Source: Gammaproteobacteria bacterium
GTDB lineage: Bacteria; Pseudomonadota; Gammaproteobacteria; DSM-19610
Reading direction: 5' to 3'
NCBI GenBank assembly: GCA_011374975.1
Contig: DRNU01000151.1
Span: forward strand, 19,935 to 83,934
Length of the DNA: 64,000 nt
Position 1 is the stretch's first letter. Each line of letters begins with the position of its first letter. The notes under the pieces are model-generated. The model was not told the origin of the DNA. It worked only from the letters and a program-made list of their open reading frames with translations, and made no database searches. Position numbers and translations under genes: made by a program. Below are positions 1 through 64,000 of the stretch, piece by piece.

Positions 1-459
1 TTTCACCCGCGACAGTGCAGTTAGCACCTCCTGGTACTGCGCTTTTGTTTCCAGGAAACGACGTTCGGCAATAATGCCTTCCTTGTTCAGTTTCCGGACC
101 CGGTCGTAGTTGCTTTTTGCCAGTTGGTAGCGCGTATGAACTTCCAGGTATTCACTTTGCAATTCCAGTAATGCCGGGCTTTGAATCCTTGCCAGCGCCT
201 GCCCCTGCCTAACAACATCGCCTTCGGCCACGAGCAGCGTTTCAATCAGGCCTCGTTGTGGCGCCGTGACGACATGCAGCTGCGCATTGGGCACGACGAC
301 TTTACCGGGCAGGTTGGCACTGGTGCTGGTGCTGGTTGCCTGTATGGCTGCTGTTTCTATCTGCATGGCCTGACGTTGCTGTTCTGTAAAAGGCACCAGT
401 TCAGTTGCAACCACAGGCAGCGCCAGCATAAACAACAGGGTTGAAAGCAACGTTTTCAT
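1..459 (-). CDS. RND efflux periplasmic adaptor (HlyD/CusB-like), N-terminal part
   Basis: The start codon is at 459 and the frame stays open to the left edge, so only about 153 N-terminal residues are seen. They begin with a signal peptide (MKTLLSTLLFMLALPVVA). A biotinyl-lipoyl-like half domain follows (VTAPQRGLIETLLVAEGDVV, then GQALARIQSPALLELQSEYL) and then the start of an alpha-helical hairpin. This order is typical of periplasmic membrane-fusion subunits that link an RND pump to an outer-membrane channel, often in CusB/CzcB-type metal efflux. A GGAG ribosome site lies just upstream. Substrate and partner genes are outside the window. The family is fairly secure; metal specificity is only a guess. 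Confidence 0.8.
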   Translation of the reverse strand, partial: MKTLLSTLLFMLALPVVATELVPFTEQQRQAMQIETAAIQATSTSTSANLPGKVVVPNAQLHVVTAPQRGLIETLLVAEGDVVRQGQALARIQSPALLELQSEYLEVHTRYQLAKSNYDRVRKLNKEGIIAERRFLETKAQYQEVLTALSRVK

Positions 460-837
460 TCCGGCAGGACTCCCTGCACCTGGTATCGGGGTGCAACTGC
501 ACGCCCCGTTTCAGTTTTTTGCCTGTTTTTGATAATCATTGTTGTCACTTGATGAGCCATTTTGTTCCCCGGTTTTAATGGAGGCAGAGTCTACGACCCG
601 GAGATGAAATGAACCTGAAATCAGGCGTTACAGATACCTGAAAACATCTTCTATCTTACTGATTTATCGGGAATGGCGTGCGCCGGCAGAACCATGGCCT
701 GCAACCGCCTTGCTCATAGACAGGTGATTAGTCCTGTTTATTTTTAATGATTTACAACAAGTTACTGACATACGCCCGTAACACAGCGGGAAGCGCAGCA
801 TTTTCCCTGCATTTCTCGCCGGTTATTCTGTCACCCG
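460..837. other. Intergenic region without a recognisable gene
   Basis: This stretch separates the efflux adaptor start from the stop of the small secreted-protein gene; both are on the minus strand. An imperfect GC-rich inverted repeat (GGGGTGC, AACT, GCACGCCCC) lies near 488-507, just ahead of the adaptor gene. The rest is AT-richer and probably holds the adaptor promoter. No RNA gene or conserved ORF was seen. Confidence 0.4.
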
Positions 838-1245
838 TCAACGCTTTCTGCGGATTAGCGGGCCGTCCTTGCCATCAATATCGACAGTCAGTGTATCTAT
901 TACCCCCGAGTCATCCTCGATGAGAATGGTGCGGGGATCCCCTTCTTTGTGACGCCACCGGCAGCCGCCGGTGATGATGGAACCATCCGCCGGAGCTATC
1001 CCGATCAATGAGCAACGCCTGTCCGCGTGGAACTCGTACCCCATGCGGCCACGGGAAGGCGGGAAATCGTAGCTGCCCGGACGGAAAACCATCTCATCCC
1101 CGCTGTCCTCTTCATGCGAATGGAGCCAGCGCCCCGTCAACACGGTTTTTATCGATTTGGCTTCATCCATCGCATTCACCTCGCCTGGTAACAGCTGAAA
1201 AAAGAGCGCAGGCAGAAATATACCGGCAATCAGAACGCGCCGCAT
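838..1245 (-). CDS. Small secreted protein, unknown function
   Basis: A 135-aa product with a clear signal peptide (MRRVLIAGIFLPALFFQLLPGEVNA). The mature part of about 110 residues looks like a small beta-rich domain: GRWLHSHEEDSGDEMVFRP, a Cys pair near CSLIGIAP and GGCRW, and an acidic stretch IEDDSGVIDTLTVDIDGKDG. The opening GRWLHSHEE resembles lipocalin-like or META-like folds that test a mature chain, but I do not recognise the family. It starts 15 bp after the ATP-grasp gene and is probably the last gene of the protease/ATP-grasp transcript, which suggests a periplasmic accessory role. Confidence 0.6.
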   Translation of the reverse strand: MRRVLIAGIFLPALFFQLLPGEVNAMDEAKSIKTVLTGRWLHSHEEDSGDEMVFRPGSYDFPPSRGRMGYEFHADRRCSLIGIAPADGSIITGGCRWRHKEGDPRTILIEDDSGVIDTLTVDIDGKDGPLIRRKR

Positions 1246-1260
1246 TGATACCGCGCGGGG

Positions 1261-2199
1261 TCAGGCACGGTCGTGCCGTGTCAGTGCGGCGGCAATCGCT
1301 GCAGGAATGGGCTGGCCGGTACGCTCACTGATGAAGAGGTATTCCCCGGCGGGGTTCACTTCCAGGAAAACATGCTCGCCGTCCGGCGTCACCCGCATGT
1401 CGATAGCGCCATAATAAAGATTCAGCGCCCGCATTAACCTGAGTAATCCCTCACTCACGTCAGCCGGCAGTTCATAAGGCTTTACCTCTGCACTGCCCAG
1501 CCCCGGCCGGTAGTCTGCCCGGTAGGCTTCTTCCGATGAAATGGATGCAGCAAATATATCGTCTTCCACAATAGTGATTCTGAGATCCAGAGCGGCTGGC
1601 ACATAGCGCTGGAAGGTAACCGGTGCATACCGCACACTGTCGATCACTTCGAGGTCTTTCTCCTGCACGACGCTGGTGGCACGCGGTGCCTCGGCGATAT
1701 TGCGGAAGGCCTTGCGAATCACATCACCTGCCTCATGGCTTTGAATGAAATGCCGAGCCGCCTCGGGGTCGTTGGTGATCAGGGTTTCCGGGATGGAGAG
1801 TCCGACCTGACGCGCGGTCTGCAGCTGAAGGATCTTGCGCTGGGAAGTTTCATCGGCAACCGGCGGGTTCATCCAGAAGCAATTCATCGAGTACCACACG
1901 CCCAGCAAGGCCTCGTTGCACTCTGACCAGGCGAACAGGCGCGCCGTATTATCAGTAAGGCGGCTATCGAGATCCATCGCCTTGATTCGCCTGTACCACA
2001 CCGCGCCCACCTCCTCCAGGCGTATGGGGCGCCCGTCAGGCAGCAGAAACCGGAGACTCTGGGACTGATCGTTGAGCTCTGCATTCAGGCTCAACCGGGT
2101 GGGAAACCATGCGACATCGACCAGTACTGACTCCGTTTTCAGATGTGCCCGGACTTGCTCCACATGTTCATTATTCTCGAAGCTGACAATCAAGATCAT
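1261..2199 (-). CDS. ATP-grasp ligase of the graspetide (MvdC/MvdD) type
   Basis: A 312-aa protein, the usual size for RiPP-maturing ATP-grasp ligases. It has a pre-ATP-grasp domain with the VWYRR motif (67-71) and the characteristic NPP segment (111-113), then TARQVGLSIPETLITNDPEAA. The ATP-binding half has a Lys in VIRKAF (163) and FQRYVPAALDLR. The metal-binding end is GAIDMRV (Asp267) and FLEVNPAGEYLF (Glu280, Asn282). Family members activate Asp/Glu carboxylates with ATP and join them to Ser/Thr or Lys side chains of a precursor peptide. The start has an AGGA site 8 nt upstream. No short precursor peptide was found nearby. The upstream gene, 69 bp away, encodes a protease with a Lys/Asp/Glu repeat tail that could be the substrate. 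That last point is inference. Confidence 0.8.
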   Translation of the reverse strand: MILIVSFENNEHVEQVRAHLKTESVLVDVAWFPTRLSLNAELNDQSQSLRFLLPDGRPIRLEEVGAVWYRRIKAMDLDSRLTDNTARLFAWSECNEALLGVWYSMNCFWMNPPVADETSQRKILQLQTARQVGLSIPETLITNDPEAARHFIQSHEAGDVIRKAFRNIAEAPRATSVVQEKDLEVIDSVRYAPVTFQRYVPAALDLRITIVEDDIFAASISSEEAYRADYRPGLGSAEVKPYELPADVSEGLLRLMRALNLYYGAIDMRVTPDGEHVFLEVNPAGEYLFISERTGQPIPAAIAAALTRHDRA

Positions 2200-2268
2200 A
2201 AGTTATTCCTGTTATGGGGCAGGACCGGAACAACAGTTCCGGCCCTGCCTGGGACTGGATCAGCCTGA

Positions 2269-3966
2269 TTACTGGCCGTTCAACTGTTGGTAGGCTGCCA
2301 CTACCTGCTGCCAGGCCGCCATGCCATTGGCATCCAGCAGTCCACTCGCATACAGGCTCGAGTAATACCCCATCAGCTGAAGGTAACTGGCTGCCAGCGC
2401 GTTCTTTTGCTCCGACTGGGGACTCGATGCAAGACCGGTGTTGAAGGGCGTCATCAACACAAACGGCATCACACCAGGCGAGACTGGATTAACCGGATGG
2501 ACAGGATGGACAGGATGAACCTGCGGGAAATTCGGGAAATCGATCGGCGGCTCCAGGAATGACTTGGGTGGATCCATCACGCCTTTTGGCGGATCGAATA
2601 CGGGGATTTTCCCAGGACCAGGATCGAAACCGGGATCTTTCACGAAATCCTTTGCTCCCTCTTTCTTGAAATCCTTGGGACCATCCTTCGGAAATTCCTT
2701 GATAATATCCTTCGGGAAATCCTTGGGACCATCTTTCGGAAATTCCTTGATAACATCCTTCGGGAAATCCTTGGGACCATCTTTCGGAAATTCCTTGATA
2801 ATATCCTTCGGGAAATCCTTGGGACCATCCTTCGGAAACTCTTTAGGAGGATCCTTCGGGAAGTCTTTGGGGGGATCTTTCGGGAATTCCTTCGGCGGAT
2901 CCTTCGGGAACTCCTTGGGGGGATCTTTCGGGAATTCCTTCGGCGGATCCTTCGGGAACTCCTTGGGGCCATCTTTTGGCAAGTCCTTGGGAGGTGGTTT
3001 CGGACCGCCGCAGGGTACGGTTGTACCAATGTTACTCCTGGGTCCGTCCAGTGCGAGGTGTATCCGGCTGACCTGGCCTGCAGTGAACATCACCATGGCA
3101 CTGTCATCAACGTAGTCCATATAGTTCATGAACAAGTCACCATTCGGTCCGTTATTGCAGGTAACCCGGGGGAAGGTCGGGGTTCCATAGTTCGGCCCGC
3201 CCTGGTTCGGCGTATCAGCCACGAAATCACTCCCTGCACAGCCGGTTCCATCGTCGCCCCAGATATGCCGAAGGTTCAGCCAGTGACCGATTTCATGCGT
3301 TGCCGTCCGGCCAAGATTAAAGGGCGCGGCAGCTGTTCCTGTCGTGCCAAAGCCGGTATGGGTGATTACCACCCCGTCCGTTGCGGATGGTCCGCCCGGG
3401 AACTGCGCGTATCCAAGCAAACCGCCCGCCAGTTTGCAGACCCAGATATTCAGGTACTTGTTACTGGGCCACGGGTCTGCACCACCGGTGGAAGATGACT
3501 TTACTGCGTCGTCGTCAGTAAATCCGTTTACAGTGGTACTGGTACGGGTTATCCCGTCTGTCGGGTTTCCGTCAGGGTCCACCGTGGCAAGTTCAAACAT
3601 GATCCTGGGGTCGGCGGTAAGAGGCTGGAAGGGTGAGGGAACGCTGCTTATGTCAGCATTCTGCATCCGGAAGTCCTTATTCAGTACCTCGATCTGGCTG
3701 TCGATCTGTGCATCGGAAATGTTTTCGGTGGCTGTACGGTATACAACATGCACGACCACTGGAATTTTGGTACACCCGGAACGCGCAACAAATCCGCGCA
3801 TCGCTGCCTGCATACAGTAGTTTTCAATCTGGCTACGCGCTTCCGCATAACCGGCTGCCGTACGCAGCAGGCGTTCATGCACGGCCTGTGTGCCACAGGT
3901 TCGTCTTTCGGGCAGCCCTTCCGAAGGGCTGTCAGGTTTGTTTTTTCCCTTGTCTTTAATTGTCAT
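2269..3966 (-). CDS. M43 (pappalysin/cytophagalysin-like) metalloprotease with Lys-Asp-Pro repeat tail
   Basis: I prefer the Met at 3966 (565 aa) because AGGAG lies 9 nt upstream; an in-frame Met at 3990 lacks such a site. Residues 65-315 form the M43 catalytic domain, with zinc motif HEIGHWLNLRH at 224-234 followed by IWGD, and Met-turn FMNYMDY at 279-285. Residues about 323-445 are a low-complexity tail of 8- and 16-residue units (KDPPKEFP, KDGPKDFPKDIIKEFP). A Pro-rich linker with HPVHPVHPVNPV (484-495) and a roughly 60-residue helical C-terminus (SEQKNALAASYLQLMGYYSS onward) complete the protein. No signal peptide is visible, which is odd because relatives are usually secreted. A graspetide-type ligase gene follows directly. 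The protease call is secure; the role of the tail is unknown. Confidence 0.85.
   Translation of the reverse strand: MTIKDKGKNKPDSPSEGLPERRTCGTQAVHERLLRTAAGYAEARSQIENYCMQAAMRGFVARSGCTKIPVVVHVVYRTATENISDAQIDSQIEVLNKDFRMQNADISSVPSPFQPLTADPRIMFELATVDPDGNPTDGITRTSTTVNGFTDDDAVKSSSTGGADPWPSNKYLNIWVCKLAGGLLGYAQFPGGPSATDGVVITHTGFGTTGTAAAPFNLGRTATHEIGHWLNLRHIWGDDGTGCAGSDFVADTPNQGGPNYGTPTFPRVTCNNGPNGDLFMNYMDYVDDSAMVMFTAGQVSRIHLALDGPRSNIGTTVPCGGPKPPPKDLPKDGPKEFPKDPPKEFPKDPPKEFPKDPPKEFPKDPPKDFPKDPPKEFPKDGPKDFPKDIIKEFPKDGPKDFPKDVIKEFPKDGPKDFPKDIIKEFPKDGPKDFKKEGAKDFVKDPGFDPGPGKIPVFDPPKGVMDPPKSFLEPPIDFPNFPQVHPVHPVHPVNPVSPGVMPFVLMTPFNTGLASSPQSEQKNALAASYLQLMGYYSSLYASGLLDANGMAAWQQVVAAYQQLNGQ
2660..2995 (-). repeat. 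In-frame 24/48-bp tandem repeats coding for the Lys-Asp-Pro tail
   Basis: The part of the protease gene coding for residues about 325-436 is built from 24-bp units (KDPPKEFP) that pass into 48-bp units (KDGPKDFPKDIIKEFP, with a VI variant). Copies are nearly identical at DNA level with occasional synonymous changes, so the array expanded recently while staying in frame. Lys and Asp/Glu alternate every two to four residues throughout. Confidence 0.9.
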
Positions 3967-4393
3967 GATTGCGCACTCCTCTATTGGCATCCAGTCCGGG
4001 CCAAAGTGTTGCTGACCGGCAGCAAAGGGTCATTGATTCCCTGCGACAATGGCCAATCTCATAAACTACATTCCTCCTTCAAATCAAACCGGCAAAAAAG
4101 GTAACAACGGGATGTATCAGGGAACTGAATCTCGGGAACAGCGGGGATGTGTACGGAGGGAAATAACAGGCAATACTGGCCTACTGACTGAAACTGATCC
4201 TGCGCGTAATGCCCGCAGAGACCGGGAACCTTACCGGGTTCACCGGCCAGTGAGCACCGCCTTAACAGTAGAGTCTGGTGCGACCCTGGTTCACCCTGCC
4301 TCTTCCATCCTGCATCATATGCATTCCTTTGATAGCAGTCTCGCCGTTAAACATAGTACAGATTTTACAGAAGTCAAAAGCGTAATTTACCGA
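3967..4393. other. Intergenic region between the protease operon and the CARDB lipoprotein gene
   Basis: Both flanking genes are on the minus strand, so this region should hold the protease-operon promoter. AGGAG at about 3976-3980 is the protease ribosome site. Plus-strand open frames here have no recognisable protein features. No RNA gene or convincing terminator was seen. Confidence 0.35.
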
Positions 4394-5311
4394 TCAGTGC
4401 CTGGCACAGACATTATCGACCCACAACTCCTGACCACCTACCCACATCCTCTGTATCACCCCTGTGAGCGTTACTGTTCCCTTCTTGCCGCCTGTAACGG
4501 GAACCGCTGTCACAGCAACGTTTACACCTGCAACAGGTGACGGGGCAGCGGTTAATTCACCTGCAAAAACGGGCACCGGCTGACCGTTAACGCTCAGGTT
4601 TTCGAACCCGCCCAAGTCCAGGTAGTCGAACACGACTTTAGATACAGTAAACCCGGTATTGGTAAAGTCGAACGCGAAGTTCAGGTTATTGGAGCGCAGG
4701 GTCTGCCCACTGCCAAAGGATACCGGGGGTGTTTCGATACGTCCGGAATTGAAGGTCCCCCCGCCACTGACCCAGCGGAAGTTCTGGACGGACATCTTGA
4801 TTCCGCCGGGGTCGACAAGCACGACATCACCGGGAGAATGTCCGGCAGGGTTTCCATACTGCGTACCCGTAGCCGGTGGCGGGCCAAAATCCACACATGC
4901 CTCACCACTTCCCGTCCGAACGGCGACTGACCTGGAGTTATTGTTTTCGTTCGATTCCTTGACCATTCCTTTTGGGTCAACCAGCACAGTTATCTGGTAG
5001 ATATTCGCCAGGCTGTTGTTATCAGGATGCGCAAGCGGAGCAAAATCGGCCGTAAGCACCACGGAATCCCCGCCGTCCAGGCCGGGAACATTATGCCTTA
5101 CCTGGGGCCTGTGATTCTGTGACTCAGGGTCTTCATCGCCGTTGAAATAGACCATGAAACTGCCTGCATCCTTGCTACCGATATTTGCAATTTCTGCTGT
5201 GGCAATTCTGTTTCCACTCTCCCAGTCTACTTCCAGGTTCTTGACTACAAGGTCTGCACAACCTGTGAGTGCAACAAGTACAACGGACAATATCAATATA
5301 TGTGGCTTCAT
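4394..5311 (-). CDS. CARDB-domain lipoprotein
   Basis: From the second Met (5311) the product is about 305 aa with a lipoprotein signal ending in the lipobox LTGC. Residues about 20-130 resemble a CARDB adhesion-type beta-sandwich: ATAEIANIGSKDAGSFMVYF, then DPKGMVKESNENNNSRSVAV, where the ESNENNN signature is typical of CARDB. The rest is beta-rich with VSKVVFDYLDLGGFENLSVNG and no family I know; it may bind carbohydrate or protein. It is likely anchored in the outer membrane facing the periplasm or surface. It is probably monocistronic. Confidence 0.7.
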   Translation of the reverse strand: MKPHILILSVVLVALTGCADLVVKNLEVDWESGNRIATAEIANIGSKDAGSFMVYFNGDEDPESQNHRPQVRHNVPGLDGGDSVVLTADFAPLAHPDNNSLANIYQITVLVDPKGMVKESNENNNSRSVAVRTGSGEACVDFGPPPATGTQYGNPAGHSPGDVVLVDPGGIKMSVQNFRWVSGGGTFNSGRIETPPVSFGSGQTLRSNNLNFAFDFTNTGFTVSKVVFDYLDLGGFENLSVNGQPVPVFAGELTAAPSPVAGVNVAVTAVPVTGGKKGTVTLTGVIQRMWVGGQELWVDNVCARH

Positions 5312-5370
5312 GCTCATGATCATATTCTCCCTTTATTATTCAGCGAGACGACTGACTTTATCCCGGTTGC

Positions 5371-5407
5371 AAAACAAAAAAACCCACCGGCAAAGTACCC
5401 GTGGGTT
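5371..5407 (-). terminator. Rho-independent terminator downstream of the cbb operon
   Basis: Read on the minus strand, AACCCAC (5407-5401) pairs with GTGGGTT (5387-5381) and is followed at once by a T tract ending in TTTTTGTTTT (down to 5371). It lies about 155 bp after the aldolase stop and fits as the end of the leftward cbb transcript. Confidence 0.8.
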
Positions 5408-5562
5408 TCTCTATCTGTACTAGGTGCGCATTCCATGGCACTGACCTTAGTTAAACTTCATTTACCGCAATATACAGATGAAGTTGATCACATTTCCATT
5501 TTTATTACATTGATGCACATCAATACGGTGCGGAAAAATACCGGGGTTATTTCGGGGACCGG

Positions 5563-6780
5563 TCACAGAGCCATATCGTAATGGCTCTGGACCGAAAATA
5601 CTGTTTCCATAATTCTGAAATCAATGCTGATACGTTCAGCCGCCAGTGGCCGGAACAGTTTGTCGGCAAACAGGACGTGATCCGGGTGTTCGCGGTAGCT
5701 GTCGATAACCGCCGGGTGACAGAAGCGCACCAGCCAGGTGTAGCGGTACTTTGCCTTCTCCTGCACGGCCCGGCCGGTCACCACTTCACGCACGCCGGGA
5801 ATGGCGCCCAGTACCCTGCGCCCCTCGGCCATCATCATCTCGACGCGGTTTTCATCGATACCCTCGACGTTATAGATGATCAGATGCTCCACCGGCATCC
5901 ACGGCCGGCAGCGTGACAGCACCTCTGCAGCCCGGCCCGCTGAACCCCACAGGCGCATCCTGCTTTCGACCTCGGCGCTGACAGCGCCCTGGACATCTTT
6001 CATCAACCCCGTGTAACTGCCGGCACGGTCAGCTTTGGCATTGGCCCTTATGCTGGCCCCGGCTACATCCGCCAGGGCTGTGTAATAATTGATCTTGGCA
6101 ACACCGTTGGTAATCAGCCGCCGGAACTGGTTATCGGAAAGCCCGCTGCCCCCATGGATGACCAGCGGGATGCCCAGTGCCTCGTTGATCTGTTTCAGGC
6201 GCTGGTAATCCAGCCGCGGCTTGCCTTTCATATGCCCGTGCACCGTGCCGATGGAGACCGCAAGGAAATCGACACAGGTTCGCTCGACATAGGCCCTGGC
6301 CTCCGCCAGCGTGGTATAGGCAACCTCCCCCGGGTGGCGCTCGGCATCCTCTCCCTCGACACCCGGCACATAACCCAGTTCGCCCTCCACCGGCACGCCG
6401 CAGGCATGCGCCGTCTCAACGACTGACCGGGTAATACGGATATTCTCGCCGAGGTCGGTATGCGAGGCATCCACCATCACCCCGTTACAGCCGTATTTGA
6501 TGGAACGCACCGCCGACTCGATACTGGCACCATGGTCCAGGTGAATGGCCACCGGTACCGTGGCCCGTTTTGCAGCAGCTTCCACAGCCGGCATCAGTAA
6601 CTCGAAATCGAAGTATTCAAAGTGCGATTCGGCCAGGCTCAGGATCACCGGCGCGCGGGCACGTTCCGCGGCCGCCAGGATGCCCTCCAGGAAATCCAGG
6701 TTCACCAGGTCAAAAGCTCCTACCGCGTAGCCGTGGTCGTAGGCGTGCCTGAGCATATCTTTCATATCAACGAGTGGCAT
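5563..6780 (-). CDS. Class II ketose-bisphosphate aldolase fused to a C-terminal Dabb domain
   Basis: A 405-aa protein. Residues 1-285 form a class II aldolase barrel with zinc and catalytic residues in HLDHG (80-84), GELGYV (133-138), His181 of TVHGHMKGKP, and IHGGSGL (208-214), closest to the GatY/KbaY/FbaA branch. Residues about 297-395 look like a Dabb (stress-responsive alpha/beta barrel) domain: VEHLIIYNVEGIDENRVEMM, then HPAVIDSYREHPDHVLF. As last gene of the RuBisCO operon it probably supplies fructose- or sedoheptulose-bisphosphate aldolase activity for the Calvin cycle, a cbbA role. The usual class II CbbA is a shorter protein without the extra domain, so I leave the symbol blank. 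The operon terminator follows. Confidence 0.8.
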   Translation of the reverse strand: MPLVDMKDMLRHAYDHGYAVGAFDLVNLDFLEGILAAAERARAPVILSLAESHFEYFDFELLMPAVEAAAKRATVPVAIHLDHGASIESAVRSIKYGCNGVMVDASHTDLGENIRITRSVVETAHACGVPVEGELGYVPGVEGEDAERHPGEVAYTTLAEARAYVERTCVDFLAVSIGTVHGHMKGKPRLDYQRLKQINEALGIPLVIHGGSGLSDNQFRRLITNGVAKINYYTALADVAGASIRANAKADRAGSYTGLMKDVQGAVSAEVESRMRLWGSAGRAAEVLSRCRPWMPVEHLIIYNVEGIDENRVEMMMAEGRRVLGAIPGVREVVTGRAVQEKAKYRYTWLVRFCHPAVIDSYREHPDHVLFADKLFRPLAAERISIDFRIMETVFSVQSHYDMAL

Positions 6781-6811
6781 GGTGCGCTACCTTTCAGTTA
6801 CGACGGCTGGT

Positions 6812-7192
6812 CTAGCCAGCGTCCGGGTTTTCATGGCCCGCCCCAAGGCGGGCTTCCAGGGCTTCGCCCATACAGGCCAGTACCTTTTCCCGCAGCTGAC
6901 CGGCCATGTAGTGGTAATAATTCATGGTGCAGCTGACCGGCGTGTGCAGGGTGGTTCGACCCGCATCCTGGAAGCTGACCCAGGCCAGCACCGGCAGATC
7001 GTACTGGTACTGGTCGACCACCACCCAGCTGTCATCTTCTATTATCAGTACCATCTGCTTCATGCCCGGCAGCTCGATGCGCAACGGCATGGCAAGGTGC
7101 AGTCGTGCACGTCGCCACAGGTTATATAGCGAGGCGTCCACCTCGTCCGTTCTTGCCGCATACACCGGCATGTCATGGATACGCGTGGTCAT
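6812..7192 (-). CDS. Conserved cbb-operon protein, unknown function
   Basis: A 126-aa soluble protein with no signal peptide or membrane segment. The ATG at 7192 overlaps the cbbO stop (TGATG), so translation is coupled; an in-frame GTG three bases earlier is an alternative start. Sequence such as LRIELPGMKQMVLIIEDDSWVV and MNYYHYMAGQLREKVL suggests an alpha/beta fold with a helical C-terminus. I do not recognise the family. Its place between cbbO and the aldolase suggests a RuBisCO-activation or Calvin-cycle accessory role. Confidence 0.65.
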   Translation of the reverse strand: MTTRIHDMPVYAARTDEVDASLYNLWRRARLHLAMPLRIELPGMKQMVLIIEDDSWVVVDQYQYDLPVLAWVSFQDAGRTTLHTPVSCTMNYYHYMAGQLREKVLACMGEALEARLGAGHENPDAG

Positions 7193-9537
7193 CACCCGGT
7201 CAGGCTGGCAAATAACAACGGCAACTGTTCCGGCAGGCGGTCGACATGCTCGATAACGGTGTAGTTGTTTTCACCGAAAATGCGTTTCACGTAGTTGTCC
7301 GCATTGGGATCGAGCGTCAGGCAATAGGTGAGCACGCCATTTGTATACAGCTCCTCGACTGCCTTTTTGGTATCGTGGCGCAGGTGCTGCGGATCGGCTT
7401 CGTCGATATCCGCCGGCTCCCCGTCAGTCACCAGCAGGATGAGCTTGCGCCGCTCCTGCTGTTTCAGCAGGTGGTGGCCGGCATGGCGCAAGGCCGCGCC
7501 CATGCGGGTGGACAGGCCCCCTTTCATACCGGCCAGGCGTGATTTTGCCTCGTCATCGTAGTGCTGGTAAAAATCCTTGAAGCGGTAGTACTGGACATCA
7601 TGACGCCCGTCGGAAGCAAAACCGTGCAGCGCAAAGGGATCGCCGATACCGTTAATGGCCGTGGCCACCAGCGTTGCCGCTTCCCGGGTCAACTGCAGGA
7701 TGGTCTTGTCGGTATTGCCGACCTGCTCATTGGTCGATTCGGACAGGTCCAGCAGTACGACAACGGCGAGGTCACGGGTTTTCAGAACGTTGCGCATGGT
7801 GATGCGCGGGTTCGGCTGTTCGCCCATGCGCAGGGCAATCATGGCATCGACGGCGGCATTGATATCGATTTCGTCACCGTCTTCAAGGCCGCGCTGGCGC
7901 TGCACACCGGCCGGCGTCAGCAGGTCGATAATCTGCCGGATGCGGTGCGCGATCGGCTTGTATTCCGCCAGGATCTTTTCGATATCCTCCGGGTCCCCTT
8001 TCGGCATGCGGCGCTCGTAAAGTGTTACCCAGTCCGGGCGGTGCAGCTGGATCTGGTAATCCCATTCCTGGTAGTGGAAAGGATCGGAAATCGGCTCCTT
8101 GCCCCAGGCTTCGTTGAATGACCTGGCATTGTCAGTCAGGTCATCTTCGTAGAAACGCATCAGGTCGGAGCAGGTCCAGATTTCCTGCGCGTCATCGCCG
8201 GCCAGTTCACAGTCCACCTCGTGCGCCATCATCAGCGGGCTGACCTGGCGGCGCACCTGGCGCTGGCTCGCCGGGACATATTCAAAGCCGGCATCCCAGT
8301 TAATATCCTCGAAATGCCAGACAATGCGGTTGTCGTCCCGGTACGGGATGCGGTAACGCTCCAGGATGCGCAGGCTGGGCACCGCCTTGCGGCCGGCGAA
8401 GATGTTGTACAACTCGATGCCCATCATCCAGGAAAAGTGGCTGTCATCCTGGTTGGCTTCGATCTCGGCATGAAACTTCTCGACAAACCCGTTGAGCTGT
8501 TCGTCATCGCCTTTAATACTGCTGTCGAGCAGCTGCAGGGCCAGCTTTTCCAGTACCAGCATCGTCTCGTGCTCGACGGGCTCCGTGTACTCCACCTGCA
8601 TCAGCGATTCCCACAGTCTTTTCAGGCCCGGGAAACTGTTCACCGCCTTGTATTCAACCCGCGCATCTTCCAGCAGGCCCACAAAGAACATCTGCGCCGG
8701 GCTGAGCTGCTCGGCGGACACAGAATTGCGGGTATAGACCATGTGCGAGGCCATATGCGCCACCGTGGCACGGTACACCTCCAGGCCGGCGATACCGCCG
8801 ATATCGTCCAGCGCATCGGGCACGTACAGTATGCGGTCTTCGATATAGGGCCGGAAATCGGTGTAATCAGCCCCGGTGGGACGCAGAAAGAAATCTCGAC
8901 CCCACAACGCACGCAGGTAAAAGTTCAGTTTGCGCTGGATCCTGACAAACAGCACACCGCGACGCTCTTTTTCCAGCATGGCACGGCTGTCGGCCGATTC
9001 CAGGTTGAAATAGGACGTCAGGTTATTGAAGTCACGACGGTAGGCCTGGGCACCGAAGTTGGCCCAGCGCCGCAGACCGCTCAGGGTCAGCTTCGACAGC
9101 AGCTCGTCGATATGCGTCAGCATCGGGCGCAGGCCGCGCGCGGCGGTGGACGCCAGTTGATGGATCAGGGTGAGATAACCGCGTACCAGTTGCGCATCGC
9201 CGAGGTGTTTGGCGACCGTGGGCAGGCTGGAAAACAGCAGCGTGATCACCTCCCCCGAGGTCATGGAGGAGACCTTCATGGCGGCGCTGATGCAGTCCGG
9301 GATGATGTCCTCGCCACATTCCTTCGCAACCAGCGGCATTTCCTGGAGGTAGGTGATGACCAGGTCATGCCCGCGGTGCAGGTTGGTCAGCGCCTTGGCT
9401 CCGTCCAGGTAATCCGTCAGCCCCGCGGGAGACATGATGCGCGCGGCATCATGAAAGGTACTATCAAGCACATCTCTTACTTCCGGAACCGACTGTTCCA
9501 GGAATTCAGCGTAATCTTCGAGCTTGATGGATGACAT
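7192..9537 (-). CDS. cbbO: CbbO, RuBisCO activase subunit with vWA domain
   Basis: A 781-aa protein. Its C-terminal 190 residues form a vWA domain with MIDAS motif DLSES at about 597-601, a conserved Thr region (GGLSTRMGAAL) and LILLVTDGEPADIDE. The long N-terminal part is helical, as in CbbO and NorD-like proteins. CbbO is the adaptor of the CbbQO activase: it attaches the CbbQ AAA+ ring to inhibited form I RuBisCO so that misbound sugar phosphates are released. It starts 21 bp after cbbQ and follows cbbL/cbbS on the same strand. Confidence 0.93.
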   Translation of the reverse strand: MSSIKLEDYAEFLEQSVPEVRDVLDSTFHDAARIMSPAGLTDYLDGAKALTNLHRGHDLVITYLQEMPLVAKECGEDIIPDCISAAMKVSSMTSGEVITLLFSSLPTVAKHLGDAQLVRGYLTLIHQLASTAARGLRPMLTHIDELLSKLTLSGLRRWANFGAQAYRRDFNNLTSYFNLESADSRAMLEKERRGVLFVRIQRKLNFYLRALWGRDFFLRPTGADYTDFRPYIEDRILYVPDALDDIGGIAGLEVYRATVAHMASHMVYTRNSVSAEQLSPAQMFFVGLLEDARVEYKAVNSFPGLKRLWESLMQVEYTEPVEHETMLVLEKLALQLLDSSIKGDDEQLNGFVEKFHAEIEANQDDSHFSWMMGIELYNIFAGRKAVPSLRILERYRIPYRDDNRIVWHFEDINWDAGFEYVPASQRQVRRQVSPLMMAHEVDCELAGDDAQEIWTCSDLMRFYEDDLTDNARSFNEAWGKEPISDPFHYQEWDYQIQLHRPDWVTLYERRMPKGDPEDIEKILAEYKPIAHRIRQIIDLLTPAGVQRQRGLEDGDEIDINAAVDAMIALRMGEQPNPRITMRNVLKTRDLAVVVLLDLSESTNEQVGNTDKTILQLTREAATLVATAINGIGDPFALHGFASDGRHDVQYYRFKDFYQHYDDEAKSRLAGMKGGLSTRMGAALRHAGHHLLKQQERRKLILLVTDGEPADIDEADPQHLRHDTKKAVEELYTNGVLTYCLTLDPNADNYVKRIFGENNYTVIEHVDRLPEQLPLLFASLTG

Positions 9538-9558
9538 TACTGCACACCGTTATTCAGA

Positions 9559-10386
9559 TTAACCCAGGAATGTCTGCACCGCGGCATTCAGAGTGTCGCG
9601 CATATCGGGATCATCCGTCAGCGGCGTCACCATCGTTATGCTGCAGGCGGCCTCGGCGTCGACGCCCTTGCTGATCAGCTGTCCGGCGTAGACCAGCAAA
9701 CGTGTCGAGATACCTTCATCGAGGCCGTGCCCCTTGAGGTTACGTGCGCGGTGTGCGATCTGGACCAGCTTCCCGGCAATGTCCCTGTCGACACCGGATT
9801 CCTTCGTCACGATTGCCACTTCAAGCTCTGCTTCCGGGTAATCGAAATCCAGGCCGCCAAAGCGTTGCTTGGTGGACTGCTTGAGGTCTTTCATTAAACT
9901 CTGGTATCCGGGGTTATAGGAAATAACCAGCTGGAAATCAGGGTGTGCCTCGATCAGCTCACCTTTCTTGTCCAGCGGCAGTGAACGGCGATGGTCGGTC
10001 AGCGGATGGATAACGACCGTAGTGTCCTGGCGGGCTTCCACCACTTCATCCAGGTAACAGATGGCACCGATGCGGGCCGCCGTCGTCAGCGGGCCGTCCT
10101 GCCATTTGGTGCCGTCCTTGTCGAGCAGGAAACGTCCGACCAGGTCCGATGCCGTCATGTCTTCGTTACAGGCCACGGTAATCAGCGGCCGGCCCAGTTT
10201 CCACGCCATGTATTCCACAAAGCGGGACTTGCCGCAGCCGGTCGGGCCTTTCAGCATCATTGGCATGCGTACGTTGTAGGCAGCCTCGTAGAACTCTATT
10301 TCCTTGCCGACGGCTTCGTAATAGGGCTCTTTTTTAATCAGGTATTGCGTTGGATCTACTGTTGAATCAGACATAATCATACCCAT
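9559..10386 (-). CDS. cbbQ: CbbQ, MoxR-type AAA+ ATPase of the RuBisCO activase
   Basis: About 275 aa, the usual CbbQ length. Counting from the internal Met at 10374, Walker A is GPTGCGKS (43-50) and Walker B is ICYLDE (105-110); sensor and arginine-finger regions follow in VISYNPGY and STKQRFGG. CbbQ forms hexameric rings that, with CbbO, remodel inhibited RuBisCO using ATP. I keep the Met at 10386 because AGGA lies 6 nt upstream; the Met at 10374 is a possible alternative. It is co-transcribed with cbbLS and cbbO. Confidence 0.95.
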
Positions 10387-10402
10387 TCATAATCCTGGAA
10401 AG

Positions 10403-10717
10403 TTACGACTCTTCATCCCCTGTCTCATGCTCGCCCGACCACCCGGTGGCCCTTGCCTTCCGGATTGCGCGATCATGAATTTCCCGGTGGCGCTGCGCCA
10501 GCGGTTCAGGCAGTTGACTGACCATGCAGCCGTATTTGTCCCACTCGGCATTCACCTTTTGCAGCAGGGCGTCTATCCCCGCCAGGTTCCAGCCTTCACA
10601 GGTCTCGGTCTCGGGAACAAGCCCGAACACCCAGGCATCCCGGATGATTTTTCCAATGCTGGTCATGCCGCCGTTGATATCCTTGTCAACCCCGACATAC
10701 CGGTCTGGCTTACTCAT
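10403..10717 (-). CDS. Small conserved protein between cbbS and cbbQ
   Basis: 104 aa, soluble, with a ribosome site AGGTGAG about 7 nt upstream. It starts MSKPDRYVGVDKDINGGMTS and ends with an acidic Glu/Asp tail. The centre (GWNLAGIDALLQKVNAEWDKY, then MVSQLPEPLAQRHREIHDRA) looks like two or three helices. It sits just after the cbbS hairpin and 16 bp before cbbQ. I do not recognise the family; position suggests a role in RuBisCO assembly or activation. Confidence 0.65.
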   Translation of the reverse strand: MSKPDRYVGVDKDINGGMTSIGKIIRDAWVFGLVPETETCEGWNLAGIDALLQKVNAEWDKYGCMVSQLPEPLAQRHREIHDRAIRKARATGWSGEHETGDEES

Positions 10718-10736
10718 ATTTCAACTCACCTGGATA

Positions 10737-10764
10737 CCCTGGCCACACACAGGTGTGGCCAGGG
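10737..10764 (-). promoter_or_regulatory. Perfect 12-bp hairpin in the cbbS-orf intercistronic gap
   Basis: CCCTGGCCACAC (10737-10748) and GTGTGGCCAGGG (10753-10764) form a perfect 12-bp stem around a 4-nt loop. It starts 21 nt after the cbbS stop and has no T tract on the minus strand. It therefore looks like an RNA-stabilising or partial-attenuation hairpin that would keep cbbLS mRNA more abundant than the downstream cbbQO part, not a full terminator. Confidence 0.75.
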
Positions 10765-10785
10765 AGTTTGCATAATAACCGCGGG

Positions 10786-11133
10786 TTAAACCGTCTGACC
10801 GCGGTAGATAACCATTGCCGCACCGGCGGACTGGGCAAAGTTGTCAAAGCCCAGCAGACGCACGTGGTTGTTCGGGTGCGCCGCATGACAGGCCTCGACT
10901 TCCTTGAGGATGGCATCCACATCGGTTTCGCCGAACATCGGCAGTTTCCACATGTACCAGTAGTGGCCACCGGCATTTTCCGGCTCGGTGTGTTCGATAC
11001 CCGGGTTCCAGCCCTTGCTGACGATGTACTCGATCTGGGCTCGGGTCTGCTCGGGGGTAAACGGCGGCAGGTATGAGAAAGTCTCAAACTTGCGGCTTGA
11101 GGCATCGCTCAGGCTTGATTCATAATCTTGCAT
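10786..11133 (-). CDS. cbbS: RuBisCO small subunit, form I
   Basis: A 115-aa protein with small-subunit landmarks: [47 protein letters not shown] in two parts, and [22 protein letters not shown] place the start at 11133, where AGGAG lies 7 nt upstream, not at an in-frame Met further out. It caps the L8S8 holoenzyme and follows cbbL by 40 bp on the same transcript. Confidence 0.97.
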
Positions 11134-11173
11134 GTTACTGCTCCTGCTGAATAGTGTGTGTAACGTTGGACGA

Positions 11174-12592
11174 CTACTTGTGCGAGACGTCGAGCTTGTC
11201 AACGGTATCGAATTCGAACTTGATCTCTTTCCAGGTTTCCATCGCAGCAGCCAGCTCCGGGCTGTTCTTTGCCGCAGACGTCAGGATTTCCTTGCCTTCT
11301 TTCTCAAGTTCACGGCCCATGTTGCGCGCTTCTACACAGGCTTCGACCGCGACGCGGTTGGCTGCTGCGCCTGCTGCGTTACCCCAGGGGTGGCCCAGTG
11401 TGCCGCCACCGAACTGCAGCACGGAATCATCACCGAAGATGTTGACCAGTGCGGGCATGTGCCAGACGTGAATACCGCCGGAAGCAACCGGTAGCACACC
11501 GGGCATGGCGCCCCAGTCCTGGTCGAAGAAGATACCGCGGGAGCGATCTTCCTTGATGTAGGAATCACGCATGATGTCGATCCAGCCCAGGGTGGCATCG
11601 CGATCGCCTTCCAGTTTGCCGACAACGGTACCGGAATGCAGGTGGTCACCGCCGGACAGACGCAGGATCTTGGTCAGGACGCGGAAGTGAATACCGTGGT
11701 GGGGGTTGCGGTCGAGCACGGCGTGCATGGCGCGATGGATATGCAGCAGCATACCGTTGTCCTGGCACCATTGCGCCAGCTGGGTATTCGCCGACCAGCC
11801 ACCGGTGATGTAGTCGTGCATGATAATCGGAGCGCCGATTTCTTTTGCATACTCGGCACGCTTCATCATTTCATCAGACGTCGGCGCGGTGACATTGAGG
11901 TAATGGCCCTTGCGCTCGCCGGTTTCCGCTTCAGCCTTGTGAATCGCTTCCATCACGAAATCGAAACGGGCCCTCCAGCGCATGAACGGCTGCGAGTTGA
12001 CGTTTTCGTCATCCTTGGTGAAGTCGAGACCGCCACGCAGCCCTTCATAACAGGCGCGGCCGTAGTTCTTGGCCGACAGGCCCAGTTTCGGCTTGATGGT
12101 ACAACCCAGCAAAGGACGGCCGTACTTGTTCAGGATATCGCGTTCCATCTGGATACCCTGCGGCGGACCATTGCAGGTCATCACGTAGGCAATGGGGAAG
12201 CGGATATCTTCCAGGCGCAGGGCACGCAGCGCCTTGAAACCGAACACGTTACCGACCAGGGAGGTCATGACATTGACCACGGAACCTTCTTCGAACAGGT
12301 CAATCGGGTAGGCGATGAACGCATAGAAACAGGTATCGTCACCCGGCACATCCTCAATCGCGTAGGCACGGCCCTTGTAGTAGTCCAGGTCGGTCAGCAG
12401 ATCGGTCCATACCGTGGTCCAGGTACCGGTCGAAGATTCCGCGGCAACCGCTGCGGCAACTTCTTCGCGCGGTACGCCATCCTGCGGTGTCACCTTGAAA
12501 CAGGCCAGAATATCCGTTTCTTTCGGGGTGTAATCCGGCATCCAGTACGTTTCGCGGTATTCTTTTACACCCGCGTCATAGGTTTTAGCCAT
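11174..12592 (-). CDS. cbbL: RuBisCO large subunit, form IA
   Basis: A 472-aa protein starting [20 protein letters not shown], the opening typical of proteobacterial form IA/IB-like large subunits. Active-site residues are present: TIKPKL (Lys167, Lys169), the carbamylation site FTKDDEN (Lys193), HIHRAMHA, and loop-6 Lys in [10 protein letters not shown]. It fixes CO2 onto ribulose-1,5-bisphosphate. The start at 12592 is chosen over an upstream in-frame Met because GGAG precedes it and the N-terminus matches the family. The neighbourhood (cbbS, Q, O) and lack of carboxysome genes in the window suggest a cytosolic form IA enzyme. Confidence 0.98.
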
Positions 12593-12659
12593 TGCATTCT
12601 CCAGTGATTCAATGAATGAATTAAGGCGCGGCAGCAACCGCGTGGTGGACATTATTCGG

Positions 12660-12712
12660 ATACCAAGGTATAAATTGAAATCAATAGTTTCTATTATATG
12701 TATAGGTGGTAG
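12660..12712. promoter_or_regulatory. Likely CbbR operator and divergent promoter region between cbbL and cbbR
   Basis: The 123-bp gap between the divergent starts carries an AT-rich core. ATTGA-AA-TCAAT (12674-12685) is an interrupted dyad. CTAT-N7-ATAG (12691-12705) matches the LysR-type T-N11-A pattern. Both are where an autoregulating CbbR would bind to control cbbL and itself. Exact -10/-35 boxes are not assigned. Confidence 0.55.
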
Positions 12713-12715
12713 TCT

Positions 12716-13684
12716 ATGGCTTATTCAACGGCTGAAAACCTCATCCGCCATGTCACCCTGCGCCAGTTGCAGATCTTCGAGGCTGTGGTTCGGCTCGGGG
12801 GCTACACCCGGGCGGCCGAGACGCTGCACCTGAGCCAACCCACTGTTTCCATGCAGGTTAAAAAGCTGAGCGAGACGATCGGGCATCCCCTGCTCGACAG
12901 AGTCGGCAACCATCTGCATACCACCGCCGTCGGCGACGAAGTCTACGCTTCGGCCCAGGATATCCTTGGCCGCATGGTGTCGCTGGGTGAATCGGCCACT
13001 GCGCTGGAAGGCGTGGTCAAGGGCCCGTTGCGGATTGCCGTTATCACGACCGCAAAATATTTCATGCCGCACCTGCTGGGCGCTTTTATTGCCCAGCACC
13101 CCGAGGTGATACCGATGCTGAAGGTGACGAACCGCTCCCGGGTACTCGAGCGCCTGAAATCCAATGAAGATGATTTATTGATTATGGGGCAGGTTCCCGT
13201 AGAACTTGCTGTCGAAGCCCACCCGTTTACAGATAATGAACTGGTGGTCGTCGCCAACCCCCGCCACCCGCTCACAAAACAGTCATCGATTTCACTGCAA
13301 CAGTTGAGCAAGGAACGTTTTCTGGCCCGTGAAACGGGCTCCGGAACGCGCCTGGCAGTAGAGCGCCTGTTCGCCGAGCAGGAGCTGGAGATTCAACCCT
13401 ATATGGAACTGGGCAGCAGCGAAGCCATCAAACAGGCCGTTATGGCAGGACTGGGCATATCCGTTCTGTCCCGGCATAACCTGCGACTGGAGCTTGCCGG
13501 TAACCATATCGCCATACTGGATGTAAAAGGGTTCCCGTTATTCTACCGCTGGTATGCCGTGCATCTGAAAGGAAAAAAACTGTCGCTGGTTACCCGTACC
13601 TTCCTGGATTTCCTGTTGCAGCAGGGCAAGGACATGATGCGCTATATCCCGGAGGGAAAACCCGGGGCATCATCCTCTGCCTAG
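12716..13684 (+). CDS. cbbR: CbbR, LysR-type regulator of the cbb operon
   Basis: A 322-aa LysR protein with an N-terminal winged HTH ([20 protein letters not shown], then [15 protein letters not shown]) and a periplasmic-binding-protein-like effector domain ([20 protein letters not shown] onward). CbbR proteins activate CO2-fixation operons and sense Calvin-cycle metabolites. It diverges from cbbL with LysR-type dyads in the shared gap, the standard cbb arrangement. Confidence 0.93.
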
Positions 13685-13736
13685 CCTGCAAAGGTATTTG
13701 CTGTCTTGTATTATTATTTTATGAAGCGAAACAGAT

Positions 13737-13777
13737 AATGGCCTCCTTTGAACTGAAAAGTTCTACAGGAGGCCATT
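13737..13777 (+). terminator. Compound hairpin after cbbR
   Basis: An outer stem AATGGCCTCC / GGAGGCCATT (13737-13746 and 13768-13777) encloses a small internal loop and an inner stem GAACT-GAAA-AGTTC closed by a GNRA-type tetraloop. It begins about 50 bp after cbbR. The short T run after it is weak, so it may be a bidirectional terminator or a structured 3' end. Confidence 0.6.
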
Positions 13778-13789
13778 TCCCTCATCTGC

Positions 13790-13807
13790 GCCCTGCAACA
13801 GCAGGGC
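13790..13807 (+). terminator. Second small hairpin after cbbR
   Basis: GCCCTGC-AACA-GCAGGGC is a perfect 7-bp stem followed by TTATT. It lies directly downstream of the compound hairpin and upstream (in + coordinates) of the convergent FG-GAP gene's stop. Together the two probably end cbbR transcription. Confidence 0.5.
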
Positions 13808-13855
13808 TTATTCGTGATGCACTACCGGGTACGGTGGTATATGCAGAGCAACCGA

Positions 13856-16174
13856 TTAATCATCGCCGTGCGAATCTTCACCGTCTGACGAATCATCATC
13901 CGATGACCCGTCAAAATCCATTTCCGGTTTACTCACTGCCACGTAATCAACAGACATTGCCGTGTTATTGGCCACAAGCCCAATCCCGCCACGCTTGATA
14001 GATTTATCCATGACTTTGGCGCTCTGACCATCGACTGTCATATGAATCATGTCATCGGAAAAGGACAGCCCGACGATATAGGATTTACCCGGTGTCATCT
14101 CTTCGATAGAGATCGCGTCGCCCAGTGGAGTTTCCACACCGTCAAGAGTCCTGAAGATGCGTGCAACAGACCCCATAAGTATGGCCCCATAGTGGGTATT
14201 GCCACTTTTGACCCGTCCCAGCAGGCCCATGACTTTATTTCCGGACTTATAGGTTAATTTGGCAACAACAGAGGTATCACGCCTGGATGAATTGGCAGTA
14301 TTGATCGTGATTGCAACGCCACTGGCATCCGGCCCGTAGGCGCCCTGACTAACCGACCAGTTACCGCCAAGCACTTGCCAGCCGGATGGTGAACCGTCAT
14401 TGAAGTCCTCGTCATACAGAACATGCTCTTTAATAACGATACGTCGATTTACATCAACATCCTTGAGCGTAGTTTTCACACCGCTTGGCCAGTGCACCTT
14501 GAGACTTTCAACAGCTTCGTCATCACCCAGGCCAATATGCACTTCCCGTGGCCCGCTCGCGCTGAAGCAGCTGCCCGCCTTTACTTCCTTGTATATCTTT
14601 CGCGTCGTGCCACCGTCCTGACGTGAGGTAACCTCAATACGCGCCCCGATACCACTCAGGTTACTGATCGAACCATTAAGAGTGATATACAGCCAGTTGT
14701 TGTCGTTGGGCCCGTCATTACGGAACAGGCGGTTAGGTTCGGCGCTTTGAACGTCGGGCAAATATTCTACTGCGCCGCCCCTCACCTCAGCCAGGTCAAT
14801 GTCGCCATCCTTGTCGAAGTCTACAAATACCGCCGCATGACCACGGTACGGGAAAGCCGGATTGCAGCGTACCGGGTCCGTACACAGTGGATCTGCTGCT
14901 GCCGGGAAATTCACCAGATGACTGACATCCTCAAAGATCAGACCGGATTTTTCCGAATATTTATTGATAAAGAAATGGTCCAGTCCGCCTTCTGAGGGTT
15001 CACCGGTACCCATTATGATATCCGGGTAACCATCACTGTTCACATCGCCCGTTTGACATGCCATCGTCAGAGGAGCCGGTTCACCTTCTTTCGTTAACCC
15101 GGAGGATCGTGCTTCGTTTGTAAACATGAAGCCCCCGTGATTTAACAGCAGCGAATGTGAATCATTGGGCACTTCCGGCCGCGCCCTTGCGATCCCCATA
15201 ATATCCAGCCAGCCATCGTTGTTGAAATCTGTAGTGATCGATGCCCAGTAAGCGTTATGCCCTACCTGCAAAGCCTCTTCATCAAGAGGAACTTCAGAGA
15301 ATGTTCCATCGTGATTATTCCTGTAAAGCTGGTAACCGTCGATTGATATAGAAGGATCACCAAGCAGCGTTGAATGCGGGACAAAGAGGTCTATCCAGCC
15401 GTCATTATCATAATCCCCCCAGGACGAGGTCATACTGCTGTTAATGCCATTAATTCCGCTGGCAGCTGTGACATCTGTAAATGTTCCGTCACCGTTATTC
15501 CGGTACAGCGTATCACGCCAGCCAAGGTTCTCCGGCAATACAATCGATGTGCGCACTTCACCCGGGAAAATATCCCTGATAAATGCGGGAAGATTCCGGG
15601 CAGCGACAAACAGGTCAAGATCACCATCTTTGTCGTAGTCGGCAAAGGTCCCGGACCCGGTCGCCACGGGCACCGGTTCGCCATCAGCCCCTATCGGCCC
15701 CCTGATACCTGCCAGTTCGGAAACATCGGTAAATACGCCGTTATCGTTATTGAACAAATGATCCAGGCCAATACCATCCTGGCCACCCACACCAATAAAT
15801 ATATCCGGGTCGCCGTCATTATCGTAGTCGGCGACCGTGGCATTGTGGGCGCTTACGCCATCCAGGAGCACCTGCCCCTTTCTATAGGTAATGTGACCAT
15901 TCTCATCGGGCCCGTTGCTCAGCATTATAAAGCTTTCATCCGTGGGGTTTCCGATATAAAAATCGACATAGCCATCATTGTTGAAATCCGCCGCACTCAA
16001 GGCCCTGCCATGACTAAGCCGATCCTGAAAGCCTGCCTCTAAAGCGACGTCGGTAAAAACCAGATCGCTCGTCTCTTTTGCCACGGTTATTTGTGGCACC
16101 GCAATACCGTAAAGGGTACCGGCAATAAGCGCCATTCTTGTTGGTGAAAATTTTCCATGTTCTCTTGCATTCAT
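13856..16174 (-). CDS. Secreted FG-GAP/VCBS repeat protein with ASPIC/UnbV and laminin-G-like domains
   Basis: The start at 16174 has AAGGAG upstream and gives 772 aa with a signal peptide (LIAGTLYGIAVPQITVA). At least seven calcium-loop repeats of DxNxDG type follow (DFNNDGYVDFYIG, DYDNDGDPDIFIG, DYDKDGDLDLFV, DFDKDGDIDLAEV), forming a beta-propeller. An ASPIC/UnbV domain comes next (GIGARIEVTSR, HIGLGDDEAVESLKVHWPSG), then a concanavalin/laminin-G-like domain (DEDFNDGSPSGWQVLGGNWS). The protein ends in an Asp/Ser-rich acidic tail. Relatives belong to the CRTAC1 group and are extracellular or surface bound. It lies 119 bp after the hcnC-like gene; any link to that operon is uncertain. Confidence 0.8.
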   Translation of the reverse strand: MNAREHGKFSPTRMALIAGTLYGIAVPQITVAKETSDLVFTDVALEAGFQDRLSHGRALSAADFNNDGYVDFYIGNPTDESFIMLSNGPDENGHITYRKGQVLLDGVSAHNATVADYDNDGDPDIFIGVGGQDGIGLDHLFNNDNGVFTDVSELAGIRGPIGADGEPVPVATGSGTFADYDKDGDLDLFVAARNLPAFIRDIFPGEVRTSIVLPENLGWRDTLYRNNGDGTFTDVTAASGINGINSSMTSSWGDYDNDGWIDLFVPHSTLLGDPSISIDGYQLYRNNHDGTFSEVPLDEEALQVGHNAYWASITTDFNNDGWLDIMGIARARPEVPNDSHSLLLNHGGFMFTNEARSSGLTKEGEPAPLTMACQTGDVNSDGYPDIIMGTGEPSEGGLDHFFINKYSEKSGLIFEDVSHLVNFPAAADPLCTDPVRCNPAFPYRGHAAVFVDFDKDGDIDLAEVRGGAVEYLPDVQSAEPNRLFRNDGPNDNNWLYITLNGSISNLSGIGARIEVTSRQDGGTTRKIYKEVKAGSCFSASGPREVHIGLGDDEAVESLKVHWPSGVKTTLKDVDVNRRIVIKEHVLYDEDFNDGSPSGWQVLGGNWSVSQGAYGPDASGVAITINTANSSRRDTSVVAKLTYKSGNKVMGLLGRVKSGNTHYGAILMGSVARIFRTLDGVETPLGDAISIEEMTPGKSYIVGLSFSDDMIHMTVDGQSAKVMDKSIKRGGIGLVANNTAMSVDYVAVSKPEMDFDGSSDDDSSDGEDSHGDD

Positions 16175-16293
16175 TGCTAAAAGCTCCTTTTTGGTGTTTC
16201 CATCCTTACAGCGAGTTTCATAGTTGAACAGGCATGCCCGACACAGCAAAGCGTTTCCATTCCGCAACGCATGAGATACCGCTTTACCCGGGT

Positions 16294-17505
16294 TTAATGA
16301 ATGCCGTCAAAGCGTGACAGCAGAAACGGCTTGACATCAACAGGCGGCTCTTTCCCTGCCACCATGCAATGGAGGATTTCTCCAGTGATAGCTGATGTAA
16401 GAATTCCGGTCCGGAAGTGTCCACAGGCATTGAGATAACCATCAATACCACTGACAGGTCCGAGTATGGGTATTTCATCCGGAGTTCCCGGCCGCAAACC
16501 GGCCCACGTTCTCTTTATGCTGGATTCACGCAACCTGGGAAAACAACGTACCGCACCTGAACTCAGCGCGCTAAGTTCATCGAATGTGCATGTTGTATCG
16601 TACCCTTTCTCTTCCGTTGTCGACCCGATATAGATCTCCCCATTATCCTTCTGTGCGATGTAGCAATCGCTGGTGCTCACACAGGAGCGCATGATTTTCG
16701 GCATTTTTTCAGATAACACAACCTGCCCCTTTATCGGAGCAACGGGGATTTCACGCCCCAGGACCATTTTGGTTATATCCGAGGCCCAGGCGCCGGCCGC
16801 ATTAATTAAAAGGTCACAGTTAATCTTGCCGCTGACTGTCTCGACAGAGTGAACTTTCCCGGCGCTTATATTTACGCCAGTCACTTCTGTATTCTGGATA
16901 ATCACCGCGCCCTCATGCCTTGCGGCTTCGCGGTATGCCCTGATCAGAAGATAAGGATTGAGCTGGTCGTCCCGGGTAAACTCCAATGCACCGATCGCCT
17001 CATCGCTAACGAATGGCTCATCTTCGCGCAACTGTTTCTGGTCATACCACCGCAATTGACTTGACAGGTGCGGTATTGAATCGGCAATCTGTTGTGCATA
17101 GACCCTGTCGTGATCATCGAACATAATAAACTTCAATCCCGTTTTCTCCAGCTTGAAGTCAACGCTGCCGCTCTCACGCAGCTCGGACCAAAGCGCAGGG
17201 AACATTTCATTACTCTTCAGGCAAAAGTCGAAAAAGAACCTCGGGAGCTGATGGGGACGCTGAGGAACATCATCCTGGTCAGGATTTTCAGACAGTTTTT
17301 TCGAGAGCGTTTTAAAGAAGATAACGCCACAACCCAGCCCCACAGACTCGCCTATTGGCCACAACCCGCCCGCAGATGCCCTTGACGCATTTCCGGATTT
17401 TTTAATGTCGATCAACGCAATAGAGAAATCGGTGTTTTTCGCCAGATAATAGGCGACAGCTGTCCCGATAACCCCTCCCCCTGCAATCACAATATCGTAA
17501 CTCAT
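16294..17505 (-). CDS. hcnC: FAD-dependent DAO-family oxidase, HcnC-like
   Basis: A 403-aa protein with an N-terminal FAD-binding motif (IVIAGGGVIGTAVAYYLAKN) and a C-terminal DAO segment (RTWAGLRPGTPDEIPILGPV, then HFRTGILTSAITGEIL). With the two overlapping upstream genes it matches the three-subunit layout of hydrogen cyanide synthase (HcnABC), which oxidises glycine to HCN and CO2 at the membrane. Opine oxidases and hydroxyproline/D-amino-acid dehydrogenases share the layout and cannot be excluded. Its start overlaps the hcnB stop by 4 bp (ATGA), indicating translational coupling. Confidence 0.68.
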   Translation of the reverse strand: MSYDIVIAGGGVIGTAVAYYLAKNTDFSIALIDIKKSGNASRASAGGLWPIGESVGLGCGVIFFKTLSKKLSENPDQDDVPQRPHQLPRFFFDFCLKSNEMFPALWSELRESGSVDFKLEKTGLKFIMFDDHDRVYAQQIADSIPHLSSQLRWYDQKQLREDEPFVSDEAIGALEFTRDDQLNPYLLIRAYREAARHEGAVIIQNTEVTGVNISAGKVHSVETVSGKINCDLLINAAGAWASDITKMVLGREIPVAPIKGQVVLSEKMPKIMRSCVSTSDCYIAQKDNGEIYIGSTTEEKGYDTTCTFDELSALSSGAVRCFPRLRESSIKRTWAGLRPGTPDEIPILGPVSGIDGYLNACGHFRTGILTSAITGEILHCMVAGKEPPVDVKPFLLSRFDGIH

Positions 17506-18938
17506 TGTGACACTTCCTTGTCAGACAAGGCATCAAACGATAGCGGAGACAAAGGGAACCTGGGCCTGAGTTCACCGACATCGTCTTTGCCGAGTTGCTG
17601 CCGCAGGCGCCCGTAACAATAGTTTGAGCACACTTTGCCCTGACAGTCGCCCATCCCGACCCGCGTTACCATTTTAAGCGTGGTGATATCACTGACGCCT
17701 TGCTCAATGGCCTCATCTATCTGCCCTTTAGTGACATTCTCGCAGCGACATACGATTGTCTCCTTATCCGGCAAATCCAGAAGACCAGGCCGCATTCTGG
17801 AGAACTCAGCGAACACTTTGCTAAACCGTATATATTTTTTTGTAGTCTTTCTTATCCGTGCCGCCTGTAGCCGCGCCTGCCCGGATGTGAATTTACCTAA
17901 ATCCATCAAAACGGCAATGGCTGCCAACTTACCTTGCTCAAGGGCGATTTGGGCACCGTTTACCGTTCCCGCGTCACCCGCCACAAAAACATTCTGAAGC
18001 GACGTTCTACCCCACTCATCGCAGACAGGAACAAATTCGTTACCCCTTTCAAACCTGTGCTCCAGACCAAGCAATTGAGTAAGCTGGGTCCGGGAAGAAA
18101 AGCCATATCCAACACCCAGGCAATCGGCTGCAACAACTTCCTGTTTTTCAGTGACGGGACGCCAGTTGTTGTCGTACGGTGCCAGCACAACCTGTTCCAG
18201 GGATTCTGAACCTCTTGCTTCTACCAGGCCCCATCCATACCTGAACGGAATGCCGGCATTTCGCAAAGCATTGAGGCAACCCAGCCCTTGCTTGAGTAAC
18301 GGAATGTTATTGAATAGCGAGAAAATGTTTTTTGCCAGATCGATACGGCGGCCGGATTCGTAAACACCTGCCACGTTCACACCCGCTTTCTGCAATTGAA
18401 CGGCAGCAACCGGAAGTAACGGACCTGTACCGACCAGGACTGCTCTCTGACCGGGACGAACCAGACCGTTTTTTACCTGTAGCTGGGCACCGCCCAGCGT
18501 CATCACGCCAGGCAAGGTCCAGCCTGGAAACGGCGTCGCTTTCTCATAACAGCCGGTGCTGATCACAAGGTAGTCGAAGTCAATCGTCTTGAATTGTTTT
18601 TGCCTGAGGAAAGCCAGTTGGCGATGGGTAGCACCCATAACCTGGGCGCTCAGATTCAGCGTAATATAGTCAGAATATTTTTCGTACTCGCTGCGAATCG
18701 ATTCAATATTCTGTTTAATCTTTTTGTCGAGATGGATGACTTTACCAGGGTCACGGGACGGGCCACAGTGGATAACACCGCCAAGACTGGAGTTTTCGTC
18801 AAAAACTGTGCACCTGACCCCCTGCTTTGCCAGGTTTATGGCAGCGGTCATACCTGCAGGGCCGGCCCCAATAACTACGACGGAGGCCTTATCCCCGACG
18901 GAAGCATTCACCTCCCCGGCTTGCTTCCCGGCGCTCAT
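17502..18938 (-). CDS. hcnB: FAD/NAD(P) oxidoreductase with BFD-type [2Fe-2S] domain, HcnB-like
   Basis: A 478-aa protein. The FAD dinucleotide fold is VVVIGAGPAGMTAAINLA near residue 20; a second nucleotide-binding region is AVLVGTGPLLPVAAVQL. The FAD-closing motif is NVFVAGDAGTVNGAQIA. The last 90 residues hold a BFD-like iron-sulfur site, CRCEN and then GDCQGKVCSNYC. This is the middle subunit of HcnABC or related opine/hydroxyproline oxidases. It overlaps both neighbours by 4 bp. Confidence 0.7.
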   Translation of the reverse strand: MSAGKQAGEVNASVGDKASVVVIGAGPAGMTAAINLAKQGVRCTVFDENSSLGGVIHCGPSRDPGKVIHLDKKIKQNIESIRSEYEKYSDYITLNLSAQVMGATHRQLAFLRQKQFKTIDFDYLVISTGCYEKATPFPGWTLPGVMTLGGAQLQVKNGLVRPGQRAVLVGTGPLLPVAAVQLQKAGVNVAGVYESGRRIDLAKNIFSLFNNIPLLKQGLGCLNALRNAGIPFRYGWGLVEARGSESLEQVVLAPYDNNWRPVTEKQEVVAADCLGVGYGFSSRTQLTQLLGLEHRFERGNEFVPVCDEWGRTSLQNVFVAGDAGTVNGAQIALEQGKLAAIAVLMDLGKFTSGQARLQAARIRKTTKKYIRFSKVFAEFSRMRPGLLDLPDKETIVCRCENVTKGQIDEAIEQGVSDITTLKMVTRVGMGDCQGKVCSNYCYGRLRQQLGKDDVGELRPRFPLSPLSFDALSDKEVSQ

Positions 18939-19246
18939 GTGCCAACCTTCCCTGCATCGAGACGATTGCTCTGCGTTATCACTTTCATGCCATGCTTAAC
19001 GACAGTCTGGCAGGCTCGCTGCTTTTCCACTCCGTCTATGTTCAGCGCACAACAGTGACAGATTCCCATTCCACAGTAAGCACCCACAACATGGCCATGA
19101 TCATTGCGGGAAATCGCCTGCCTGCCCATGGCAAACAATGTCGATAGTACGGTTTCCCCTTCAACAGCGTTAACCGGCTTTCCATCAACATAAATGGCCA
19201 GCATATTCTCCGTAGCTGCTGGCAGGACATCATTGATCCTCTCCAT
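18935..19246 (-). CDS. hcnA: Small [2Fe-2S] ferredoxin-like subunit, HcnA-like
   Basis: I place the start at 19246, where GGAGG lies 8 nt upstream, giving 103 aa. The protein is a Fer2_4-type domain with cluster cysteines Cys58, Cys63, Cys66 and Cys79 in YCGMGICHCC and KQRACQTVV. The stretch SRNDHGHVVGAYCGMGICHC looks much like my memory of pseudomonad HcnA, which is why I favour cyanide synthase over opine oxidase. It is the first gene of the three-gene overlapping set. A long hairpin lies 30-70 nt upstream. Confidence 0.7.
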   Translation of the reverse strand: MERINDVLPAATENMLAIYVDGKPVNAVEGETVLSTLFAMGRQAISRNDHGHVVGAYCGMGICHCCALNIDGVEKQRACQTVVKHGMKVITQSNRLDAGKVGT

Positions 19247-19277
19247 ATATACCACCTCCGTATTTGTGCACCCAATC

Positions 19278-19317
19278 GCTCAGGTGCAGCCACACATGTG
19301 TGACCTGCACCTTGAGC
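19278..19317 (-). promoter_or_regulatory. Long hairpin upstream of hcnA
   Basis: Arms GCTCAGGTGCAG (19278-19289) and CTGCACCTTGAGC (19305-19317) pair with one bulged base. The loop contains the perfect palindrome CACACATGTGTG. It sits between the rhodanese stop and hcnA and is not followed by a T tract on either strand. It could be a 5' leader structure, an mRNA-processing hairpin or an operator. Confidence 0.6.
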
Positions 19318-19525
19318 TACACCAGGCTCTTTATCCTTAAAGATCATGGAGAACTATAGCGCCAATACCAACAATTGGATTGACGTAAGAATTCTAATAA
19401 GTCGATCTACCAATAACAATGTTCCTTTCCAGTACATCTACGTTCTCGATAACAGGACAATAAGGTGCAGCCATTCATTCAGATCGTTGACACTGTCTTG
19501 TAACCGATGTCACTCACCCGGTATT

Positions 19526-20404
19526 TCACATTGCCATCATCGGCAACGACTCATCATTACCCCACTCACACATGGAGCCGTCATATACAGCAACATTCTG
19601 GTAACCAAGCAGCGTCAATGCAAAGGCGTTGTTTGTAGCTGCAATACCGGCACCACAATAGGTAATGATTTTTTCAGTATCGCCCACGTCTGCGACGTCA
19701 AATATTTTCTGCAACTGGCTGGCCGGCAAATAGACACCCGTCTCCGGGTCATGCAAGGATGTTGTCGGTATGTATTCACTACCCATAATACGTCCTTCGC
19801 GGCCGAAAACAGGCGCGCTCGGGTGTGCGTAGATGAGGCGGGTCGCCTCGTCACCGATTGCTTCAAGCACCTCACCCTTGCCAACAATCGCATTGCTTCG
19901 ATGCTTTACAGTAAACTTGCCCGGCACGTATGCGCACGGCTCACTGGACACCGGCCGCCCTTCTGCCGTCCATTTTTTCCAGCCGCCATTCAGCACAGTA
20001 GCATTATCGAAGCCATAGGCACGCAGCATCCACCACACACGCGTTGCCCACATTGCCCCCTGGCTATAGAGCACCACACGAGAATCGTCTGTAATACCAT
20101 ACTTCGTCATGGCATCAACAAACTGTTCTTCGGATGGCATCATCATGGGTATGCTGGATGACTTGTCGGATAACTCCTCGGGAACATCAATAAATCCTGC
20201 ACCCGGGATATGTCCACCCTCAAACTGTTCTCTGCCACTTCTTGCGGCTACAGGAAACTGCTTGCGCATCTCCTCATCCGGGTTGGGGCCCGGTATGGCA
20301 GTGCAATCAAATATCCGAAGGTCAGGCTCTGCAAGATTATCTTCCAGCCAATCGGTTTCAACCAGGTACTGCGGTTGTTGATATCTGTTGTGATTCACCA
20401 TCAT
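19526..20404 (-). CDS. Tandem-rhodanese sulfurtransferase (thiosulfate/3-mercaptopyruvate type)
   Basis: A 292-aa protein of two rhodanese domains: an inactive N-terminal one (DLRIFDCTAIPGPNPDEEM, then GGHIPGAGFIDVP) and a catalytic C-terminal one with Cys250 in ITYCGAGIAA. The CGxGIxA loop is closer to mercaptopyruvate sulfurtransferases than to the CRKGVT loop of classic rhodanese, so the donor is uncertain. Both types can move sulfur to cyanide, giving thiocyanate. It lies 280 bp upstream of hcnA on the same strand and diverges from a LysR gene, so a self-protection role against HCN is plausible but inferred. Confidence 0.82.
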   Translation of the reverse strand: MMVNHNRYQQPQYLVETDWLEDNLAEPDLRIFDCTAIPGPNPDEEMRKQFPVAARSGREQFEGGHIPGAGFIDVPEELSDKSSSIPMMMPSEEQFVDAMTKYGITDDSRVVLYSQGAMWATRVWWMLRAYGFDNATVLNGGWKKWTAEGRPVSSEPCAYVPGKFTVKHRSNAIVGKGEVLEAIGDEATRLIYAHPSAPVFGREGRIMGSEYIPTTSLHDPETGVYLPASQLQKIFDVADVGDTEKIITYCGAGIAATNNAFALTLLGYQNVAVYDGSMCEWGNDESLPMMAM

Positions 20405-20576
20405 CTTTATCTCCGTTCAATATACCGGCATTTATTCACCCGACACAGGTTCACAGGGGTGATTATTTGCATGGCGTCAGTATAGTATTGGCGACTGCGT
20501 ATTTACTATTTAGAGAAAACAGATAAAATAATTCTCGGCGTGAGAACAATCACTTCAGCACACAGGATGGTGGCAA

Positions 20577-21464
20577 GTGGATGACCTGAAACGCATGGCA
20601 ATTTTCAGCGCTGTCGTAGAAGCGGAGAGCTTTTCCGGGGCAGCACGTCGCCTGGGTATTGCAAAATCAGCCGTCAGCAAACATGTCAGTTTGCTGGAGG
20701 ACAGTATTGGAGTCCGCCTGCTCAACCGTACGACACGCAAGCTGAGCCTGACTGAAGCGGGCGAGAGGTACTATACGAGTTGCGCAAGAATCGTTGCAGA
20801 AGCCGAAAAAGCAAATCTCGAAGTCAGGCAATTACAGGACCATCTCCAGGGAACCCTGAGGCTCTCATGTACGATAGCCTTTGGTACCAAACATATTGTT
20901 CCCGTGCTGCATAAATTTCGCCAGCACCACCCTGAACTGAAGATCGAACTGTTACTCGATGACAATATCGTCAATATTGTCGATGAGGCCATAGACCTGG
21001 CTGTCCGGGTCGGCTGGCCGCCTGAATCGAACCTGGTTGCACGAAAGCTGTTTGAATTCCCGTTAAAAGTGGTAGCTTCGCCCGAATATCTTCAGCTTAA
21101 CGGAACCCCGAAGACACCCGGAGAACTGGCTGAGCATAACTGGATCATTCTCTCTCAATTCCCGTCCCCGCAGCACTTCACCTTTACGCACGAAGGCCGG
21201 GAGCAAACAGTAAAAATGACAAGCACTTTCCGGACAAATAACATCAACGCTGCTCTTGCGCTGGTACTGGAGGGAGGCGGAATCTGCATGCTCGCCAACT
21301 GGCTTGTAGACAGCGATCTGGAATCCGGGCGCCTGCTGCACTTGCTGCCTGAATACACGACAAGCAAAGCCGGAGTCTATGCCGTATACCCGGACCGGCA
21401 TCATGTGCCTAACAAGATACGCCTCTTCATTGACGAGCTGGCAGGCCATTTTTCGCAGGTGTGA
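20577..21464 (+). CDS. LysR-type transcriptional regulator
   Basis: A 295-aa LysR protein starting with GTG (an AGGA site lies upstream), with HTH AESFSGAARRLGIAKSAVSK and an effector domain from GTLRLSCTIAFGTKHIVPVL. The short MDDLKRMAIFSAV opening is typical of the large CrgA/AaeR-like branch. It diverges from the rhodanese gene with a 172-bp shared gap and is the likely regulator of that gene, possibly also of the hcn-like operon. Confidence 0.85.
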   Translation: MDDLKRMAIFSAVVEAESFSGAARRLGIAKSAVSKHVSLLEDSIGVRLLNRTTRKLSLTEAGERYYTSCARIVAEAEKANLEVRQLQDHLQGTLRLSCTIAFGTKHIVPVLHKFRQHHPELKIELLLDDNIVNIVDEAIDLAVRVGWPPESNLVARKLFEFPLKVVASPEYLQLNGTPKTPGELAEHNWIILSQFPSPQHFTFTHEGREQTVKMTSTFRTNNINAALALVLEGGGICMLANWLVDSDLESGRLLHLLPEYTTSKAGVYAVYPDRHHVPNKIRLFIDELAGHFSQV

Positions 21465-21527
21465 CCGGCAAACCGGGCAGGCAAGTCATGGCAGGGCAGT
21501 TTTCGGCTGGATTTCCGGATATTCTGT

Positions 21528-22583
21528 TCAGTGATGCCGGCCGATCAGGGTTGTCCAGTTGTGCAGGTGCGAACCGGTGAGAAAACTTCCCTGCGACAGG
21601 GTGCCTTCGACAATCTCCAGCGATTCCGCGTCAATCTGCACGACACTGGCATCGCCGCCAAAGCTGACCACGAAGTGCCGCTGATCATCTGTCAATGCCA
21701 CCCCGCGCGGGCCCGGCAGATCCACTTTCCTGATAAAACGCCGTTCACTCAGCGACCAGAACGTCAGCATATTGCCACCAGGGTGTGTCACCAGGGCAAT
21801 ATCCCGAAGCACTGCGACACTGAGCGCTTCACCTTGCATACCGGCAACAATCTTTTTCGGTGAGGTTATGGATTTCATTTTTTTGCCACCCGGCTGAATG
21901 CTCACACCCCCCGGGTTATCAATGCCCAGTCCCGCCCGCGGTGCGGAGACGACAATCAACGAGGCATCGTCGGCGACCATGAAATGACCGGCGTTCAACA
22001 TACGGTTAGTCAGCGACTCCTGCCGAACCAGCGTCCGGCTTTCTATATCGATATACGCGACATTGGGTGACGAACCCTCAAGCATACCCCCGCCATTGGT
22101 CACCACCATGGTTTTGCCATCGTCGATGATCCGGCATTCGTGCGGCGAATCACCAAAACTGGGGAATTCACCGATAACTTCCAGGCTGTCGGCATCGCGA
22201 ATGACGATGACGCCCTGTTTCGAATCAAGATAGGTCTCTGTGGCATAGAGCAGTGAGCCGTCATTTGAGAACGCGCAGTGGCCGTAAAAATAACGCGCTT
22301 CGACGGTTGGAATGTTCCTGACCAGAGACAGGGTCGCCAGGTCCACCTCGGCCGCTCCCGGGCCGATTTTTTCACACATCACCAGGCGCTCGGGATTTCT
22401 CGGGTCAACAGCAATACCATGCGCCAGAAAATCCAGGGGTACCAGCTGGTGCATTCTCAACGACAGGTCAAACACAGACAGCGCGTACTGCGTGGTATCG
22501 GACCGGGACAGGTCCATGAACTGACCGCCCCCCAGGATAATGTCGTAACCTTTTTCAGCAGTCTGCAGCAATTGATTGGTCAT
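21528..22583 (-). CDS. DUF1513-like beta-propeller protein
   Basis: A 351-aa protein with seven-bladed propeller features (PRNPERLVMCEKIGPGAAEV, HCAFSNDGSLLYATET, GDSPHECRIIDDGKTMVVTN, PGPRGVALTDDQRHFVVSFG). DUF1513 proteins are usually secreted and often sit near iron-uptake genes, but here no signal peptide is visible at the chosen start. It follows the FkbM gene by 57 bp and probably shares its transcript. Its biochemical role is unknown. Confidence 0.68.
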   Translation of the reverse strand: MTNQLLQTAEKGYDIILGGGQFMDLSRSDTTQYALSVFDLSLRMHQLVPLDFLAHGIAVDPRNPERLVMCEKIGPGAAEVDLATLSLVRNIPTVEARYFYGHCAFSNDGSLLYATETYLDSKQGVIVIRDADSLEVIGEFPSFGDSPHECRIIDDGKTMVVTNGGGMLEGSSPNVAYIDIESRTLVRQESLTNRMLNAGHFMVADDASLIVVSAPRAGLGIDNPGGVSIQPGGKKMKSITSPKKIVAGMQGEALSVAVLRDIALVTHPGGNMLTFWSLSERRFIRKVDLPGPRGVALTDDQRHFVVSFGGDASVVQIDAESLEIVEGTLSQGSFLTGSHLHNWTTLIGRHH

Positions 22584-22640
22584 CAGGAAAACTCTCTGGC
22601 TATACAGGTGTATTTCAACTCCGGCAGGTCAACATGTCTC

Positions 22641-23333
22641 TCATAGCCGACGCCGGGCAATAACATGCAGCATCTTGAACTCACGCCCGTCGGCAAGCCT
22701 GTGCATGGCCGGAATACTGTCCCATTGCAGTTGTGCATCAATATTCACCGAGCCCCAGTGACCGCCCGTTCCCTGTGTTGCAGCAATTAAAGTATAACCA
22801 TTCTGCATGAATTGCCCTATCACCTGCCCCAGCGGCCGCCCGTCAACCATATGTAACTCCATCGCCCAGGTGTGCACCCGTGGAAGCTTGTCCAGCGCCT
22901 CGTCGAACACGGCATATTCGTGCCCCTCGATATCCACCTTGACCACCGTTGCATCAGGCACGAGCTCACTTAAAGTCCTGCACTCGACTACAATATCCTT
23001 CACTTTACCCGAAGCCGCCTCGTCTGCATCGGCGCCTATAACCATACTGTTCCAGCCCTGCCTGGTGCTGTGGAAGCTGCGGATAACACACTCCCCCGCC
23101 CGGTCCGAAACAACAACCGCCTCCACCCGCCAGTTTCCGGCTTTACTCCGGGTAATTCGCTTCCTGATGCGTTTGATATTTTGCGGGAGCGGCTCGATCG
23201 ATACGACCGTGTTTGTATCAGCACCGATATCCCAGAAAAACTGCGACAGCCTGCCCACATTGGCGCCAAGATCCGCAATGACCTGGTTGTTCAGGTTAAT
23301 CTCACTGGCGTACCAATGTTGCTGCCCTTCCAT
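22641..23333 (-). CDS. FkbM-family SAM-dependent methyltransferase
   Basis: A 230-aa protein. The SAM motif I is VIADLGANVGRLSQFF. The FkbM signature Asp-Glu region follows in VVKVDIEGHEYAVFDEALDK, and the C-terminal half has WAMELHMVDGRPLGQV. FkbM enzymes methylate hydroxyl groups on sugars or polyketides. The substrate cannot be inferred from the neighbours. The start has AGGA 9 nt upstream. Confidence 0.8.
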   Translation of the reverse strand: MEGQQHWYASEINLNNQVIADLGANVGRLSQFFWDIGADTNTVVSIEPLPQNIKRIRKRITRSKAGNWRVEAVVVSDRAGECVIRSFHSTRQGWNSMVIGADADEAASGKVKDIVVECRTLSELVPDATVVKVDIEGHEYAVFDEALDKLPRVHTWAMELHMVDGRPLGQVIGQFMQNGYTLIAATQGTGGHWGSVNIDAQLQWDSIPAMHRLADGREFKMLHVIARRRL

Positions 23334-23413
23334 TCGCGCTGTTCCTGATCGAGATATATATGATTATAATAATAATTCCGGGGCATTAGTCCAATCAATC
23401 AAGGTAATTGATC

Positions 23414-24298
23414 ATGATGCGCATTTTTCTTTTCCTGGCAACCAATGCCGCCATCCTGGTAGTGCTCAGCGTGGTGTTCCGGGTATTGGGGCTGGATGGC
23501 GTGCTGGCCCGGAACGGGGTCGATCTTGATTTGCGGGCACTGTTGATCCTGTCTGCGGTGATCGGCTTTACCGGTTCCTTCATCTCGCTGGCGATGTCCA
23601 AGTTCCTGGCAAAACGCTCCATGGGCGTCAGGATTATCGAACAGCCACAGAACAGGACCGAACAGTGGCTGGTGGACGTGGTGAGCCGGCAGGCGCAACA
23701 GGCGCGCATCGGCATGCCGGAAGTGGGTATCTTCGATGCTGCCGAGCCGAACGCCTTTGCCACAGGAATGAACAAAAACAATGCCCTGGTCGCAGTCAGC
23801 GCCGGCCTGTTGCAAAATATGAGCAGCGACGAAGTGGAGGCCGTGCTGGCGCACGAAATTACACATGTCAGCAACGGTGACATGGTGACCATGGGGTTGA
23901 TCCAGGGCGTGGTGAATACCTTTGTGATCTTCCTGTCCCGCGTGATAGGTCATGTGGTGGATCGCGTGGTCTTCAAAACCCAGCGTGGTTACGGGCCGGC
24001 CTATTTCATCACCTCGATCGTTGCCCAGATATTCCTGTCGATCCTCGCTTCCATGGTCGTAATGTGGTTCTCGCGCCGGCGCGAATTCCGGGCCGATGCC
24101 GGTGGCGCGCAGCTGGCCGGTCGGCAAAAAATGATCAGCGCACTGCAGGCGCTGCAACGCGCTCATGAGCCGCGCGACCTGCCGGGCGAATTTTCTGCAT
24201 TCGGCATCTCCGGTGGCATTGGCACCGGGATTAAAAAGTTGTTCATGAGCCACCCGCCGCTGGAGGAACGGATCGCCGCACTGCGGTCAGGCGTTTAG
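23414..24298 (+). CDS. htpX: HtpX, membrane zinc metalloprotease (M48B)
   Basis: A 294-aa protein with two N-terminal membrane helices, the zinc motif HEITH at 147-151, two more helices ([20 protein letters not shown] and [20 protein letters not shown]) and the third ligand region [16 protein letters not shown]. HtpX degrades misfolded inner-membrane proteins with FtsH. The ATG at 23414 is 9 nt from AAGG; an in-frame TTG lies 6 bp earlier. It appears monocistronic. Confidence 0.95.
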
Positions 24299-24357
24299 GG
24301 GAACCCGGGAACCCCTGATCAATCCGGGAATTTATTGAAATCATCTCCTGATGACTG

Positions 24358-24379
24358 TATATTAGATAGTATTAATATA
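24358..24379 (+). promoter_or_regulatory. AT-rich dyad upstream of the DUF2892 gene
   Basis: TATATTA (24358-24364) and TAATATA (24373-24379) are perfect inverted halves with an 8-bp spacer, about 70 bp before the start of the DUF2892 gene. The look (ATATTAG...TAATAT) recalls operators of BigR/SqrR-type ArsR repressors that control DUF2892/rhodanese genes in sulfide responses. No such regulator gene is in the window. Confidence 0.5.
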
Positions 24380-24446
24380 CTAATTCCTGGCCGCCGGCAT
24401 AAACATGCCGGACCCCATCACATTTGCGACAGGAGTACTCCCTGAA

Positions 24447-24665
24447 ATGACTATCGACAAAGCCCTCTTTATCCTTGCCGGAAGCATGGTCATCGTCTCG
24501 ACCCTGCTGGCCATGTTGCACAGCCCCAACTGGCACTGGTTCACGCTGTTCATCGGCGCCAATATGATTCAGAGTTCTTTTACCGGTTTCTGCCCGCCTG
24601 CCTTCGCCATGCGGAAACTGGGCATGAAAACCTCGGCTGAACAGGCCCTCGAAACGGGTTCCTGA
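24447..24665 (+). CDS. DUF2892 (YgaP-like) inner-membrane protein
   Basis: A 72-aa protein starting MTIDKALFILAGSMVIVSTL, with two membrane helices and a FCPPAFAMRKLGMK turn characteristic of DUF2892. In larger relatives this domain is fused to rhodanese (YgaP), linking the family to sulfane-sulfur metabolism. The start at 24447 has AGGAG about 11 nt upstream; an in-frame Met at 24405 has no ribosome site. A strong hairpin follows the stop. Confidence 0.85.
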   Translation: MTIDKALFILAGSMVIVSTLLAMLHSPNWHWFTLFIGANMIQSSFTGFCPPAFAMRKLGMKTSAEQALETGS

Positions 24666-24673
24666 TACTGCTG

Positions 24674-24697
24674 GCCGGTCAGTATCCTGACCGGCCC
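24674..24697 (+). terminator. Strong hairpin after the DUF2892 gene
   Basis: GGCCGGTCAG-TATC-CTGACCGGCC is a perfect 10-bp stem with a 4-nt loop starting 8 nt after the stop, followed by CGGCTTT. A second, weaker hairpin (AGCCTTC/GAAGGCT) comes right after. It probably ends the DUF2892 transcript. Confidence 0.75.
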
Positions 24698-24787
24698 GGC
24701 TTTAGCCTTCCTCCTGAAGGCTTGCACAGGCCGCCTTCTCGCCCGTTTCTCCGCTTCCGGAACCGGTACCGGCGCATCAATTCCTGA

Positions 24788-25846
24788 TCAGAACACCAGC
24801 GACCAGCCCTGCCGCCGTACTTCCTCGCGGGTGTAGGACACCCCGTCGATCTTCAGACCCTGGTCATCAAGAAGTGTGATGATGCCGCCTTTATTACTCA
24901 ACTGCGCCCCGCTTCCGTCGAGGCTGACACGCATAACTTCACCGGCGGCCAGGGTTCCGGGCGGCACCGGACTGCGCTTTTTGTTGCGATCGGCAAGCTC
25001 CCACCCCGTCAGGTCCAGCGGCACCGGCGTTGCGTTGATAAGGGTAACCGTCTCATGACCGGGATCATCACCTGCGGGGTTTACCAGCGCCGCGGCTATA
25101 CGCACGTGGCCATCACGGTCACCCGGTTGCGGGGTCGGCGAAACATCCGGCTCCGGCCCCGGTAAGGGCATCGCGTAACCGGTTGTATCGTCGGTATGCC
25201 AGGACTGGGACTGGAAGGCGAGGAACAGCGCCACCCACTGCTCCGGCCAACGTTCGGTGCCGGTTTCATCCAGGATCGCCGGGTAGTGAAAAATCAAACC
25301 ACCGTCCTGCCATACCCCGTTATCGCCGGCGAACCGGCCGGAGTTACCCTGGTTCATGTGTATATCGTGAATTCCATTGCCGGGCAGAAAGCCGAAATAC
25401 TTGTCCTTGCGGTTAGACTCCGGGCCCCATCGTTCACCGAACGCATAGACTTCGGCGTTCTCGTCGGCAATAGCCCGGCTCACATAGGCATCAATCTTTT
25501 CGTTGAGATCATTGTCAGGGCCCGGGATGGCGTAGGCCAGCGGGCGCAGGTCACTTTGGACGAAAAGGTTCCCGCGGATGTAATCCAGTGCGCTGCCCGC
25601 CGGCGCGCTGGTCAGCCTGGTGAAACCGGCCGCGAGTGCAGTGAGACCATCCAGCATCGGGTGCCGGAAATCATCGACTACGAGGTAAAGCAGCTCTGAC
25701 GGAGCCAGCTTTGACTTTACATTAATGGCGATCCGGTAGTCTGTTGTGTTATCCACAATATGGATTTGATAATGCGGGCTGCTCCCGGCCCCCAGTCGAC
25801 TCGAGATGGGTCGCCCCTTGAGTACTCCGTAGTTCTTGAGTGGCAC
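24788..25846 (-). CDS. DUF2278 (YukJ-like) protein with C-terminal lamin-tail domain
   Basis: A 352-aa protein starting with GTG behind GGAGG. The N-terminal about 220 residues match DUF2278: LKNYGVLKGRPISSRLG, SPHYQIHIVD, HDIHMNQGNSG. After a Pro-rich linker, residues about 245-350 form a lamin-tail (LTD) beta-sandwich: ETVTLINATPVPLDLTGWEL, then GIITLLDDQGLKIDGVSYT. The family's function is not established. It lies about 250 bp downstream of the large NTPase on the same strand. Confidence 0.78.
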   Translation of the reverse strand: MPLKNYGVLKGRPISSRLGAGSSPHYQIHIVDNTTDYRIAINVKSKLAPSELLYLVVDDFRHPMLDGLTALAAGFTRLTSAPAGSALDYIRGNLFVQSDLRPLAYAIPGPDNDLNEKIDAYVSRAIADENAEVYAFGERWGPESNRKDKYFGFLPGNGIHDIHMNQGNSGRFAGDNGVWQDGGLIFHYPAILDETGTERWPEQWVALFLAFQSQSWHTDDTTGYAMPLPGPEPDVSPTPQPGDRDGHVRIAAALVNPAGDDPGHETVTLINATPVPLDLTGWELADRNKKRSPVPPGTLAAGEVMRVSLDGSGAQLSNKGGIITLLDDQGLKIDGVSYTREEVRRQGWSLVF

Positions 25847-26097
25847 AGTATCCTCCGGCAGTGTTGACAGCCCCTGTCCCGGCTTTCTTCCCGGACAGCG
25901 GCCCAGTCCTCCTTAACCCGGCATAGCCGGCGCCAGGCCTGATTATACCATCTATTCTCCCTGCCCAAAGATCGTATCTACTGCGCCTGATGCCGCAAAC
26001 AGAATTGCCTTCCGGCGAGGCCGGACCCGGCCCGATGCCCGGCAGCGGAATCCCGTGCAGGCCATTCCGGGATTCACGGGGCACAACACTGTCAGGC

Positions 26098-29000
26098 TCA
26101 GTCCCGTTGCCTGTGATCAAACTCCTCCTTTTCCATAACCTCACTGATATAGCGCTGAAGCAACTTTGACATTGGTGCAAACAGGTGCAGCGCCATCCAT
26201 TCAAAATTAAAACGGGAATCATCGTAATCATCGCTGAGGTAGAATTTTGTTTTGAGTATTTCGTGGCGTGAGCGACTGGAAAGATCCTCAACCGCCTCGA
26301 TATCTTTCAGGTAGCGAATGGTCCGCTGTGAAACAAACGCCAGATCCAGATAAGAAGCCTGGACGCTGGTTCCAACGTGCGAATGCAGCCTGTCGTACAC
26401 CACCTGGACTATATTGGCAGTATTGATCTCCCGTCCCGGCTGCGACAAACCCCTTTCATAGCGATATAGCGAATACAGCAGCTTCCATAAATGGAACATA
26501 ACCAGGCCCGGGGGTGGAAACATGATGTCCTGGTCGTTGCCCGATATCTGTTTGATGTAATACATGGCACGGTAGTAGTTATACACCGCTTTCGCGCCCG
26601 CTTCATAGAAAGACTCGATACGTGGACTCGCCTGCCATTTTTGCAGCTTGTCATGCAAATCATTTGCATAATAGACAGCCCTCAACCAATGCCCAAAAAC
26701 GAGGCTCCGAACTGAAAACGGCGATAAATTCTTTATACGCACGTCTTCAATGGATGGTTTCTGCTTACCTTTAAACAGGGCAGGCCTGATTCTGTAAACA
26801 GAAAGCTCACTCCATACCGACACAAAACCCAGCTTCTGGGCGATTGATGAATGCTGCCAGAATGCAGTTTCCTTATACAAACCCGTATCCGGATCGGCCA
26901 CTTCACACAATTGCCTGATGAAATATGGAAGCTGATCCAGATCATCAGGCCGCTCATTGTTTCGCGCAAAATCCTGGAGGCACCGGGCCATGAAGCTGTC
27001 GCCTCTATCCTGGCCATCGCCCGCATCTTTTAAAGGCGCCAGATCACAGTCCCTGTGAAAGCTCAGAAAGTGGAAATGCGCAGCACCATGGGTATAACTC
27101 AAATTCACGAGTGCTTTCCAGCCAATCTCGGCCCTGAGGTTAGCAGAGCCCTGTATCCATTTAATCAAGGCTTCAAGTGTTGCGTGCGCAGGATCGTCAT
27201 CTTTCAGAAGCAAGAACGAATAGTCTCTGCCAAAATCTTTCAGGTTGATGATCAGTGCAATCAGCTCTGTAAAGAGCGACAGTTGACTTATAATATTCAG
27301 ATACGTGAATGAAGCCTGCGGATAAAGCCCGGCTTGCTCATAGAGCTGCGCACTTCTCAGTGACATCCCGAGAATATGATTTATCCCGGTGTCCTGCGGA
27401 ATTTCCTGTACAGAAACTGCGTCGATACCCGCCAGCATAGTATCGATTGTCGGACTATTTTCTGTCTCACCGTGATTAACCAGCTTCCCCAGCATGTCAA
27501 CAAGCGACGCCAACCCGGGGGCACTGCTCTTGCTCGAATCGTCAGACAAATACTTTGACAGCATGGCATCGCTCAATGCTGTTCCGGCCATGCCCTGCAA
27601 ATAGGCGCACCGCTCGCTCCCTGGCTCGCCATCCAGCTGCTCCAGACACTTGACCAGGAACTTCCCCGCCAGCTCCGGCGCCTCATAAAACATGGAAATT
27701 CGTCCGAGTCGATAGTATATCTGCGGATCACCGGTCTCCCTGATCCAGAAACATACTGAGCTCAGGATTCCGGTTTTCTGTCTCCAGGACGGGCATCCTA
27801 TATCGTCAAACAACTGTTCCAGTTGCTCGCGCCATACTGTCGGACTGCGTTTGAGGTTCAAATACAGCAGGGACCAGAGGGGCTGCCGGAACACATCCCA
27901 CTTGGAATCCTGAAGTTGCATGACATCATTGATCACACCGTATGTTTTATGCTGCTGGTCTTCATTTGAAAAAACACCATAAGCGCCGGCCGCCTTGTTA
28001 ACCTTTGTCACGGCCTCTATCGCTGACAGGTAGGCAATTGCGGCCCTTTCATAGCGCTGCCTGCGCTCATTTGCATCACCCAGCTTCAAAAGCGCTTCAA
28101 TTAACTGGAAGAACCGCTTCCCGGCTGACACTGTGTGATCGTGACCTATCTCCGGCTTAAGGATATCCACTGCGATCTGATAGCATTCGATGGCGAATTC
28201 ATGCGACTGCTCGCCAAGGTAGAGGTCACCCAGCGCCAGGTAGTAGTCTGCAAATACTGTATTGGAATCCTTGATTGCCCCTTCCCCGTCAACTACGCGG
28301 GATTTCTGTACCCGGGCGATATTTTCCCTGTAATAACGCTTTACGGCCGCATTTGAGTCCAGTGAAAAATTGAATGCAGCCGATTCAATATCGCTCACGC
28401 GCGAAATATAGCGCAACTCCTGTTCAAAACCCGAGTTAAACCGGTACCGGTAAAAGCTGTTGCGTATACGGCGACAATACAAACGCAGCACCTTGGTCAG
28501 CAAAGTATCGGTGACATTATTCAGGTCAGGCGAACGGTATATATTGAGAACCTCGTCCATTCGTTCCAGCTGACTGCGGGAGAAGGGGAGCCGGTGGAAT
28601 TTCAATATATACTGGAGCGTCACAAAGGTTGAAACAACAAGTTTGTCGCCACTATGCGCAAGCTGACGGCTCAGATGGTGATGCAGAAGAATGGACAGGT
28701 TACCGGCAAGCAAGACACGTTGCTGGTCGATTATCCCGAATTGCAGAACCATGCTGAACGGCTTTCTGTTAAATGCTGACAGAACACGTCCTTTCAGCCC
28801 GTGTTTTGCACCCGGACCTCCAAATACTATCCTGTCCAGGGTGCTTCTGGCTCTTGGATCGGACACCCTGTAGGGTTTTGAGAAGTGCTCGAACAGCGAG
28901 GCCATGCGTTTGCAATTACCCCAGGAATGTACAGTGAGAAACGAAGTAAAATTCCTGAGACACAGAATAATACGCCTGGCCTCAACCTGATCGACACCGG

Positions 29001-30594
29001 TGTAAAGCAGGTAGTGATAGTACACATCAAGCCGGTACGGGCTGTACATAATCGAATTCTTTTTGACACCGATCCCTTTCGATCCACCGTCACCCGGCTG
29101 CCCGTCCCCGTTCTGTAAATATTCCGCGCCACTCTTCGCATACAGCGTAATCATCCATATATACGTGGCAATGTCCGGCGGCAGGAGACGACGGCACAAG
29201 TAAGTCTCCATCAGACTGCTCAGACGATACTTCTTTTCATCAGAAGGATCTGTCAACAGGCTGTTAACCTCGAATATCTTGTCGAAGAGGCTTTCATATA
29301 ATGAACTGGTACTGCCACGCTCAGCCTGGTAGCTGTCGAGAATCTCTCTGCCGGCTATAAAAAAGAACCGCGCTTTACCCGTGTTAATAAAATTCTTGAT
29401 CGCACTGAGCAAGGTTTCTACACGGTCTTTTCGTTGCGCGGCTGCTTTCAGCAGGGATGTCGTATCACAATTATTATTTTCTGTTTCTTCACCGTTCCCG
29501 GAACCACTGATCTTGTCCAGTTCATCAAAAACAAATATGACATCGGGCCGCCCGAAAAACCGCGGCATTTTACGCATATCCTCAAGAATACGGAGTAATG
29601 CAATCTCTGTCTGGGAAGCATCCAGCGGCATCTGACGACGCGACCTGGCATAGGTAAAGGGGCCTGCCTGGACTTTCCCCAGGATTTCCCTGGTGTACTT
29701 CACACGCAGAGTCAATTGACGGAGCCTGCTCTTTATGGCGGCAGGCCAGATTCCGATCCATGACAGAACATAGGCTGTTGCACCATAACCCGCCAAGGCA
29801 AAAGCCAGAACAAACAGGATGTAGTTGGCAACCGCCACGTGCAGACCAGGCGAGGATGAAGCGGTATTATAAAGCGACAAATAAACGCTATACGCCCCTG
29901 GAGAACCACCTGCATATACAACCCCGTCCAGAACAGACGCCGCGCCCTTCAGGCAGAAGGCAGCAACTATAAAGCGGAGCCCGTTCCTTAAAAGCGACAG
30001 ATATTTATTCCCAAGGTAGGCGCCATTCACTGAAAGCGCAACGTTATACATAACCTCTTCGGCACTTAAAGCCCGGTCGCTGCCAAGCGCAATCCTGACC
30101 TCTACAATATTTCTCGCCTCGAACATTTTCCTCCAGATGCCGGGCACCAGTCGGAACAAACCCGCCAACTGGGAGAATACAGTGAAAGAGAGCATGGATT
30201 TAAGCGAACGGGTACGATCAAGCGAGTGCTTTACCTTCCGCATGAAGAACCGGTGCATGAGCGCATAAAACCCTCTGCGCACAATACCGGCGTTACTTTT
30301 CCTGATTAACTGGAGCGGCGCCCAGCCGGGGAATTTCCGTTTCGCCGCATAAAAGCGCAGGGCCCTGTTGACCAAACTGGTTTTTCCGGAGCCCCGGTAC
30401 CCCGCCACAAGATAACTGCCACGGGTGGTGGTGGTATGTGACAGCACTTCTATAATATCGGCCAGCAACTCTTCACGACCGACAAACCCATGGTCATCTT
30501 CCAGCTTCTTGCTTGCCAGTTCATGCCTTAAGGTATATCTGAGAGGGACACAGACAGGCTGAATATCTTCATCTAGCGCAGAATTCCGCGGCAT
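26098..30594 (-). CDS. 1498-aa membrane-associated P-loop NTPase with helical-repeat C-terminus
   Basis: Walker A is GYRGSGKTS (65-73) and Walker B is DVIFVFDELD (351-360). Hydrophobic segments at about 203-225 and 255-285 lie between them, the arrangement seen in KAP-type NTPases. A roughly 1000-residue helical C-terminus includes TPR-like pieces such as YYLALGDLYLGEQSHEFAIE, and RYERAAIAYLSAIEA. No catalytic effector domain is recognised. Such architectures occur in STAND/KAP proteins acting as sensors or in defence, but function here is unknown. GGAG lies about 10 nt before the start. Codon use looks like its neighbours. The next minus-strand gene encodes the DUF2278/LTD protein. Confidence 0.7.
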   Translation of the reverse strand: MPRNSALDEDIQPVCVPLRYTLRHELASKKLEDDHGFVGREELLADIIEVLSHTTTTRGSYLVAGYRGSGKTSLVNRALRFYAAKRKFPGWAPLQLIRKSNAGIVRRGFYALMHRFFMRKVKHSLDRTRSLKSMLSFTVFSQLAGLFRLVPGIWRKMFEARNIVEVRIALGSDRALSAEEVMYNVALSVNGAYLGNKYLSLLRNGLRFIVAAFCLKGAASVLDGVVYAGGSPGAYSVYLSLYNTASSSPGLHVAVANYILFVLAFALAGYGATAYVLSWIGIWPAAIKSRLRQLTLRVKYTREILGKVQAGPFTYARSRRQMPLDASQTEIALLRILEDMRKMPRFFGRPDVIFVFDELDKISGSGNGEETENNNCDTTSLLKAAAQRKDRVETLLSAIKNFINTGKARFFFIAGREILDSYQAERGSTSSLYESLFDKIFEVNSLLTDPSDEKKYRLSSLMETYLCRRLLPPDIATYIWMITLYAKSGAEYLQNGDGQPGDGGSKGIGVKKNSIMYSPYRLDVYYHYLLYTGVDQVEARRIILCLRNFTSFLTVHSWGNCKRMASLFEHFSKPYRVSDPRARSTLDRIVFGGPGAKHGLKGRVLSAFNRKPFSMVLQFGIIDQQRVLLAGNLSILLHHHLSRQLAHSGDKLVVSTFVTLQYILKFHRLPFSRSQLERMDEVLNIYRSPDLNNVTDTLLTKVLRLYCRRIRNSFYRYRFNSGFEQELRYISRVSDIESAAFNFSLDSNAAVKRYYRENIARVQKSRVVDGEGAIKDSNTVFADYYLALGDLYLGEQSHEFAIECYQIAVDILKPEIGHDHTVSAGKRFFQLIEALLKLGDANERRQRYERAAIAYLSAIEAVTKVNKAAGAYGVFSNEDQQHKTYGVINDVMQLQDSKWDVFRQPLWSLLYLNLKRSPTVWREQLEQLFDDIGCPSWRQKTGILSSVCFWIRETGDPQIYYRLGRISMFYEAPELAGKFLVKCLEQLDGEPGSERCAYLQGMAGTALSDAMLSKYLSDDSSKSSAPGLASLVDMLGKLVNHGETENSPTIDTMLAGIDAVSVQEIPQDTGINHILGMSLRSAQLYEQAGLYPQASFTYLNIISQLSLFTELIALIINLKDFGRDYSFLLLKDDDPAHATLEALIKWIQGSANLRAEIGWKALVNLSYTHGAAHFHFLSFHRDCDLAPLKDAGDGQDRGDSFMARCLQDFARNNERPDDLDQLPYFIRQLCEVADPDTGLYKETAFWQHSSIAQKLGFVSVWSELSVYRIRPALFKGKQKPSIEDVRIKNLSPFSVRSLVFGHWLRAVYYANDLHDKLQKWQASPRIESFYEAGAKAVYNYYRAMYYIKQISGNDQDIMFPPPGLVMFHLWKLLYSLYRYERGLSQPGREINTANIVQVVYDRLHSHVGTSVQASYLDLAFVSQRTIRYLKDIEAVEDLSSRSRHEILKTKFYLSDDYDDSRFNFEWMALHLFAPMSKLLQRYISEVMEKEEFDHRQRD

Positions 30595-31087
30595 AGAATA
30601 CTCTCTCCATGAGTTACAAATGCAGGTCAGGCTACGAGTAATCCGGGGTACTTCTGGTTGATTCTTTCCCCGATGTTTTTTTATACTTTAACAGGGCGCC
30701 GCACAAAGAAAAACCGGAAGGGTACTGAAGCTCTTTTTCAAATCGATAAAAACTCATGTTTCACCGGCAAACATCCAGGCCATCAAATGCTTGCCATGGC
30801 GTTGCAACGATCGTAAATAGTCGAGCAAAAGTTCTTTTGGCCGGCCGGATTTTCGCCATAGGTTCGGACCCCCTTCAACCCCCCCTCCGAGCCGAACTTG
30901 AGACGCTCCGCACAGAGGCGTTGTTTTTTGCACCTGACACCCTGCGGAACCTGCTCTACAGGCTGAACCCCTGCGCCGATGACTTCAGTCCCTGTGCCGT
31001 GGCCGTTGCATGCAGGCATCCGTGACACGACTGATCAGTTGGCCGGGTGTCCTGAAAGGAATAGCGGGATGCCCGGGGACCTGTTGT
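30595..31087. other. Intergenic region with a possible minus-strand gene remnant
   Basis: This 493-bp gap should contain the NTPase promoter near 30600-30720. Between about 30754 and 30900 a minus-strand frame without a credible start reads GRPKELLLDYLRSLQRHGKH before a TGA at 30756-30754. It has protein-like composition and may be a decayed gene end. No RNA gene or insertion sequence was recognised. Confidence 0.3.
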
Positions 31088-32173
31088 TCAGGTCCGGTCA
31101 GCCGGCAGACCGGGCATCGGGGCTGGTTCTTCTTCGTCATCAATCTCGGAACCCAGCAGGACGGCAATCCAGCGTGTATCGTCGCGGCTGTCCAGGGCGA
31201 TCTTCAGGGTCATCGTCAGCGGCACCGACAGGAACATGCCAATCAGTCCCAGCACCCAGCCCCAGAACACCAGGGAGAGAAACACAACCAGAGTGGAAAG
31301 ACCGAGTCGCCGCCCCATGAAACGTGGCTCGATGACGTTGCCGACCAGGTTATTGACCAGCAGGTAAACGCCGGCGGTCCACAGCGCGGAAACCGTACCG
31401 AGCTGCACCAGCGCCAGCAGGATCGGCGGTACGGCGGCGATCAGCGAACCGATATTGGGTACATAGTTGAGGAAGAAGGCAATCATGCCCCACAGCAGGG
31501 GGAAATCCACACCCAGCGCCAGCAACGCCAGGTAGATGAGAAGCGCAGTCAGCAGGCTGGTGAGGGTCTTGATCGCCATGTAACGCTTCACATCGTTCAG
31601 CATACGCTCGATATGGCGCAGGTCGTTCTGCGGGTCGGGCAGTATCCTGTGCAGCTTGGCCGGGAAATCGGAGGCCTCGAACAGGATGAACAGCACGGTC
31701 AGAAGGATGAGAAACGCGTTGGTCAGCAGGCCGCTGAGGCTGCTCAGCCCCTGTGCCGCCATATTCATCGCCTTGCCCGGATCGAGCAGACGGGAGACGG
31801 TCTCTTCACTCAGGACCAGGCCGTTGTTGTTAAGCCATACCTGCAGGCCCTGGAGCATCTCGGCAAACTTCTGCTGATAGACCGGCAGCTGGGCCGAAAA
31901 GTCATCGGCCGAACGGCCCACCATACCTCCCAGCAGCATGCCACCTCCCAGGATCAGCAGCATCACCAGAAGGATAGCGAAGGAGGTCGGGATGCGGTGG
32001 GACACCATGAACTGCACCGCCGGCATCACGATGACGGCAAGAAAAGTGGCCATCAGGAAGGGAACCAGCAACTCCTGCGCCTCGCGCATTCCGGCGATCA
32101 CGATCACCAGCGCAGCGGCGGTAACCAGTGTGCTGCTGACGGGACTGCGCCCTGCCAATGGGGGAAGGTTCAT
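31088..32173 (-). CDS. AI-2E family (PerM/YdiK-type) membrane permease
   Basis: A 361-aa protein with about eight membrane helices and the family pattern: N-terminal VPFLMATFLAVIVMPAVQFM, a long amphipathic middle part (DFSAQLPVYQQKFAEMLQGL), and the signature WGMIAFFLNYVPNIGSLIAA followed by NNLVGNVIEPRFMGRRLGLS. Members include AI-2 exporters and Na+/H+ antiporters, so the substrate is not predictable. The C-terminus is acidic. No strong ribosome site is visible. Confidence 0.85.
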   Translation of the reverse strand: MNLPPLAGRSPVSSTLVTAAALVIVIAGMREAQELLVPFLMATFLAVIVMPAVQFMVSHRIPTSFAILLVMLLILGGGMLLGGMVGRSADDFSAQLPVYQQKFAEMLQGLQVWLNNNGLVLSEETVSRLLDPGKAMNMAAQGLSSLSGLLTNAFLILLTVLFILFEASDFPAKLHRILPDPQNDLRHIERMLNDVKRYMAIKTLTSLLTALLIYLALLALGVDFPLLWGMIAFFLNYVPNIGSLIAAVPPILLALVQLGTVSALWTAGVYLLVNNLVGNVIEPRFMGRRLGLSTLVVFLSLVFWGWVLGLIGMFLSVPLTMTLKIALDSRDDTRWIAVLLGSEIDDEEEPAPMPGLPADRT

Positions 32174-32413
32174 TTGAGTTCGGGATCCATTCCCCGTTCC
32201 TGCTGATGGAACATCGTGTGAGTATAAGCCGAAAAAAAGCCTTTTTCACCACCCGTTAACACGTCATTCACGGGCAGGGAGGTTCAACTTGACTCTATTG
32301 TCCTGTCCGATACAAACTCGCCTGATCAGGTCGTATTTCAAACTGCCTGCAACGGGCGCATACATGCACCTGACTGAATTGCTCCCTTTCACGCTATTTA
32401 CAGGGATATACCC

Positions 32414-33826
32414 ATGCTTCACAAGCGCACTACCGACCAGAATATCCAGGATGCCCTCGAACAGGGTGACTCGCTCGTGTTCGGTTCCAGCGGTCTTTCC
32501 AGACCCGCCCCGAAATACACCATGCCGCAGGATGAAATGCTCCCCAGGCAGGCCTACCAGATCGTCCATGACGAACTGATGCTGGACGGTAACTCCAGGC
32601 TCAATCTGGCCACCTTTGTAACCACCTGGATTGAACCCGAGGCTCGCGACCTGATGAACGAGACCTTCGACAAGAACATGATCGACAAGGACGAGTACCC
32701 GCAGACCGCCGAAATCGAGATGCGCTGCGTGAACATCCTGTCAAACCTCTTCCACGGCAAGTCCGAGGAAGGCAGGGAGGCCTGTGGCTGTTCAACCATC
32801 GGCTCCAGCGAGGCCGCCATGCTGTGCGGCATGGCCATGAAATGGAACTGGCGCAAAAAACGCCAGGCACAGGGCAAGGACACCGGCAGGCCGAACTTCG
32901 TGGTTCCCGCGGATGTACAGGTCTGCTGGGAAAAATTCTGCGTCTACTGGGACATTGAAATGCGCGAGGTGCCCATGCGCAAGGAGAACGGTTTCCGGGT
33001 GAACCTGCGCGAAATCCCGGACCACTGCGACGAAAACACCATCGGCGTGCTGGGCATCCTGGGCACCACCTACACCGGCGAGTTCCAGGACATCAACCTG
33101 CTCGACTCGCTCATGGAGGAATACAACGCCAGCACGGGTTACGATATTCCCGTCCATGTCGATGCCGCGAGCGGCGGATTTGTCGCGCCCTTTCTTTACC
33201 CCGACCTCGAATGGGACTTCCGCCTCAAATGGGTGAAATCCATTAATGTCTCCGGCCACAAGTTCGGTCTGGTGGCCCCGGGTGTCGGCTGGGCACTGTG
33301 GAAGAACTGGTCAGAACTGCCCGAGGAACTCATCTTCCACGTCAACTACCTCGGCGGCGACATGCCCACCTTTGCACTCAACTTCTCGCGCCCCGGCAGC
33401 CAGGTCATTGCACAGTATTACAACTTTATCCGGCTCGGTTTCGACGGCTACCGCAAGATCCACCAGGCCTGCATGGATGTCGTATTCAAGCTGCGCGACC
33501 TGGTCGCTCAATCCGAAATCGGGGAAGTGGTATTCGACGACATCAAAATGCCGCTGCTGGCCTTCAAGCTCAGGGACGACTTCAACCGGGGCTACAGCGT
33601 CTATGATATCTCGTACAAGCTGCGCGCCTACGGCTGGCAGGTGCCCGCCTATACCCTGGCCGAGGCCTGCAAGGACGTCTCCATTCTGCGTGTCGTCGCC
33701 AAGGAAGGTTTCACTTACGATCTTGCCGCCCTGCTGGTAAAACACGTCCGCGAAGTCATTGCGGACCTGGAAGGGAACGCACAGAAACGCGAGACGCCTG
33801 CCGAGCCCCAGACCAGAATCTGCTGA
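32414..33826 (+). CDS. gadB: Glutamate decarboxylase (PLP-dependent)
   Basis: A 470-aa protein, the typical GadB length. The PLP lysine is Lys283 in SINVSGHKFGL; the cofactor Asp lies in HVDAASGGF (248-256), and substrate-binding TIGSSEAAMLCG is at 128-139. It converts glutamate to GABA while consuming a proton, as in acid resistance and GABA formation. No antiporter (gadC) gene is adjacent; the convergent neighbour is a protein phosphatase. Confidence 0.93.
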   Translation: MLHKRTTDQNIQDALEQGDSLVFGSSGLSRPAPKYTMPQDEMLPRQAYQIVHDELMLDGNSRLNLATFVTTWIEPEARDLMNETFDKNMIDKDEYPQTAEIEMRCVNILSNLFHGKSEEGREACGCSTIGSSEAAMLCGMAMKWNWRKKRQAQGKDTGRPNFVVPADVQVCWEKFCVYWDIEMREVPMRKENGFRVNLREIPDHCDENTIGVLGILGTTYTGEFQDINLLDSLMEEYNASTGYDIPVHVDAASGGFVAPFLYPDLEWDFRLKWVKSINVSGHKFGLVAPGVGWALWKNWSELPEELIFHVNYLGGDMPTFALNFSRPGSQVIAQYYNFIRLGFDGYRKIHQACMDVVFKLRDLVAQSEIGEVVFDDIKMPLLAFKLRDDFNRGYSVYDISYKLRAYGWQVPAYTLAEACKDVSILRVVAKEGFTYDLAALLVKHVREVIADLEGNAQKRETPAEPQTRIC

Positions 33827-33843
33827 CAGGACGTTCCGGTTGC

Positions 33844-33869
33844 TGTTCCGGGCCCGAAACCCGGCAACA
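33844..33869. terminator. Hairpin between gadB and the convergent PP2C gene
   Basis: TGTT-CCGGG and CCCGG-C-AACA pair with one bulged base around a 7-nt loop, about 17 bp after the gadB stop. T tracts are absent, so it may be a weak bidirectional terminator. Confidence 0.4.
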
Positions 33870-33925
33870 GTGCGGCGGCGGCAGAAACCGCAACGATAGT
33901 AACAGGCCCTCACCACAATATAATT

Positions 33926-34711
33926 TTATGAGAACCAGGCGATCAACTGCTTCAGGAATCCCGGTTTTTCGCTGCCTGCAGGATTATCCTCACGATATGC
34001 CCATGCAAGGCAAATATTGTCACTTTTACCCTGTCCCTGTCGGCTGGCCAATTGTACCAACTGCCCTGCATATTCCTGATCAATGGCAGTACCGTCAGTT
34101 CTCGCAAATATTTCCTCTACGTCCACCTGACCCCAGAATCCGTCACTACAGAGCAGAAAGAAATCTCCTGCCGAAACTTCCGATGTGTAAAAATCAGGTG
34201 ATAGTTCGTTGTTTCCACCAAGGCACATGTAGAGCTGGTTCTGCGGTGCTGGAGGTCTGGTTTCATCCCCGGGCTCGCTCTCATGTTCCGTCATTAATTG
34301 CGCAATAGAGTGATCCGAGGTCTTGTAGATGAGACTGCCGCCATGGAACTGATAAAGTCGACTGTCGCCCACGTGTACGCAGTAGGCATGACTGGCCGTT
34401 AAATATGCAATCACACAGGTGCTGCCTGGCGCAGATGCGCGGTTCTCCGACAAGGCCAGGATGGCATCGTGTGCGTCCAGGCAGATGTTTTCCAGAAACG
34501 CCCTGGGATCCTCTATCTTGCTCTGGTTAAACCGTCTGGATGCAATGTCTATAACGGTTTGTGCTGCTGCCGCACCGTCTTTGTGACCACCCATGCCATC
34601 CGCTACTACGAGCAAGTGCGCCTCTCTATCCTCCAGGTGGAGAATGGTGGCGCGATCCTGCTGTTCTTCCCGATCGCCAAGAGTCAGCGCCGAGGCATAT
34701 TGCCAGGTCAC
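33926..34711 (-). CDS. PP2C-type Ser/Thr protein phosphatase
   Basis: A 261-aa PPM/PP2C phosphatase with metal-binding motifs DREEQQDR (near 13-20), VVADGMGGH (about 35-43), VHVGDSRLYQF, and FFLLCSDGFWGQV. It removes phosphate from Ser/Thr and is the natural counterpart of the kinase two genes upstream. The start is GTG at 34711, 50 bp after the FHA gene, with no clear ribosome site. It is probably the last gene of the kinase-FHA-phosphatase operon. Confidence 0.9.
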   Translation of the reverse strand: MTWQYASALTLGDREEQQDRATILHLEDREAHLLVVADGMGGHKDGAAAAQTVIDIASRRFNQSKIEDPRAFLENICLDAHDAILALSENRASAPGSTCVIAYLTASHAYCVHVGDSRLYQFHGGSLIYKTSDHSIAQLMTEHESEPGDETRPPAPQNQLYMCLGGNNELSPDFYTSEVSAGDFFLLCSDGFWGQVDVEEIFARTDGTAIDQEYAGQLVQLASRQGQGKSDNICLAWAYREDNPAGSEKPGFLKQLIAWFS

Positions 34712-34761
34712 AGGAAGGAACTCTTGATATGAGAGGCCCTGGCTATCATATGCGCAATTCC

Positions 34762-35472
34762 TTATCGGTTGTTAATAATCCGGTGAAAGAACCGCATAGA
34801 CAGATTTTTAACACGCAGAGAGTCTCCATCCATGAGTTTTACGGGTTGTGTTAACGGCTCCTCATTTCTCATCACACGACCCCACCTTTGCGGTAGCAGG
34901 TGGTAACCATCAGTGTTCCGCTGAATTTCCGCTGCAAAACCAAAAGTCAGCCATCCAGAGGTGCGAATATCGCATTCTTTTGATCTGCCAATCCTGAAGT
35001 TCTGCTCCTTGAGCAGGAACCTGGATTGCTTGCCTTTGGCATCCAGTAACTCCAGATACGCTGTTTTCTTCTTTTCTCTTAGCTTAAGAAGCTCCTGAAC
35101 GTCAGATATATTCACTTCCATGGTGCCGGTCTGGGACTGATCTCCGTCCTGCGCAATATCCGGATCGGCTATTCCGTGGAGTCCGCGCGACACCATATAC
35201 TTCAGAACATAGTTGTATATCTGTATCTCATCCCGGTATTCGAGCCTGTGCCGGTCGACTTTATTGCCGTTGACAAATACGCCATTACTACTGTCATTAT
35301 CGTCTATGACGTATCCACCTGATTCCTTTTGAATCCATGCGTGATGCGATGAGACGCCTGCATTATCAAGGACAATATCACTATCCGCACTTCGTCCGAC
35401 GGTCAGGTGGTCCTTGGTCATTTCAACCTGATCCATCAGCACATCGTTGAGGTATATTCGCATGTAGGGCAT
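34762..35472 (-). CDS. FHA-domain protein (second FHA-like domain degenerate)
   Basis: A 236-aa protein. Residues 1-95 form a canonical FHA domain (LTVGRSADSDIVLDNAGVSS, HHAWI, DNDSSNGVFVNGNKV) that binds phosphothreonine. Residues about 140-230 form a second FHA-like fold (FRIGRSKECDIRTSGWLTF, then GRVMRNEEPL) lacking the SxxH and NG residues that contact phosphate. A short charged helix links them. It follows the kinase by 30 bp and is probably its reader or substrate. Confidence 0.88.
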   Translation of the reverse strand: MPYMRIYLNDVLMDQVEMTKDHLTVGRSADSDIVLDNAGVSSHHAWIQKESGGYVIDDNDSSNGVFVNGNKVDRHRLEYRDEIQIYNYVLKYMVSRGLHGIADPDIAQDGDQSQTGTMEVNISDVQELLKLREKKKTAYLELLDAKGKQSRFLLKEQNFRIGRSKECDIRTSGWLTFGFAAEIQRNTDGYHLLPQRWGRVMRNEEPLTQPVKLMDGDSLRVKNLSMRFFHRIINNR

Positions 35473-35502
35473 GTCAGTTATCCACTGGTTACTTTATTAA
35501 GC

Positions 35503-37167
35503 TCACGAGAATGGCGCCTTGATTTTCTTCCAGATCCTTCCCGGCGCATCCCGGAATGCGTTTGTGTTTTTCTGCAGCTCCTGCAATCTGGCATTGTCAG
35601 GCTGAATCTCCAGCCCTCGATTCAAATACTCCTTTGCAGCTACATAATTGAACTTGTCCAGCTTGCTTTCGGCAAGGTCTCCATAAGCATCGGCGATTCC
35701 GGTGATACCCTCAAGCGCCTGTCTGTGTCCGGGATACAGCTCAAGAATTTTCTGATAGTAGTAGTAGGCATTGTTATTCTTCGGCCTTGTAAGCCGGCGC
35801 TCTTTCAATGCCGTGTCAGCCTGCGACAGCAATTTTCCAATGTTCGATTTTTTCTGCAGCGCTTGCAGCCGGCGATTGTCCGGCTGAATGGCCAGCCCTC
35901 GATGCAAATGGCGCCTGGCGGCTTCGTAATCGTACTGATCCAGTTTTCTTTCCGCGAGATCTGCATAGGCATCAGCGATTCTGTTCTTGCCCCTGATCGC
36001 CTCTTCGTGCTGCGGATGCAGTTCAAGGATCCGCTGGTAATAGTGATAGGCATTGTTATTTTCCGGTGTTGTAAGCCGGTATTCTTCAAGTGCCGCGGCC
36101 GCCTGCGACAAAAGCGCCTCGATGACTTGTTCGTTATTGCTCGCTGCAACAGGTGTTTCTTTTACCGGATCAACGGGTTCCGGAGACGGCATTTCGACAG
36201 TAACCGGGGTACTTTCCGGAATTACGGCTTCGCTTTTTGTCATGACCGGAGTCGCCGGATGCTCGTTGCGCCCGGGAATCATCCATAGCCCTGTCAATAC
36301 GGCACCACCGACGCCAAGAACGGCCGCAAGAGCTCCGGCGGGTGCCCATGTCATTCGCCGTGGCTTCTTTTTTACCGGCATTCTTAACTGCTGGACAAAG
36401 CGCACCATTTCCGCAGCGCTTGTGAATCGATCGTCCGGGGATTTCGCTATCATTTTGTGAATCAGGGTGCGATAGCGGAGCAGCTCATGCGGAAGGACCG
36501 GGAGCGGATCCGACATATGAGCGACAATGGTTTCAATATGGGAGTCGCCTTTATAAGGCTTATTCCCGGTCAGCATTTCATACAGGACGATTCCAAGACT
36601 GTAGATATCGGTGCGCCTGTCCAGCTCTTTCGAGGCGGCCTGCTCCGGGCTGATATAGTAAGGGCTGCCAAAGGCACGGCCGTCCATTGTCAGCCTGGCA
36701 TCGGATTCCTGTTGTTTGGCGGTCCCGAAGTCAGTAAGAATCGGTGTGCCGTCTTTGTGGAACAGAATATTGCCTGGTTTGATGTCCCGGTGAATGATGC
36801 CCTTTCGGTGGACGAAATCCAGGCAATTACCAAGCGCTTCCAGCCATTGCAATGCATCCTGCGGATCCACCTTTTTCGGAATTCGTGCGTCGAGATCCCC
36901 ACCCTCAAGATACTCCATGCAAATATAGGGTCGCCCGTCACTGGTAGCACCGATATCATGAATGTTGATGACATTGCGATGATTTAATGAAGCGATTATC
37001 TGGCCTTCATTGAGAAACCGGCTTAACTGCTCTGGATTTTCGAATTTTCTCAGCAGTTTTATGGCGACATGGCGCTGCAGGGATTCCTGTACAGCCAAAT
37101 AAACGGAGGCCGTACCGCCCTCGGCTATCAGGTGTTCGATCTTGTAACCCGGTATCGTAATTTTCAC
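35503..37167 (-). CDS. Transmembrane Ser/Thr protein kinase with duplicated C-terminal repeats
   Basis: A 554-aa PknB-type kinase: glycine loop AEGGTAS (15-21), Lys37 in VAIK, HRDIKPGN (126-133), DFG (146-148), SPEQAA. A single membrane helix spans about 275-297. The C-terminal periplasmic part contains two copies of a roughly 100-residue module (TPENNNAYHYYQRILELHPQ and RPKNNNAYYYYQKILELYPG, each ending IQPDNxRLQxLQKx), resembling TPR units. Start codon is GTG. It leads the operon with the FHA and PP2C genes. Confidence 0.92.
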   Translation of the reverse strand: MKITIPGYKIEHLIAEGGTASVYLAVQESLQRHVAIKLLRKFENPEQLSRFLNEGQIIASLNHRNVINIHDIGATSDGRPYICMEYLEGGDLDARIPKKVDPQDALQWLEALGNCLDFVHRKGIIHRDIKPGNILFHKDGTPILTDFGTAKQQESDARLTMDGRAFGSPYYISPEQAASKELDRRTDIYSLGIVLYEMLTGNKPYKGDSHIETIVAHMSDPLPVLPHELLRYRTLIHKMIAKSPDDRFTSAAEMVRFVQQLRMPVKKKPRRMTWAPAGALAAVLGVGGAVLTGLWMIPGRNEHPATPVMTKSEAVIPESTPVTVEMPSPEPVDPVKETPVAASNNEQVIEALLSQAAAALEEYRLTTPENNNAYHYYQRILELHPQHEEAIRGKNRIADAYADLAERKLDQYDYEAARRHLHRGLAIQPDNRRLQALQKKSNIGKLLSQADTALKERRLTRPKNNNAYYYYQKILELYPGHRQALEGITGIADAYGDLAESKLDKFNYVAAKEYLNRGLEIQPDNARLQELQKNTNAFRDAPGRIWKKIKAPFS

Positions 37168-37884
37168 AGCTGCAGCGCTTCGATGGATACTGTTGATTCG
37201 TCGTGTAATTGCTGTCCTTCCCGGGGGAGGCTGTATACTGTCTCCGGCCCGGGAAAAACCATTGCGCTGCTAATCGTCAGTAAGCGCAGAACACTTTATG
37301 GTGTATTTGGTGTCGACACCGATCACCTATAAAAAGTCTTTAAATACCCTTACGTTATCGTCATTAATCAGAGAAGCTTTAGTGCGTTTGGCCGGGGCCG
37401 GATTTCTGTAACGGATTGGGATAACTGGAAAAAAAGGTTTTTGGAATGAAATCTGCCGTCAATGGCCGGTACCGCCACACTCCACCTTTGGTGTGCGTGC
37501 TGGCGATGCGGCCAGTGGCAAGCCTACTTGTTCAAGCTGGTAACCGGTCTTCGCTGCGGGGACATCCTGAGGCAATGCGTTCGATGGTTCATGGCAGCTG
37601 GGATGAACCGGGAACAGGGACGACTGCCGGGTAAAATGGAGGCACCAGGCTTTGACCTGCGCTGTGACGCGCATCTCCGCACCCTGACCGAGGACATCGT
37701 CAAATCGAGCGAAATGTCGCGAAAGCGGCGTGGCAATCCCTTTCCAGAGGTATCAGCAATCTGGCACTGACCAGCTCTTTGGATAAGTCGACGGCGAGCT
37801 TTCCGGCCGGATCTGTGTTCTTTGCGGGCATGGCGTTCAGATCTCTTTCGCTGAAGCTACCGGAAGACTTACCCGGAGTTCGAA
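37168..37884. other. 717-bp region without a recognisable gene
   Basis: It separates the kinase start from the large EVE/KAP gene's stop. The left part holds the kinase promoter and an inverted repeat. Open frames at 37446-37888 on both strands lack ribosome sites, conserved motifs and sensible composition, so I do not call them. No RNA gene was seen. Confidence 0.4.
37218..37255 (-). promoter_or_regulatory. Inverted repeat upstream of the kinase operon
   Basis: TTCCCGGG (37218-37225) and CCCGGGAA (37248-37255) are perfect inverted arms, extended by GGAG/CTCC with a 2-nt offset. They enclose a short AT-containing centre (TGTATACT). The element lies 50-90 bp upstream of the kinase start. It could be an operator around the promoter or a leader hairpin. 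Confidence 0.45.
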
Positions 37885-40800
37885 TCACTCCCCGGTTGTC
37901 AGATGCCAGCCGAACGAATACCGACCGACATCACAAGACCACTTCCGACAGAGTTCAAAATCATCCTCAAACTTCGGGCCGCCGTTTTCGCCAAGCTGCC
38001 TGATCACTGTACCGAGGCTCCGATGAATCTCGGCTGCGGCATTGCTCAGTTTCTCCAGCTGCTCCTCGCGGTTACTCGGCGGCACGGAGAGACTGGACTG
38101 CTTGTTTTGTTCGCTGCGTTCGACAAAAAGCGATCTCCAGTCCTCCTTGTATTTCTTTGCGGCGATCGGTAGCCATTTAGACAGTTCAGCTGTCTCCGGA
38201 GCGATGGAGCTGAAGTCACTTATTATCTGCGACCCTGTGTCTGCGCGTCCGACGCTGATCGCCAGGAGAATCAATACGACGCGGTACTCGCCGTTCTCTG
38301 AATCAATGAAGCGAGCGAATTGCTCGTCATCGCTTGCCGCCTGGACGCGCAACAGTCGGTAGATATTGATGAACCGCTTGGCCAGGCGCGGGGTTGATAG
38401 AAATGGGTGGAGTGCAGCGATAAATTGCTCTTCCCACTCACGCAACAACATCGCGGCGATACGTTCGCGCGCCTCTTCCTGTTCCTGTTTTCTTTTCCCG
38501 GCCTTCTGTTCCCTGACAAGGTCTGCATCGAGGGACGATGTATCCGTCGTGGACGTTGTCTGACCCGGAGTTTCCGCCGGGACTTCGGTCCTGGCAGGAT
38601 TTACGGGATGTTGCGGCACCGGTTCAGGCTCCCGGTCTGGTTTCGGTTTGACCTCTTCGCCATCCGCAGCCTGCACGCGCTCGAATCGCGTCCTGGGTTG
38701 ATTTGTCATGCCGGCAATCAGTTTCCGATAGCCGCCGACATCCATAACCGGCAGAGAAAACGGGATCTGAAAGATCTTCTCGAGGTAATTCTGGGCACTA
38801 AAACGGTATTGTCGATCCTGCAACGGCCGGTCACCGAGTGTTGGATGTTGTGCGTTGTATTCTTCGTTCAGGGAACGTTCGAGCCAGCGGGGATCGACGG
38901 CAACCACGACGACGAAAAGTTCGAAAGCGAGGATAAGGTGCACTGCCTGCAGCACTTCGACGACGCGTTCCGGAGGACAACGATCGAGATCGTCGATGTA
39001 CAGAATAATACGTTCGATCGGTCGAGTGTCCCACGATTCCTCGCTGTCACTACCCTTCTGTTCTTCCTCCGTATCCTGTGAACCGTGCGTTCGCCAATCC
39101 TTCAATAATTCGGCCAGCTGCTCGAAATCCTGTCGTATGACTGAAATCAGACCGAGGCGGTCAAGGTAGCGCGAGTCGCGGACGCGCCCCTCGAGGAAAT
39201 CATAGACCAGACCGCCCGAATTGATCCTCTGGATCTCCGCCTGCGCTTCAGCGATCTGCCTGTCAGCTTCATCCAGACGATGTTCCTCAGTGACAATCTT
39301 CACGTCGAGGTCCTGAAGATGCTCATGCAACCTGGCTTCTTCCGGAGACGGCCTTTCGAGCTTCAGACGAGGATTCTGCATCTCTTCCTGGATCGCTTCA
39401 AGGTATCCCAACCCAGAGGACACCTGCTTCAGCCGTTTTGAGACCCAGGTCAATCCGGTCCCTAAAATCGTAACAAACTGCAATAGCGGTGAGAGTGCTG
39501 CGGAGAACGAGAACTCCTCCCCAACTATGAGTTGCTCGAGCAGCCAGGGCCAGGCAAGCACCACAGCCAGAAGTGCGAGCAGCAATAAACCGGAGGCCCA
39601 GGCCCGGCTACCGGTGAACGCCGCTGCGATAGCATTTGACAGTGCCGATCCCCGCGTTTTGATGTCGCGCAGCTGCTCGTAGACCTGCTGTGCAGATTCA
39701 GCCGTGTCGATTGTCTCAGTGAGCCCAAGATCTCTGGCGGCTGCCTCCGCCTTCTTTCTTGCATCCTCGAGGTCGGGCCAGTCTTTTTTCTCCGGGTCCC
39801 CCGGCTCCGGCTTTACTTTCCTGACGGCATCCCAGACGCGCTTCAGCCGCCTTTCTTCGTAGTATTTGCGCAGACAGTCTCTTTTTGACCGCCGTATGGC
39901 AAGCTTTCTTGTGGCTATTTTGCGGCTCTTCTGCGCCTCGGCAATTACGGCGCGCGCCACTTTTTGCTCCTGCTCGCTTGAGCGGATTTTCTTGCGCAGC
40001 TCACGGCGGACGCCATCCACCGTGTCATTTCGCCCGCGCAATTCAACGGAAAGTCCGTCAAACAGGTGCGAGGCGAGGCTTGCCCACAGGTCCGAGTCGA
40101 CGTAGTGCCACGCGTTAAATTCGATCTGCGCCGCACGTGAAACCGAATCGGCGCTGGCCTCGGCCTGTGCTTTCTTGCCGGCGATTGCCGCTACCTTTTC
40201 CTGCATAAGTCGCATGAAAAACGTCTTGCCAACACCCCAGTCGCCCAGCAAACCGATCGCAAACGGTGGCTGGACATCCTTCGCGATCAACAAGGTTGCG
40301 AACAACTCCGCCTGGTCCTTTGCATTAAGACTGTCTCGTTCGCTGTGCCGCGCGCCGTTTTCCTGGCCGATGACCGGTACCGAATCAGTCTCGACCCAGG
40401 CTCGCGGAGCGGCGACTGGCGAATCCGTCGGGGGACCGCCGCCCGGCTCTTGCGGATTGAGCTGATTGGCGAAATAGGCAGGATCGGTTTCGCCGAAACG
40501 CTGGTACAGCCCTCTCAGATCGTTAATCGCCACTTCCCAGTTCCGGGCGTACTCGCTGTCATTGTCAACCAGGAATCGCCACCACACGTCCTGCAAGCGC
40601 GTGCGCCACTGAGCGCCGAGACTCTGGGGATTCCTGGCGAAGCTGGGGAAAACGCGTTCCGGGGCAAAAAGTATGGCGGTAATCAGGGCGCGCCCCCAGA
40701 CATTCTTGCGGTCCGGAATTGCGGACGTCGAGATGGCCAGAGATTCCGCCAACGCCGGTGATATAGCGAAGCTGACCTGATCGTTATTTTCATCAAATGA

Positions 40801-42024
40801 TGGAGTTTCGATCTCGGCACCCATGCTGGTCAACGCTTCCCGAATACTCTCGAACGCCCTTGATGACGCCGCAGTATTCAACACGCCTCTCAAAGCCCCT
40901 TCTGCCGAGATCTGACCGGTTTTTTTGGATACCAGATCGTTCCGTACCGCCCACAGCAGGGCAGTCTGTACGTGAGATGCAAGATCGTCTTTCCGCAGCG
41001 TATTACCCGCAGAATCCATTTCCTCGTAAGCGGCATTTACTGCAGGTGCTGACCCGTCATCGGGCCGGACTCCCGGCCCCGATGGCAAATTGACCAGGTT
41101 GAGCTCCCTGAGCACGGATTCCAGCTGCTCGGACTGGCCTGCGGAAATCGGCAGGAAAGTTTGCCGGGGATCAGCAGTCAGGACCGGCAAATCAAGTTCA
41201 TACCCGGCCAGCTGTTCCGCCGACCAGTAGGGCTCGAACCGTTCCTCATACAGGACCGGTATGGTTTCGTCATCGGGTGCCTCATTGACTCGCCCCCAGC
41301 CATAAAGTCCCCTGGCATCCGTGTCGCCGCCTTGCCAGAACCAAATGAGATCGCCGACGACAAAGCCTGGATTGTGAGCCATCCGCCATCGATCGACCTT
41401 TTTGGGAAACAGATTCTCTTCAAGCGAGAACTGCTCAATGTCCGCACGGAAGATCCATATTCCGGTCCTCGGAGTTGGTGTGCCTGGAGACTTCTGCGGT
41501 GATGTGGATGTCGCTTGATCGCCGGAGCTGTCCGTAGTCGCACCACGCTGAGCAAGCTTCAGAAGCTCGTCGACTGCACGACCTATATCGAGTCCCAGAC
41601 CGTGCAGCCGCTTCGGCAAGGCGCCAAGATCCGGATTCACGTCGACGAAGCCTATGATGAAAAGGGCAACCCCTCGCGTGTCCAGGGCACGCACCTCGCT
41701 GAATCGGGAGCTCGATTGTTGAAGAGCCATTTCGAAATGCCTGTGCAGTTTGACGTCGGACAGTGGTGCACCGGATACTGGCGGCGTCTTCCCGATGCCG
41801 ATCGATTCGCGATACCCTTGCCAGTCGAGACCCAGGGATTGCAGTGTATTATAGACATCGCTATTTAGCGCTGCGGCTGCGTAAAGCGCCGTACTCCGGG
41901 TAATGCTCGAGACGCGGACTTTCTTATCAGCCCCCCTTTTGTCCTGTATTGTCTGGGCCAGCGCCATCCAGTCGTCCAGGTCTTCGCCCGGTGACAATCC
42001 CAGTGATTCGAGCAGTTTTCTCAT
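37885..42024 (-). CDS. KAP-family P-loop NTPase with EVE-like and Clp-N-like domains (1379 aa)
   Basis: Domains in order: a helical Clp-N-like repeat region (about 1-160); an EVE/PUA-like domain (about 188-305; GIWIFRADIEQFSLEE, VVGDLIWFWQGGDTDARGLY); a second Clp-N-like region (about 340-480; ISAEGALRGVLNTAASSRAF); then a KAP NTPase with Walker A GDWGVGKT (594-601), two membrane helices (808-828, 842-862), a coiled coil (about 890-935) and Walker B IILYIDDLDRC (1006-1016). EVE domains read modified bases; KAP NTPases act at membranes, often in defence systems. The combination suggests a sensor of modified nucleic acid or phage infection. It follows a lipoprotein gene and a small-protein gene on the same strand. 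Confidence 0.8.
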   Translation of the reverse strand: MRKLLESLGLSPGEDLDDWMALAQTIQDKRGADKKVRVSSITRSTALYAAAALNSDVYNTLQSLGLDWQGYRESIGIGKTPPVSGAPLSDVKLHRHFEMALQQSSSRFSEVRALDTRGVALFIIGFVDVNPDLGALPKRLHGLGLDIGRAVDELLKLAQRGATTDSSGDQATSTSPQKSPGTPTPRTGIWIFRADIEQFSLEENLFPKKVDRWRMAHNPGFVVGDLIWFWQGGDTDARGLYGWGRVNEAPDDETIPVLYEERFEPYWSAEQLAGYELDLPVLTADPRQTFLPISAGQSEQLESVLRELNLVNLPSGPGVRPDDGSAPAVNAAYEEMDSAGNTLRKDDLASHVQTALLWAVRNDLVSKKTGQISAEGALRGVLNTAASSRAFESIREALTSMGAEIETPSFDENNDQVSFAISPALAESLAISTSAIPDRKNVWGRALITAILFAPERVFPSFARNPQSLGAQWRTRLQDVWWRFLVDNDSEYARNWEVAINDLRGLYQRFGETDPAYFANQLNPQEPGGGPPTDSPVAAPRAWVETDSVPVIGQENGARHSERDSLNAKDQAELFATLLIAKDVQPPFAIGLLGDWGVGKTFFMRLMQEKVAAIAGKKAQAEASADSVSRAAQIEFNAWHYVDSDLWASLASHLFDGLSVELRGRNDTVDGVRRELRKKIRSSEQEQKVARAVIAEAQKSRKIATRKLAIRRSKRDCLRKYYEERRLKRVWDAVRKVKPEPGDPEKKDWPDLEDARKKAEAAARDLGLTETIDTAESAQQVYEQLRDIKTRGSALSNAIAAAFTGSRAWASGLLLLALLAVVLAWPWLLEQLIVGEEFSFSAALSPLLQFVTILGTGLTWVSKRLKQVSSGLGYLEAIQEEMQNPRLKLERPSPEEARLHEHLQDLDVKIVTEEHRLDEADRQIAEAQAEIQRINSGGLVYDFLEGRVRDSRYLDRLGLISVIRQDFEQLAELLKDWRTHGSQDTEEEQKGSDSEESWDTRPIERIILYIDDLDRCPPERVVEVLQAVHLILAFELFVVVVAVDPRWLERSLNEEYNAQHPTLGDRPLQDRQYRFSAQNYLEKIFQIPFSLPVMDVGGYRKLIAGMTNQPRTRFERVQAADGEEVKPKPDREPEPVPQHPVNPARTEVPAETPGQTTSTTDTSSLDADLVREQKAGKRKQEQEEARERIAAMLLREWEEQFIAALHPFLSTPRLAKRFINIYRLLRVQAASDDEQFARFIDSENGEYRVVLILLAISVGRADTGSQIISDFSSIAPETAELSKWLPIAAKKYKEDWRSLFVERSEQNKQSSLSVPPSNREEQLEKLSNAAAEIHRSLGTVIRQLGENGGPKFEDDFELCRKWSCDVGRYSFGWHLTTGE

Positions 42025-42138
42025 GAGAGAAGGACGCTCATTTCAGCTCCGGTTATCTGGCAGAAACAGCGGGTAATCGATACACGCAAACGGATATGGA
42101 ACGGCGGATGGCCTGGGTACAGCCCGGGCCACTATCGG

Positions 42139-42399
42139 TTACACCGGTTTGAGGTATTTGCCTAAAAGCTTGATGACGACGCCGCCAAGGCTTTTTACAT
42201 TCTTTTCCAACGTGGCCACCTTCTTGTTCTGAGCCGCTGAACTGTTCACGATGTTTAGCAGCTCCTCGAACTTTTTCTTGTCAACTTTGCGCGGCAGTAA
42301 TTTATCTATCTCTGCCTGAGTCAGTGGCGTAAGTTTCGCCAGTTCGCCCGCGAGCTGCGCATTGGTCAACTCGGCTTCTTCACTGAAGTTATAAGGCAT
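42139..42399 (-). CDS. Small helical protein, unknown function
   Basis: 86 aa, no signal peptide. It has LTQAEIDKLLPRKVDKKKFE, and NSSAAQNKKVATLEKNVKS, a short coiled coil. The ribosome site AAGGGAG is the end of the preceding lipoprotein gene, which stops 2 bp before this start, so the two are coupled. I do not recognise the family. It may be a soluble partner of the lipoprotein or the NTPase. Confidence 0.7.
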   Translation of the reverse strand: MPYNFSEEAELTNAQLAGELAKLTPLTQAEIDKLLPRKVDKKKFEELLNIVNSSAAQNKKVATLEKNVKSLGGVVIKLLGKYLKPV

Positions 42400-42401
42400 G
42401 T

Positions 42402-43187
42402 TCAGTCTCCCTTATTAAACAGTTGTTCGAGTTCGATTTTGGCGGTTTGGAATTTACCCAGAAATTTATCGACGCTCGATTCTGCATCCGTGGCTTTCTC
42501 GAGTATCGACGCGGCCTGATCGCTGACTTCGACGACCTTTCTTACCGCCTTTCGTTGTGTCTCCAGTGCACCGATACGTTCGAGAACTGCGTCACGCTGC
42601 TCCTGAATTTTGACCACCGACGCCAGGTAGCCCTTTATCGCTGCGCTGCCACGGAGCAGATCGTTGTATCCATCGCGCAATCGTTCCAGTACAAATGCTT
42701 CTTGATCATCCACCGGCTTCATGAGTATCGCGCGTTGCTTGTTGATTTCTGTTTGTGCGGCCCGGGAAAAGTCGAGCAGAACCATACCAAGAGTGGCAGC
42801 TTCTTCATTTGTGAGACGTTCCAGCGCCCGGCGAATCGCAGCCTGGACGTCGCTATCCGTAATATTACGGATAGCGACGGTGCTCTCCCAGTCGACACTT
42901 GCCATTTTATAGGCAACATCGAGGTCTTCGCGAAACTGTTTGCCCTGTTTCCCCGTACCCTGCACCACATTGGCCAGAAACTGCGGGATCCATTTATCGA
43001 CCATAAACCGTTCGACGTCGTCACGCAGTTTGTCATAGTAAAGACGCACAAATTGTTCGTGGGACGACTGCATTTCCGAAATCTGGCGGTCGACAATTTC
43101 CGAGAGTTCAATCGTTTGTTTAGGCGCTGAAATACAGCCACCGAGACAAGTGGTGACCGTGAGTAGAATTATAAATGGATGCTTCAT
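42402..43187 (-). CDS. Coiled-coil lipoprotein, unknown function
   Basis: The start at 43187 has GGGAG upstream and gives 261 aa with a lipobox LGGC at about residues 15-18. The mature part is long-helical (VDRQISEMQSSHEQFVRLYY, RIGALETQRKAVRKVVEVSD) and probably periplasmic. The coding region contains a perfect 32-bp palindrome. It precedes the small helical gene and the KAP NTPase on the same strand, so the three may form one envelope-linked unit. Confidence 0.75.
   Translation of the reverse strand: MKHPFIILLTVTTCLGGCISAPKQTIELSEIVDRQISEMQSSHEQFVRLYYDKLRDDVERFMVDKWIPQFLANVVQGTGKQGKQFREDLDVAYKMASVDWESTVAIRNITDSDVQAAIRRALERLTNEEAATLGMVLLDFSRAAQTEINKQRAILMKPVDDQEAFVLERLRDGYNDLLRGSAAIKGYLASVVKIQEQRDAVLERIGALETQRKAVRKVVEVSDQAASILEKATDAESSVDKFLGKFQTAKIELEQLFNKGD
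42848..42879. repeat. Perfect 32-bp palindrome inside the lipoprotein gene
   Basis: CGTCGCTATCCGTAAT (42848-42863) is followed without spacer by its exact reverse complement (42864-42879). On the minus strand it codes for part of VAIRNITDSDV; the plus strand reads the same peptide in its own frame. Perfect palindromes this long are rare in coding DNA and tend to be unstable. Confidence 0.9.
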
Positions 43188-43860
43188 ACCTACTCCCTTC
43201 CCTGTGTGCAATTGGATTATGCGCTCCACTTGTACAACAGAACCGATAAAGGCGCCGAGCGTAAGTTCGGCCAGCCCGAGAAACGCTCCACTAAAAGCTT
43301 CGCCAGCAGTGATTCGCGAAAACCGCGACCGCTGCCCGTATGGTTATCGGTATTCTCCTGACCAATCAATGCCGCATCCTCCGCGGTTTAGAGTGAGTCC
43401 AGACCCGAGGCAACCTGTTATTCCGGTTCTGAAACCGGCAGTCAAAGAATTCGATGCTGGTAAGTATTACTGGACAGCCGCCATCACTCCCTGACATCGA
43501 ACCGCTTTGAATATAAGAAGATTAAACTCTCTTTTCCCTTGAGTCTACTGGAAGCCGGCAGTCATTTGGTAACCCGTTTATGCCCGGAGGATCGCGACAG
43601 AGTGGTTCCTATGCGCCAACTTTGCCACATCCTCACCCTCAAGCAGTGGTCCGTAGCGCTCCTGAAAACCTTCCACCATGGATTCACTATAGCCTGCACC
43701 GGCCTGAACACCGCTGAGCACGATCCCTGGCTCTACCCTGGACGTTGCCCCCGTTATGATTGCAATGCGTTTACAGGAATTGGTCGTAGCGGCACTCTTT
43801 GTCACAGTTCATTTGCCACAGTTAACCGTCAGAAAGGAGATTGTGCTGAGCAGTACGGTA
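43188..43860. other. Region with doubtful small ORF only
   Basis: Most of this stretch shows no recognisable gene. A minus-strand ORF of 75 codons (43578-43805, CKRIAIITGATSRVEPGIVL onward) has no ribosome site or known family and may be a fragment. Its neighbour to the right is a truncated glyoxalase, so the whole stretch may be decaying DNA. Confidence 0.35.
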
Positions 43861-44112
43861 TCAGCCAATAAGCCATTGCACCAGTTCAATTGAGTAACCA
43901 TCCGGATCTGCGATGAATGCGATGTTTTCCCGATGACCGGTCTCGTCCACAGGGTAAGTCATTGGGCCCGGCTCACGGACGATTTTTACATTCATCCCAG
44001 CGAGATATTCACAAGCGGCATGGACATCCCTGACTTCCAGCGCAAGATGTCCATATCCATTTCCAGGCCCGTTGCTGTCTTTTTCTGGCCCGTGATTTTG
44101 CCCGAGGCAGTC
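43861..44112 (-). pseudogene. Glyoxalase I C-terminal fragment
   Basis: A minus-strand frame, open from the TGA at 44115-44113 to the TGA at 43863-43861, reads NHGPEKDSNGPGNGYGHLAL, EVRDVHAACEYLAGMNVKIV, then IAFIADPDGYSIELVQW. This matches the second half of lactoylglutathione lyase, including the metal His of GYGH and Glu of SIEL. The first about 60 residues, with the other metal ligands, are missing and there is no start codon, so it cannot make a working enzyme. Confidence 0.85.
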
Positions 44113-44291
44113 TCAGCGCTTCCGGTCAGCGGTGCCACAATGGTTATTGTCCCGTCGGTTTCAGGAACAAAGTTTGGCATGCCGACACCACCAATGGGCA
44201 TGCAATGCGAACCTGTGGCCATAACAGCGGTTATGGGTGAAGCAACCAATGCCGCGACCAGTGTTATACGATTCAGTGTTTGCTTAATCAC
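43992..44291 (-). CDS. Truncated secreted protein, 3' end replaced by glyoxalase DNA
   Basis: From the GTG at 44291 (AGGAG 8 nt upstream; an ATG lies 6 bp earlier) the protein has a signal peptide (LNRITLVAALVASPITAVMA) and a short mature part, CMPIGGVGMPNFVPETDGTI, and TIVAPLTGSAETASGKITGQ. Beyond about residue 68 it reads glyoxalase DNA in the wrong frame and stops at 43992. The N-terminal part therefore looks like a real gene cut off by recombination. Whether it is still expressed is unknown. Confidence 0.5.
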   Translation of the reverse strand: MIKQTLNRITLVAALVASPITAVMATGSHCMPIGGVGMPNFVPETDGTITIVAPLTGSAETASGKITGQKKTATGLEMDMDILRWKSGMSMPLVNISLG

Positions 44292-44341
44292 AATCATGTC
44301 TCCTGTATTTTTTTGATGATTGAGGGGTTACAAAAACAGGC

Positions 44342-44758
44342 TTATCCGCGAGCAATGGCTTCGCCGAGCTGCTCATTGGTCATGGCTTTCCCGTCCAGGT
44401 TCCATGCCCCATCTACGGTGTGGACTACGTTGACATAGATGTTGTCTCGCGGCTGTTTGCCGCCGGATAACTCATGAATGATGTCAGTGGCATCCTTGAA
44501 GAATCCGGTCTGAATCTCCCGCGTACTAAATGCAAATGACGGTGTCTTCCATTCGACCCAGGCGCCGGCAAAGGGTTTCCCTCCTGAAAAGGTACTGTTC
44601 TCCGGTAAAATATTGACATGCGCCGTGACGTTGGGAGTCATGACTGAGTTGCCAGATAAGCCGTGCCATTTCAACATCGCGTCAGTCAGTCGAGCGATCG
44701 CCTGTTGTTCAGCACCTTCGGGGAGTACGCCCTGGGTCAGGATAAGAGTAAGTGGCAT
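44342..44758 (-). CDS. Tautomerase-superfamily protein
   Basis: A 138-aa protein starting MPLTLILTQGVLP, so Pro2 can become the catalytic N-terminal proline of tautomerases. QQAIARLTDAMLKWHGLSGN, and DNIYVNVVHTVDGAWNLDGK fit the beta-alpha-beta fold; it is longer than 4-oxalocrotonate tautomerase and closer to two-unit or MIF-like members. AGGAG precedes it. It sits in the TetR/TusA unit and may act on reactive carbonyl compounds. Confidence 0.75.
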   Translation of the reverse strand: MPLTLILTQGVLPEGAEQQAIARLTDAMLKWHGLSGNSVMTPNVTAHVNILPENSTFSGGKPFAGAWVEWKTPSFAFSTREIQTGFFKDATDIIHELSGGKQPRDNIYVNVVHTVDGAWNLDGKAMTNEQLGEAIARG

Positions 44759-44815
44759 GTGTTTCTCCTTTCTTTCGGGTTGGTTCGCTTTGCGAACGGA
44801 TGGAATGTCGTCGGA

Positions 44816-45046
44816 TTACGACTTTCGAATAACAAAGATATGTTCGTCGCCGGACTGCTGGCTCGACACCAGGTCATTACCGGTTTGATCACAGAAGGCG
44901 CTGATGTCTTTTACAGCGCCAGGGTCCGTGGCGATTACCTGCAGGGTCTGCCCAACAGTTAAGGCATTCAGTGCCTTGCGTGTTCTTAGAATGGGCAGCG
45001 GACAATTCAGACCACGGGCATCCAGGGTTTGATCGGTGTCAGGCAT
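44816..45046 (-). CDS. TusA-family sulfur carrier
   Basis: A 76-aa TusA-like protein. The start at 45046 has GAGGAAA upstream. LDARGLNCPLPILRTRKALN contains the CPxP motif whose Cys carries persulfide sulfur. The C-terminal DPGAVKDISAFCDQTGNDLV matches the family. It passes sulfur between rhodaneses, Dsr/Hdr systems or tRNA thiolation. It is the first gene after tetR, with a TetR-type operator in front. Confidence 0.85.
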   Translation of the reverse strand: MPDTDQTLDARGLNCPLPILRTRKALNALTVGQTLQVIATDPGAVKDISAFCDQTGNDLVSSQQSGDEHIFVIRKS

Positions 45047-45080
45047 TGGTGAAATTTCCTCTTGGCTATTGATAAATGTA

Positions 45081-45096
45081 TAGACCGGTCGGTATA
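45081..45096 (-). promoter_or_regulatory. TetR/NemR-type operator, copy 1 (before tusA)
   Basis: TAGACCGGTCGGTATA is identical to the copy at 45735-45750. It fits a TAGACC-N4-GGTCTA-like dyad of the NemR type with one mismatched position in the right half. It lies between the tetR stop and the tusA start and should control the tusA-tautomerase part. Confidence 0.8.
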
Positions 45097-45114
45097 GATC
45101 GCGACCCAAAAAAA

Positions 45115-45720
45115 CTACTGTATAGGCCGTGGCACACGGATAGACGTCACAGCCGGCCCCAGGGTTCGGATCAATTCAGGGTCATTACGCGCCTTGGCCA
45201 TCAGCTGGATTCCCTCCAGGTACCCGAACATGGCCTCCGCCGTTGCGGATTCATCCAGCGGTGGCAACTCGCCACTCTGCACAGCATCTGTGACCGCGGT
45301 TCGCAGATGGTTGGCAATGGAACGAATGCAACCGTCAGCCTTGGTGCGTAGTACATCATCCTGTGTCGCTTGCTCCATCACAATATTTCCAAATGGACAA
45401 CCTGGTAGATGGCCATGCTGGTCTACCTGGTCCTTCTGAAATTGATAGAGCTCATGGACAAACCGCAGAAGTCTCTCCATGGGTGGATACTGACTGGAAA
45501 AGGCTTTTGCAACCAGGGTGGCATTGATTTTTTCCCGGAACTGCTCGAGAACAGCCACTCCGAGGTCTTGTTTGCTTGGGAAGAAGTGAAAAAAACTACC
45601 CTTGGAGACCCCCGCCTCTTTACAGATCGTGGCAATACCCACATCGCCGTAGCTCTGGGTATGAAAGAGCGTGGCGGCGGTATCCAATATGTGCTGTTTT
45701 GTATCCGGGATGTTTGTCAT
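45115..45720 (-). CDS. TetR-family repressor, NemR-like
   Basis: The Met at 45720 gives 201 aa, close to NemR length. The HTH is YGDVGIATICKEAGVSKGSF, then FHFFPSKQDLG. The effector domain contains GCPFGNIVMEQA with Cys108 near where E. coli NemR has its redox-active cysteine. NemR senses bleach and reactive electrophiles and in E. coli controls nemA-gloA. Here the gene is flanked by two identical operator copies, and a glyoxalase fragment lies at the end of the unit. In-frame sequence upstream of the chosen start has no domain. Confidence 0.85.
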   Translation of the reverse strand: MTNIPDTKQHILDTAATLFHTQSYGDVGIATICKEAGVSKGSFFHFFPSKQDLGVAVLEQFREKINATLVAKAFSSQYPPMERLLRFVHELYQFQKDQVDQHGHLPGCPFGNIVMEQATQDDVLRTKADGCIRSIANHLRTAVTDAVQSGELPPLDESATAEAMFGYLEGIQLMAKARNDPELIRTLGPAVTSIRVPRPIQ

Positions 45721-45734
45721 GGCTCGCATAATAA

Positions 45735-45750
45735 TAGACCGGTCGGTATA
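45735..45750 (-). promoter_or_regulatory. TetR/NemR-type operator, copy 2 (before tetR)
   Basis: The same 16 bp as copy 1 in the same orientation, ending 15 bp before the tetR start. This position fits autorepression. Confidence 0.82.
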
Positions 45751-46005
45751 GGTCAAGCGCTTATTGATGGAAATGATCATAGACTGTGCGATCTCTATTG
45801 GCGTACATGCGGGGGATGTCGATGGTGTTGCCCTACCCGCGCTCATCAGTCTCTCGATGGGAATGCGCCTGATGAAGTTGGTGACGAACACCAACCACTA
45901 CCCGCAAAGCTTAGTAACTATTCCTGGATATCACACTGCAATGGTCTTTTTCGGACGCCAGTTGCTGCATGAATCAGGAATTCGCCCAGGACAGGGTGAT
46001 CTGCC

Positions 46006-46512
46006 CTAGTACAGGCCCGCGTCCAGTTCCTCGTTGAGGATGGCGGCCTCGCGTCTGAGGTCGTTAAGCAGTTTCTGTTTTTCGGCCAGTTTTTTTTCGT
46101 CACCGGCCCGGTTGAGGGCGGCGACCTTCTCTTCCATGCGTTTAACTTGCACGGCCAGGGCCTTGTTCTCGACACTGCGCTGTTCCAGGCGCGCCTGAAT
46201 GATAGACCAGGACTGGTTCAGCGCGGTCAGGTCCGCTTCCTTGCTCTTGCGCACGCCGGCCAGGCGTTGTTTTTCCTGCTCGATGGCATCGGCCAGTTCC
46301 CGGAAGGCCTGGTTCAGCTGCTCTTCTTCCGCCAGTTCGCTTTTCAGTTTCTGCTGCCGGACGGCGTAGCAACCGGACACGTTGCCGGAAAGGGCGTCGA
46401 CAAAGCTGTCGCCCCTGTTCGGGTCACAGTTTTCAGGCGAAACGGCGCAACCGCCCAGCAACACGGCAGACAGCGAGAGACCATACAGGCGCGCACAATG
46501 TTTGTCAGTCAT
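46006..46512 (-). CDS. Coiled-coil lipoprotein, last gene of the srf operon
   Basis: 168 aa with lipobox LGGC at about 19-22, then a heptad-rich helical body (LAEEEQLNQAFRELADAIEQ, VKRMEEKVAALNRAGDEKKL). A strong AGGAGGT site precedes the start. It is the final gene of the minus-strand srf-type operon, 11 bp after a similar lipoprotein. It may be a periplasmic spacer or tether. Confidence 0.75.
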   Translation of the reverse strand: MTDKHCARLYGLSLSAVLLGGCAVSPENCDPNRGDSFVDALSGNVSGCYAVRQQKLKSELAEEEQLNQAFRELADAIEQEKQRLAGVRKSKEADLTALNQSWSIIQARLEQRSVENKALAVQVKRMEEKVAALNRAGDEKKLAEKQKLLNDLRREAAILNEELDAGLY

Positions 46513-46523
46513 GTTCTACCTCC

Positions 46524-47243
46524 TCAGCCAATGGGTGAAACGCTGCGACGATTGATCAGGATATTGAGGTCCTCCTCGAGCGAAGCAATCTGTTCCTGCA
46601 ACTTGCCGATTTCCTTGTCCATTTCTACCATTTTCTTGCTGTTGGGCTGCTGCTTGCGTTCATCCTCGGCGACCTGTTTCCATTCCTCTTCGCGCTTGCG
46701 CAGGTTGGCCAGCGTCTGTTCGAGATAGGCCTTGTTGTCGTCCACCGACCGCATTTTCTCCTGCGCCTGTTCCAGGGTGATCTGTTTGGCGCGGTAAGCC
46801 TTGTCGATCTCATCGATCCGCTGCCTGTCCTCGGCCACCACTTCTCCCGCCGACTGGATGATACGGGACAGGCGGGCGTTGTCCTTGCGCACATCCTCGA
46901 TCATGGCCTGCAGGCGCTGTTCGCCGTTGGCGTATTGCTGGCGCTTGTTCTGCAGGTAGTAGTTGGCGCCCACGCCGACGCCACAGGCCACGATGGCGCC
47001 CCCGATCGCCTTGCCCTTGTCCCCGGTCAACAGATAGGTGGCCGTACCCACGGCCCCGGCACTGATCAAACAGGCCTGCAGGCCCGACGTGTTTATGGAT
47101 TTGCCTTCCTCACGGAGTTTCTGCTCCGAGGCCGTCATCGGGGCAGCGCCGCCGTCCGCCCTGGGCGGGTTAAGGTTACAGGCCGGCAGCAGGGTGGAGA
47201 CTACCAGCACGAGCGATAAGGCTTTTGTTGTAGTGGCTTTCAC
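46524..47243 (-). CDS. Coiled-coil lipoprotein with glycine-rich hydrophobic segment
   Basis: I place the start at the GTG at 47243, 8 nt after GGAGG, giving 239 aa with lipobox LPAC. A glycine-zipper-like stretch (SAGAVGTATYLLTG, IGGAIVACGVGVGA) is followed by a long coiled coil (VRKDNARLSRIIQSAGEVVA, LASLEEDLNILI-type heptads). Glycine-zipper lipoproteins can insert in the outer membrane. It follows the SUMF1-like gene on the same strand. Confidence 0.75.
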   Translation of the reverse strand: MKATTTKALSLVLVVSTLLPACNLNPPRADGGAAPMTASEQKLREEGKSINTSGLQACLISAGAVGTATYLLTGDKGKAIGGAIVACGVGVGANYYLQNKRQQYANGEQRLQAMIEDVRKDNARLSRIIQSAGEVVAEDRQRIDEIDKAYRAKQITLEQAQEKMRSVDDNKAYLEQTLANLRKREEEWKQVAEDERKQQPNSKKMVEMDKEIGKLQEQIASLEEDLNILINRRSVSPIG

Positions 47244-47340
47244 ATCATCATCCTCCATTTTGTTGTTCTACCTAATTTTCGTCATGGTAATACGATTATC
47301 GCTTCGAGAACAGGATGCCAGTCCCGTGACAACCGCGCCG

Positions 47341-48957
47341 CTAACGCTTCTCGGCACACTGTTTGAACCAATCCTGCCGGCGCACCCGCCAGTCCTTGCC
47401 GTATTCCGCAACCTGTTTGCTGTAGACATTGACAAAGGGAATCTGGGTATCGAAATGGCGTTTTTTCAGATCTTCGATCTGCAGTTCCAGCTGCGCCTGC
47501 AGCACCGGCGCGGGATAGTTCTGCGCCGTACCCATGAGCGATTCCGCGTAGATCCCAACACTATCCTCCAGGGCCTCCTGCTCGGGATCCAGCCGGCTCT
47601 TGTAGGCAAGACAGCGTTTGTTCTCGGCGCCACGCATCTTCAGGCATTTGTTGTATACCTTCTCCAGGAAGTCGATCGCGATGGCATCCTCCTGCAGATT
47701 CTGGCATTGCAGGCCACCCAGGCGCAGCGATTCCCGGGCGGCCTTGTCACGCTGCTGGTTACGGGCCTCGATGGTGGCGCGCATGGTATCGCGCAGGGCC
47801 GTGATGCGCCGTTTCATGTCCTTGTCACCCACGGTGCGGGCAATGGCGGCCAGTTCCTCGACAGGATCATCAAACGTCTTGCCTTTCAGCCCGGCGTTCT
47901 CGTCCTGGTGCTCATCCCCCTCCACACTGCCGAGGCCATTCCAGGCCCCGGCAATTTTCTGCAGCCGGTCCGGCGTGGTGATCACCGGCGTCGATATCAC
48001 CACCCGGAAGCCTGTGGTCTTGCTGCGCAGCGCCTTGCCATTCTTGTACAGGGGGACTTCCTGGCGCAGGGAGGTGCGTAATTCGGCCGCGGACGTGAAA
48101 TAGTTTCCGCCCCGGATCACGAAACCGCCGACCTGGCCATGCATGCGGTCCAGGCGATTCAGCCGGAACAGGTCCAGGGTGATTTCATCCACGTTACCGA
48201 GCATGTCGTGCAGGCCCAGCGGGTTGGGTTTCAGCAGCCCGGTGAGCTGCGCCTTGCCGTTGGCCGAGGCGGTGCCCGCCGACCAGGCGTAGCGCACGAT
48301 GCCCTCCGGCATCGGCGGTGTCTTTTCGCGGAAGTCCACGGGCGACACGCGGTCGCCGCCGCGCGCGGCGTATTCCCATTCGTCCTCGGTCGGCAGGCGC
48401 ACGAACCCGGGCACGCCATCCTCTTTCGGCAGCGCAGCAGCGCCCTCCCCGTTCAGCCATAGCGAATAGCGGTGGGCGAACTCCACCGCGTCGAACCAGT
48501 TGACCTGTGTTTGCGGCAGGCGGGTTTTCATGGTCGGCTTGCGGCATTCGCCGCTCATGACTGCGGCATACTGGGCCTGGCTGACTTCATACTTGCCCAG
48601 CAGGAAATAACGCGAGTTTGGCGTACCGGAAAAACTGCCGGCCAGGTGCGTATGGTGCGGGTTCTCGGCATACCCCAGGCTTTCCGAGCTGGTGCCCAGC
48701 GTGATCATGAGGTCGTCCAGCAGCCCCGCCGACTCGACCCCGACCTTGCGGAAGGTCATGGCGCCGCCGCAAGGCAAAGGGACGATGACATCACCCTCCG
48801 CCGGCTTGGGGTTGTAGTATTTTTCCGGCCACGACGGTTGCGCCGCGGCCATGACGAGCCCCGGGAGCAGGGCCAGCACGCCGGCCAGCCGGCGCCGTCG
48901 CTGCCGGAACCGATCAAATCTCACGCAGGCATTCAGCCGGGTCCACCTTACTTGCAC
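47341..48957 (-). CDS. SUMF1/FGE-like domain protein, probably non-catalytic
   Basis: Up to 538 aa. A signal peptide (LAGVLALLPGLVMAAAQ) lies near the N-terminus, and a GTG at 48927 is an alternative start. The SUMF1-like domain spans about 90-320: KYEVSQAQYAAVMSGECRKP, VNWFDAVEFAHRYSLWLNGE, RLPTEDEWEYAARGGDR, GFVIRGGNYFTS, TTGFRVV. The paired active cysteines of formylglycine-generating enzyme near the last motif are absent and GNVWEW is replaced by GNVDEI, so it is probably a binding module. A helical C-terminal part (LESLRLGGLQ onward) follows. It overlaps the ABC permease stop by up to 44 bp. Confidence 0.82.
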   Translation of the reverse strand: MQVRWTRLNACVRFDRFRQRRRRLAGVLALLPGLVMAAAQPSWPEKYYNPKPAEGDVIVPLPCGGAMTFRKVGVESAGLLDDLMITLGTSSESLGYAENPHHTHLAGSFSGTPNSRYFLLGKYEVSQAQYAAVMSGECRKPTMKTRLPQTQVNWFDAVEFAHRYSLWLNGEGAAALPKEDGVPGFVRLPTEDEWEYAARGGDRVSPVDFREKTPPMPEGIVRYAWSAGTASANGKAQLTGLLKPNPLGLHDMLGNVDEITLDLFRLNRLDRMHGQVGGFVIRGGNYFTSAAELRTSLRQEVPLYKNGKALRSKTTGFRVVISTPVITTPDRLQKIAGAWNGLGSVEGDEHQDENAGLKGKTFDDPVEELAAIARTVGDKDMKRRITALRDTMRATIEARNQQRDKAARESLRLGGLQCQNLQEDAIAIDFLEKVYNKCLKMRGAENKRCLAYKSRLDPEQEALEDSVGIYAESLMGTAQNYPAPVLQAQLELQIEDLKKRHFDTQIPFVNVYSKQVAEYGKDWRVRRQDWFKQCAEKR

Positions 48958-50161
48958 GATATCCTCCTACCAGGGAAGCCAACAGGGCTACCATCAATGT
49001 CAGGCCGCCTGCCAGGGCGGCATCGCTCCACTCCAGTTTACAGACGAACTGTGACTCCGCCAGGTTGGCGCCCAGCTGCCGGTTGAACACGTTCGCGCCG
49101 AAGCCGTACGCCAGCATGGCCAGCAGGTAGGCCGCCAGGGCGATACCCGCCGCCTGGATCGCGGGAATCAGCATCACGCCGTGGCGCCGTTGGCCAAGCA
49201 GGCGCAGCAGCGCCAGGTCGCGCCGCTTGCGCTCCACGTTGATCCACAGTGCGCCGCTCAGCGACAGGGCAAAACCCAGGCTGGCGATAATGGCGATGAC
49301 GCTGAAAATAAAGGTCAACACGCGCTCGATCGCCTTGACGTTTTCAATATCCCGGGCTCGCGTGCGCACCTCGATGCCGCTGTCGCGGATAAAATCCGCC
49401 AGTAGCGAAACCGCGTCCAGGTCCCGGGCATAGATCCTGGCGTTGGCAAAGATTGTTCTCTGCTGCTGTTGCTGCGCTCCCTCGCTGGCGCCGATGGCCT
49501 CGACCGCGTAGCCGTCGCGGTAATCCTCGATGGCCAGCAGCAGGTCGACCGTGGAAAACAGCGCGTTGCGGGTGTAGGCGCTTTCCGGCAACACCCCGAT
49601 CACCTCCAGCGCAAAGCGGGCGCGCTGGTCCTCGCCCTGCAGCCGGCGCTTTACCACGCCCTGCAGCTTTCCTCCCGCTGCCACCCCCAGCTGCCGCGCC
49701 GCAGTATAGCTCAGCAGCACCTGCCCGGTTTCACGCGGTACCGGCGTACCTTGCGGGAACAGCGGATCGCCCGCGGCAGTGGGGATCACCTCGATGCCGG
49801 CGATCACCCGGCGCCGCGCGCCGATGACATCCATGGTGGCGTTGATGGTACGGGTGCGCGGCACCACGAAACCGGCCTGGCCGGTGGCCTTCAGCGCGGC
49901 AAACCATGCCGGGTCGAGGCGCGTGTTCTCGAACACGATGATTTCGAGGTTGCGCGGATCGTCCAGTAACTGCTGTTTCAGCGTCGCCACCACCCCGGTC
50001 TTCAGGCCGAACAGCAACAGCAGCGGCGCCAGGATCGAGGCCACGGAGATAACCAGCACCAGCGACAGGCGGTAGTCATGGCGCAGGTCGTACAGCGCCT
50101 GCTCCAGACTGAAGCGCAGGAGTTTTCCTCCCGATGGCAGACTGTGTGTCGTGGCTGTCAT
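48914..50161 (-). CDS. FtsX/MacB-type ABC transporter permease
   Basis: 415 aa, four membrane helices: one near residues 33-58 and three in the C-terminal FtsX domain (FSVIAIIASLGFALSLSGAL, IPAIQAAGIALAAYLLAMLA, LMVALLASLVGGYRASKVDP). A large MacB-PCD-like periplasmic domain lies between. The DPAECLREI ending is typical of LolC/MacB permeases. It overlaps the ATPase stop by 4 bp. With no MacA-type adaptor nearby it may move lipoproteins or transmit force rather than efflux drugs. Confidence 0.88.
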   Translation of the reverse strand: MTATTHSLPSGGKLLRFSLEQALYDLRHDYRLSLVLVISVASILAPLLLLFGLKTGVVATLKQQLLDDPRNLEIIVFENTRLDPAWFAALKATGQAGFVVPRTRTINATMDVIGARRRVIAGIEVIPTAAGDPLFPQGTPVPRETGQVLLSYTAARQLGVAAGGKLQGVVKRRLQGEDQRARFALEVIGVLPESAYTRNALFSTVDLLLAIEDYRDGYAVEAIGASEGAQQQQQRTIFANARIYARDLDAVSLLADFIRDSGIEVRTRARDIENVKAIERVLTFIFSVIAIIASLGFALSLSGALWINVERKRRDLALLRLLGQRRHGVMLIPAIQAAGIALAAYLLAMLAYGFGANVFNRQLGANLAESQFVCKLEWSDAALAGGLTLMVALLASLVGGYRASKVDPAECLREI

Positions 50162-50868
50162 GCCAGCCCCTCGAATACCGAGCAGGCGTCGCCCGACTGC
50201 GCGCGGATTTCGCGCAGGCCGCAGGCCCGCACCCTGTCGTGGTCGTGGCTCACGATGACCGCTGCGCTGCCGGTTTTTTCGACCGCTGACATCATCAGTT
50301 CAAACACCTCGCCGGCCAGTTTCGGATCCAGCGCCGATGTCGGCTCGTCGGCCAGGAACAGCGCCGGCTCGTGCGCCAGCGCGCGTGCAATCGAGGCGCG
50401 CTGGCGTTCGCCGATGGACAACTGGTGCGGCTTGCGCCCGAGCAGGTGCCCGATGCCCAGCGCCTCGACCAGCTCATCCACCAGCGTCGATTGCAGCGAA
50501 AGACCCAGCAACCGCCGCACCAGGAAGATATTCCTGCGCACCGTCAGGTAGGGCAGCAGCCCGCCGGTCTGCAACACGAACCCGATACGTTCGGCGCGCA
50601 GCCCGGACAACTGCCGGTCCGAGCCGGCGCCCCACAGCGCCGCCAGGTCCAGCGGGCGGCTGTCACCGCCCTCCCGCCAGGCAAAGGCGCCGGCGCCATC
50701 GGGCCGCAGCACCAGGCCGAGGATCTCCAGCACGGTGCTCTTGCCGCAACCGCTGGGCCCGGTCAGCGCGATGACTTCGCCGCGCTCCACGGACAGGCTC
50801 GGGATGCGCACGCTGAAGCCCTGCGCCTGCAGGCCGCGGCGGCAATGGACATCTTCCAGATACAGCAC
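50158..50868 (-). CDS. ABC transporter ATPase (LolD/MacB-like)
   Basis: 236 aa: Walker A GPSGCGKS (37-44), signature LSIGE (150-154), Walker B ALFLADEPTSALD (169-181), and a HDHDR switch region. It pairs with the overlapping FtsX-type permease. It starts 17 bp after the vWA gene stop. Confidence 0.92.
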   Translation of the reverse strand: MLYLEDVHCRRGLQAQGFSVRIPSLSVERGEVIALTGPSGCGKSTVLEILGLVLRPDGAGAFAWREGGDSRPLDLAALWGAGSDRQLSGLRAERIGFVLQTGGLLPYLTVRRNIFLVRRLLGLSLQSTLVDELVEALGIGHLLGRKPHQLSIGERQRASIARALAHEPALFLADEPTSALDPKLAGEVFELMMSAVEKTGSAAVIVSHDHDRVRACGLREIRAQSGDACSVFEGLA

Positions 50869-50885
50869 GCCGCGCCCCGGCTCAC

Positions 50886-52895
50886 TCAGGGCAGGGCATC
50901 GAGCGGCACGGGATAGACGTGATCCGCCGGATCACTACCCTCCGCCAGGGAAATCCAGCGCCCTGTGTCACTGTTATAGATTTCATACAGGCGCATCATG
51001 CTTTTCACGGAATTGATAAAGGCCAGCTGCTCCTGCACCCCCCAGCGCGACCAGGTATCCTGATCCAGGTTCATGACCCGGCTCTTGTACGGCAGGTCAT
51101 CGAGGTATTCGCCCAGCAGGCCCATGTCCGCCAGCCGCGTCGAGCTTTTCTGCACCACCGCGTTCGGGTCGCGGCCCAGCACCGAAACGAAGGACCGCAG
51201 GCTGTCGTAGAATTTCTCCGGCGAAGTCAGGCCTTCGTTGGCGGCATCGACGATGCCCTTGAGCACCAGTTGCATGTCGCTGAGCTGTTTCTTGGTCAGC
51301 AACACGTGCACGTCGACCGAACGCCGGATCGGGTCATCGAAATCGATATCAGTGATCCAGGCGCGGAACACAGGCGGCGCCTGCGTCTGCTTGACGCGCC
51401 CGAGATAGGCCAGCTGCATGGCGTAACCCAGTCTGGCGATATCCTCGCGCACTTTCTCTTCCTGGCTGAGAGACGAGGTGTCGGTACCGAAATCGGCCGA
51501 GGCGCTCGCCGCGCTGCCGGCCACCTTGCCGCCCTTCCTGGCCGCCTCAACCTGTTCGACGATGGCGTCGGCGAGGGAATCGACAATCTTGCCGAACTGC
51601 TCCACCGAGCCGGTCTTCACCGGGTAATACAGCGGGTTGCTCAGCAGCGGGTGCGTCGACAGGGTGCGGTACTGCGCCTCGGCGCTGGCATGGTTCTTTT
51701 TGCCCTGCGGGGTCTTCAGGTGCATAACATAGGTGGCGACACCGCGGTGCAGGGCCTCCAGCCGGACCTGTTCCGCATCGAGGCCGGTGGCCGACAGCGG
51801 ATCGTCACCCTTGAGGGCACCGGCATCGGTCACCAGGATCATGTAGCGGGCGCCGAATTCTTTCCAGTCCACTTCATCGAGCGCCAGCATCAGTCCGGCA
51901 TAGCTGTCCTCGCTGAAACGGGCAGTGGACACGGTGGCGCGCTTCAGCGCCTTGACCCGGGAGAGGAAGTCCTTGCCGTCCTGCACCTCGACCGGATCGA
52001 CATATTCCCGGGCCACATATTCGAGCCCGGGGGAGACCTCCACGTTGGAACGGTAGGCCACCAGGCCGAACTTGACCCGGTCCAGCATGCCGGCCGCCTC
52101 GATGCGACGGTAGATGCGCGTGACCGCCTCGCGGGTGCGTTCGATATAGGGCCCCATGGACACGGTGGAATCGATCACGAAGACCACGGCGGCCTTGAAG
52201 CTCTTCAGGAAACCTGCATCCTCGTCTTCTGCCGCGCCACCGCCGCCGGCGCCATCAGCCTTGCTCTCGTCCCGGGTCACCGAGGCGACTTCGAGCACCC
52301 GGGCTGTCGGCCCCAGCGCGGTATATATCTCCTCGGACTGCAGGATAGGCAACAGGTAGAACTGTTTGTTGATGTCGACATAGGTCTCGGGCTCGATAGA
52401 GATCACCCGCTCGTCGCGCCCGCCTTTCTCGACCTTTGCGCGCAGCCCGGCGGCCAGTTTTCCCGCCTCCTCGGACTCCAGCACGTCCGCCAGGGCATCC
52501 CGGCTGGCAAACAGCAGGTTGCGCTCGCGCCCGGCGGGGTTGGCGAACGCCAGTACCAGCTGCTGCTTCCAGGGCACGGTCAGGTCGGCGCGCAGCCAGC
52601 CGCTGGTGTTGCCGCGCGGGTCCGGCCCCACTTCCAGCCATTCCTTGCCCTGGGCATCGGAGCGCGCATAGACATAGAAGCGCGAGAACACCGCCAGCGG
52701 CTTGCCCGCATCGGTCTGGCCCGGCTGTTTCACCAGGCTGGCGCCAGGCCGCGTCAGCACGCGCTGGTAGAGGGTCTTTTTGCCTTCCATCAGCAGCGGC
52801 TTGCGTTCGGCCATGGCCGGCGGCAATGCAACCAGGAGCAGACACAGCATCATCCCGATGGAAAGAAAACTCCGTGTTACACACCGTTTTTGCAT
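50886..52895 (-). CDS. Secreted vWA-domain protein with SH3-like N-domain
   Basis: From the Met at 52895 the protein is 669 aa with signal peptide ending LLLVALPPAMA. Residues about 41-115 look SH3-like (FYVYARSDAQGKEWLEVG, NTSGWLRADLTVPWKQQ). A vWA domain (about 235-430) has MIDAS DSTVS (242-246) and ILVTDAGALKGDDP. The helical C-terminus contains KVREDIARLGYAMQLAYLGR, and TWSRWGVQEQLAFINSVKSM. It may be a periplasmic scaffold for the adjacent ABC transporter. An in-frame Met at 53012 lacks a signal-peptide context. Confidence 0.8.
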   Translation of the reverse strand: MQKRCVTRSFLSIGMMLCLLLVALPPAMAERKPLLMEGKKTLYQRVLTRPGASLVKQPGQTDAGKPLAVFSRFYVYARSDAQGKEWLEVGPDPRGNTSGWLRADLTVPWKQQLVLAFANPAGRERNLLFASRDALADVLESEEAGKLAAGLRAKVEKGGRDERVISIEPETYVDINKQFYLLPILQSEEIYTALGPTARVLEVASVTRDESKADGAGGGGAAEDEDAGFLKSFKAAVVFVIDSTVSMGPYIERTREAVTRIYRRIEAAGMLDRVKFGLVAYRSNVEVSPGLEYVAREYVDPVEVQDGKDFLSRVKALKRATVSTARFSEDSYAGLMLALDEVDWKEFGARYMILVTDAGALKGDDPLSATGLDAEQVRLEALHRGVATYVMHLKTPQGKKNHASAEAQYRTLSTHPLLSNPLYYPVKTGSVEQFGKIVDSLADAIVEQVEAARKGGKVAGSAASASADFGTDTSSLSQEEKVREDIARLGYAMQLAYLGRVKQTQAPPVFRAWITDIDFDDPIRRSVDVHVLLTKKQLSDMQLVLKGIVDAANEGLTSPEKFYDSLRSFVSVLGRDPNAVVQKSSTRLADMGLLGEYLDDLPYKSRVMNLDQDTWSRWGVQEQLAFINSVKSMMRLYEIYNSDTGRWISLAEGSDPADHVYPVPLDALP

Positions 52896-52962
52896 ATCAC
52901 ACCCTGCCTCTCTGTCCCTGCAGGAGCGGGCTTGCCCGCACCTACAGGAAAAATGATTTGAT

Positions 52963-54105
52963 CTATTCATTCTCCCCCAGTTTGTCGAGCATAGCCGCGG
53001 CCTCCTTGTCACCGGCTTCGGCGGCGCGTTTCAACCAGCTCACCCCGCGTTCGTACAGTACCCCTGAGCTGTTGCTCTTCACCAGCAACTTGCCGAGCTG
53101 ACGCTGCGCTGCCACGTCACCGGCCTCGGCGGGCTGCTCGTACCAGTAGGAGGCGGTATCGGCATCGGCGGCCTGGATACAACCGCCCGCGCTGAAGCTG
53201 TCGGGATCGAAACGGCGCGCATAGTCGACGGCCACGGCCGGGTCGGCCTGGGCCGCGTACTGGTACACGATCATGGCCGCGGTGCAGTCGCCGGCCTGCT
53301 CCCACTCGCCCGCCTGGCGGTACATCTCGCTGGCGGCGGAACGCGGGTCCCGGCTCAGGTAGGACTGGGCCAGCGCACGGCCCTTGAGCACGGGGGATGC
53401 CGGTTCAGCGCCGGTTTGCGGAGTCGGCGGCACCACCTCCTCCTCAGAGGCATCCGCCGTGGTGTCTGTGGTCTCCGTCGCCGTTGCGGCCGGCGCAGCC
53501 GCGTCATCGTCCCCGCCCAACCCGGGAATCAGCTTGAAATACCAGGCCGCCGCCAGGACGACCAGTAACACCAGCAAGCCCAGTACCAGCGGCAGCCAGC
53601 GTGGCATTCCACCGCTGCTGGCGGGCGCTGCCGCTGCCGGTTGCGCCGGTTGCACCGGTTCGGGCGGTGGCGGCGGTGGTTCTTCGACTTCAGGCGCGGG
53701 AGGCGTTTCCCCGCCACCGCCCCCGGGCGTGTGCGGGGTGGCGTCCGGCGCCGACGGCGCGCCGCTGCCGGCGGCGTCGGAGCCCAGCAGACGACCGGCG
53801 ATCCGCAGCACGCCCTGCCCGCTGGTGCCGCCACGCAGCGCCACCATCAGTGCATCGTTCGATGACAGCAACAGACCATCGATGATGTCCGGTCCCAGGG
53901 TGCAACTGCAGCCATCGCCGGAGGCCTGCACATCACTGACCCGGTGCCAGTGCGCGGTGGCGGTCCACTGCTCGCCGCTGGCCAGATAATGGTGGTCCGA
54001 GCTGCGCTGGAAGCTCAGTTCCAGCTCGCCATTGACTTGCAGCTTCTGGATCGAAAGCGTGGCGTAGCCGGGACCGGTGCTGGTCAGCTGGATTTTCAGT
54101 GCCAT
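52963..54105 (-). CDS. Membrane protein with Sel1-type repeats
   Basis: The start at 54105 has GGAGG 8 nt upstream; 380 aa. A beta-rich N-domain (1-105), a Pro/Glu-rich linker, one membrane helix (PLVLGLLVLLVVLAAAWYFK) and C-terminal Sel1/TPR-like repeats (AASEMYRQAGEWEQAGDCTA, AEAGDVAAQRQLGKLLVKSN, SWLKRAAEAGDKEAAAMLDK). The domain order resembles a cytosolic-to-periplasmic connector. It starts 4 bp after srfC. Confidence 0.78.
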   Translation of the reverse strand: MALKIQLTSTGPGYATLSIQKLQVNGELELSFQRSSDHHYLASGEQWTATAHWHRVSDVQASGDGCSCTLGPDIIDGLLLSSNDALMVALRGGTSGQGVLRIAGRLLGSDAAGSGAPSAPDATPHTPGGGGGETPPAPEVEEPPPPPPEPVQPAQPAAAAPASSGGMPRWLPLVLGLLVLLVVLAAAWYFKLIPGLGGDDDAAAPAATATETTDTTADASEEEVVPPTPQTGAEPASPVLKGRALAQSYLSRDPRSAASEMYRQAGEWEQAGDCTAAMIVYQYAAQADPAVAVDYARRFDPDSFSAGGCIQAADADTASYWYEQPAEAGDVAAQRQLGKLLVKSNSSGVLYERGVSWLKRAAEAGDKEAAAMLDKLGENE

Positions 54106-54109
54106 GACT

Positions 54110-56815
54110 TCAAACCTCCGTCGCGGTAGCGGCGTTGCGCCCGCTGATGGTGGCCAGGATGCTGCCGAGCTGCTGATTTTGCTGTGGCGTGATGTCACGG
54201 CCCGCCGCATAGCCCGCGTTGTCCACCGCCAGCCGCTTGAAAGCCTCGAACCAGTCCAGGATAAACAGGGCGGAATAGTTCACCGGCCTGGCCGCCAGCT
54301 GCGGCAGCTGCCCGGACGGAATCGGTTGCGGCGGCTGGAACAGCTTGCGCCCCTTGACAGCAGCCGAGTCAGGCCGCTGGTCGAGCGGCAGGCCGCTGTT
54401 ACCGAGATGATCGACAAAATCATTGAGCAGGGAGCGCAGCGCCAGCACCTGCCGTTCCACCAGGTTGTAGCGCGTGGCCGAGGTGCGGCTCTCCGCCTCG
54501 TGCAGCGCGGTGACCAGCTGCTCTTCCAGCTTGAGACGGTCGGCGGCGGTGATCAGTTCGTCACCGACCTTTTCCAGGATGTTGCGCGGCAGGCCCAGGA
54601 ACTGGATCAGCTCGTCGCGCTCGGGCAGATCCCGCACCTGGCCGATCCAGTCGCGCAGCGCGTCCTTGGCGAAACGCACCGCGCCGCCCTGCGCCGGGGC
54701 GCCGGCAGCCGGGGTTTCCTCTTCTTCCTCGTCACCGCCAAGGTTGAGATCGATCAGCGAATCCAGCGCGTTCAGGCCGCTGTCCGCCGTGTCGTCCGCA
54801 CTGTTCTGGTCGGCCTCGTCGTCGGCCTCCTCCGCGCGCAGGTAGATAGGCCGCAGGCGGTCCGCCGACAGCTGCATGGCGTGCAACAGTTCACCGAAAC
54901 GGGAGCCACGGCCGCCGAGCACCTTGACCACTTCCGCCGCCATGCGCTCCTTGCCGCCCACCGCCTCATCGCCTTCTTTCTGGTAGTAGGCGCCAAGACG
55001 GTGGTTGACCAGGTCATCGATCATGTGCTCGACCTGTTCGCCGATGCGCGCCAGCTTGTGCTCCAGGCGCGCGGCCTGATCGAGGTAAGCGGCGAGGCGG
55101 CTGATGCCGCCGTCGTTGAACGCCAGCATGGCGTCCCAGGTCTGCTCCGGGTCGCGTACATGGGCCTGTACCGTAGGATCAGCGAGGAAGGTGCTGCGCA
55201 ACTGCGCCAGGCGTTCCTGCTGCTCCGGCACCACGCCGGTCTCGTTGTCGCCGCTGGTGGAGATGACGCCGGCGGCCATACAGGGCTTGCGCACCAGGAA
55301 CAGGTTGTTAAACGCCGTGCCCCTGGCCCAGTCCTGTACCCAGTCGTACTGGCCGAAGCGCTCCAGCAGCGCCATTTTCATCATGCCTTCCCAGCCGATC
55401 TTCATCATGTCGGCGGTCTGGTTCGGCACCGGCGCGAGCCGGAAGTCGAACATGGTGACCGCCCAGACAAGACCGGGAACCTTCCCCGCCCGCACCTCCG
55501 GGGTCTCGCCCTGGGTGGAATGTATCCAGGTCTCCAGCACCGGGCCGAGAGAATTGACGTCCATTTGTTTGTGCGAAGGGGTGCACAGCACCAGCACGTT
55601 CATTTCCTGGTCGTCGGTGTAGCGTTCGAACAGGTAGGCCACCTTGCCGCGCAGCACCAGCTGGGCGACGGGGTCAACCTGGTCATCCTTGAGCTGCTTG
55701 CGCACGTCCTCCAGGTCGCACACCGACAGGCGACCGCGGTAACCGGGGAAATCCAGCAGGTCGACCGACTCCAGCATATCCGCCACCGGCTTCTCGGCCA
55801 GTTCGAAACGCATCTCGGCGGTGAGCGCTGCGATAACCGAACGCGGCAAGCCGACCACCGGCAGCATGTCCTCACCGCGCACCGGCTGCACTTCGATCAG
55901 GTCGTCGTTGTCGCGCCCCAGGCGTTCCAGGATATCCACGTTCATGATGCTGTCGGCCTGCGACCATTCTCCGGAGTCGCCGCGCACCACCAGCGCGCTG
56001 ATGGGACAGAACAGGGTGTCCGCGAACTGGACGTCCTGCAGCGACTTGCGCAGCATCAGGTAGGTCTGCGAAAGCTCGCCGACCTCGCCCCACAGCACCG
56101 AGAACAGGGTGGCCCGGTCTTCCGGCTGCAGGTAGGGCGCAAGCTCGATGGCGGTCGGCCAGTAGACCCCGGCCAGGGGTTTCATGGCATTGGTGAAGCG
56201 CTTGTCGAAATAATCGTACAGGTCGACGACGTCATCCTCACTGACCCCGCCGGTGGCCTGCGGGCGGCGCTTTTTCTCCAGCCCGGCGAGCAGGCTACGG
56301 ATGTGCTCCGGCTCGGTGTTGCACTCCACTTTCTGCAGGTCGAAATCATTGAAGAAGGCGTTGCCCAGGATCTTGACCAGGTCGGCCTCTGAGAACAGTG
56401 CCAGCTGCAGCGGGAACCCGGCCGGTGTCTCGCGCTTGTGGTAGGTGAAGCGCGTGACCAGCCCGGTGGCCTCCTTGCCGCCACCAGGCGGGTTGACATG
56501 GCTGATGAAATTCAGGCGCTCGTCATCGAGCTGGGTTTCCAGTTCGCCGTTGCGACCCGCCGCCAGGGTGGAGATGAGGTAGGACTTGCCGGCCTGCGAC
56601 AGGCCGAAGAAGCCCACCGACATGGGACGGCCCGCGGCGCTGCCCAGGCGCACGGCCAGGTTGCGCATGCGGCGGATTTTCATCACCAGGTTTTCCGACT
56701 CGCGGTCCACCCGCACCGAGTTGTTGCGCACTTCATTGACCCAGTCGATGGCCTCGGCACAGCCCTGGTGTATGCCGGCACAACTTGCCTGTAACTGTTC
56801 GGGATCGGTACTCAT
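54110..56815 (-). CDS. srfC: SrfC-like dynamin-type GTPase
   Basis: 901 aa. The G1 loop is GLSQAGKS (71-78) and a G3-like motif is DLLDFPGYRG near 360. Long helical segments with acidic insertions (LDSLIDLNLGGDEEEEETPA) follow. Pfam calls such proteins virulence factor SrfC; the fold is dynamin-like and suggests a membrane-remodelling or signalling GTPase. It is separated from srfB by only 4 bp, so the two are surely co-translated. Confidence 0.82.
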   Translation of the reverse strand: MSTDPEQLQASCAGIHQGCAEAIDWVNEVRNNSVRVDRESENLVMKIRRMRNLAVRLGSAAGRPMSVGFFGLSQAGKSYLISTLAAGRNGELETQLDDERLNFISHVNPPGGGKEATGLVTRFTYHKRETPAGFPLQLALFSEADLVKILGNAFFNDFDLQKVECNTEPEHIRSLLAGLEKKRRPQATGGVSEDDVVDLYDYFDKRFTNAMKPLAGVYWPTAIELAPYLQPEDRATLFSVLWGEVGELSQTYLMLRKSLQDVQFADTLFCPISALVVRGDSGEWSQADSIMNVDILERLGRDNDDLIEVQPVRGEDMLPVVGLPRSVIAALTAEMRFELAEKPVADMLESVDLLDFPGYRGRLSVCDLEDVRKQLKDDQVDPVAQLVLRGKVAYLFERYTDDQEMNVLVLCTPSHKQMDVNSLGPVLETWIHSTQGETPEVRAGKVPGLVWAVTMFDFRLAPVPNQTADMMKIGWEGMMKMALLERFGQYDWVQDWARGTAFNNLFLVRKPCMAAGVISTSGDNETGVVPEQQERLAQLRSTFLADPTVQAHVRDPEQTWDAMLAFNDGGISRLAAYLDQAARLEHKLARIGEQVEHMIDDLVNHRLGAYYQKEGDEAVGGKERMAAEVVKVLGGRGSRFGELLHAMQLSADRLRPIYLRAEEADDEADQNSADDTADSGLNALDSLIDLNLGGDEEEEETPAAGAPAQGGAVRFAKDALRDWIGQVRDLPERDELIQFLGLPRNILEKVGDELITAADRLKLEEQLVTALHEAESRTSATRYNLVERQVLALRSLLNDFVDHLGNSGLPLDQRPDSAAVKGRKLFQPPQPIPSGQLPQLAARPVNYSALFILDWFEAFKRLAVDNAGYAAGRDITPQQNQQLGSILATISGRNAATATEV

Positions 56816-56819
56816 AGTA

Positions 56820-59795
56820 CTAACACCTGATTATGCTCCCACTATCGAGCCAGTAACTGCTCTCGCCGAGCCCGGCGTTGGTCAGGGTATTCAACTGCAT
56901 CTTGATCAGGCTCGGGCTCTTGGAGGTTCCGCGCTGGGTTTCCACGCGGCGCACCACGAAACTTTCGTTGCGGTCACCGCGCCGTGCATGCGACTTCTCC
57001 AGTTTCAGTTCCACCAGCAGATAGTCGTCCTTGCCCACCACTTCCTTGCGGGCCTCGTCGGTGAAACTCAGGGTATACAAAGACGATGCGCCCCAGCGTT
57101 CGGCGGCGAGCTGCCGGAAACCAAGCTGCATGGGACCTCGCATCTCGAACGTGACTTCCGGCAGTTCATAGTCTTCGTTGTCCAGGTCGACATCCCGGTA
57201 ATAGACATCGGCATCCTTGAGCAGGTTGTTGTTGTCCATCATCCCCATGTAGCGCACTGTCGAGTAGGGGCGGAACAACTCCGCGCGCATGAAGAAATTC
57301 ATCAGGCGACGGTTCTCGCCCAGCATGCACAGCATGGCGCCGACCGAGGCCGTGGTCTTGGGGTCGTCGACGCGGCCCTGCTTGTTGAACGGGTACCATG
57401 TGCCGGTCTTGTAACCGTGCATCTTGATGATCCGCTCCGGCGGCAAGGGCAACAGCGCGCGCACCAGCGACTGGATGCCCGGCAGGCGCGACGGGCGGCC
57501 GGTCAGCAGCAGCAGGTCGCAGTCGTACAGGTAGATGATCTCGCACAGCGCCTTGATCGAGCGGCACACCTCGATGCGGTCGCTGATGAAGAGATCGTGC
57601 AGCTTGCGCAGGTCCACGTGCACCGCTACGTCCATCAGGTTGAACGGTGACGAAGCGCCGGGCAGCGCCTCGCGCACGCCATCGGAAAAATATTTCAGCA
57701 CCTTGTCGGTCGGGCACTCGTTCTCGCCCAGCATCTCCGCCAGGGTCAGCACCAGCGGATCGGCGCCGGCCACCGGGTCGTAGCCCTCGTAGGCCTTGAG
57801 CACGCGCAGCCCGGCCGGGTAGGTGAGCTGCAGCGCAAGCTGTTGCCGCAGCACGCTCTCCTCGACTGACACCGGGTCGGAGCCAACCAGCCGCGACATC
57901 AGCGCGTCCGGCTCCGCCACGCCGTGTTCGCGCAGCGCCTGTGCGATGGCCGGCACGATGCATTCCTGGATGACTTCCAGCAAAATATCGTCGCCGGCCA
58001 CCTTGAAGCCGTCGCGGAAGCGCTGCTCCGGCAGGATGCCGACATTGCTGCCCCGGCCTTCATCGAGACTGTAGTCGTTGATGACCAGGTCGGTGGTACC
58101 GCCGCCGATATCGATGGTGGCGAGTGTGATGGTACGCTCGCCGGCAGCGGGCCGCACCCGCTTGATCACGTCGAAAAACTCGTCCGGGCGGCTGGCGAAA
58201 TTGTTCTGGATTTCGCTGAACAGGTAGACCACCTGGCCACAGGTGGCCTCGTCCCACTTCACCACCACCCTGGGGAAAGGCGGCCATACTTCCATCGTAT
58301 CACCATCCAGCGAATCATCCTCGGGATGCCAGCCAAAGGCCTTCCACACCAGGCCCAAAGCCTGCTGCATGCGCCGCTCGAAAATCTCGCGCTCCGGCTT
58401 GGGCATGCCGGGCGGCACCGTGAGAATGATGGAACGCAGCTGGCGCGGGAAGTTCGAATTGAGCATCTTCATGCGCTGCGCGGCGCTGTTGATCTGGCAC
58501 AGGGTCTGGGTCATCACCTCGGACAGCATGAACATCATCATGGCGCTGCGCGAATACTGCGGGGTGAAGACCGGTATACGGTCGTCTTCTTCCAGCTCGT
58601 AGAGCGCCTCGCCGACATCGTTGACCAGATTGGTGAACGGCGCGGCAATGGCCGGGGCCTCCTGGGCCTTGCGCGTGGAGGCGGTATTGAAGCGCCAGCC
58701 GGTGACGTAGCGTTCCTGGTCCCACAGATAGCGCTTGGGGCTGGAGATGCCGGTGGCGCCCTCGGTGCCGCGCCGGCGACTGGCAAGGTGGGCCGCCTCG
58801 CGCCCGACCCGGGCCAGGGTCGGCCACAGGAAACTGTCCGCGCGTCCGCTCTGACAGGCCCAGGTGGTGCGCCCGAAACTGGCCTCGGCAAACTCGACCC
58901 GACTGTCGAAGGGCTCGCTGTACAAATGCTGCGGCTGGGTCAGGTCGCGCAGTTCGAGCTCGTAGCGCCAGCGCAGGCCGTCGTCCTCGCCCGGGTGTTC
59001 CTCGACCAGGATACCGCAGGTCCTGGAGTTGCCCACATCCAGCACCATGTCTACCTGGATCGGATCCTTGAAATCCTCCCGCGAATTACCCAGCAGCTTG
59101 ATCTCCGGCAGCTTCGCGCGCTCGCCCAGCAGGGCGAGGAAATTGAGGTAGTGCCCGAAGTAGACCATCTTCGCGTCTTCTTCCTCGATATCCTCGGCCG
59201 CCAGGCGCAGGCGTTCTTCCGCCCGCTCGGTGAACAGCTCGCGTATCCAGCCCACCACCCAGGGCTGTTCGATGAACCAGCCGATCTCGTTGGCGCGGAA
59301 GGCGAAGCCGAAGCAGTCACCGGTCTGGACATCGGCCAGTGTCGGCGCCAGGTACTTGGTGTCTTCGGCGGCGTCGAACACATTGGTGTCGAAGGTCAGC
59401 ACCAGGCGGTGGCTGTGCTGGTCCGGATCCTCGCCCTCCTCGACCTCCACCAGCCGCGCCCGCGCCCAGGTGGTGGGTCCCTCGGCAAAGGCGCCGGACT
59501 CGGCTTTTTTCAGCACCGGGATCGGCAGCCAGGTATCCTCCAGCAGCTTGATCGATTCATCGACCGGTACGCTGAGCGTCGACTTGACGGCGACGCCGGG
59601 CTGCGCGGGATGAACATAGCGGTCGTGCCGCTCGTCGTATTCGAGTCGCGCCAGCGAGCAGTTGCTCTCCTGGGTGACGAACTCGCCCGGCATTTCCCGG
59701 CGCAGGTCCAGCTTCAGACCAAAGTCCAGGAACTGCACCCCGCTGTTGGCGATCAGGGTGACCGTTTCATCAAAATTCACCAGCTTCGATAGCAT
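56820..59795 (-). CDS. srfB: SrfB-like actin/Hsp70-fold ATPase
   Basis: 991 aa. Phosphate-1 motif QVDMVLDVGNSRTCGILVEE near 260 and phosphate-2 motif LATIDIGGGTTDLVIND near 550 place it in the actin/Hsp70 ATPase superfamily; SrfB is the matching named family. The N-terminal 240 residues are a beta-rich extension. It starts 19 bp after the SrfA-like gene. Confidence 0.82.
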   Translation of the reverse strand: MLSKLVNFDETVTLIANSGVQFLDFGLKLDLRREMPGEFVTQESNCSLARLEYDERHDRYVHPAQPGVAVKSTLSVPVDESIKLLEDTWLPIPVLKKAESGAFAEGPTTWARARLVEVEEGEDPDQHSHRLVLTFDTNVFDAAEDTKYLAPTLADVQTGDCFGFAFRANEIGWFIEQPWVVGWIRELFTERAEERLRLAAEDIEEEDAKMVYFGHYLNFLALLGERAKLPEIKLLGNSREDFKDPIQVDMVLDVGNSRTCGILVEEHPGEDDGLRWRYELELRDLTQPQHLYSEPFDSRVEFAEASFGRTTWACQSGRADSFLWPTLARVGREAAHLASRRRGTEGATGISSPKRYLWDQERYVTGWRFNTASTRKAQEAPAIAAPFTNLVNDVGEALYELEEDDRIPVFTPQYSRSAMMMFMLSEVMTQTLCQINSAAQRMKMLNSNFPRQLRSIILTVPPGMPKPEREIFERRMQQALGLVWKAFGWHPEDDSLDGDTMEVWPPFPRVVVKWDEATCGQVVYLFSEIQNNFASRPDEFFDVIKRVRPAAGERTITLATIDIGGGTTDLVINDYSLDEGRGSNVGILPEQRFRDGFKVAGDDILLEVIQECIVPAIAQALREHGVAEPDALMSRLVGSDPVSVEESVLRQQLALQLTYPAGLRVLKAYEGYDPVAGADPLVLTLAEMLGENECPTDKVLKYFSDGVREALPGASSPFNLMDVAVHVDLRKLHDLFISDRIEVCRSIKALCEIIYLYDCDLLLLTGRPSRLPGIQSLVRALLPLPPERIIKMHGYKTGTWYPFNKQGRVDDPKTTASVGAMLCMLGENRRLMNFFMRAELFRPYSTVRYMGMMDNNNLLKDADVYYRDVDLDNEDYELPEVTFEMRGPMQLGFRQLAAERWGASSLYTLSFTDEARKEVVGKDDYLLVELKLEKSHARRGDRNESFVVRRVETQRGTSKSPSLIKMQLNTLTNAGLGESSYWLDSGSIIRC

Positions 59796-59814
59796 ACTAA
59801 TTCCGTCTCTCCGC

Positions 59815-61239
59815 CTATTCCGAACCGGCCTGGGTCATACCGACCGAGAATTTCTCGCCACTCGTGTAGCTGCCCTGGCAATCGGCCAGTCCGCCCTGCC
59901 CCACGCGGCACTCGACACGCGACTTCCTGAAACCGGTGCCGTCGGGGCAGCGAATGTTACCCTTGTCGCTGATCATCAGGCGCCCCTGGGCCATGGTTGC
60001 CGAGGTCGGTCCCTGGCACACCACGCCGTCGCTGCGCTTGTAACGCGCCACGCCCTCACCGTTATTAAACTCGTATTCCACGTCAATCGGCCGGCCGGTC
60101 TTGTCCATCAGGCTGGCATCGGAACGCCAGCGGCCATTGAGGAAATCGGTACTGCCGCTGCGCACCGCCTCCGCTGGTATGGCGAGCGGTGCCCCGGCTT
60201 CTTCAGCCTGCGGTACGGGTTCCGGTGGCTGCACGGCGTTCTCCGGCGCCGGAATATCCTCCGGCTGCGGTGGTTCTTCGGGCGGAGGCACATCCTCCGG
60301 CTGCGGCATCTCTTCCGGTTGCGGTATTTCCTCCGGCGCCGGCGTTTCTTCAGCGGGCGGCTCTTCGGCCAGCGGCGCCTGTTCCCCGGCTGCCGGCATA
60401 GCCTCCTCCAGGGGCGGTATACCGTCAGCCGGCAACCCCGGCATTTCACCGGCTGGCGGAGGCGCCACAACACCACCCCGACCGGGAACCATGCCATCGA
60501 GGTCCACACCCCGCCGCGGCAAGTCGACAGCAGGCTCACGCTCAGGCAACGCGGGTGCTTCGGGCAGGCCGCCGGTCTCCGGCAGGCCCGGCAAACCGAT
60601 ACCGGCAGGCCGGTTACATCCCCGCAACAGCAGGAACAGCAACAGCAGCAATAGCAGGGGCAGCAACAGCCACCACCAGCGAAAACGCCGCCGGGTCGCC
60701 AGCGGCGCGACGGCGGCCGGGGCCACAGAGGCCGGCGCAACCGGCGCTGCGGCGTCCATTACGGGCAACAGCGCAGCGACTGCATCGTAGCCCGGTTCGG
60801 CGTCGTGCCTGAGGAAACCCCAGAACACCAGCACCGGGCGGCTATTAACCAGGAACACGTGGCTGTCATCCGGGAAGTTCATGACATGCTCCAGCAGTCG
60901 CCCGAACGCCTGCCGCTCGGTCTCCTTGCCGGTCTGCATCTGCGCCCCGGTGGCAAGAACCCGCTCGCGCGCCTGCAGCAGTTCCTGCGCTGCGCTGCGC
61001 TGCTCTTCGGGGGTGGCCGCAGACCAGGGCACCACGTCACCTTCCCGCGGCGCATACCAGTCGATTCGGTCACCATCCTCGCTGCGACGGGGAATGGCGA
61101 AATAATCGGCAACGTCGGGACCGAGCTGCCGTTTGATAGCGGCCCGTAACTGGGGTGCAGACAGATAGACCGGGTTGCCATCGGCACCCAGCTGCCGGTA
61201 CTCCCGTAATCCTCCTGATTGAAGCAATATCGCAGTCAC
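59815..61239 (-). CDS. srfA: SrfA-like membrane protein with Pro/Glu linker and C-terminal lipocalin-like domain
   Basis: 474 aa. The cytoplasmic N-domain (1-150) contains FFAIPRRSEDGDRIDWYAP-type and FLVNSRPVLVFWG segments. A membrane helix (WWWLLLPLLLLLLLFLLLRG) is followed by a long Pro/Glu linker (EEIPQPEEMPQPEDVP) and a C-terminal domain FLNGRWRSDASLMDKTGRPI, suggesting a periplasmic beta-barrel. It shares the N-domain with its two neighbours. Confidence 0.75.
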   Translation of the reverse strand: MTAILLQSGGLREYRQLGADGNPVYLSAPQLRAAIKRQLGPDVADYFAIPRRSEDGDRIDWYAPREGDVVPWSAATPEEQRSAAQELLQARERVLATGAQMQTGKETERQAFGRLLEHVMNFPDDSHVFLVNSRPVLVFWGFLRHDAEPGYDAVAALLPVMDAAAPVAPASVAPAAVAPLATRRRFRWWWLLLPLLLLLLLFLLLRGCNRPAGIGLPGLPETGGLPEAPALPEREPAVDLPRRGVDLDGMVPGRGGVVAPPPAGEMPGLPADGIPPLEEAMPAAGEQAPLAEEPPAEETPAPEEIPQPEEMPQPEDVPPPEEPPQPEDIPAPENAVQPPEPVPQAEEAGAPLAIPAEAVRSGSTDFLNGRWRSDASLMDKTGRPIDVEYEFNNGEGVARYKRSDGVVCQGPTSATMAQGRLMISDKGNIRCPDGTGFRKSRVECRVGQGGLADCQGSYTSGEKFSVGMTQAGSE

Positions 61240-61329
61240 GAATCACTCTGGTTCTTGGTTTTCGGATCACTGTAACGCACTCGTGTCCGAATCAGCAAGC
61301 CGCCCCTGCCCGCCGGGGCCGTGCTTTGT

Positions 61330-62811
61330 TTATTCTTTACAGCCCAGCTCGAACGGCGCCGTGATCCGCGCCTCGTTGAGCGACTTTGCCAATTCCTCCA
61401 CCGAGTTCGGCTGGTACACCTTGCCGCCGCTTGTCTCGGCGACGCAGACCGATGAGCTCTCCGGGCCCATCTTGATGACATGCGCGGCCACCCAGGGCCG
61501 GGCCTTTTTGATGGCCCGGGCGGCGGCGCAAGGATCACCTTCGCAGCTCTCGATGCCGTCGGTAATCAGAATGATCAGGCCGGGCCTGTCCTCGCGGGTT
61601 CCGTCCAGCATGGCACCGGCCCGCTGCAGGCTGGCCGCGATCGGCGTGGCACCCTCGGGCGACAGCCTGCTCACGGCCTGTTTCATGGCGGCCCCTCCGC
61701 TGCTGACCGGGCTGATGGCCTGGCGCATGATCTGGTCGCAATCCGAATAGGCCACCAGCCCCATGCGGGTATCGGTGGGAACCGTGTCGATGAGCTGCTG
61801 TACCAGCTTCTTCGCCACCTGCGTCCGCGGCGGCCCGTACTTGCGGGTGCGGGCCGGATACTTCTGCTGCATCCATTCGACCCGTTCGGGGAACGGAGCC
61901 GGTGCCTGCAGGTTGGCCTGTTTGCCGCTAAGCATAGCCGACAGCAACTGCATCGTGGCCCTGGCCTTGGCGTTGCCCTCGTAAATCGACAGCTCTTCGA
62001 AGTAACGCTCGTTAAGCGCATTCAGTTCCGGTTCGGGCATGTTCAGCGGGAAGGCCATGCTGCCGGAATTGTCGTACACGAGCACCAGCGCCGGCGGGAT
62101 GATCTTGTCTTCCGGGCAGTATTCCGTGGCGGCCACCGGGCCTTCGATCACCGGCACCGGCGGCACCACCACCGGCGGCGGCACCACCACCGGCGGTTCT
62201 TCCCGCGGTTCCTCTACCGCCACTTGGACCGGTTCTTTGGGCGCCTCGACAAAATCATCGGGGGCCGACTCGCGCGGCCACAGCCACCAGAGCAGTAGTG
62301 CCAGCAACAACGCGGCGGCAACTCCTCCAAGCCACAGCCAGGGTCGCCCGACAACCGGCGCGGCCACGACCGCACGCCGGTCCCGGTGCCCCCAGAACGT
62401 CAGCACCGGCTGGCCCTCGACCACATAGACATACTCATCACCGGGATACTCGACAGCCTGGCGCAGGGCATCGGCCAGGTGCGCCGAACCGGGCTCGACC
62501 TGCGGCAGTTCATCAGACAGGCGCAGGATAGAGGCGCGGCGGTCTTCCAGCAGGCGGCGCGCTTCAGCCTGTTCGCCGGGACCGAGTTCGGACAGGCGCT
62601 GCGGGCGCCCGGCGAGATCGCTGTACCACTCCACCACGCCATCGTCCCCGGCCGCGCGCGGGCGCGCCAGCAGGGAGGCCGTCACCGGCGGCAGGTGACG
62701 GCGAATGAGCTTCTGCAGATCGTCATAGCGGGAAAAAACTTCCGTGCTGTCGCCACCGAAGGAACTCAGCCCCGAGTTTTCAAGACGGGCAACGCGCATG
62801 GATGGCGGCAT
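61330..62811 (-). CDS. SrfA-type membrane protein with periplasmic vWA domain
   Basis: 493 aa. The N-domain (1-150; YPGDEYVYVVEGQPVLTFWG) is the SrfA-type module. A membrane helix at about 157-178 and a Pro/Val/Glu linker lead to a vWA domain with MIDAS DNSGS (247-251), a TPIAA-type loop (GATPIAASLQRAG) and LIILITDGIESCEGDPC. It is first in the operon, 90 bp before srfA. AAGG lies 9 nt before the start. Confidence 0.82.
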   Translation of the reverse strand: MPPSMRVARLENSGLSSFGGDSTEVFSRYDDLQKLIRRHLPPVTASLLARPRAAGDDGVVEWYSDLAGRPQRLSELGPGEQAEARRLLEDRRASILRLSDELPQVEPGSAHLADALRQAVEYPGDEYVYVVEGQPVLTFWGHRDRRAVVAAPVVGRPWLWLGGVAAALLLALLLWWLWPRESAPDDFVEAPKEPVQVAVEEPREEPPVVVPPPVVVPPVPVIEGPVAATEYCPEDKIIPPALVLVYDNSGSMAFPLNMPEPELNALNERYFEELSIYEGNAKARATMQLLSAMLSGKQANLQAPAPFPERVEWMQQKYPARTRKYGPPRTQVAKKLVQQLIDTVPTDTRMGLVAYSDCDQIMRQAISPVSSGGAAMKQAVSRLSPEGATPIAASLQRAGAMLDGTREDRPGLIILITDGIESCEGDPCAAARAIKKARPWVAAHVIKMGPESSSVCVAETSGGKVYQPNSVEELAKSLNEARITAPFELGCKE

Positions 62812-62935
62812 ATCTGTACCTTTTGCTAGCGGGCCGGGCCCTTGTTATCCTGCACAGAAGCACTGCCGGTGGCAGCACAACCGAATTATACCCGAACCCT
62901 GCAAAGAACAAACCAGCCCGGCAGGTCGGAGCGCT
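62812..62935. promoter_or_regulatory. Divergent promoter region of the srf gene set
   Basis: This 124-bp gap separates the two divergent starts and should hold both promoters. AT-rich TTATCC and ATTATACC elements are candidate -10 boxes. A short hairpin (CTGCC-GGT-GGCAG) lies between them. No operator was recognised. Confidence 0.4.
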
Positions 62936-63901
62936 ATGATCATCAAGCCCGTCCAGGTCATCGAAACCAATTCCGTCGAGGAATACCATTTCGTGGGCGG
63001 CTACGGCGAACGCATCACCCTGCAGGCAGCGCCGCTGCTGGGCACCATCGGCCGGCTGTCGGACGACGAAGACACGGCGGCTTTTTTCGCCATTCCCAAT
63101 TTCAACGACCGCAAGACGCGGGTCACCTGGTTCAGCCACAACAAGGGACGCCTGGAGCCGTTCTGGGAACTCGGCGATGACCGCCAGCAAACTGTCCTGG
63201 AAGCACTGAAAAAGGTCAGCGCCGAAATCGGGCAGGTGACGCAGCGCCTGGCAAGCCTGCCGGCCGCCGAAGCCGGCACCTATGCGCAACTGATACCTTT
63301 GCTGCTCAACCTGCCCGAACCGGTCGAGTATCACCTGTACCTGATCGATGCAAAACCCGTGGTCACCCACTGGGGCATGAGCAAGCAGAAGACCGGCGCC
63401 TCACACGATACCCTCACCCCCTTCATCGCCGGCTGGGAGGAACGCCTGCAGGCACGCAAACGCCAGGCCGAGGAAGAAGCGCGCAACGCCGCGCGCGAAC
63501 GCTCTTTTCTGGGACGCCTTACGCGGGCCGGCGCCCGTAATGGAGCGGTGACTGTGTCACTGCTGTGGAATGACTGCAACGACCTGGACCTGCACGTGGA
63601 GTGCCCGGACGGGCAGACCATCAATTTCGAGCACAAGCTGGCCTGCGGCGGCATCCTGGATATCGATCGCAACGCCCACCCCAACGCCCTCACGCGCGAA
63701 CCGGTGGAGAACATTGTATGGACGCGGCAACCGGAGGTGCGCGGCAGCTATACCATCCATGTGCACCACTACCGGCAGTTCGACGAGACCACACCATCCA
63801 GCGCATTTGAACTGCGGCTCAAGCGCGGCAGCAAGGTGCAGCATTTCAAGGGTATTGTCAGCCAGGGCGAACGGGTGGAAGTTACCCGCTTCAAGGTTTG
63901 A
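62936..63901 (+). CDS. SrfA-type N-domain fused to DUF2135-like domain
   Basis: From the ATG at 62936 (GGAG 5 nt upstream) the product is 321 aa. Residues 1-170 repeat the SrfA module (FFAIPNFNDRKTRVTWFS, then HLYLIDAKPVVTHWGMSKQ). A charged helix (ERLQARKRQAEEEARNAARE) leads to a DUF2135/YfaP-like beta domain (LLWNDCNDLDLHVECPDGQT, IDRNAHPNALTREPVENIVW). It has no membrane helix, so it is probably the cytosolic member. It diverges from the operon and shares its promoter gap. Confidence 0.8.
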   Translation: MIIKPVQVIETNSVEEYHFVGGYGERITLQAAPLLGTIGRLSDDEDTAAFFAIPNFNDRKTRVTWFSHNKGRLEPFWELGDDRQQTVLEALKKVSAEIGQVTQRLASLPAAEAGTYAQLIPLLLNLPEPVEYHLYLIDAKPVVTHWGMSKQKTGASHDTLTPFIAGWEERLQARKRQAEEEARNAARERSFLGRLTRAGARNGAVTVSLLWNDCNDLDLHVECPDGQTINFEHKLACGGILDIDRNAHPNALTREPVENIVWTRQPEVRGSYTIHVHHYRQFDETTPSSAFELRLKRGSKVQHFKGIVSQGERVEVTRFKV

Positions 63902-64000
63902 TCAGAAAACTTTTTCGCCGCTTGCCTTCAGGCGCTCGGCGGCCTGCCGCATGTAGTCGATGTCCTGCGCCAGGGCGGGCCGCTGACGACGGTTGAGGTC
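63902..64000 (-). CDS. C-terminal end of an unidentified gene
   Basis: A minus-strand frame enters from the right edge and ends DYMRQAAERLKASGEKVF at the stop at 63904-63902, directly next to the convergent gene's stop. The 32 visible residues are helical. The family cannot be named from this piece; it may belong to the srf group. Confidence 0.5.
   Translation of the reverse strand, partial: DLNRRQRPALAQDIDYMRQAAERLKASGEKVF

What the first reader, a model, noticed from the sequence alone, without database searches (positions are those of the whole stretch)
46006..63904. Twelve-gene Srf-type envelope machine combining an actin/Hsp70-fold ATPase, dynamin-like GTPase, ABC transporter, two vWA proteins and lipoproteins
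Eleven minus-strand genes with gaps or overlaps of 4-90 bp, plus one divergent gene, join SrfB- and SrfC-like NTPases to an FtsX/MacB-type ABC transporter without a MacA adaptor. They also include a secreted vWA protein, a Sel1 connector, a SUMF1-like protein and two coiled-coil lipoproteins. The parts span cytosol, inner membrane, periplasm and outer membrane, which suggests one trans-envelope device. SrfA/B/C are named virulence factors, but their mechanism is not established as far as I know.
Basis: partly seen in the sequence, partly recalled or inferred. Interest (0 to 1): 0.82.

Follow-up and report, generated by a model that had tools for sequence, protein, structure and literature searches.

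The report
Damage sensor wired to dynamin GTPase
This gene cluster joins relatives of the sensor that some bacteria use to notice attacks on their outer membrane, with the usual signalling kinase missing, to a predicted membrane-reshaping (dynamin-like) GTPase and a predicted ATPase partner, so it would likely let a cell sense envelope damage and respond at its inner membrane rather than by firing a weapon.

Summary
In detail: eleven minus-strand genes plus one divergent gene, 46006-63901. The interpretation needs correcting. The ABC pair, the SUMF1-like protein and the secreted vWA protein are homologues of TagT, TagS, TagR and the periplasmic half of PpkA (one lipoprotein is distantly TagQ-like): the module that senses outer-membrane damage for the Pseudomonas type VI secretion system (T6SS). 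The PpkA kinase is absent. Among the best 80 of 302 loci found through the vWA gene, 77 hold srfB and 77 the permease, in a conserved order. Of 398 genomes, 15 have the vWA sensor: 8 also have srfB, 6 have it as T6SS PpkA, 1 is a third type. Four of the 8 lack a T6SS sheath gene. Twelve short srfABC loci form one clade nested among full clusters, so the short operon looks reduced. SrfC models as a dynamin-family GTPase. SrfA, VWA1 and the divergent gene share an N-terminal domain. Prior art: a 2013 paper reported srfABC beside tagQRST and ppkA in Deltaproteobacteria and treated PpkA as a kinase. Most likely function (inferred): kinase-free envelope-damage sensing that drives a membrane-remodelling response.

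The parts
46006..46512 (-). LP1, coiled-coil lipoprotein (lipobox LGGC, residue +2 A)
   Evidence: lipobox pattern in 71 of 76 relatives
46524..47258 (-). LP2, coiled-coil lipoprotein with Gly-rich stretch, distantly TagQ-like (window copy has an imperfect lipobox, LPAC)
   Evidence: profile 56-69 bits to the T6SS lipoproteins; no NCBIfam TagQ match; lipobox pattern in 71 of 73 relatives
47341..48957 (-). FGE, secreted SUMF1/FGE-fold protein, TagR-like, without the recalled catalytic cysteines
   Evidence: PF03781 120 bits
48914..50161 (-). PERM, FtsX-type permease, TagS-like
   Evidence: PF02687
50158..50868 (-). ABC, ATPase, TagT-like
   Evidence: PF00005
50886..52895 (-). VWA2, secreted vWA protein, homologous to the periplasmic half of PpkA, no kinase
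   Evidence: DxTxS motif invariant in 7 of 7 rows
52963..54105 (-). SEL1, predicted membrane bridge: N-terminal beta-sandwich, Pro-rich linker, membrane helix, periplasmic Sel1 repeats
54110..56815 (-). SrfC, predicted dynamin-like GTPase
   Evidence: PF10139
56820..59795 (-). SrfB, predicted ATPase with actin/Hsp70-type motifs
   Evidence: PF07520
59815..61239 (-). SrfA, SrfA-N domain, membrane helix, periplasmic C-terminal domain
   Evidence: NF040486
61330..62799 (-). VWA1, SrfA-N domain, membrane helix, periplasmic vWA domain
   Evidence: PF13519
62936..63901 (+). DIV, divergent soluble protein: SrfA-N domain plus a C-terminal domain with a sub-threshold DUF2135 match
60796..61233 (-). SrfA-N domain in SrfA
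62377..62766 (-). SrfA-N domain in VWA1 (71.5 bits)
62960..63394 (+). SrfA-N domain in DIV (75.2 bits)

Best explanation
This cluster places homologues of the type VI secretion damage sensor (TagR-, TagS- and TagT-like proteins, a more distant TagQ-like lipoprotein, and the periplasmic half of PpkA without its kinase) directly behind srfABC, and it likely works as a kinase-free envelope-damage response in which the sensor would switch on the predicted SrfB ATPase and the predicted dynamin-like GTPase SrfC at the inner membrane. Proposed steps, all inferred: damage at the outer membrane changes LP2/LP1 and frees or reorients the TagR-like FGE protein, helped by the ABC pair; FGE binds VWA2 as TagR is thought to bind PpkA; VWA2 engages the periplasmic Sel1 repeats of SEL1; SEL1 carries the signal across the membrane, its cytosolic beta-sandwich standing where PpkA has its kinase; SrfA and VWA1, anchored in the membrane and sharing the SrfA-N module, recruit SrfB and SrfC; SrfB uses ATP to load or release SrfC, which assembles on the inner membrane to seal or remodel it. 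Shown by my calls: the homologies, the conserved order, the missing kinase, the shared SrfA-N domain. Reported by others: SrfA, SrfB and SrfC form a complex when expressed in E. coli (PMC6950479), and TagQRST-PpkA reports outer-membrane damage in Pseudomonas aeruginosa (PMC11881912).
For: VWA2, PERM, FGE and ABC score 605-619, 359-383, 312-318 and 245-254 bits against the genes of six T6SS loci, in the same order; in one of these loci, read in more detail, the neighbours are PP2C, IcmF and DotU and the lipoprotein is NCBIfam TagQ at 505 bits. Kinase and PppA queries hit 0 of 100 srf loci and 6 of 6 T6SS loci. Conserved order in the 80 fetched loci. 8 of 15 genomes with VWA2 also have srfB, and 4 of those 8 have no VipB sheath gene, so the sensor has another task there. 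SrfC model: all 10 PDB matches at E <= 0.001 are dynamin-family. Partial loci fit a chain: srfBC+SEL1 (L028), srfABC+SEL1+VWA2 (L043, L069), full set. Damage sensing by TagQRST-PpkA (passages); DynA acts in membrane surveillance (abstract start in a listing).
Against: No experiment links the sensor to SrfB/SrfC. L098 has SEL1-VWA2-ABC-PERM-FGE with no srfC or srfB found on its 11.4 kb contig. L122 (G068) has the sensor without srfB and without a PpkA-type kinase match. Twelve short srfABC loci lack the sensor, so SrfABC can act without it. In three genomes of one genus (L029-L031) SrfA, LP1 and LP2 were not recognised. SEL1 is not shown to be homologous to the PpkA membrane part. A review says that outer-membrane damage by polymyxin B lowers srfABC expression through Rcs, while PmrAB raises it (PMC6543913, passage), and in Salmonella srfC mutants swarm poorly and the operon is under FlhDC (PMC4219756, passages). 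SrfABC is reported cytotoxic to HeLa cells (PMC6950479). TM-scores of the SrfC matches are low (0.18-0.22 over the whole model in the top 10).
Confidence: 0.5

Rival explanations
1. SrfABC is a secreted three-part toxin or effector, and the Tag-like module controls its release on contact with another cell.
For: SrfABC from Xenorhabdus stockiae is reported cytotoxic to HeLa and other cells, and the three proteins interact (PMC6950479, part 1 and passages). The 2013 paper suggested that PpkA might trigger export of SrfC (PMC3608642, passages).
Against: SrfA, VWA1 and SEL1 carry an internal membrane helix in 99% of relatives, which suits anchored rather than exported proteins; SrfB and SrfC have nucleotide-site motifs. 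The kinase that the export idea relied on is absent. 4 of 8 genomes have no T6SS sheath gene.
Confidence: 0.13
2. The cluster is an accessory regulator of the T6SS: the sensor and SrfABC act on T6SS assembly in trans.
For: Sensor homology to TagQRST-PpkA; the window's own genome has two VipB genes on other contigs; a kinase-FHA-PP2C trio lies 8.8 kb from LP1 in the window.
Against: 4 of 8 genomes with the full set have no VipB, three of them listed at 1-2 contigs and 100% completeness; kinase and phosphatase genes are absent from the 100 loci. The 2013 paper found T6SS machinery in only one of its genomes (PMC3608642).
Confidence: 0.1
3. The ABC pair and lipoproteins form a lipid or lipoprotein transport or tethering device, and SrfB/SrfC power or position it.
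For: The permease has weak similarity to LolCE, 34.6 bits; the parts span both membranes.
Against: The permease is far below the LolCE cut-off of 362.45 bits and is TagS-like at 359-383 bits; L043 and L069 have SrfABC-SEL1-VWA2 with no ABC, PERM or FGE in the next 10 kb.
Confidence: 0.1
4. An anti-phage or anti-bacteriocin system: envelope breach during attack triggers SrfC to block entry or lysis.
For: A bacterial dynamin, DynA, is reported to give phage resistance (PMC8844932, abstract start in a listing); the cluster is patchy (1 of 17 genomes of the genus), and srfB occurs on 142 plasmid records.
Against: PADLOC models match none of nine cluster proteins scanned; a tenth, LP2, gave only weak coiled-coil matches of 12-18 bits; ABC and LP1 were not scanned. 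Defence-island context was not tested.
Confidence: 0.12

Closest known systems
TagQRST-PpkA threonine phosphorylation pathway of the Pseudomonas H1-T6SS
   Same: vWA sensor domain, TagT/TagS ABC pair and TagR-like protein in the same order, plus a distant TagQ-like lipoprotein
   Different: No kinase, no PppA; the vWA part is a separate secreted protein; partners are SrfABC and SEL1; works in genomes without a T6SS sheath gene
srf-tag gene neighbourhood of host-associated Deltaproteobacteria (PMC3608642)
   Same: srfABC beside tagQ, tagR, tagS, tagT and a gene named ppkA (passages)
   Different: There ppkA was treated as a kinase; the paper also lists hap and ligA genes, and I did not compare its sequences
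Short srfABC operon of Enterobacterales (Salmonella, Xenorhabdus literature)
   Same: SrfA, SrfB and SrfC families
   Different: Short loci have none of SEL1, VWA2, PERM, FGE, LP2, LP1 in the 20 kb fetched; Xenorhabdus loci fetched here have the full set
Bacterial dynamin-like proteins (SynDLP, BDLP, DynA, IniA)
   Same: Predicted fold of SrfC and GTPase motifs
   Different: About 10% identity; SrfC is tied to SrfB and to a trans-envelope sensor

Membership tests
TagQRST-PpkA T6SS regulatory pathway | TagT/TagS-type ABC pair | tested here: met
   245-254 and 359-383 bits to six T6SS loci
TagQRST-PpkA T6SS regulatory pathway | TagR-type SUMF1-fold periplasmic protein | tested here: met
   312-318 bits
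TagQRST-PpkA T6SS regulatory pathway | TagQ outer-membrane lipoprotein | tested here: inconclusive
   LP2 profile 56-69 bits to the T6SS lipoproteins, but no NCBIfam TagQ match for the window LP2
TagQRST-PpkA T6SS regulatory pathway | PpkA periplasmic vWA region | tested here: met
   605-619 bits over residues 371-992 of PpkA (L120)
TagQRST-PpkA T6SS regulatory pathway | Ser/Thr kinase domain on PpkA and a PppA phosphatase | tested here: not met
   0 of 100 srf loci, 6 of 6 T6SS loci; none of the cluster proteins has a Pfam kinase match
TagQRST-PpkA T6SS regulatory pathway | Fha substrate gene in the locus | tested here: inconclusive
   0 hits, but the FHA query also found nothing in the T6SS control loci
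SrfABC | SrfA, SrfB and SrfC families adjacent in order | tested here: met
Dynamin superfamily (SrfC) | G-domain motifs | tested here: met
   P-loop residues G71, S73, Q74, G76, K77 in 30 of 30 rows; D355 and G358 in 29 of 30
Dynamin superfamily (SrfC) | Dynamin-type fold | tested here: met
Dynamin superfamily (SrfC) | GTP hydrolysis and membrane binding | not testable with these tools
   needs purified protein
Actin/Hsp70 superfamily (SrfB) | Two phosphate-binding motifs | tested here: met
   LDxGNS and DxGGGTTD invariant in 24 of 24 rows; that these are the superfamily's motifs is recalled
Actin/Hsp70 superfamily (SrfB) | Actin/Hsp70 fold | not tested
   no model made; no PDB sequence match at E <= 1
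Formylglycine-generating enzyme (FGE gene) | Catalytic cysteine pair (recalled) | tested here: not met
   no Cys in the RGG-Y stretch in 7 of 7 rows; fold relatives include PorK/GldK and FGE
LolCDE lipoprotein exporter | Score over the LolCE family cut-off | tested here: not met
   34.6 bits against 362.45

The most novel reading that the evidence does not exclude
SrfABC, annotated as 'virulence factors', is the output half of a second, kinase-free branch of the T6SS damage sensor. The PpkA sensor half stands apart from any kinase and is wired, through a membrane bridge with a new cytosolic beta-sandwich, to an ATPase-gated dynamin that repairs or remodels the membrane. The short enterobacterial operon is what remains after the sensor was lost.
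Probability: 0.38. Interest if true: 0.82.

Novelty: new variant of a known kind. Interest (0 to 1): 0.64.

Why it matters
SrfA, SrfB and SrfC carry 'virulence factor' names without an established mechanism. Tying them to a well-studied bacterial damage sensor gives a concrete hypothesis that simple gene removals can test, and predicts that one sensor feeds two different outputs: retaliation by T6SS, or a dynamin-based response. It also warns of misleading names: 9 of the 120 relatives of the vWA protein listed are called kinases by some source although they are 650-663 aa long and show no Pfam kinase domain.
Full report
WHAT IS THERE. The window is G000:C151:19935-83934 of an assembly of 249 contigs, 88.8% complete, 4.45% contamination, and ends where its contig ends. 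The twelve genes are real. From the divergent gene inward: DIV (+), then on the minus strand VWA1, SrfA, SrfB, SrfC, SEL1, VWA2, ABC, PERM, FGE, LP2, LP1. G+C is 64.3% in the cluster against 54.2% in window 1-45900 and 57.6-63.2% in six other readable stretches of the genome, one of them the start of the same contig. SrfB is in none of the 16 other genomes of the genus searched, so the cluster is probably acquired; a binning or assembly error cannot be excluded.

DO THE GENES BELONG TOGETHER. I searched from the far end with an alignment of VWA2 from seven genomes. In named genomes 302 relatives were found and the best 80 fetched, so the sample leans to close relatives. Their usual order is SrfA-SrfB-SrfC-SEL1-VWA2-ABC-PERM-FGE-LP2-LP1, with VWA1 before or after. 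Of 80: SEL1 80, SrfC 79, SrfA 77, SrfB 77, ABC 77, PERM 77, FGE 76, LP2 70, LP1 70; VWA2 is 80 by construction. Some absences are contig ends: L045 and L047 (srfA, srfB), L045 (ABC to LP1), L040 (FGE to LP1), L047, L079 and L098 (LP2, LP1). Others are real: L043 and L069 have no ABC, PERM, FGE or lipoprotein gene in 10 kb downstream; L098 has another gene (rpoH by my reading) where srfC should be, and no srfB or srfC match on its contig; L107, L118 and L119 have LP1 upstream and no recognised LP2. Median gaps between successive genes run from -32 to 32 bp, with earliest-start ORFs. Hosts include Pseudomonas, Azomonas, Proteus, Xenorhabdus, Pasteurella, Aeromonas, Bordetella, Alcaligenes and Rhodospirillum-type bacteria.

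PRESENCE AND ABSENCE. Of 398 genomes of the phylum 21 have SrfB over the family cut-off, 15 have the VWA2 profile and 8 have both; Fisher p = 7e-8, not corrected for relatedness. In 7 of the 8 the genes from srfB to FGE lie in one run on one contig; in G032 the run is broken by contig ends inside SEL1. In three of the 8 (L029-L031) SrfA, LP2 and LP1 were not recognised. The permease profile gives the same 15 genomes strongly and 4 others weakly, 41-51 bits; at most 4 candidates per genome were scored. So the sensor genes are with srfB in 8 genomes, in T6SS loci in 6, and in another setting in 1.

WHAT THE SENSOR PART IS. In the 6 genomes without SrfB, VWA2 is the C-terminal part of a 990-1164 aa protein followed by the ABC, permease, FGE-like and lipoprotein genes, and kinase and PppA queries hit all six loci. 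One locus (L120) was read in more detail: kinase at 8-249, membrane segment near 321, VWA2-like part 371-992, with PP2C, IcmF and DotU beside it and a lipoprotein that is TagQ by NCBIfam, 505 bits. This is the PpkA-TagT-TagS-TagR-TagQ module. Scores of the srf-linked profiles against the six loci: VWA2 605-619 bits, PERM 359-383, FGE 312-318, ABC 245-254, LP2 56-69. The window's LP2 has no NCBIfam TagQ match, so TagQ identity is only distant. In trees of VWA2, PERM and FGE the T6SS copies form one supported clade apart from the srf-linked copies, which I read as an old split. Kinase and phosphatase queries hit none of the 100 srf loci, each about 6-22 kb. In Pseudomonas aeruginosa, tagQ and ppkA mutants lose the T6SS response to indentation and to polymyxin B nonapeptide (PMC11881912, passages), and TagR is thought to activate PpkA through its periplasmic domain (PMC6082577 and PMC3224232, passages). 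Four of the 8 genomes with the srf-linked set have no VipB gene, so the set must serve something else there.

HISTORY. In the SrfB tree (97 rows) the 12 short srfABC loci form one clade with full local support, nested among full clusters and next to Proteus, Xenorhabdus and Silvania. The simplest reading is one loss of the sensor. That these are the textbook operon is inference from gene content. L028 (SEL1 only) and L043 and L069 (SEL1 plus VWA2) form an intermediate series.

HOW IT LIKELY WORKS. See the best explanation. Composition and homology are strong. The direction of the signal and the nature of the response are the weak points. SrfA, SrfB and SrfC are reported to form one complex (PMC6950479, passages). 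Against a simple damage response, a review says that polymyxin B damage lowers srfABC expression through Rcs while PmrAB raises it (PMC6543913, passage), and in Salmonella srfC mutants swarm poorly (PMC4219756, passages); both concern bacteria with the short operon, as far as I recall.

WHAT IS ALREADY IN PRINT. PMC3608642 (passages) reported srfABC beside tagQ and ppkA, mostly with tagR, tagS and tagT, in host-associated Deltaproteobacteria, found T6SS machinery in only one of them, and suggested that the PpkA kinase might trigger export of SrfC. PMC6950479 (part 1) mentions T6SS control genes near srfABC in Xenorhabdus. My searches showed in their listings no paper on the missing kinase, the dynamin fold of SrfC, the shared SrfA-N domain or the short-operon clade; some lists were cut, subscription papers are mostly not held, and I opened only the papers named here.

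SCORES. Composition and homology about 0.9, function about 0.5. Interest 0.64: the rewired sensor is surprising and testable, but the neighbourhood has been seen before and the function is inferred.

Noticed in passing
window 33926-37167 (-): PP2C, FHA and Ser/Thr kinase (with TPR) genes in a row, 8.8 kb from LP1; the kinase matches T6SS PpkA kinases at 229-236 bits. Whether it belongs to a T6SS or serves this cluster is open.
   Followed up: partly
window 5563-12652 (-): Calvin-cycle genes: RuBisCO large chain, CbbQ-type AAA protein, a vWA protein (CbbO by my reading) and class-II fructose-bisphosphate aldolase.
   Followed up: no
window 37885-43229 (-): A 1379-aa KAP-family NTPase followed by a 275-aa protein with a lipoprotein-like N-terminus and no Pfam family at 1e-3.
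   Followed up: no
L122 (G068) 7519-15344: A third setting of the sensor: VWA2-ABC-PERM-FGE-LP2-LP1 without SrfB and without a PpkA kinase match.
   Followed up: partly
L098 1142-11276: Enterobacterales MAG contig with FtsE-like, FtsX-like and RpoH-like genes (my reading) directly before SEL1-VWA2-ABC-PERM-FGE; no srfB or srfC match.
   Followed up: partly
L079 156-1295: Aeromonas SrfA-N protein with a sub-threshold TerD-like C-terminal domain, 18.8 bits against a cut-off of 25.3.
   Followed up: partly
L041: A contig titled Stygiobacter (Ignavibacteriota MAG) carries the cluster with SrfB nested beside alphaproteobacterial copies: transfer or binning error.
   Followed up: no
plasmid records: SrfB relatives (under 60% identity) on 142 plasmid records, 114 of them Klebsiella and 12 Rahnella; whether these carry the sensor genes was not checked.
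   Followed up: no
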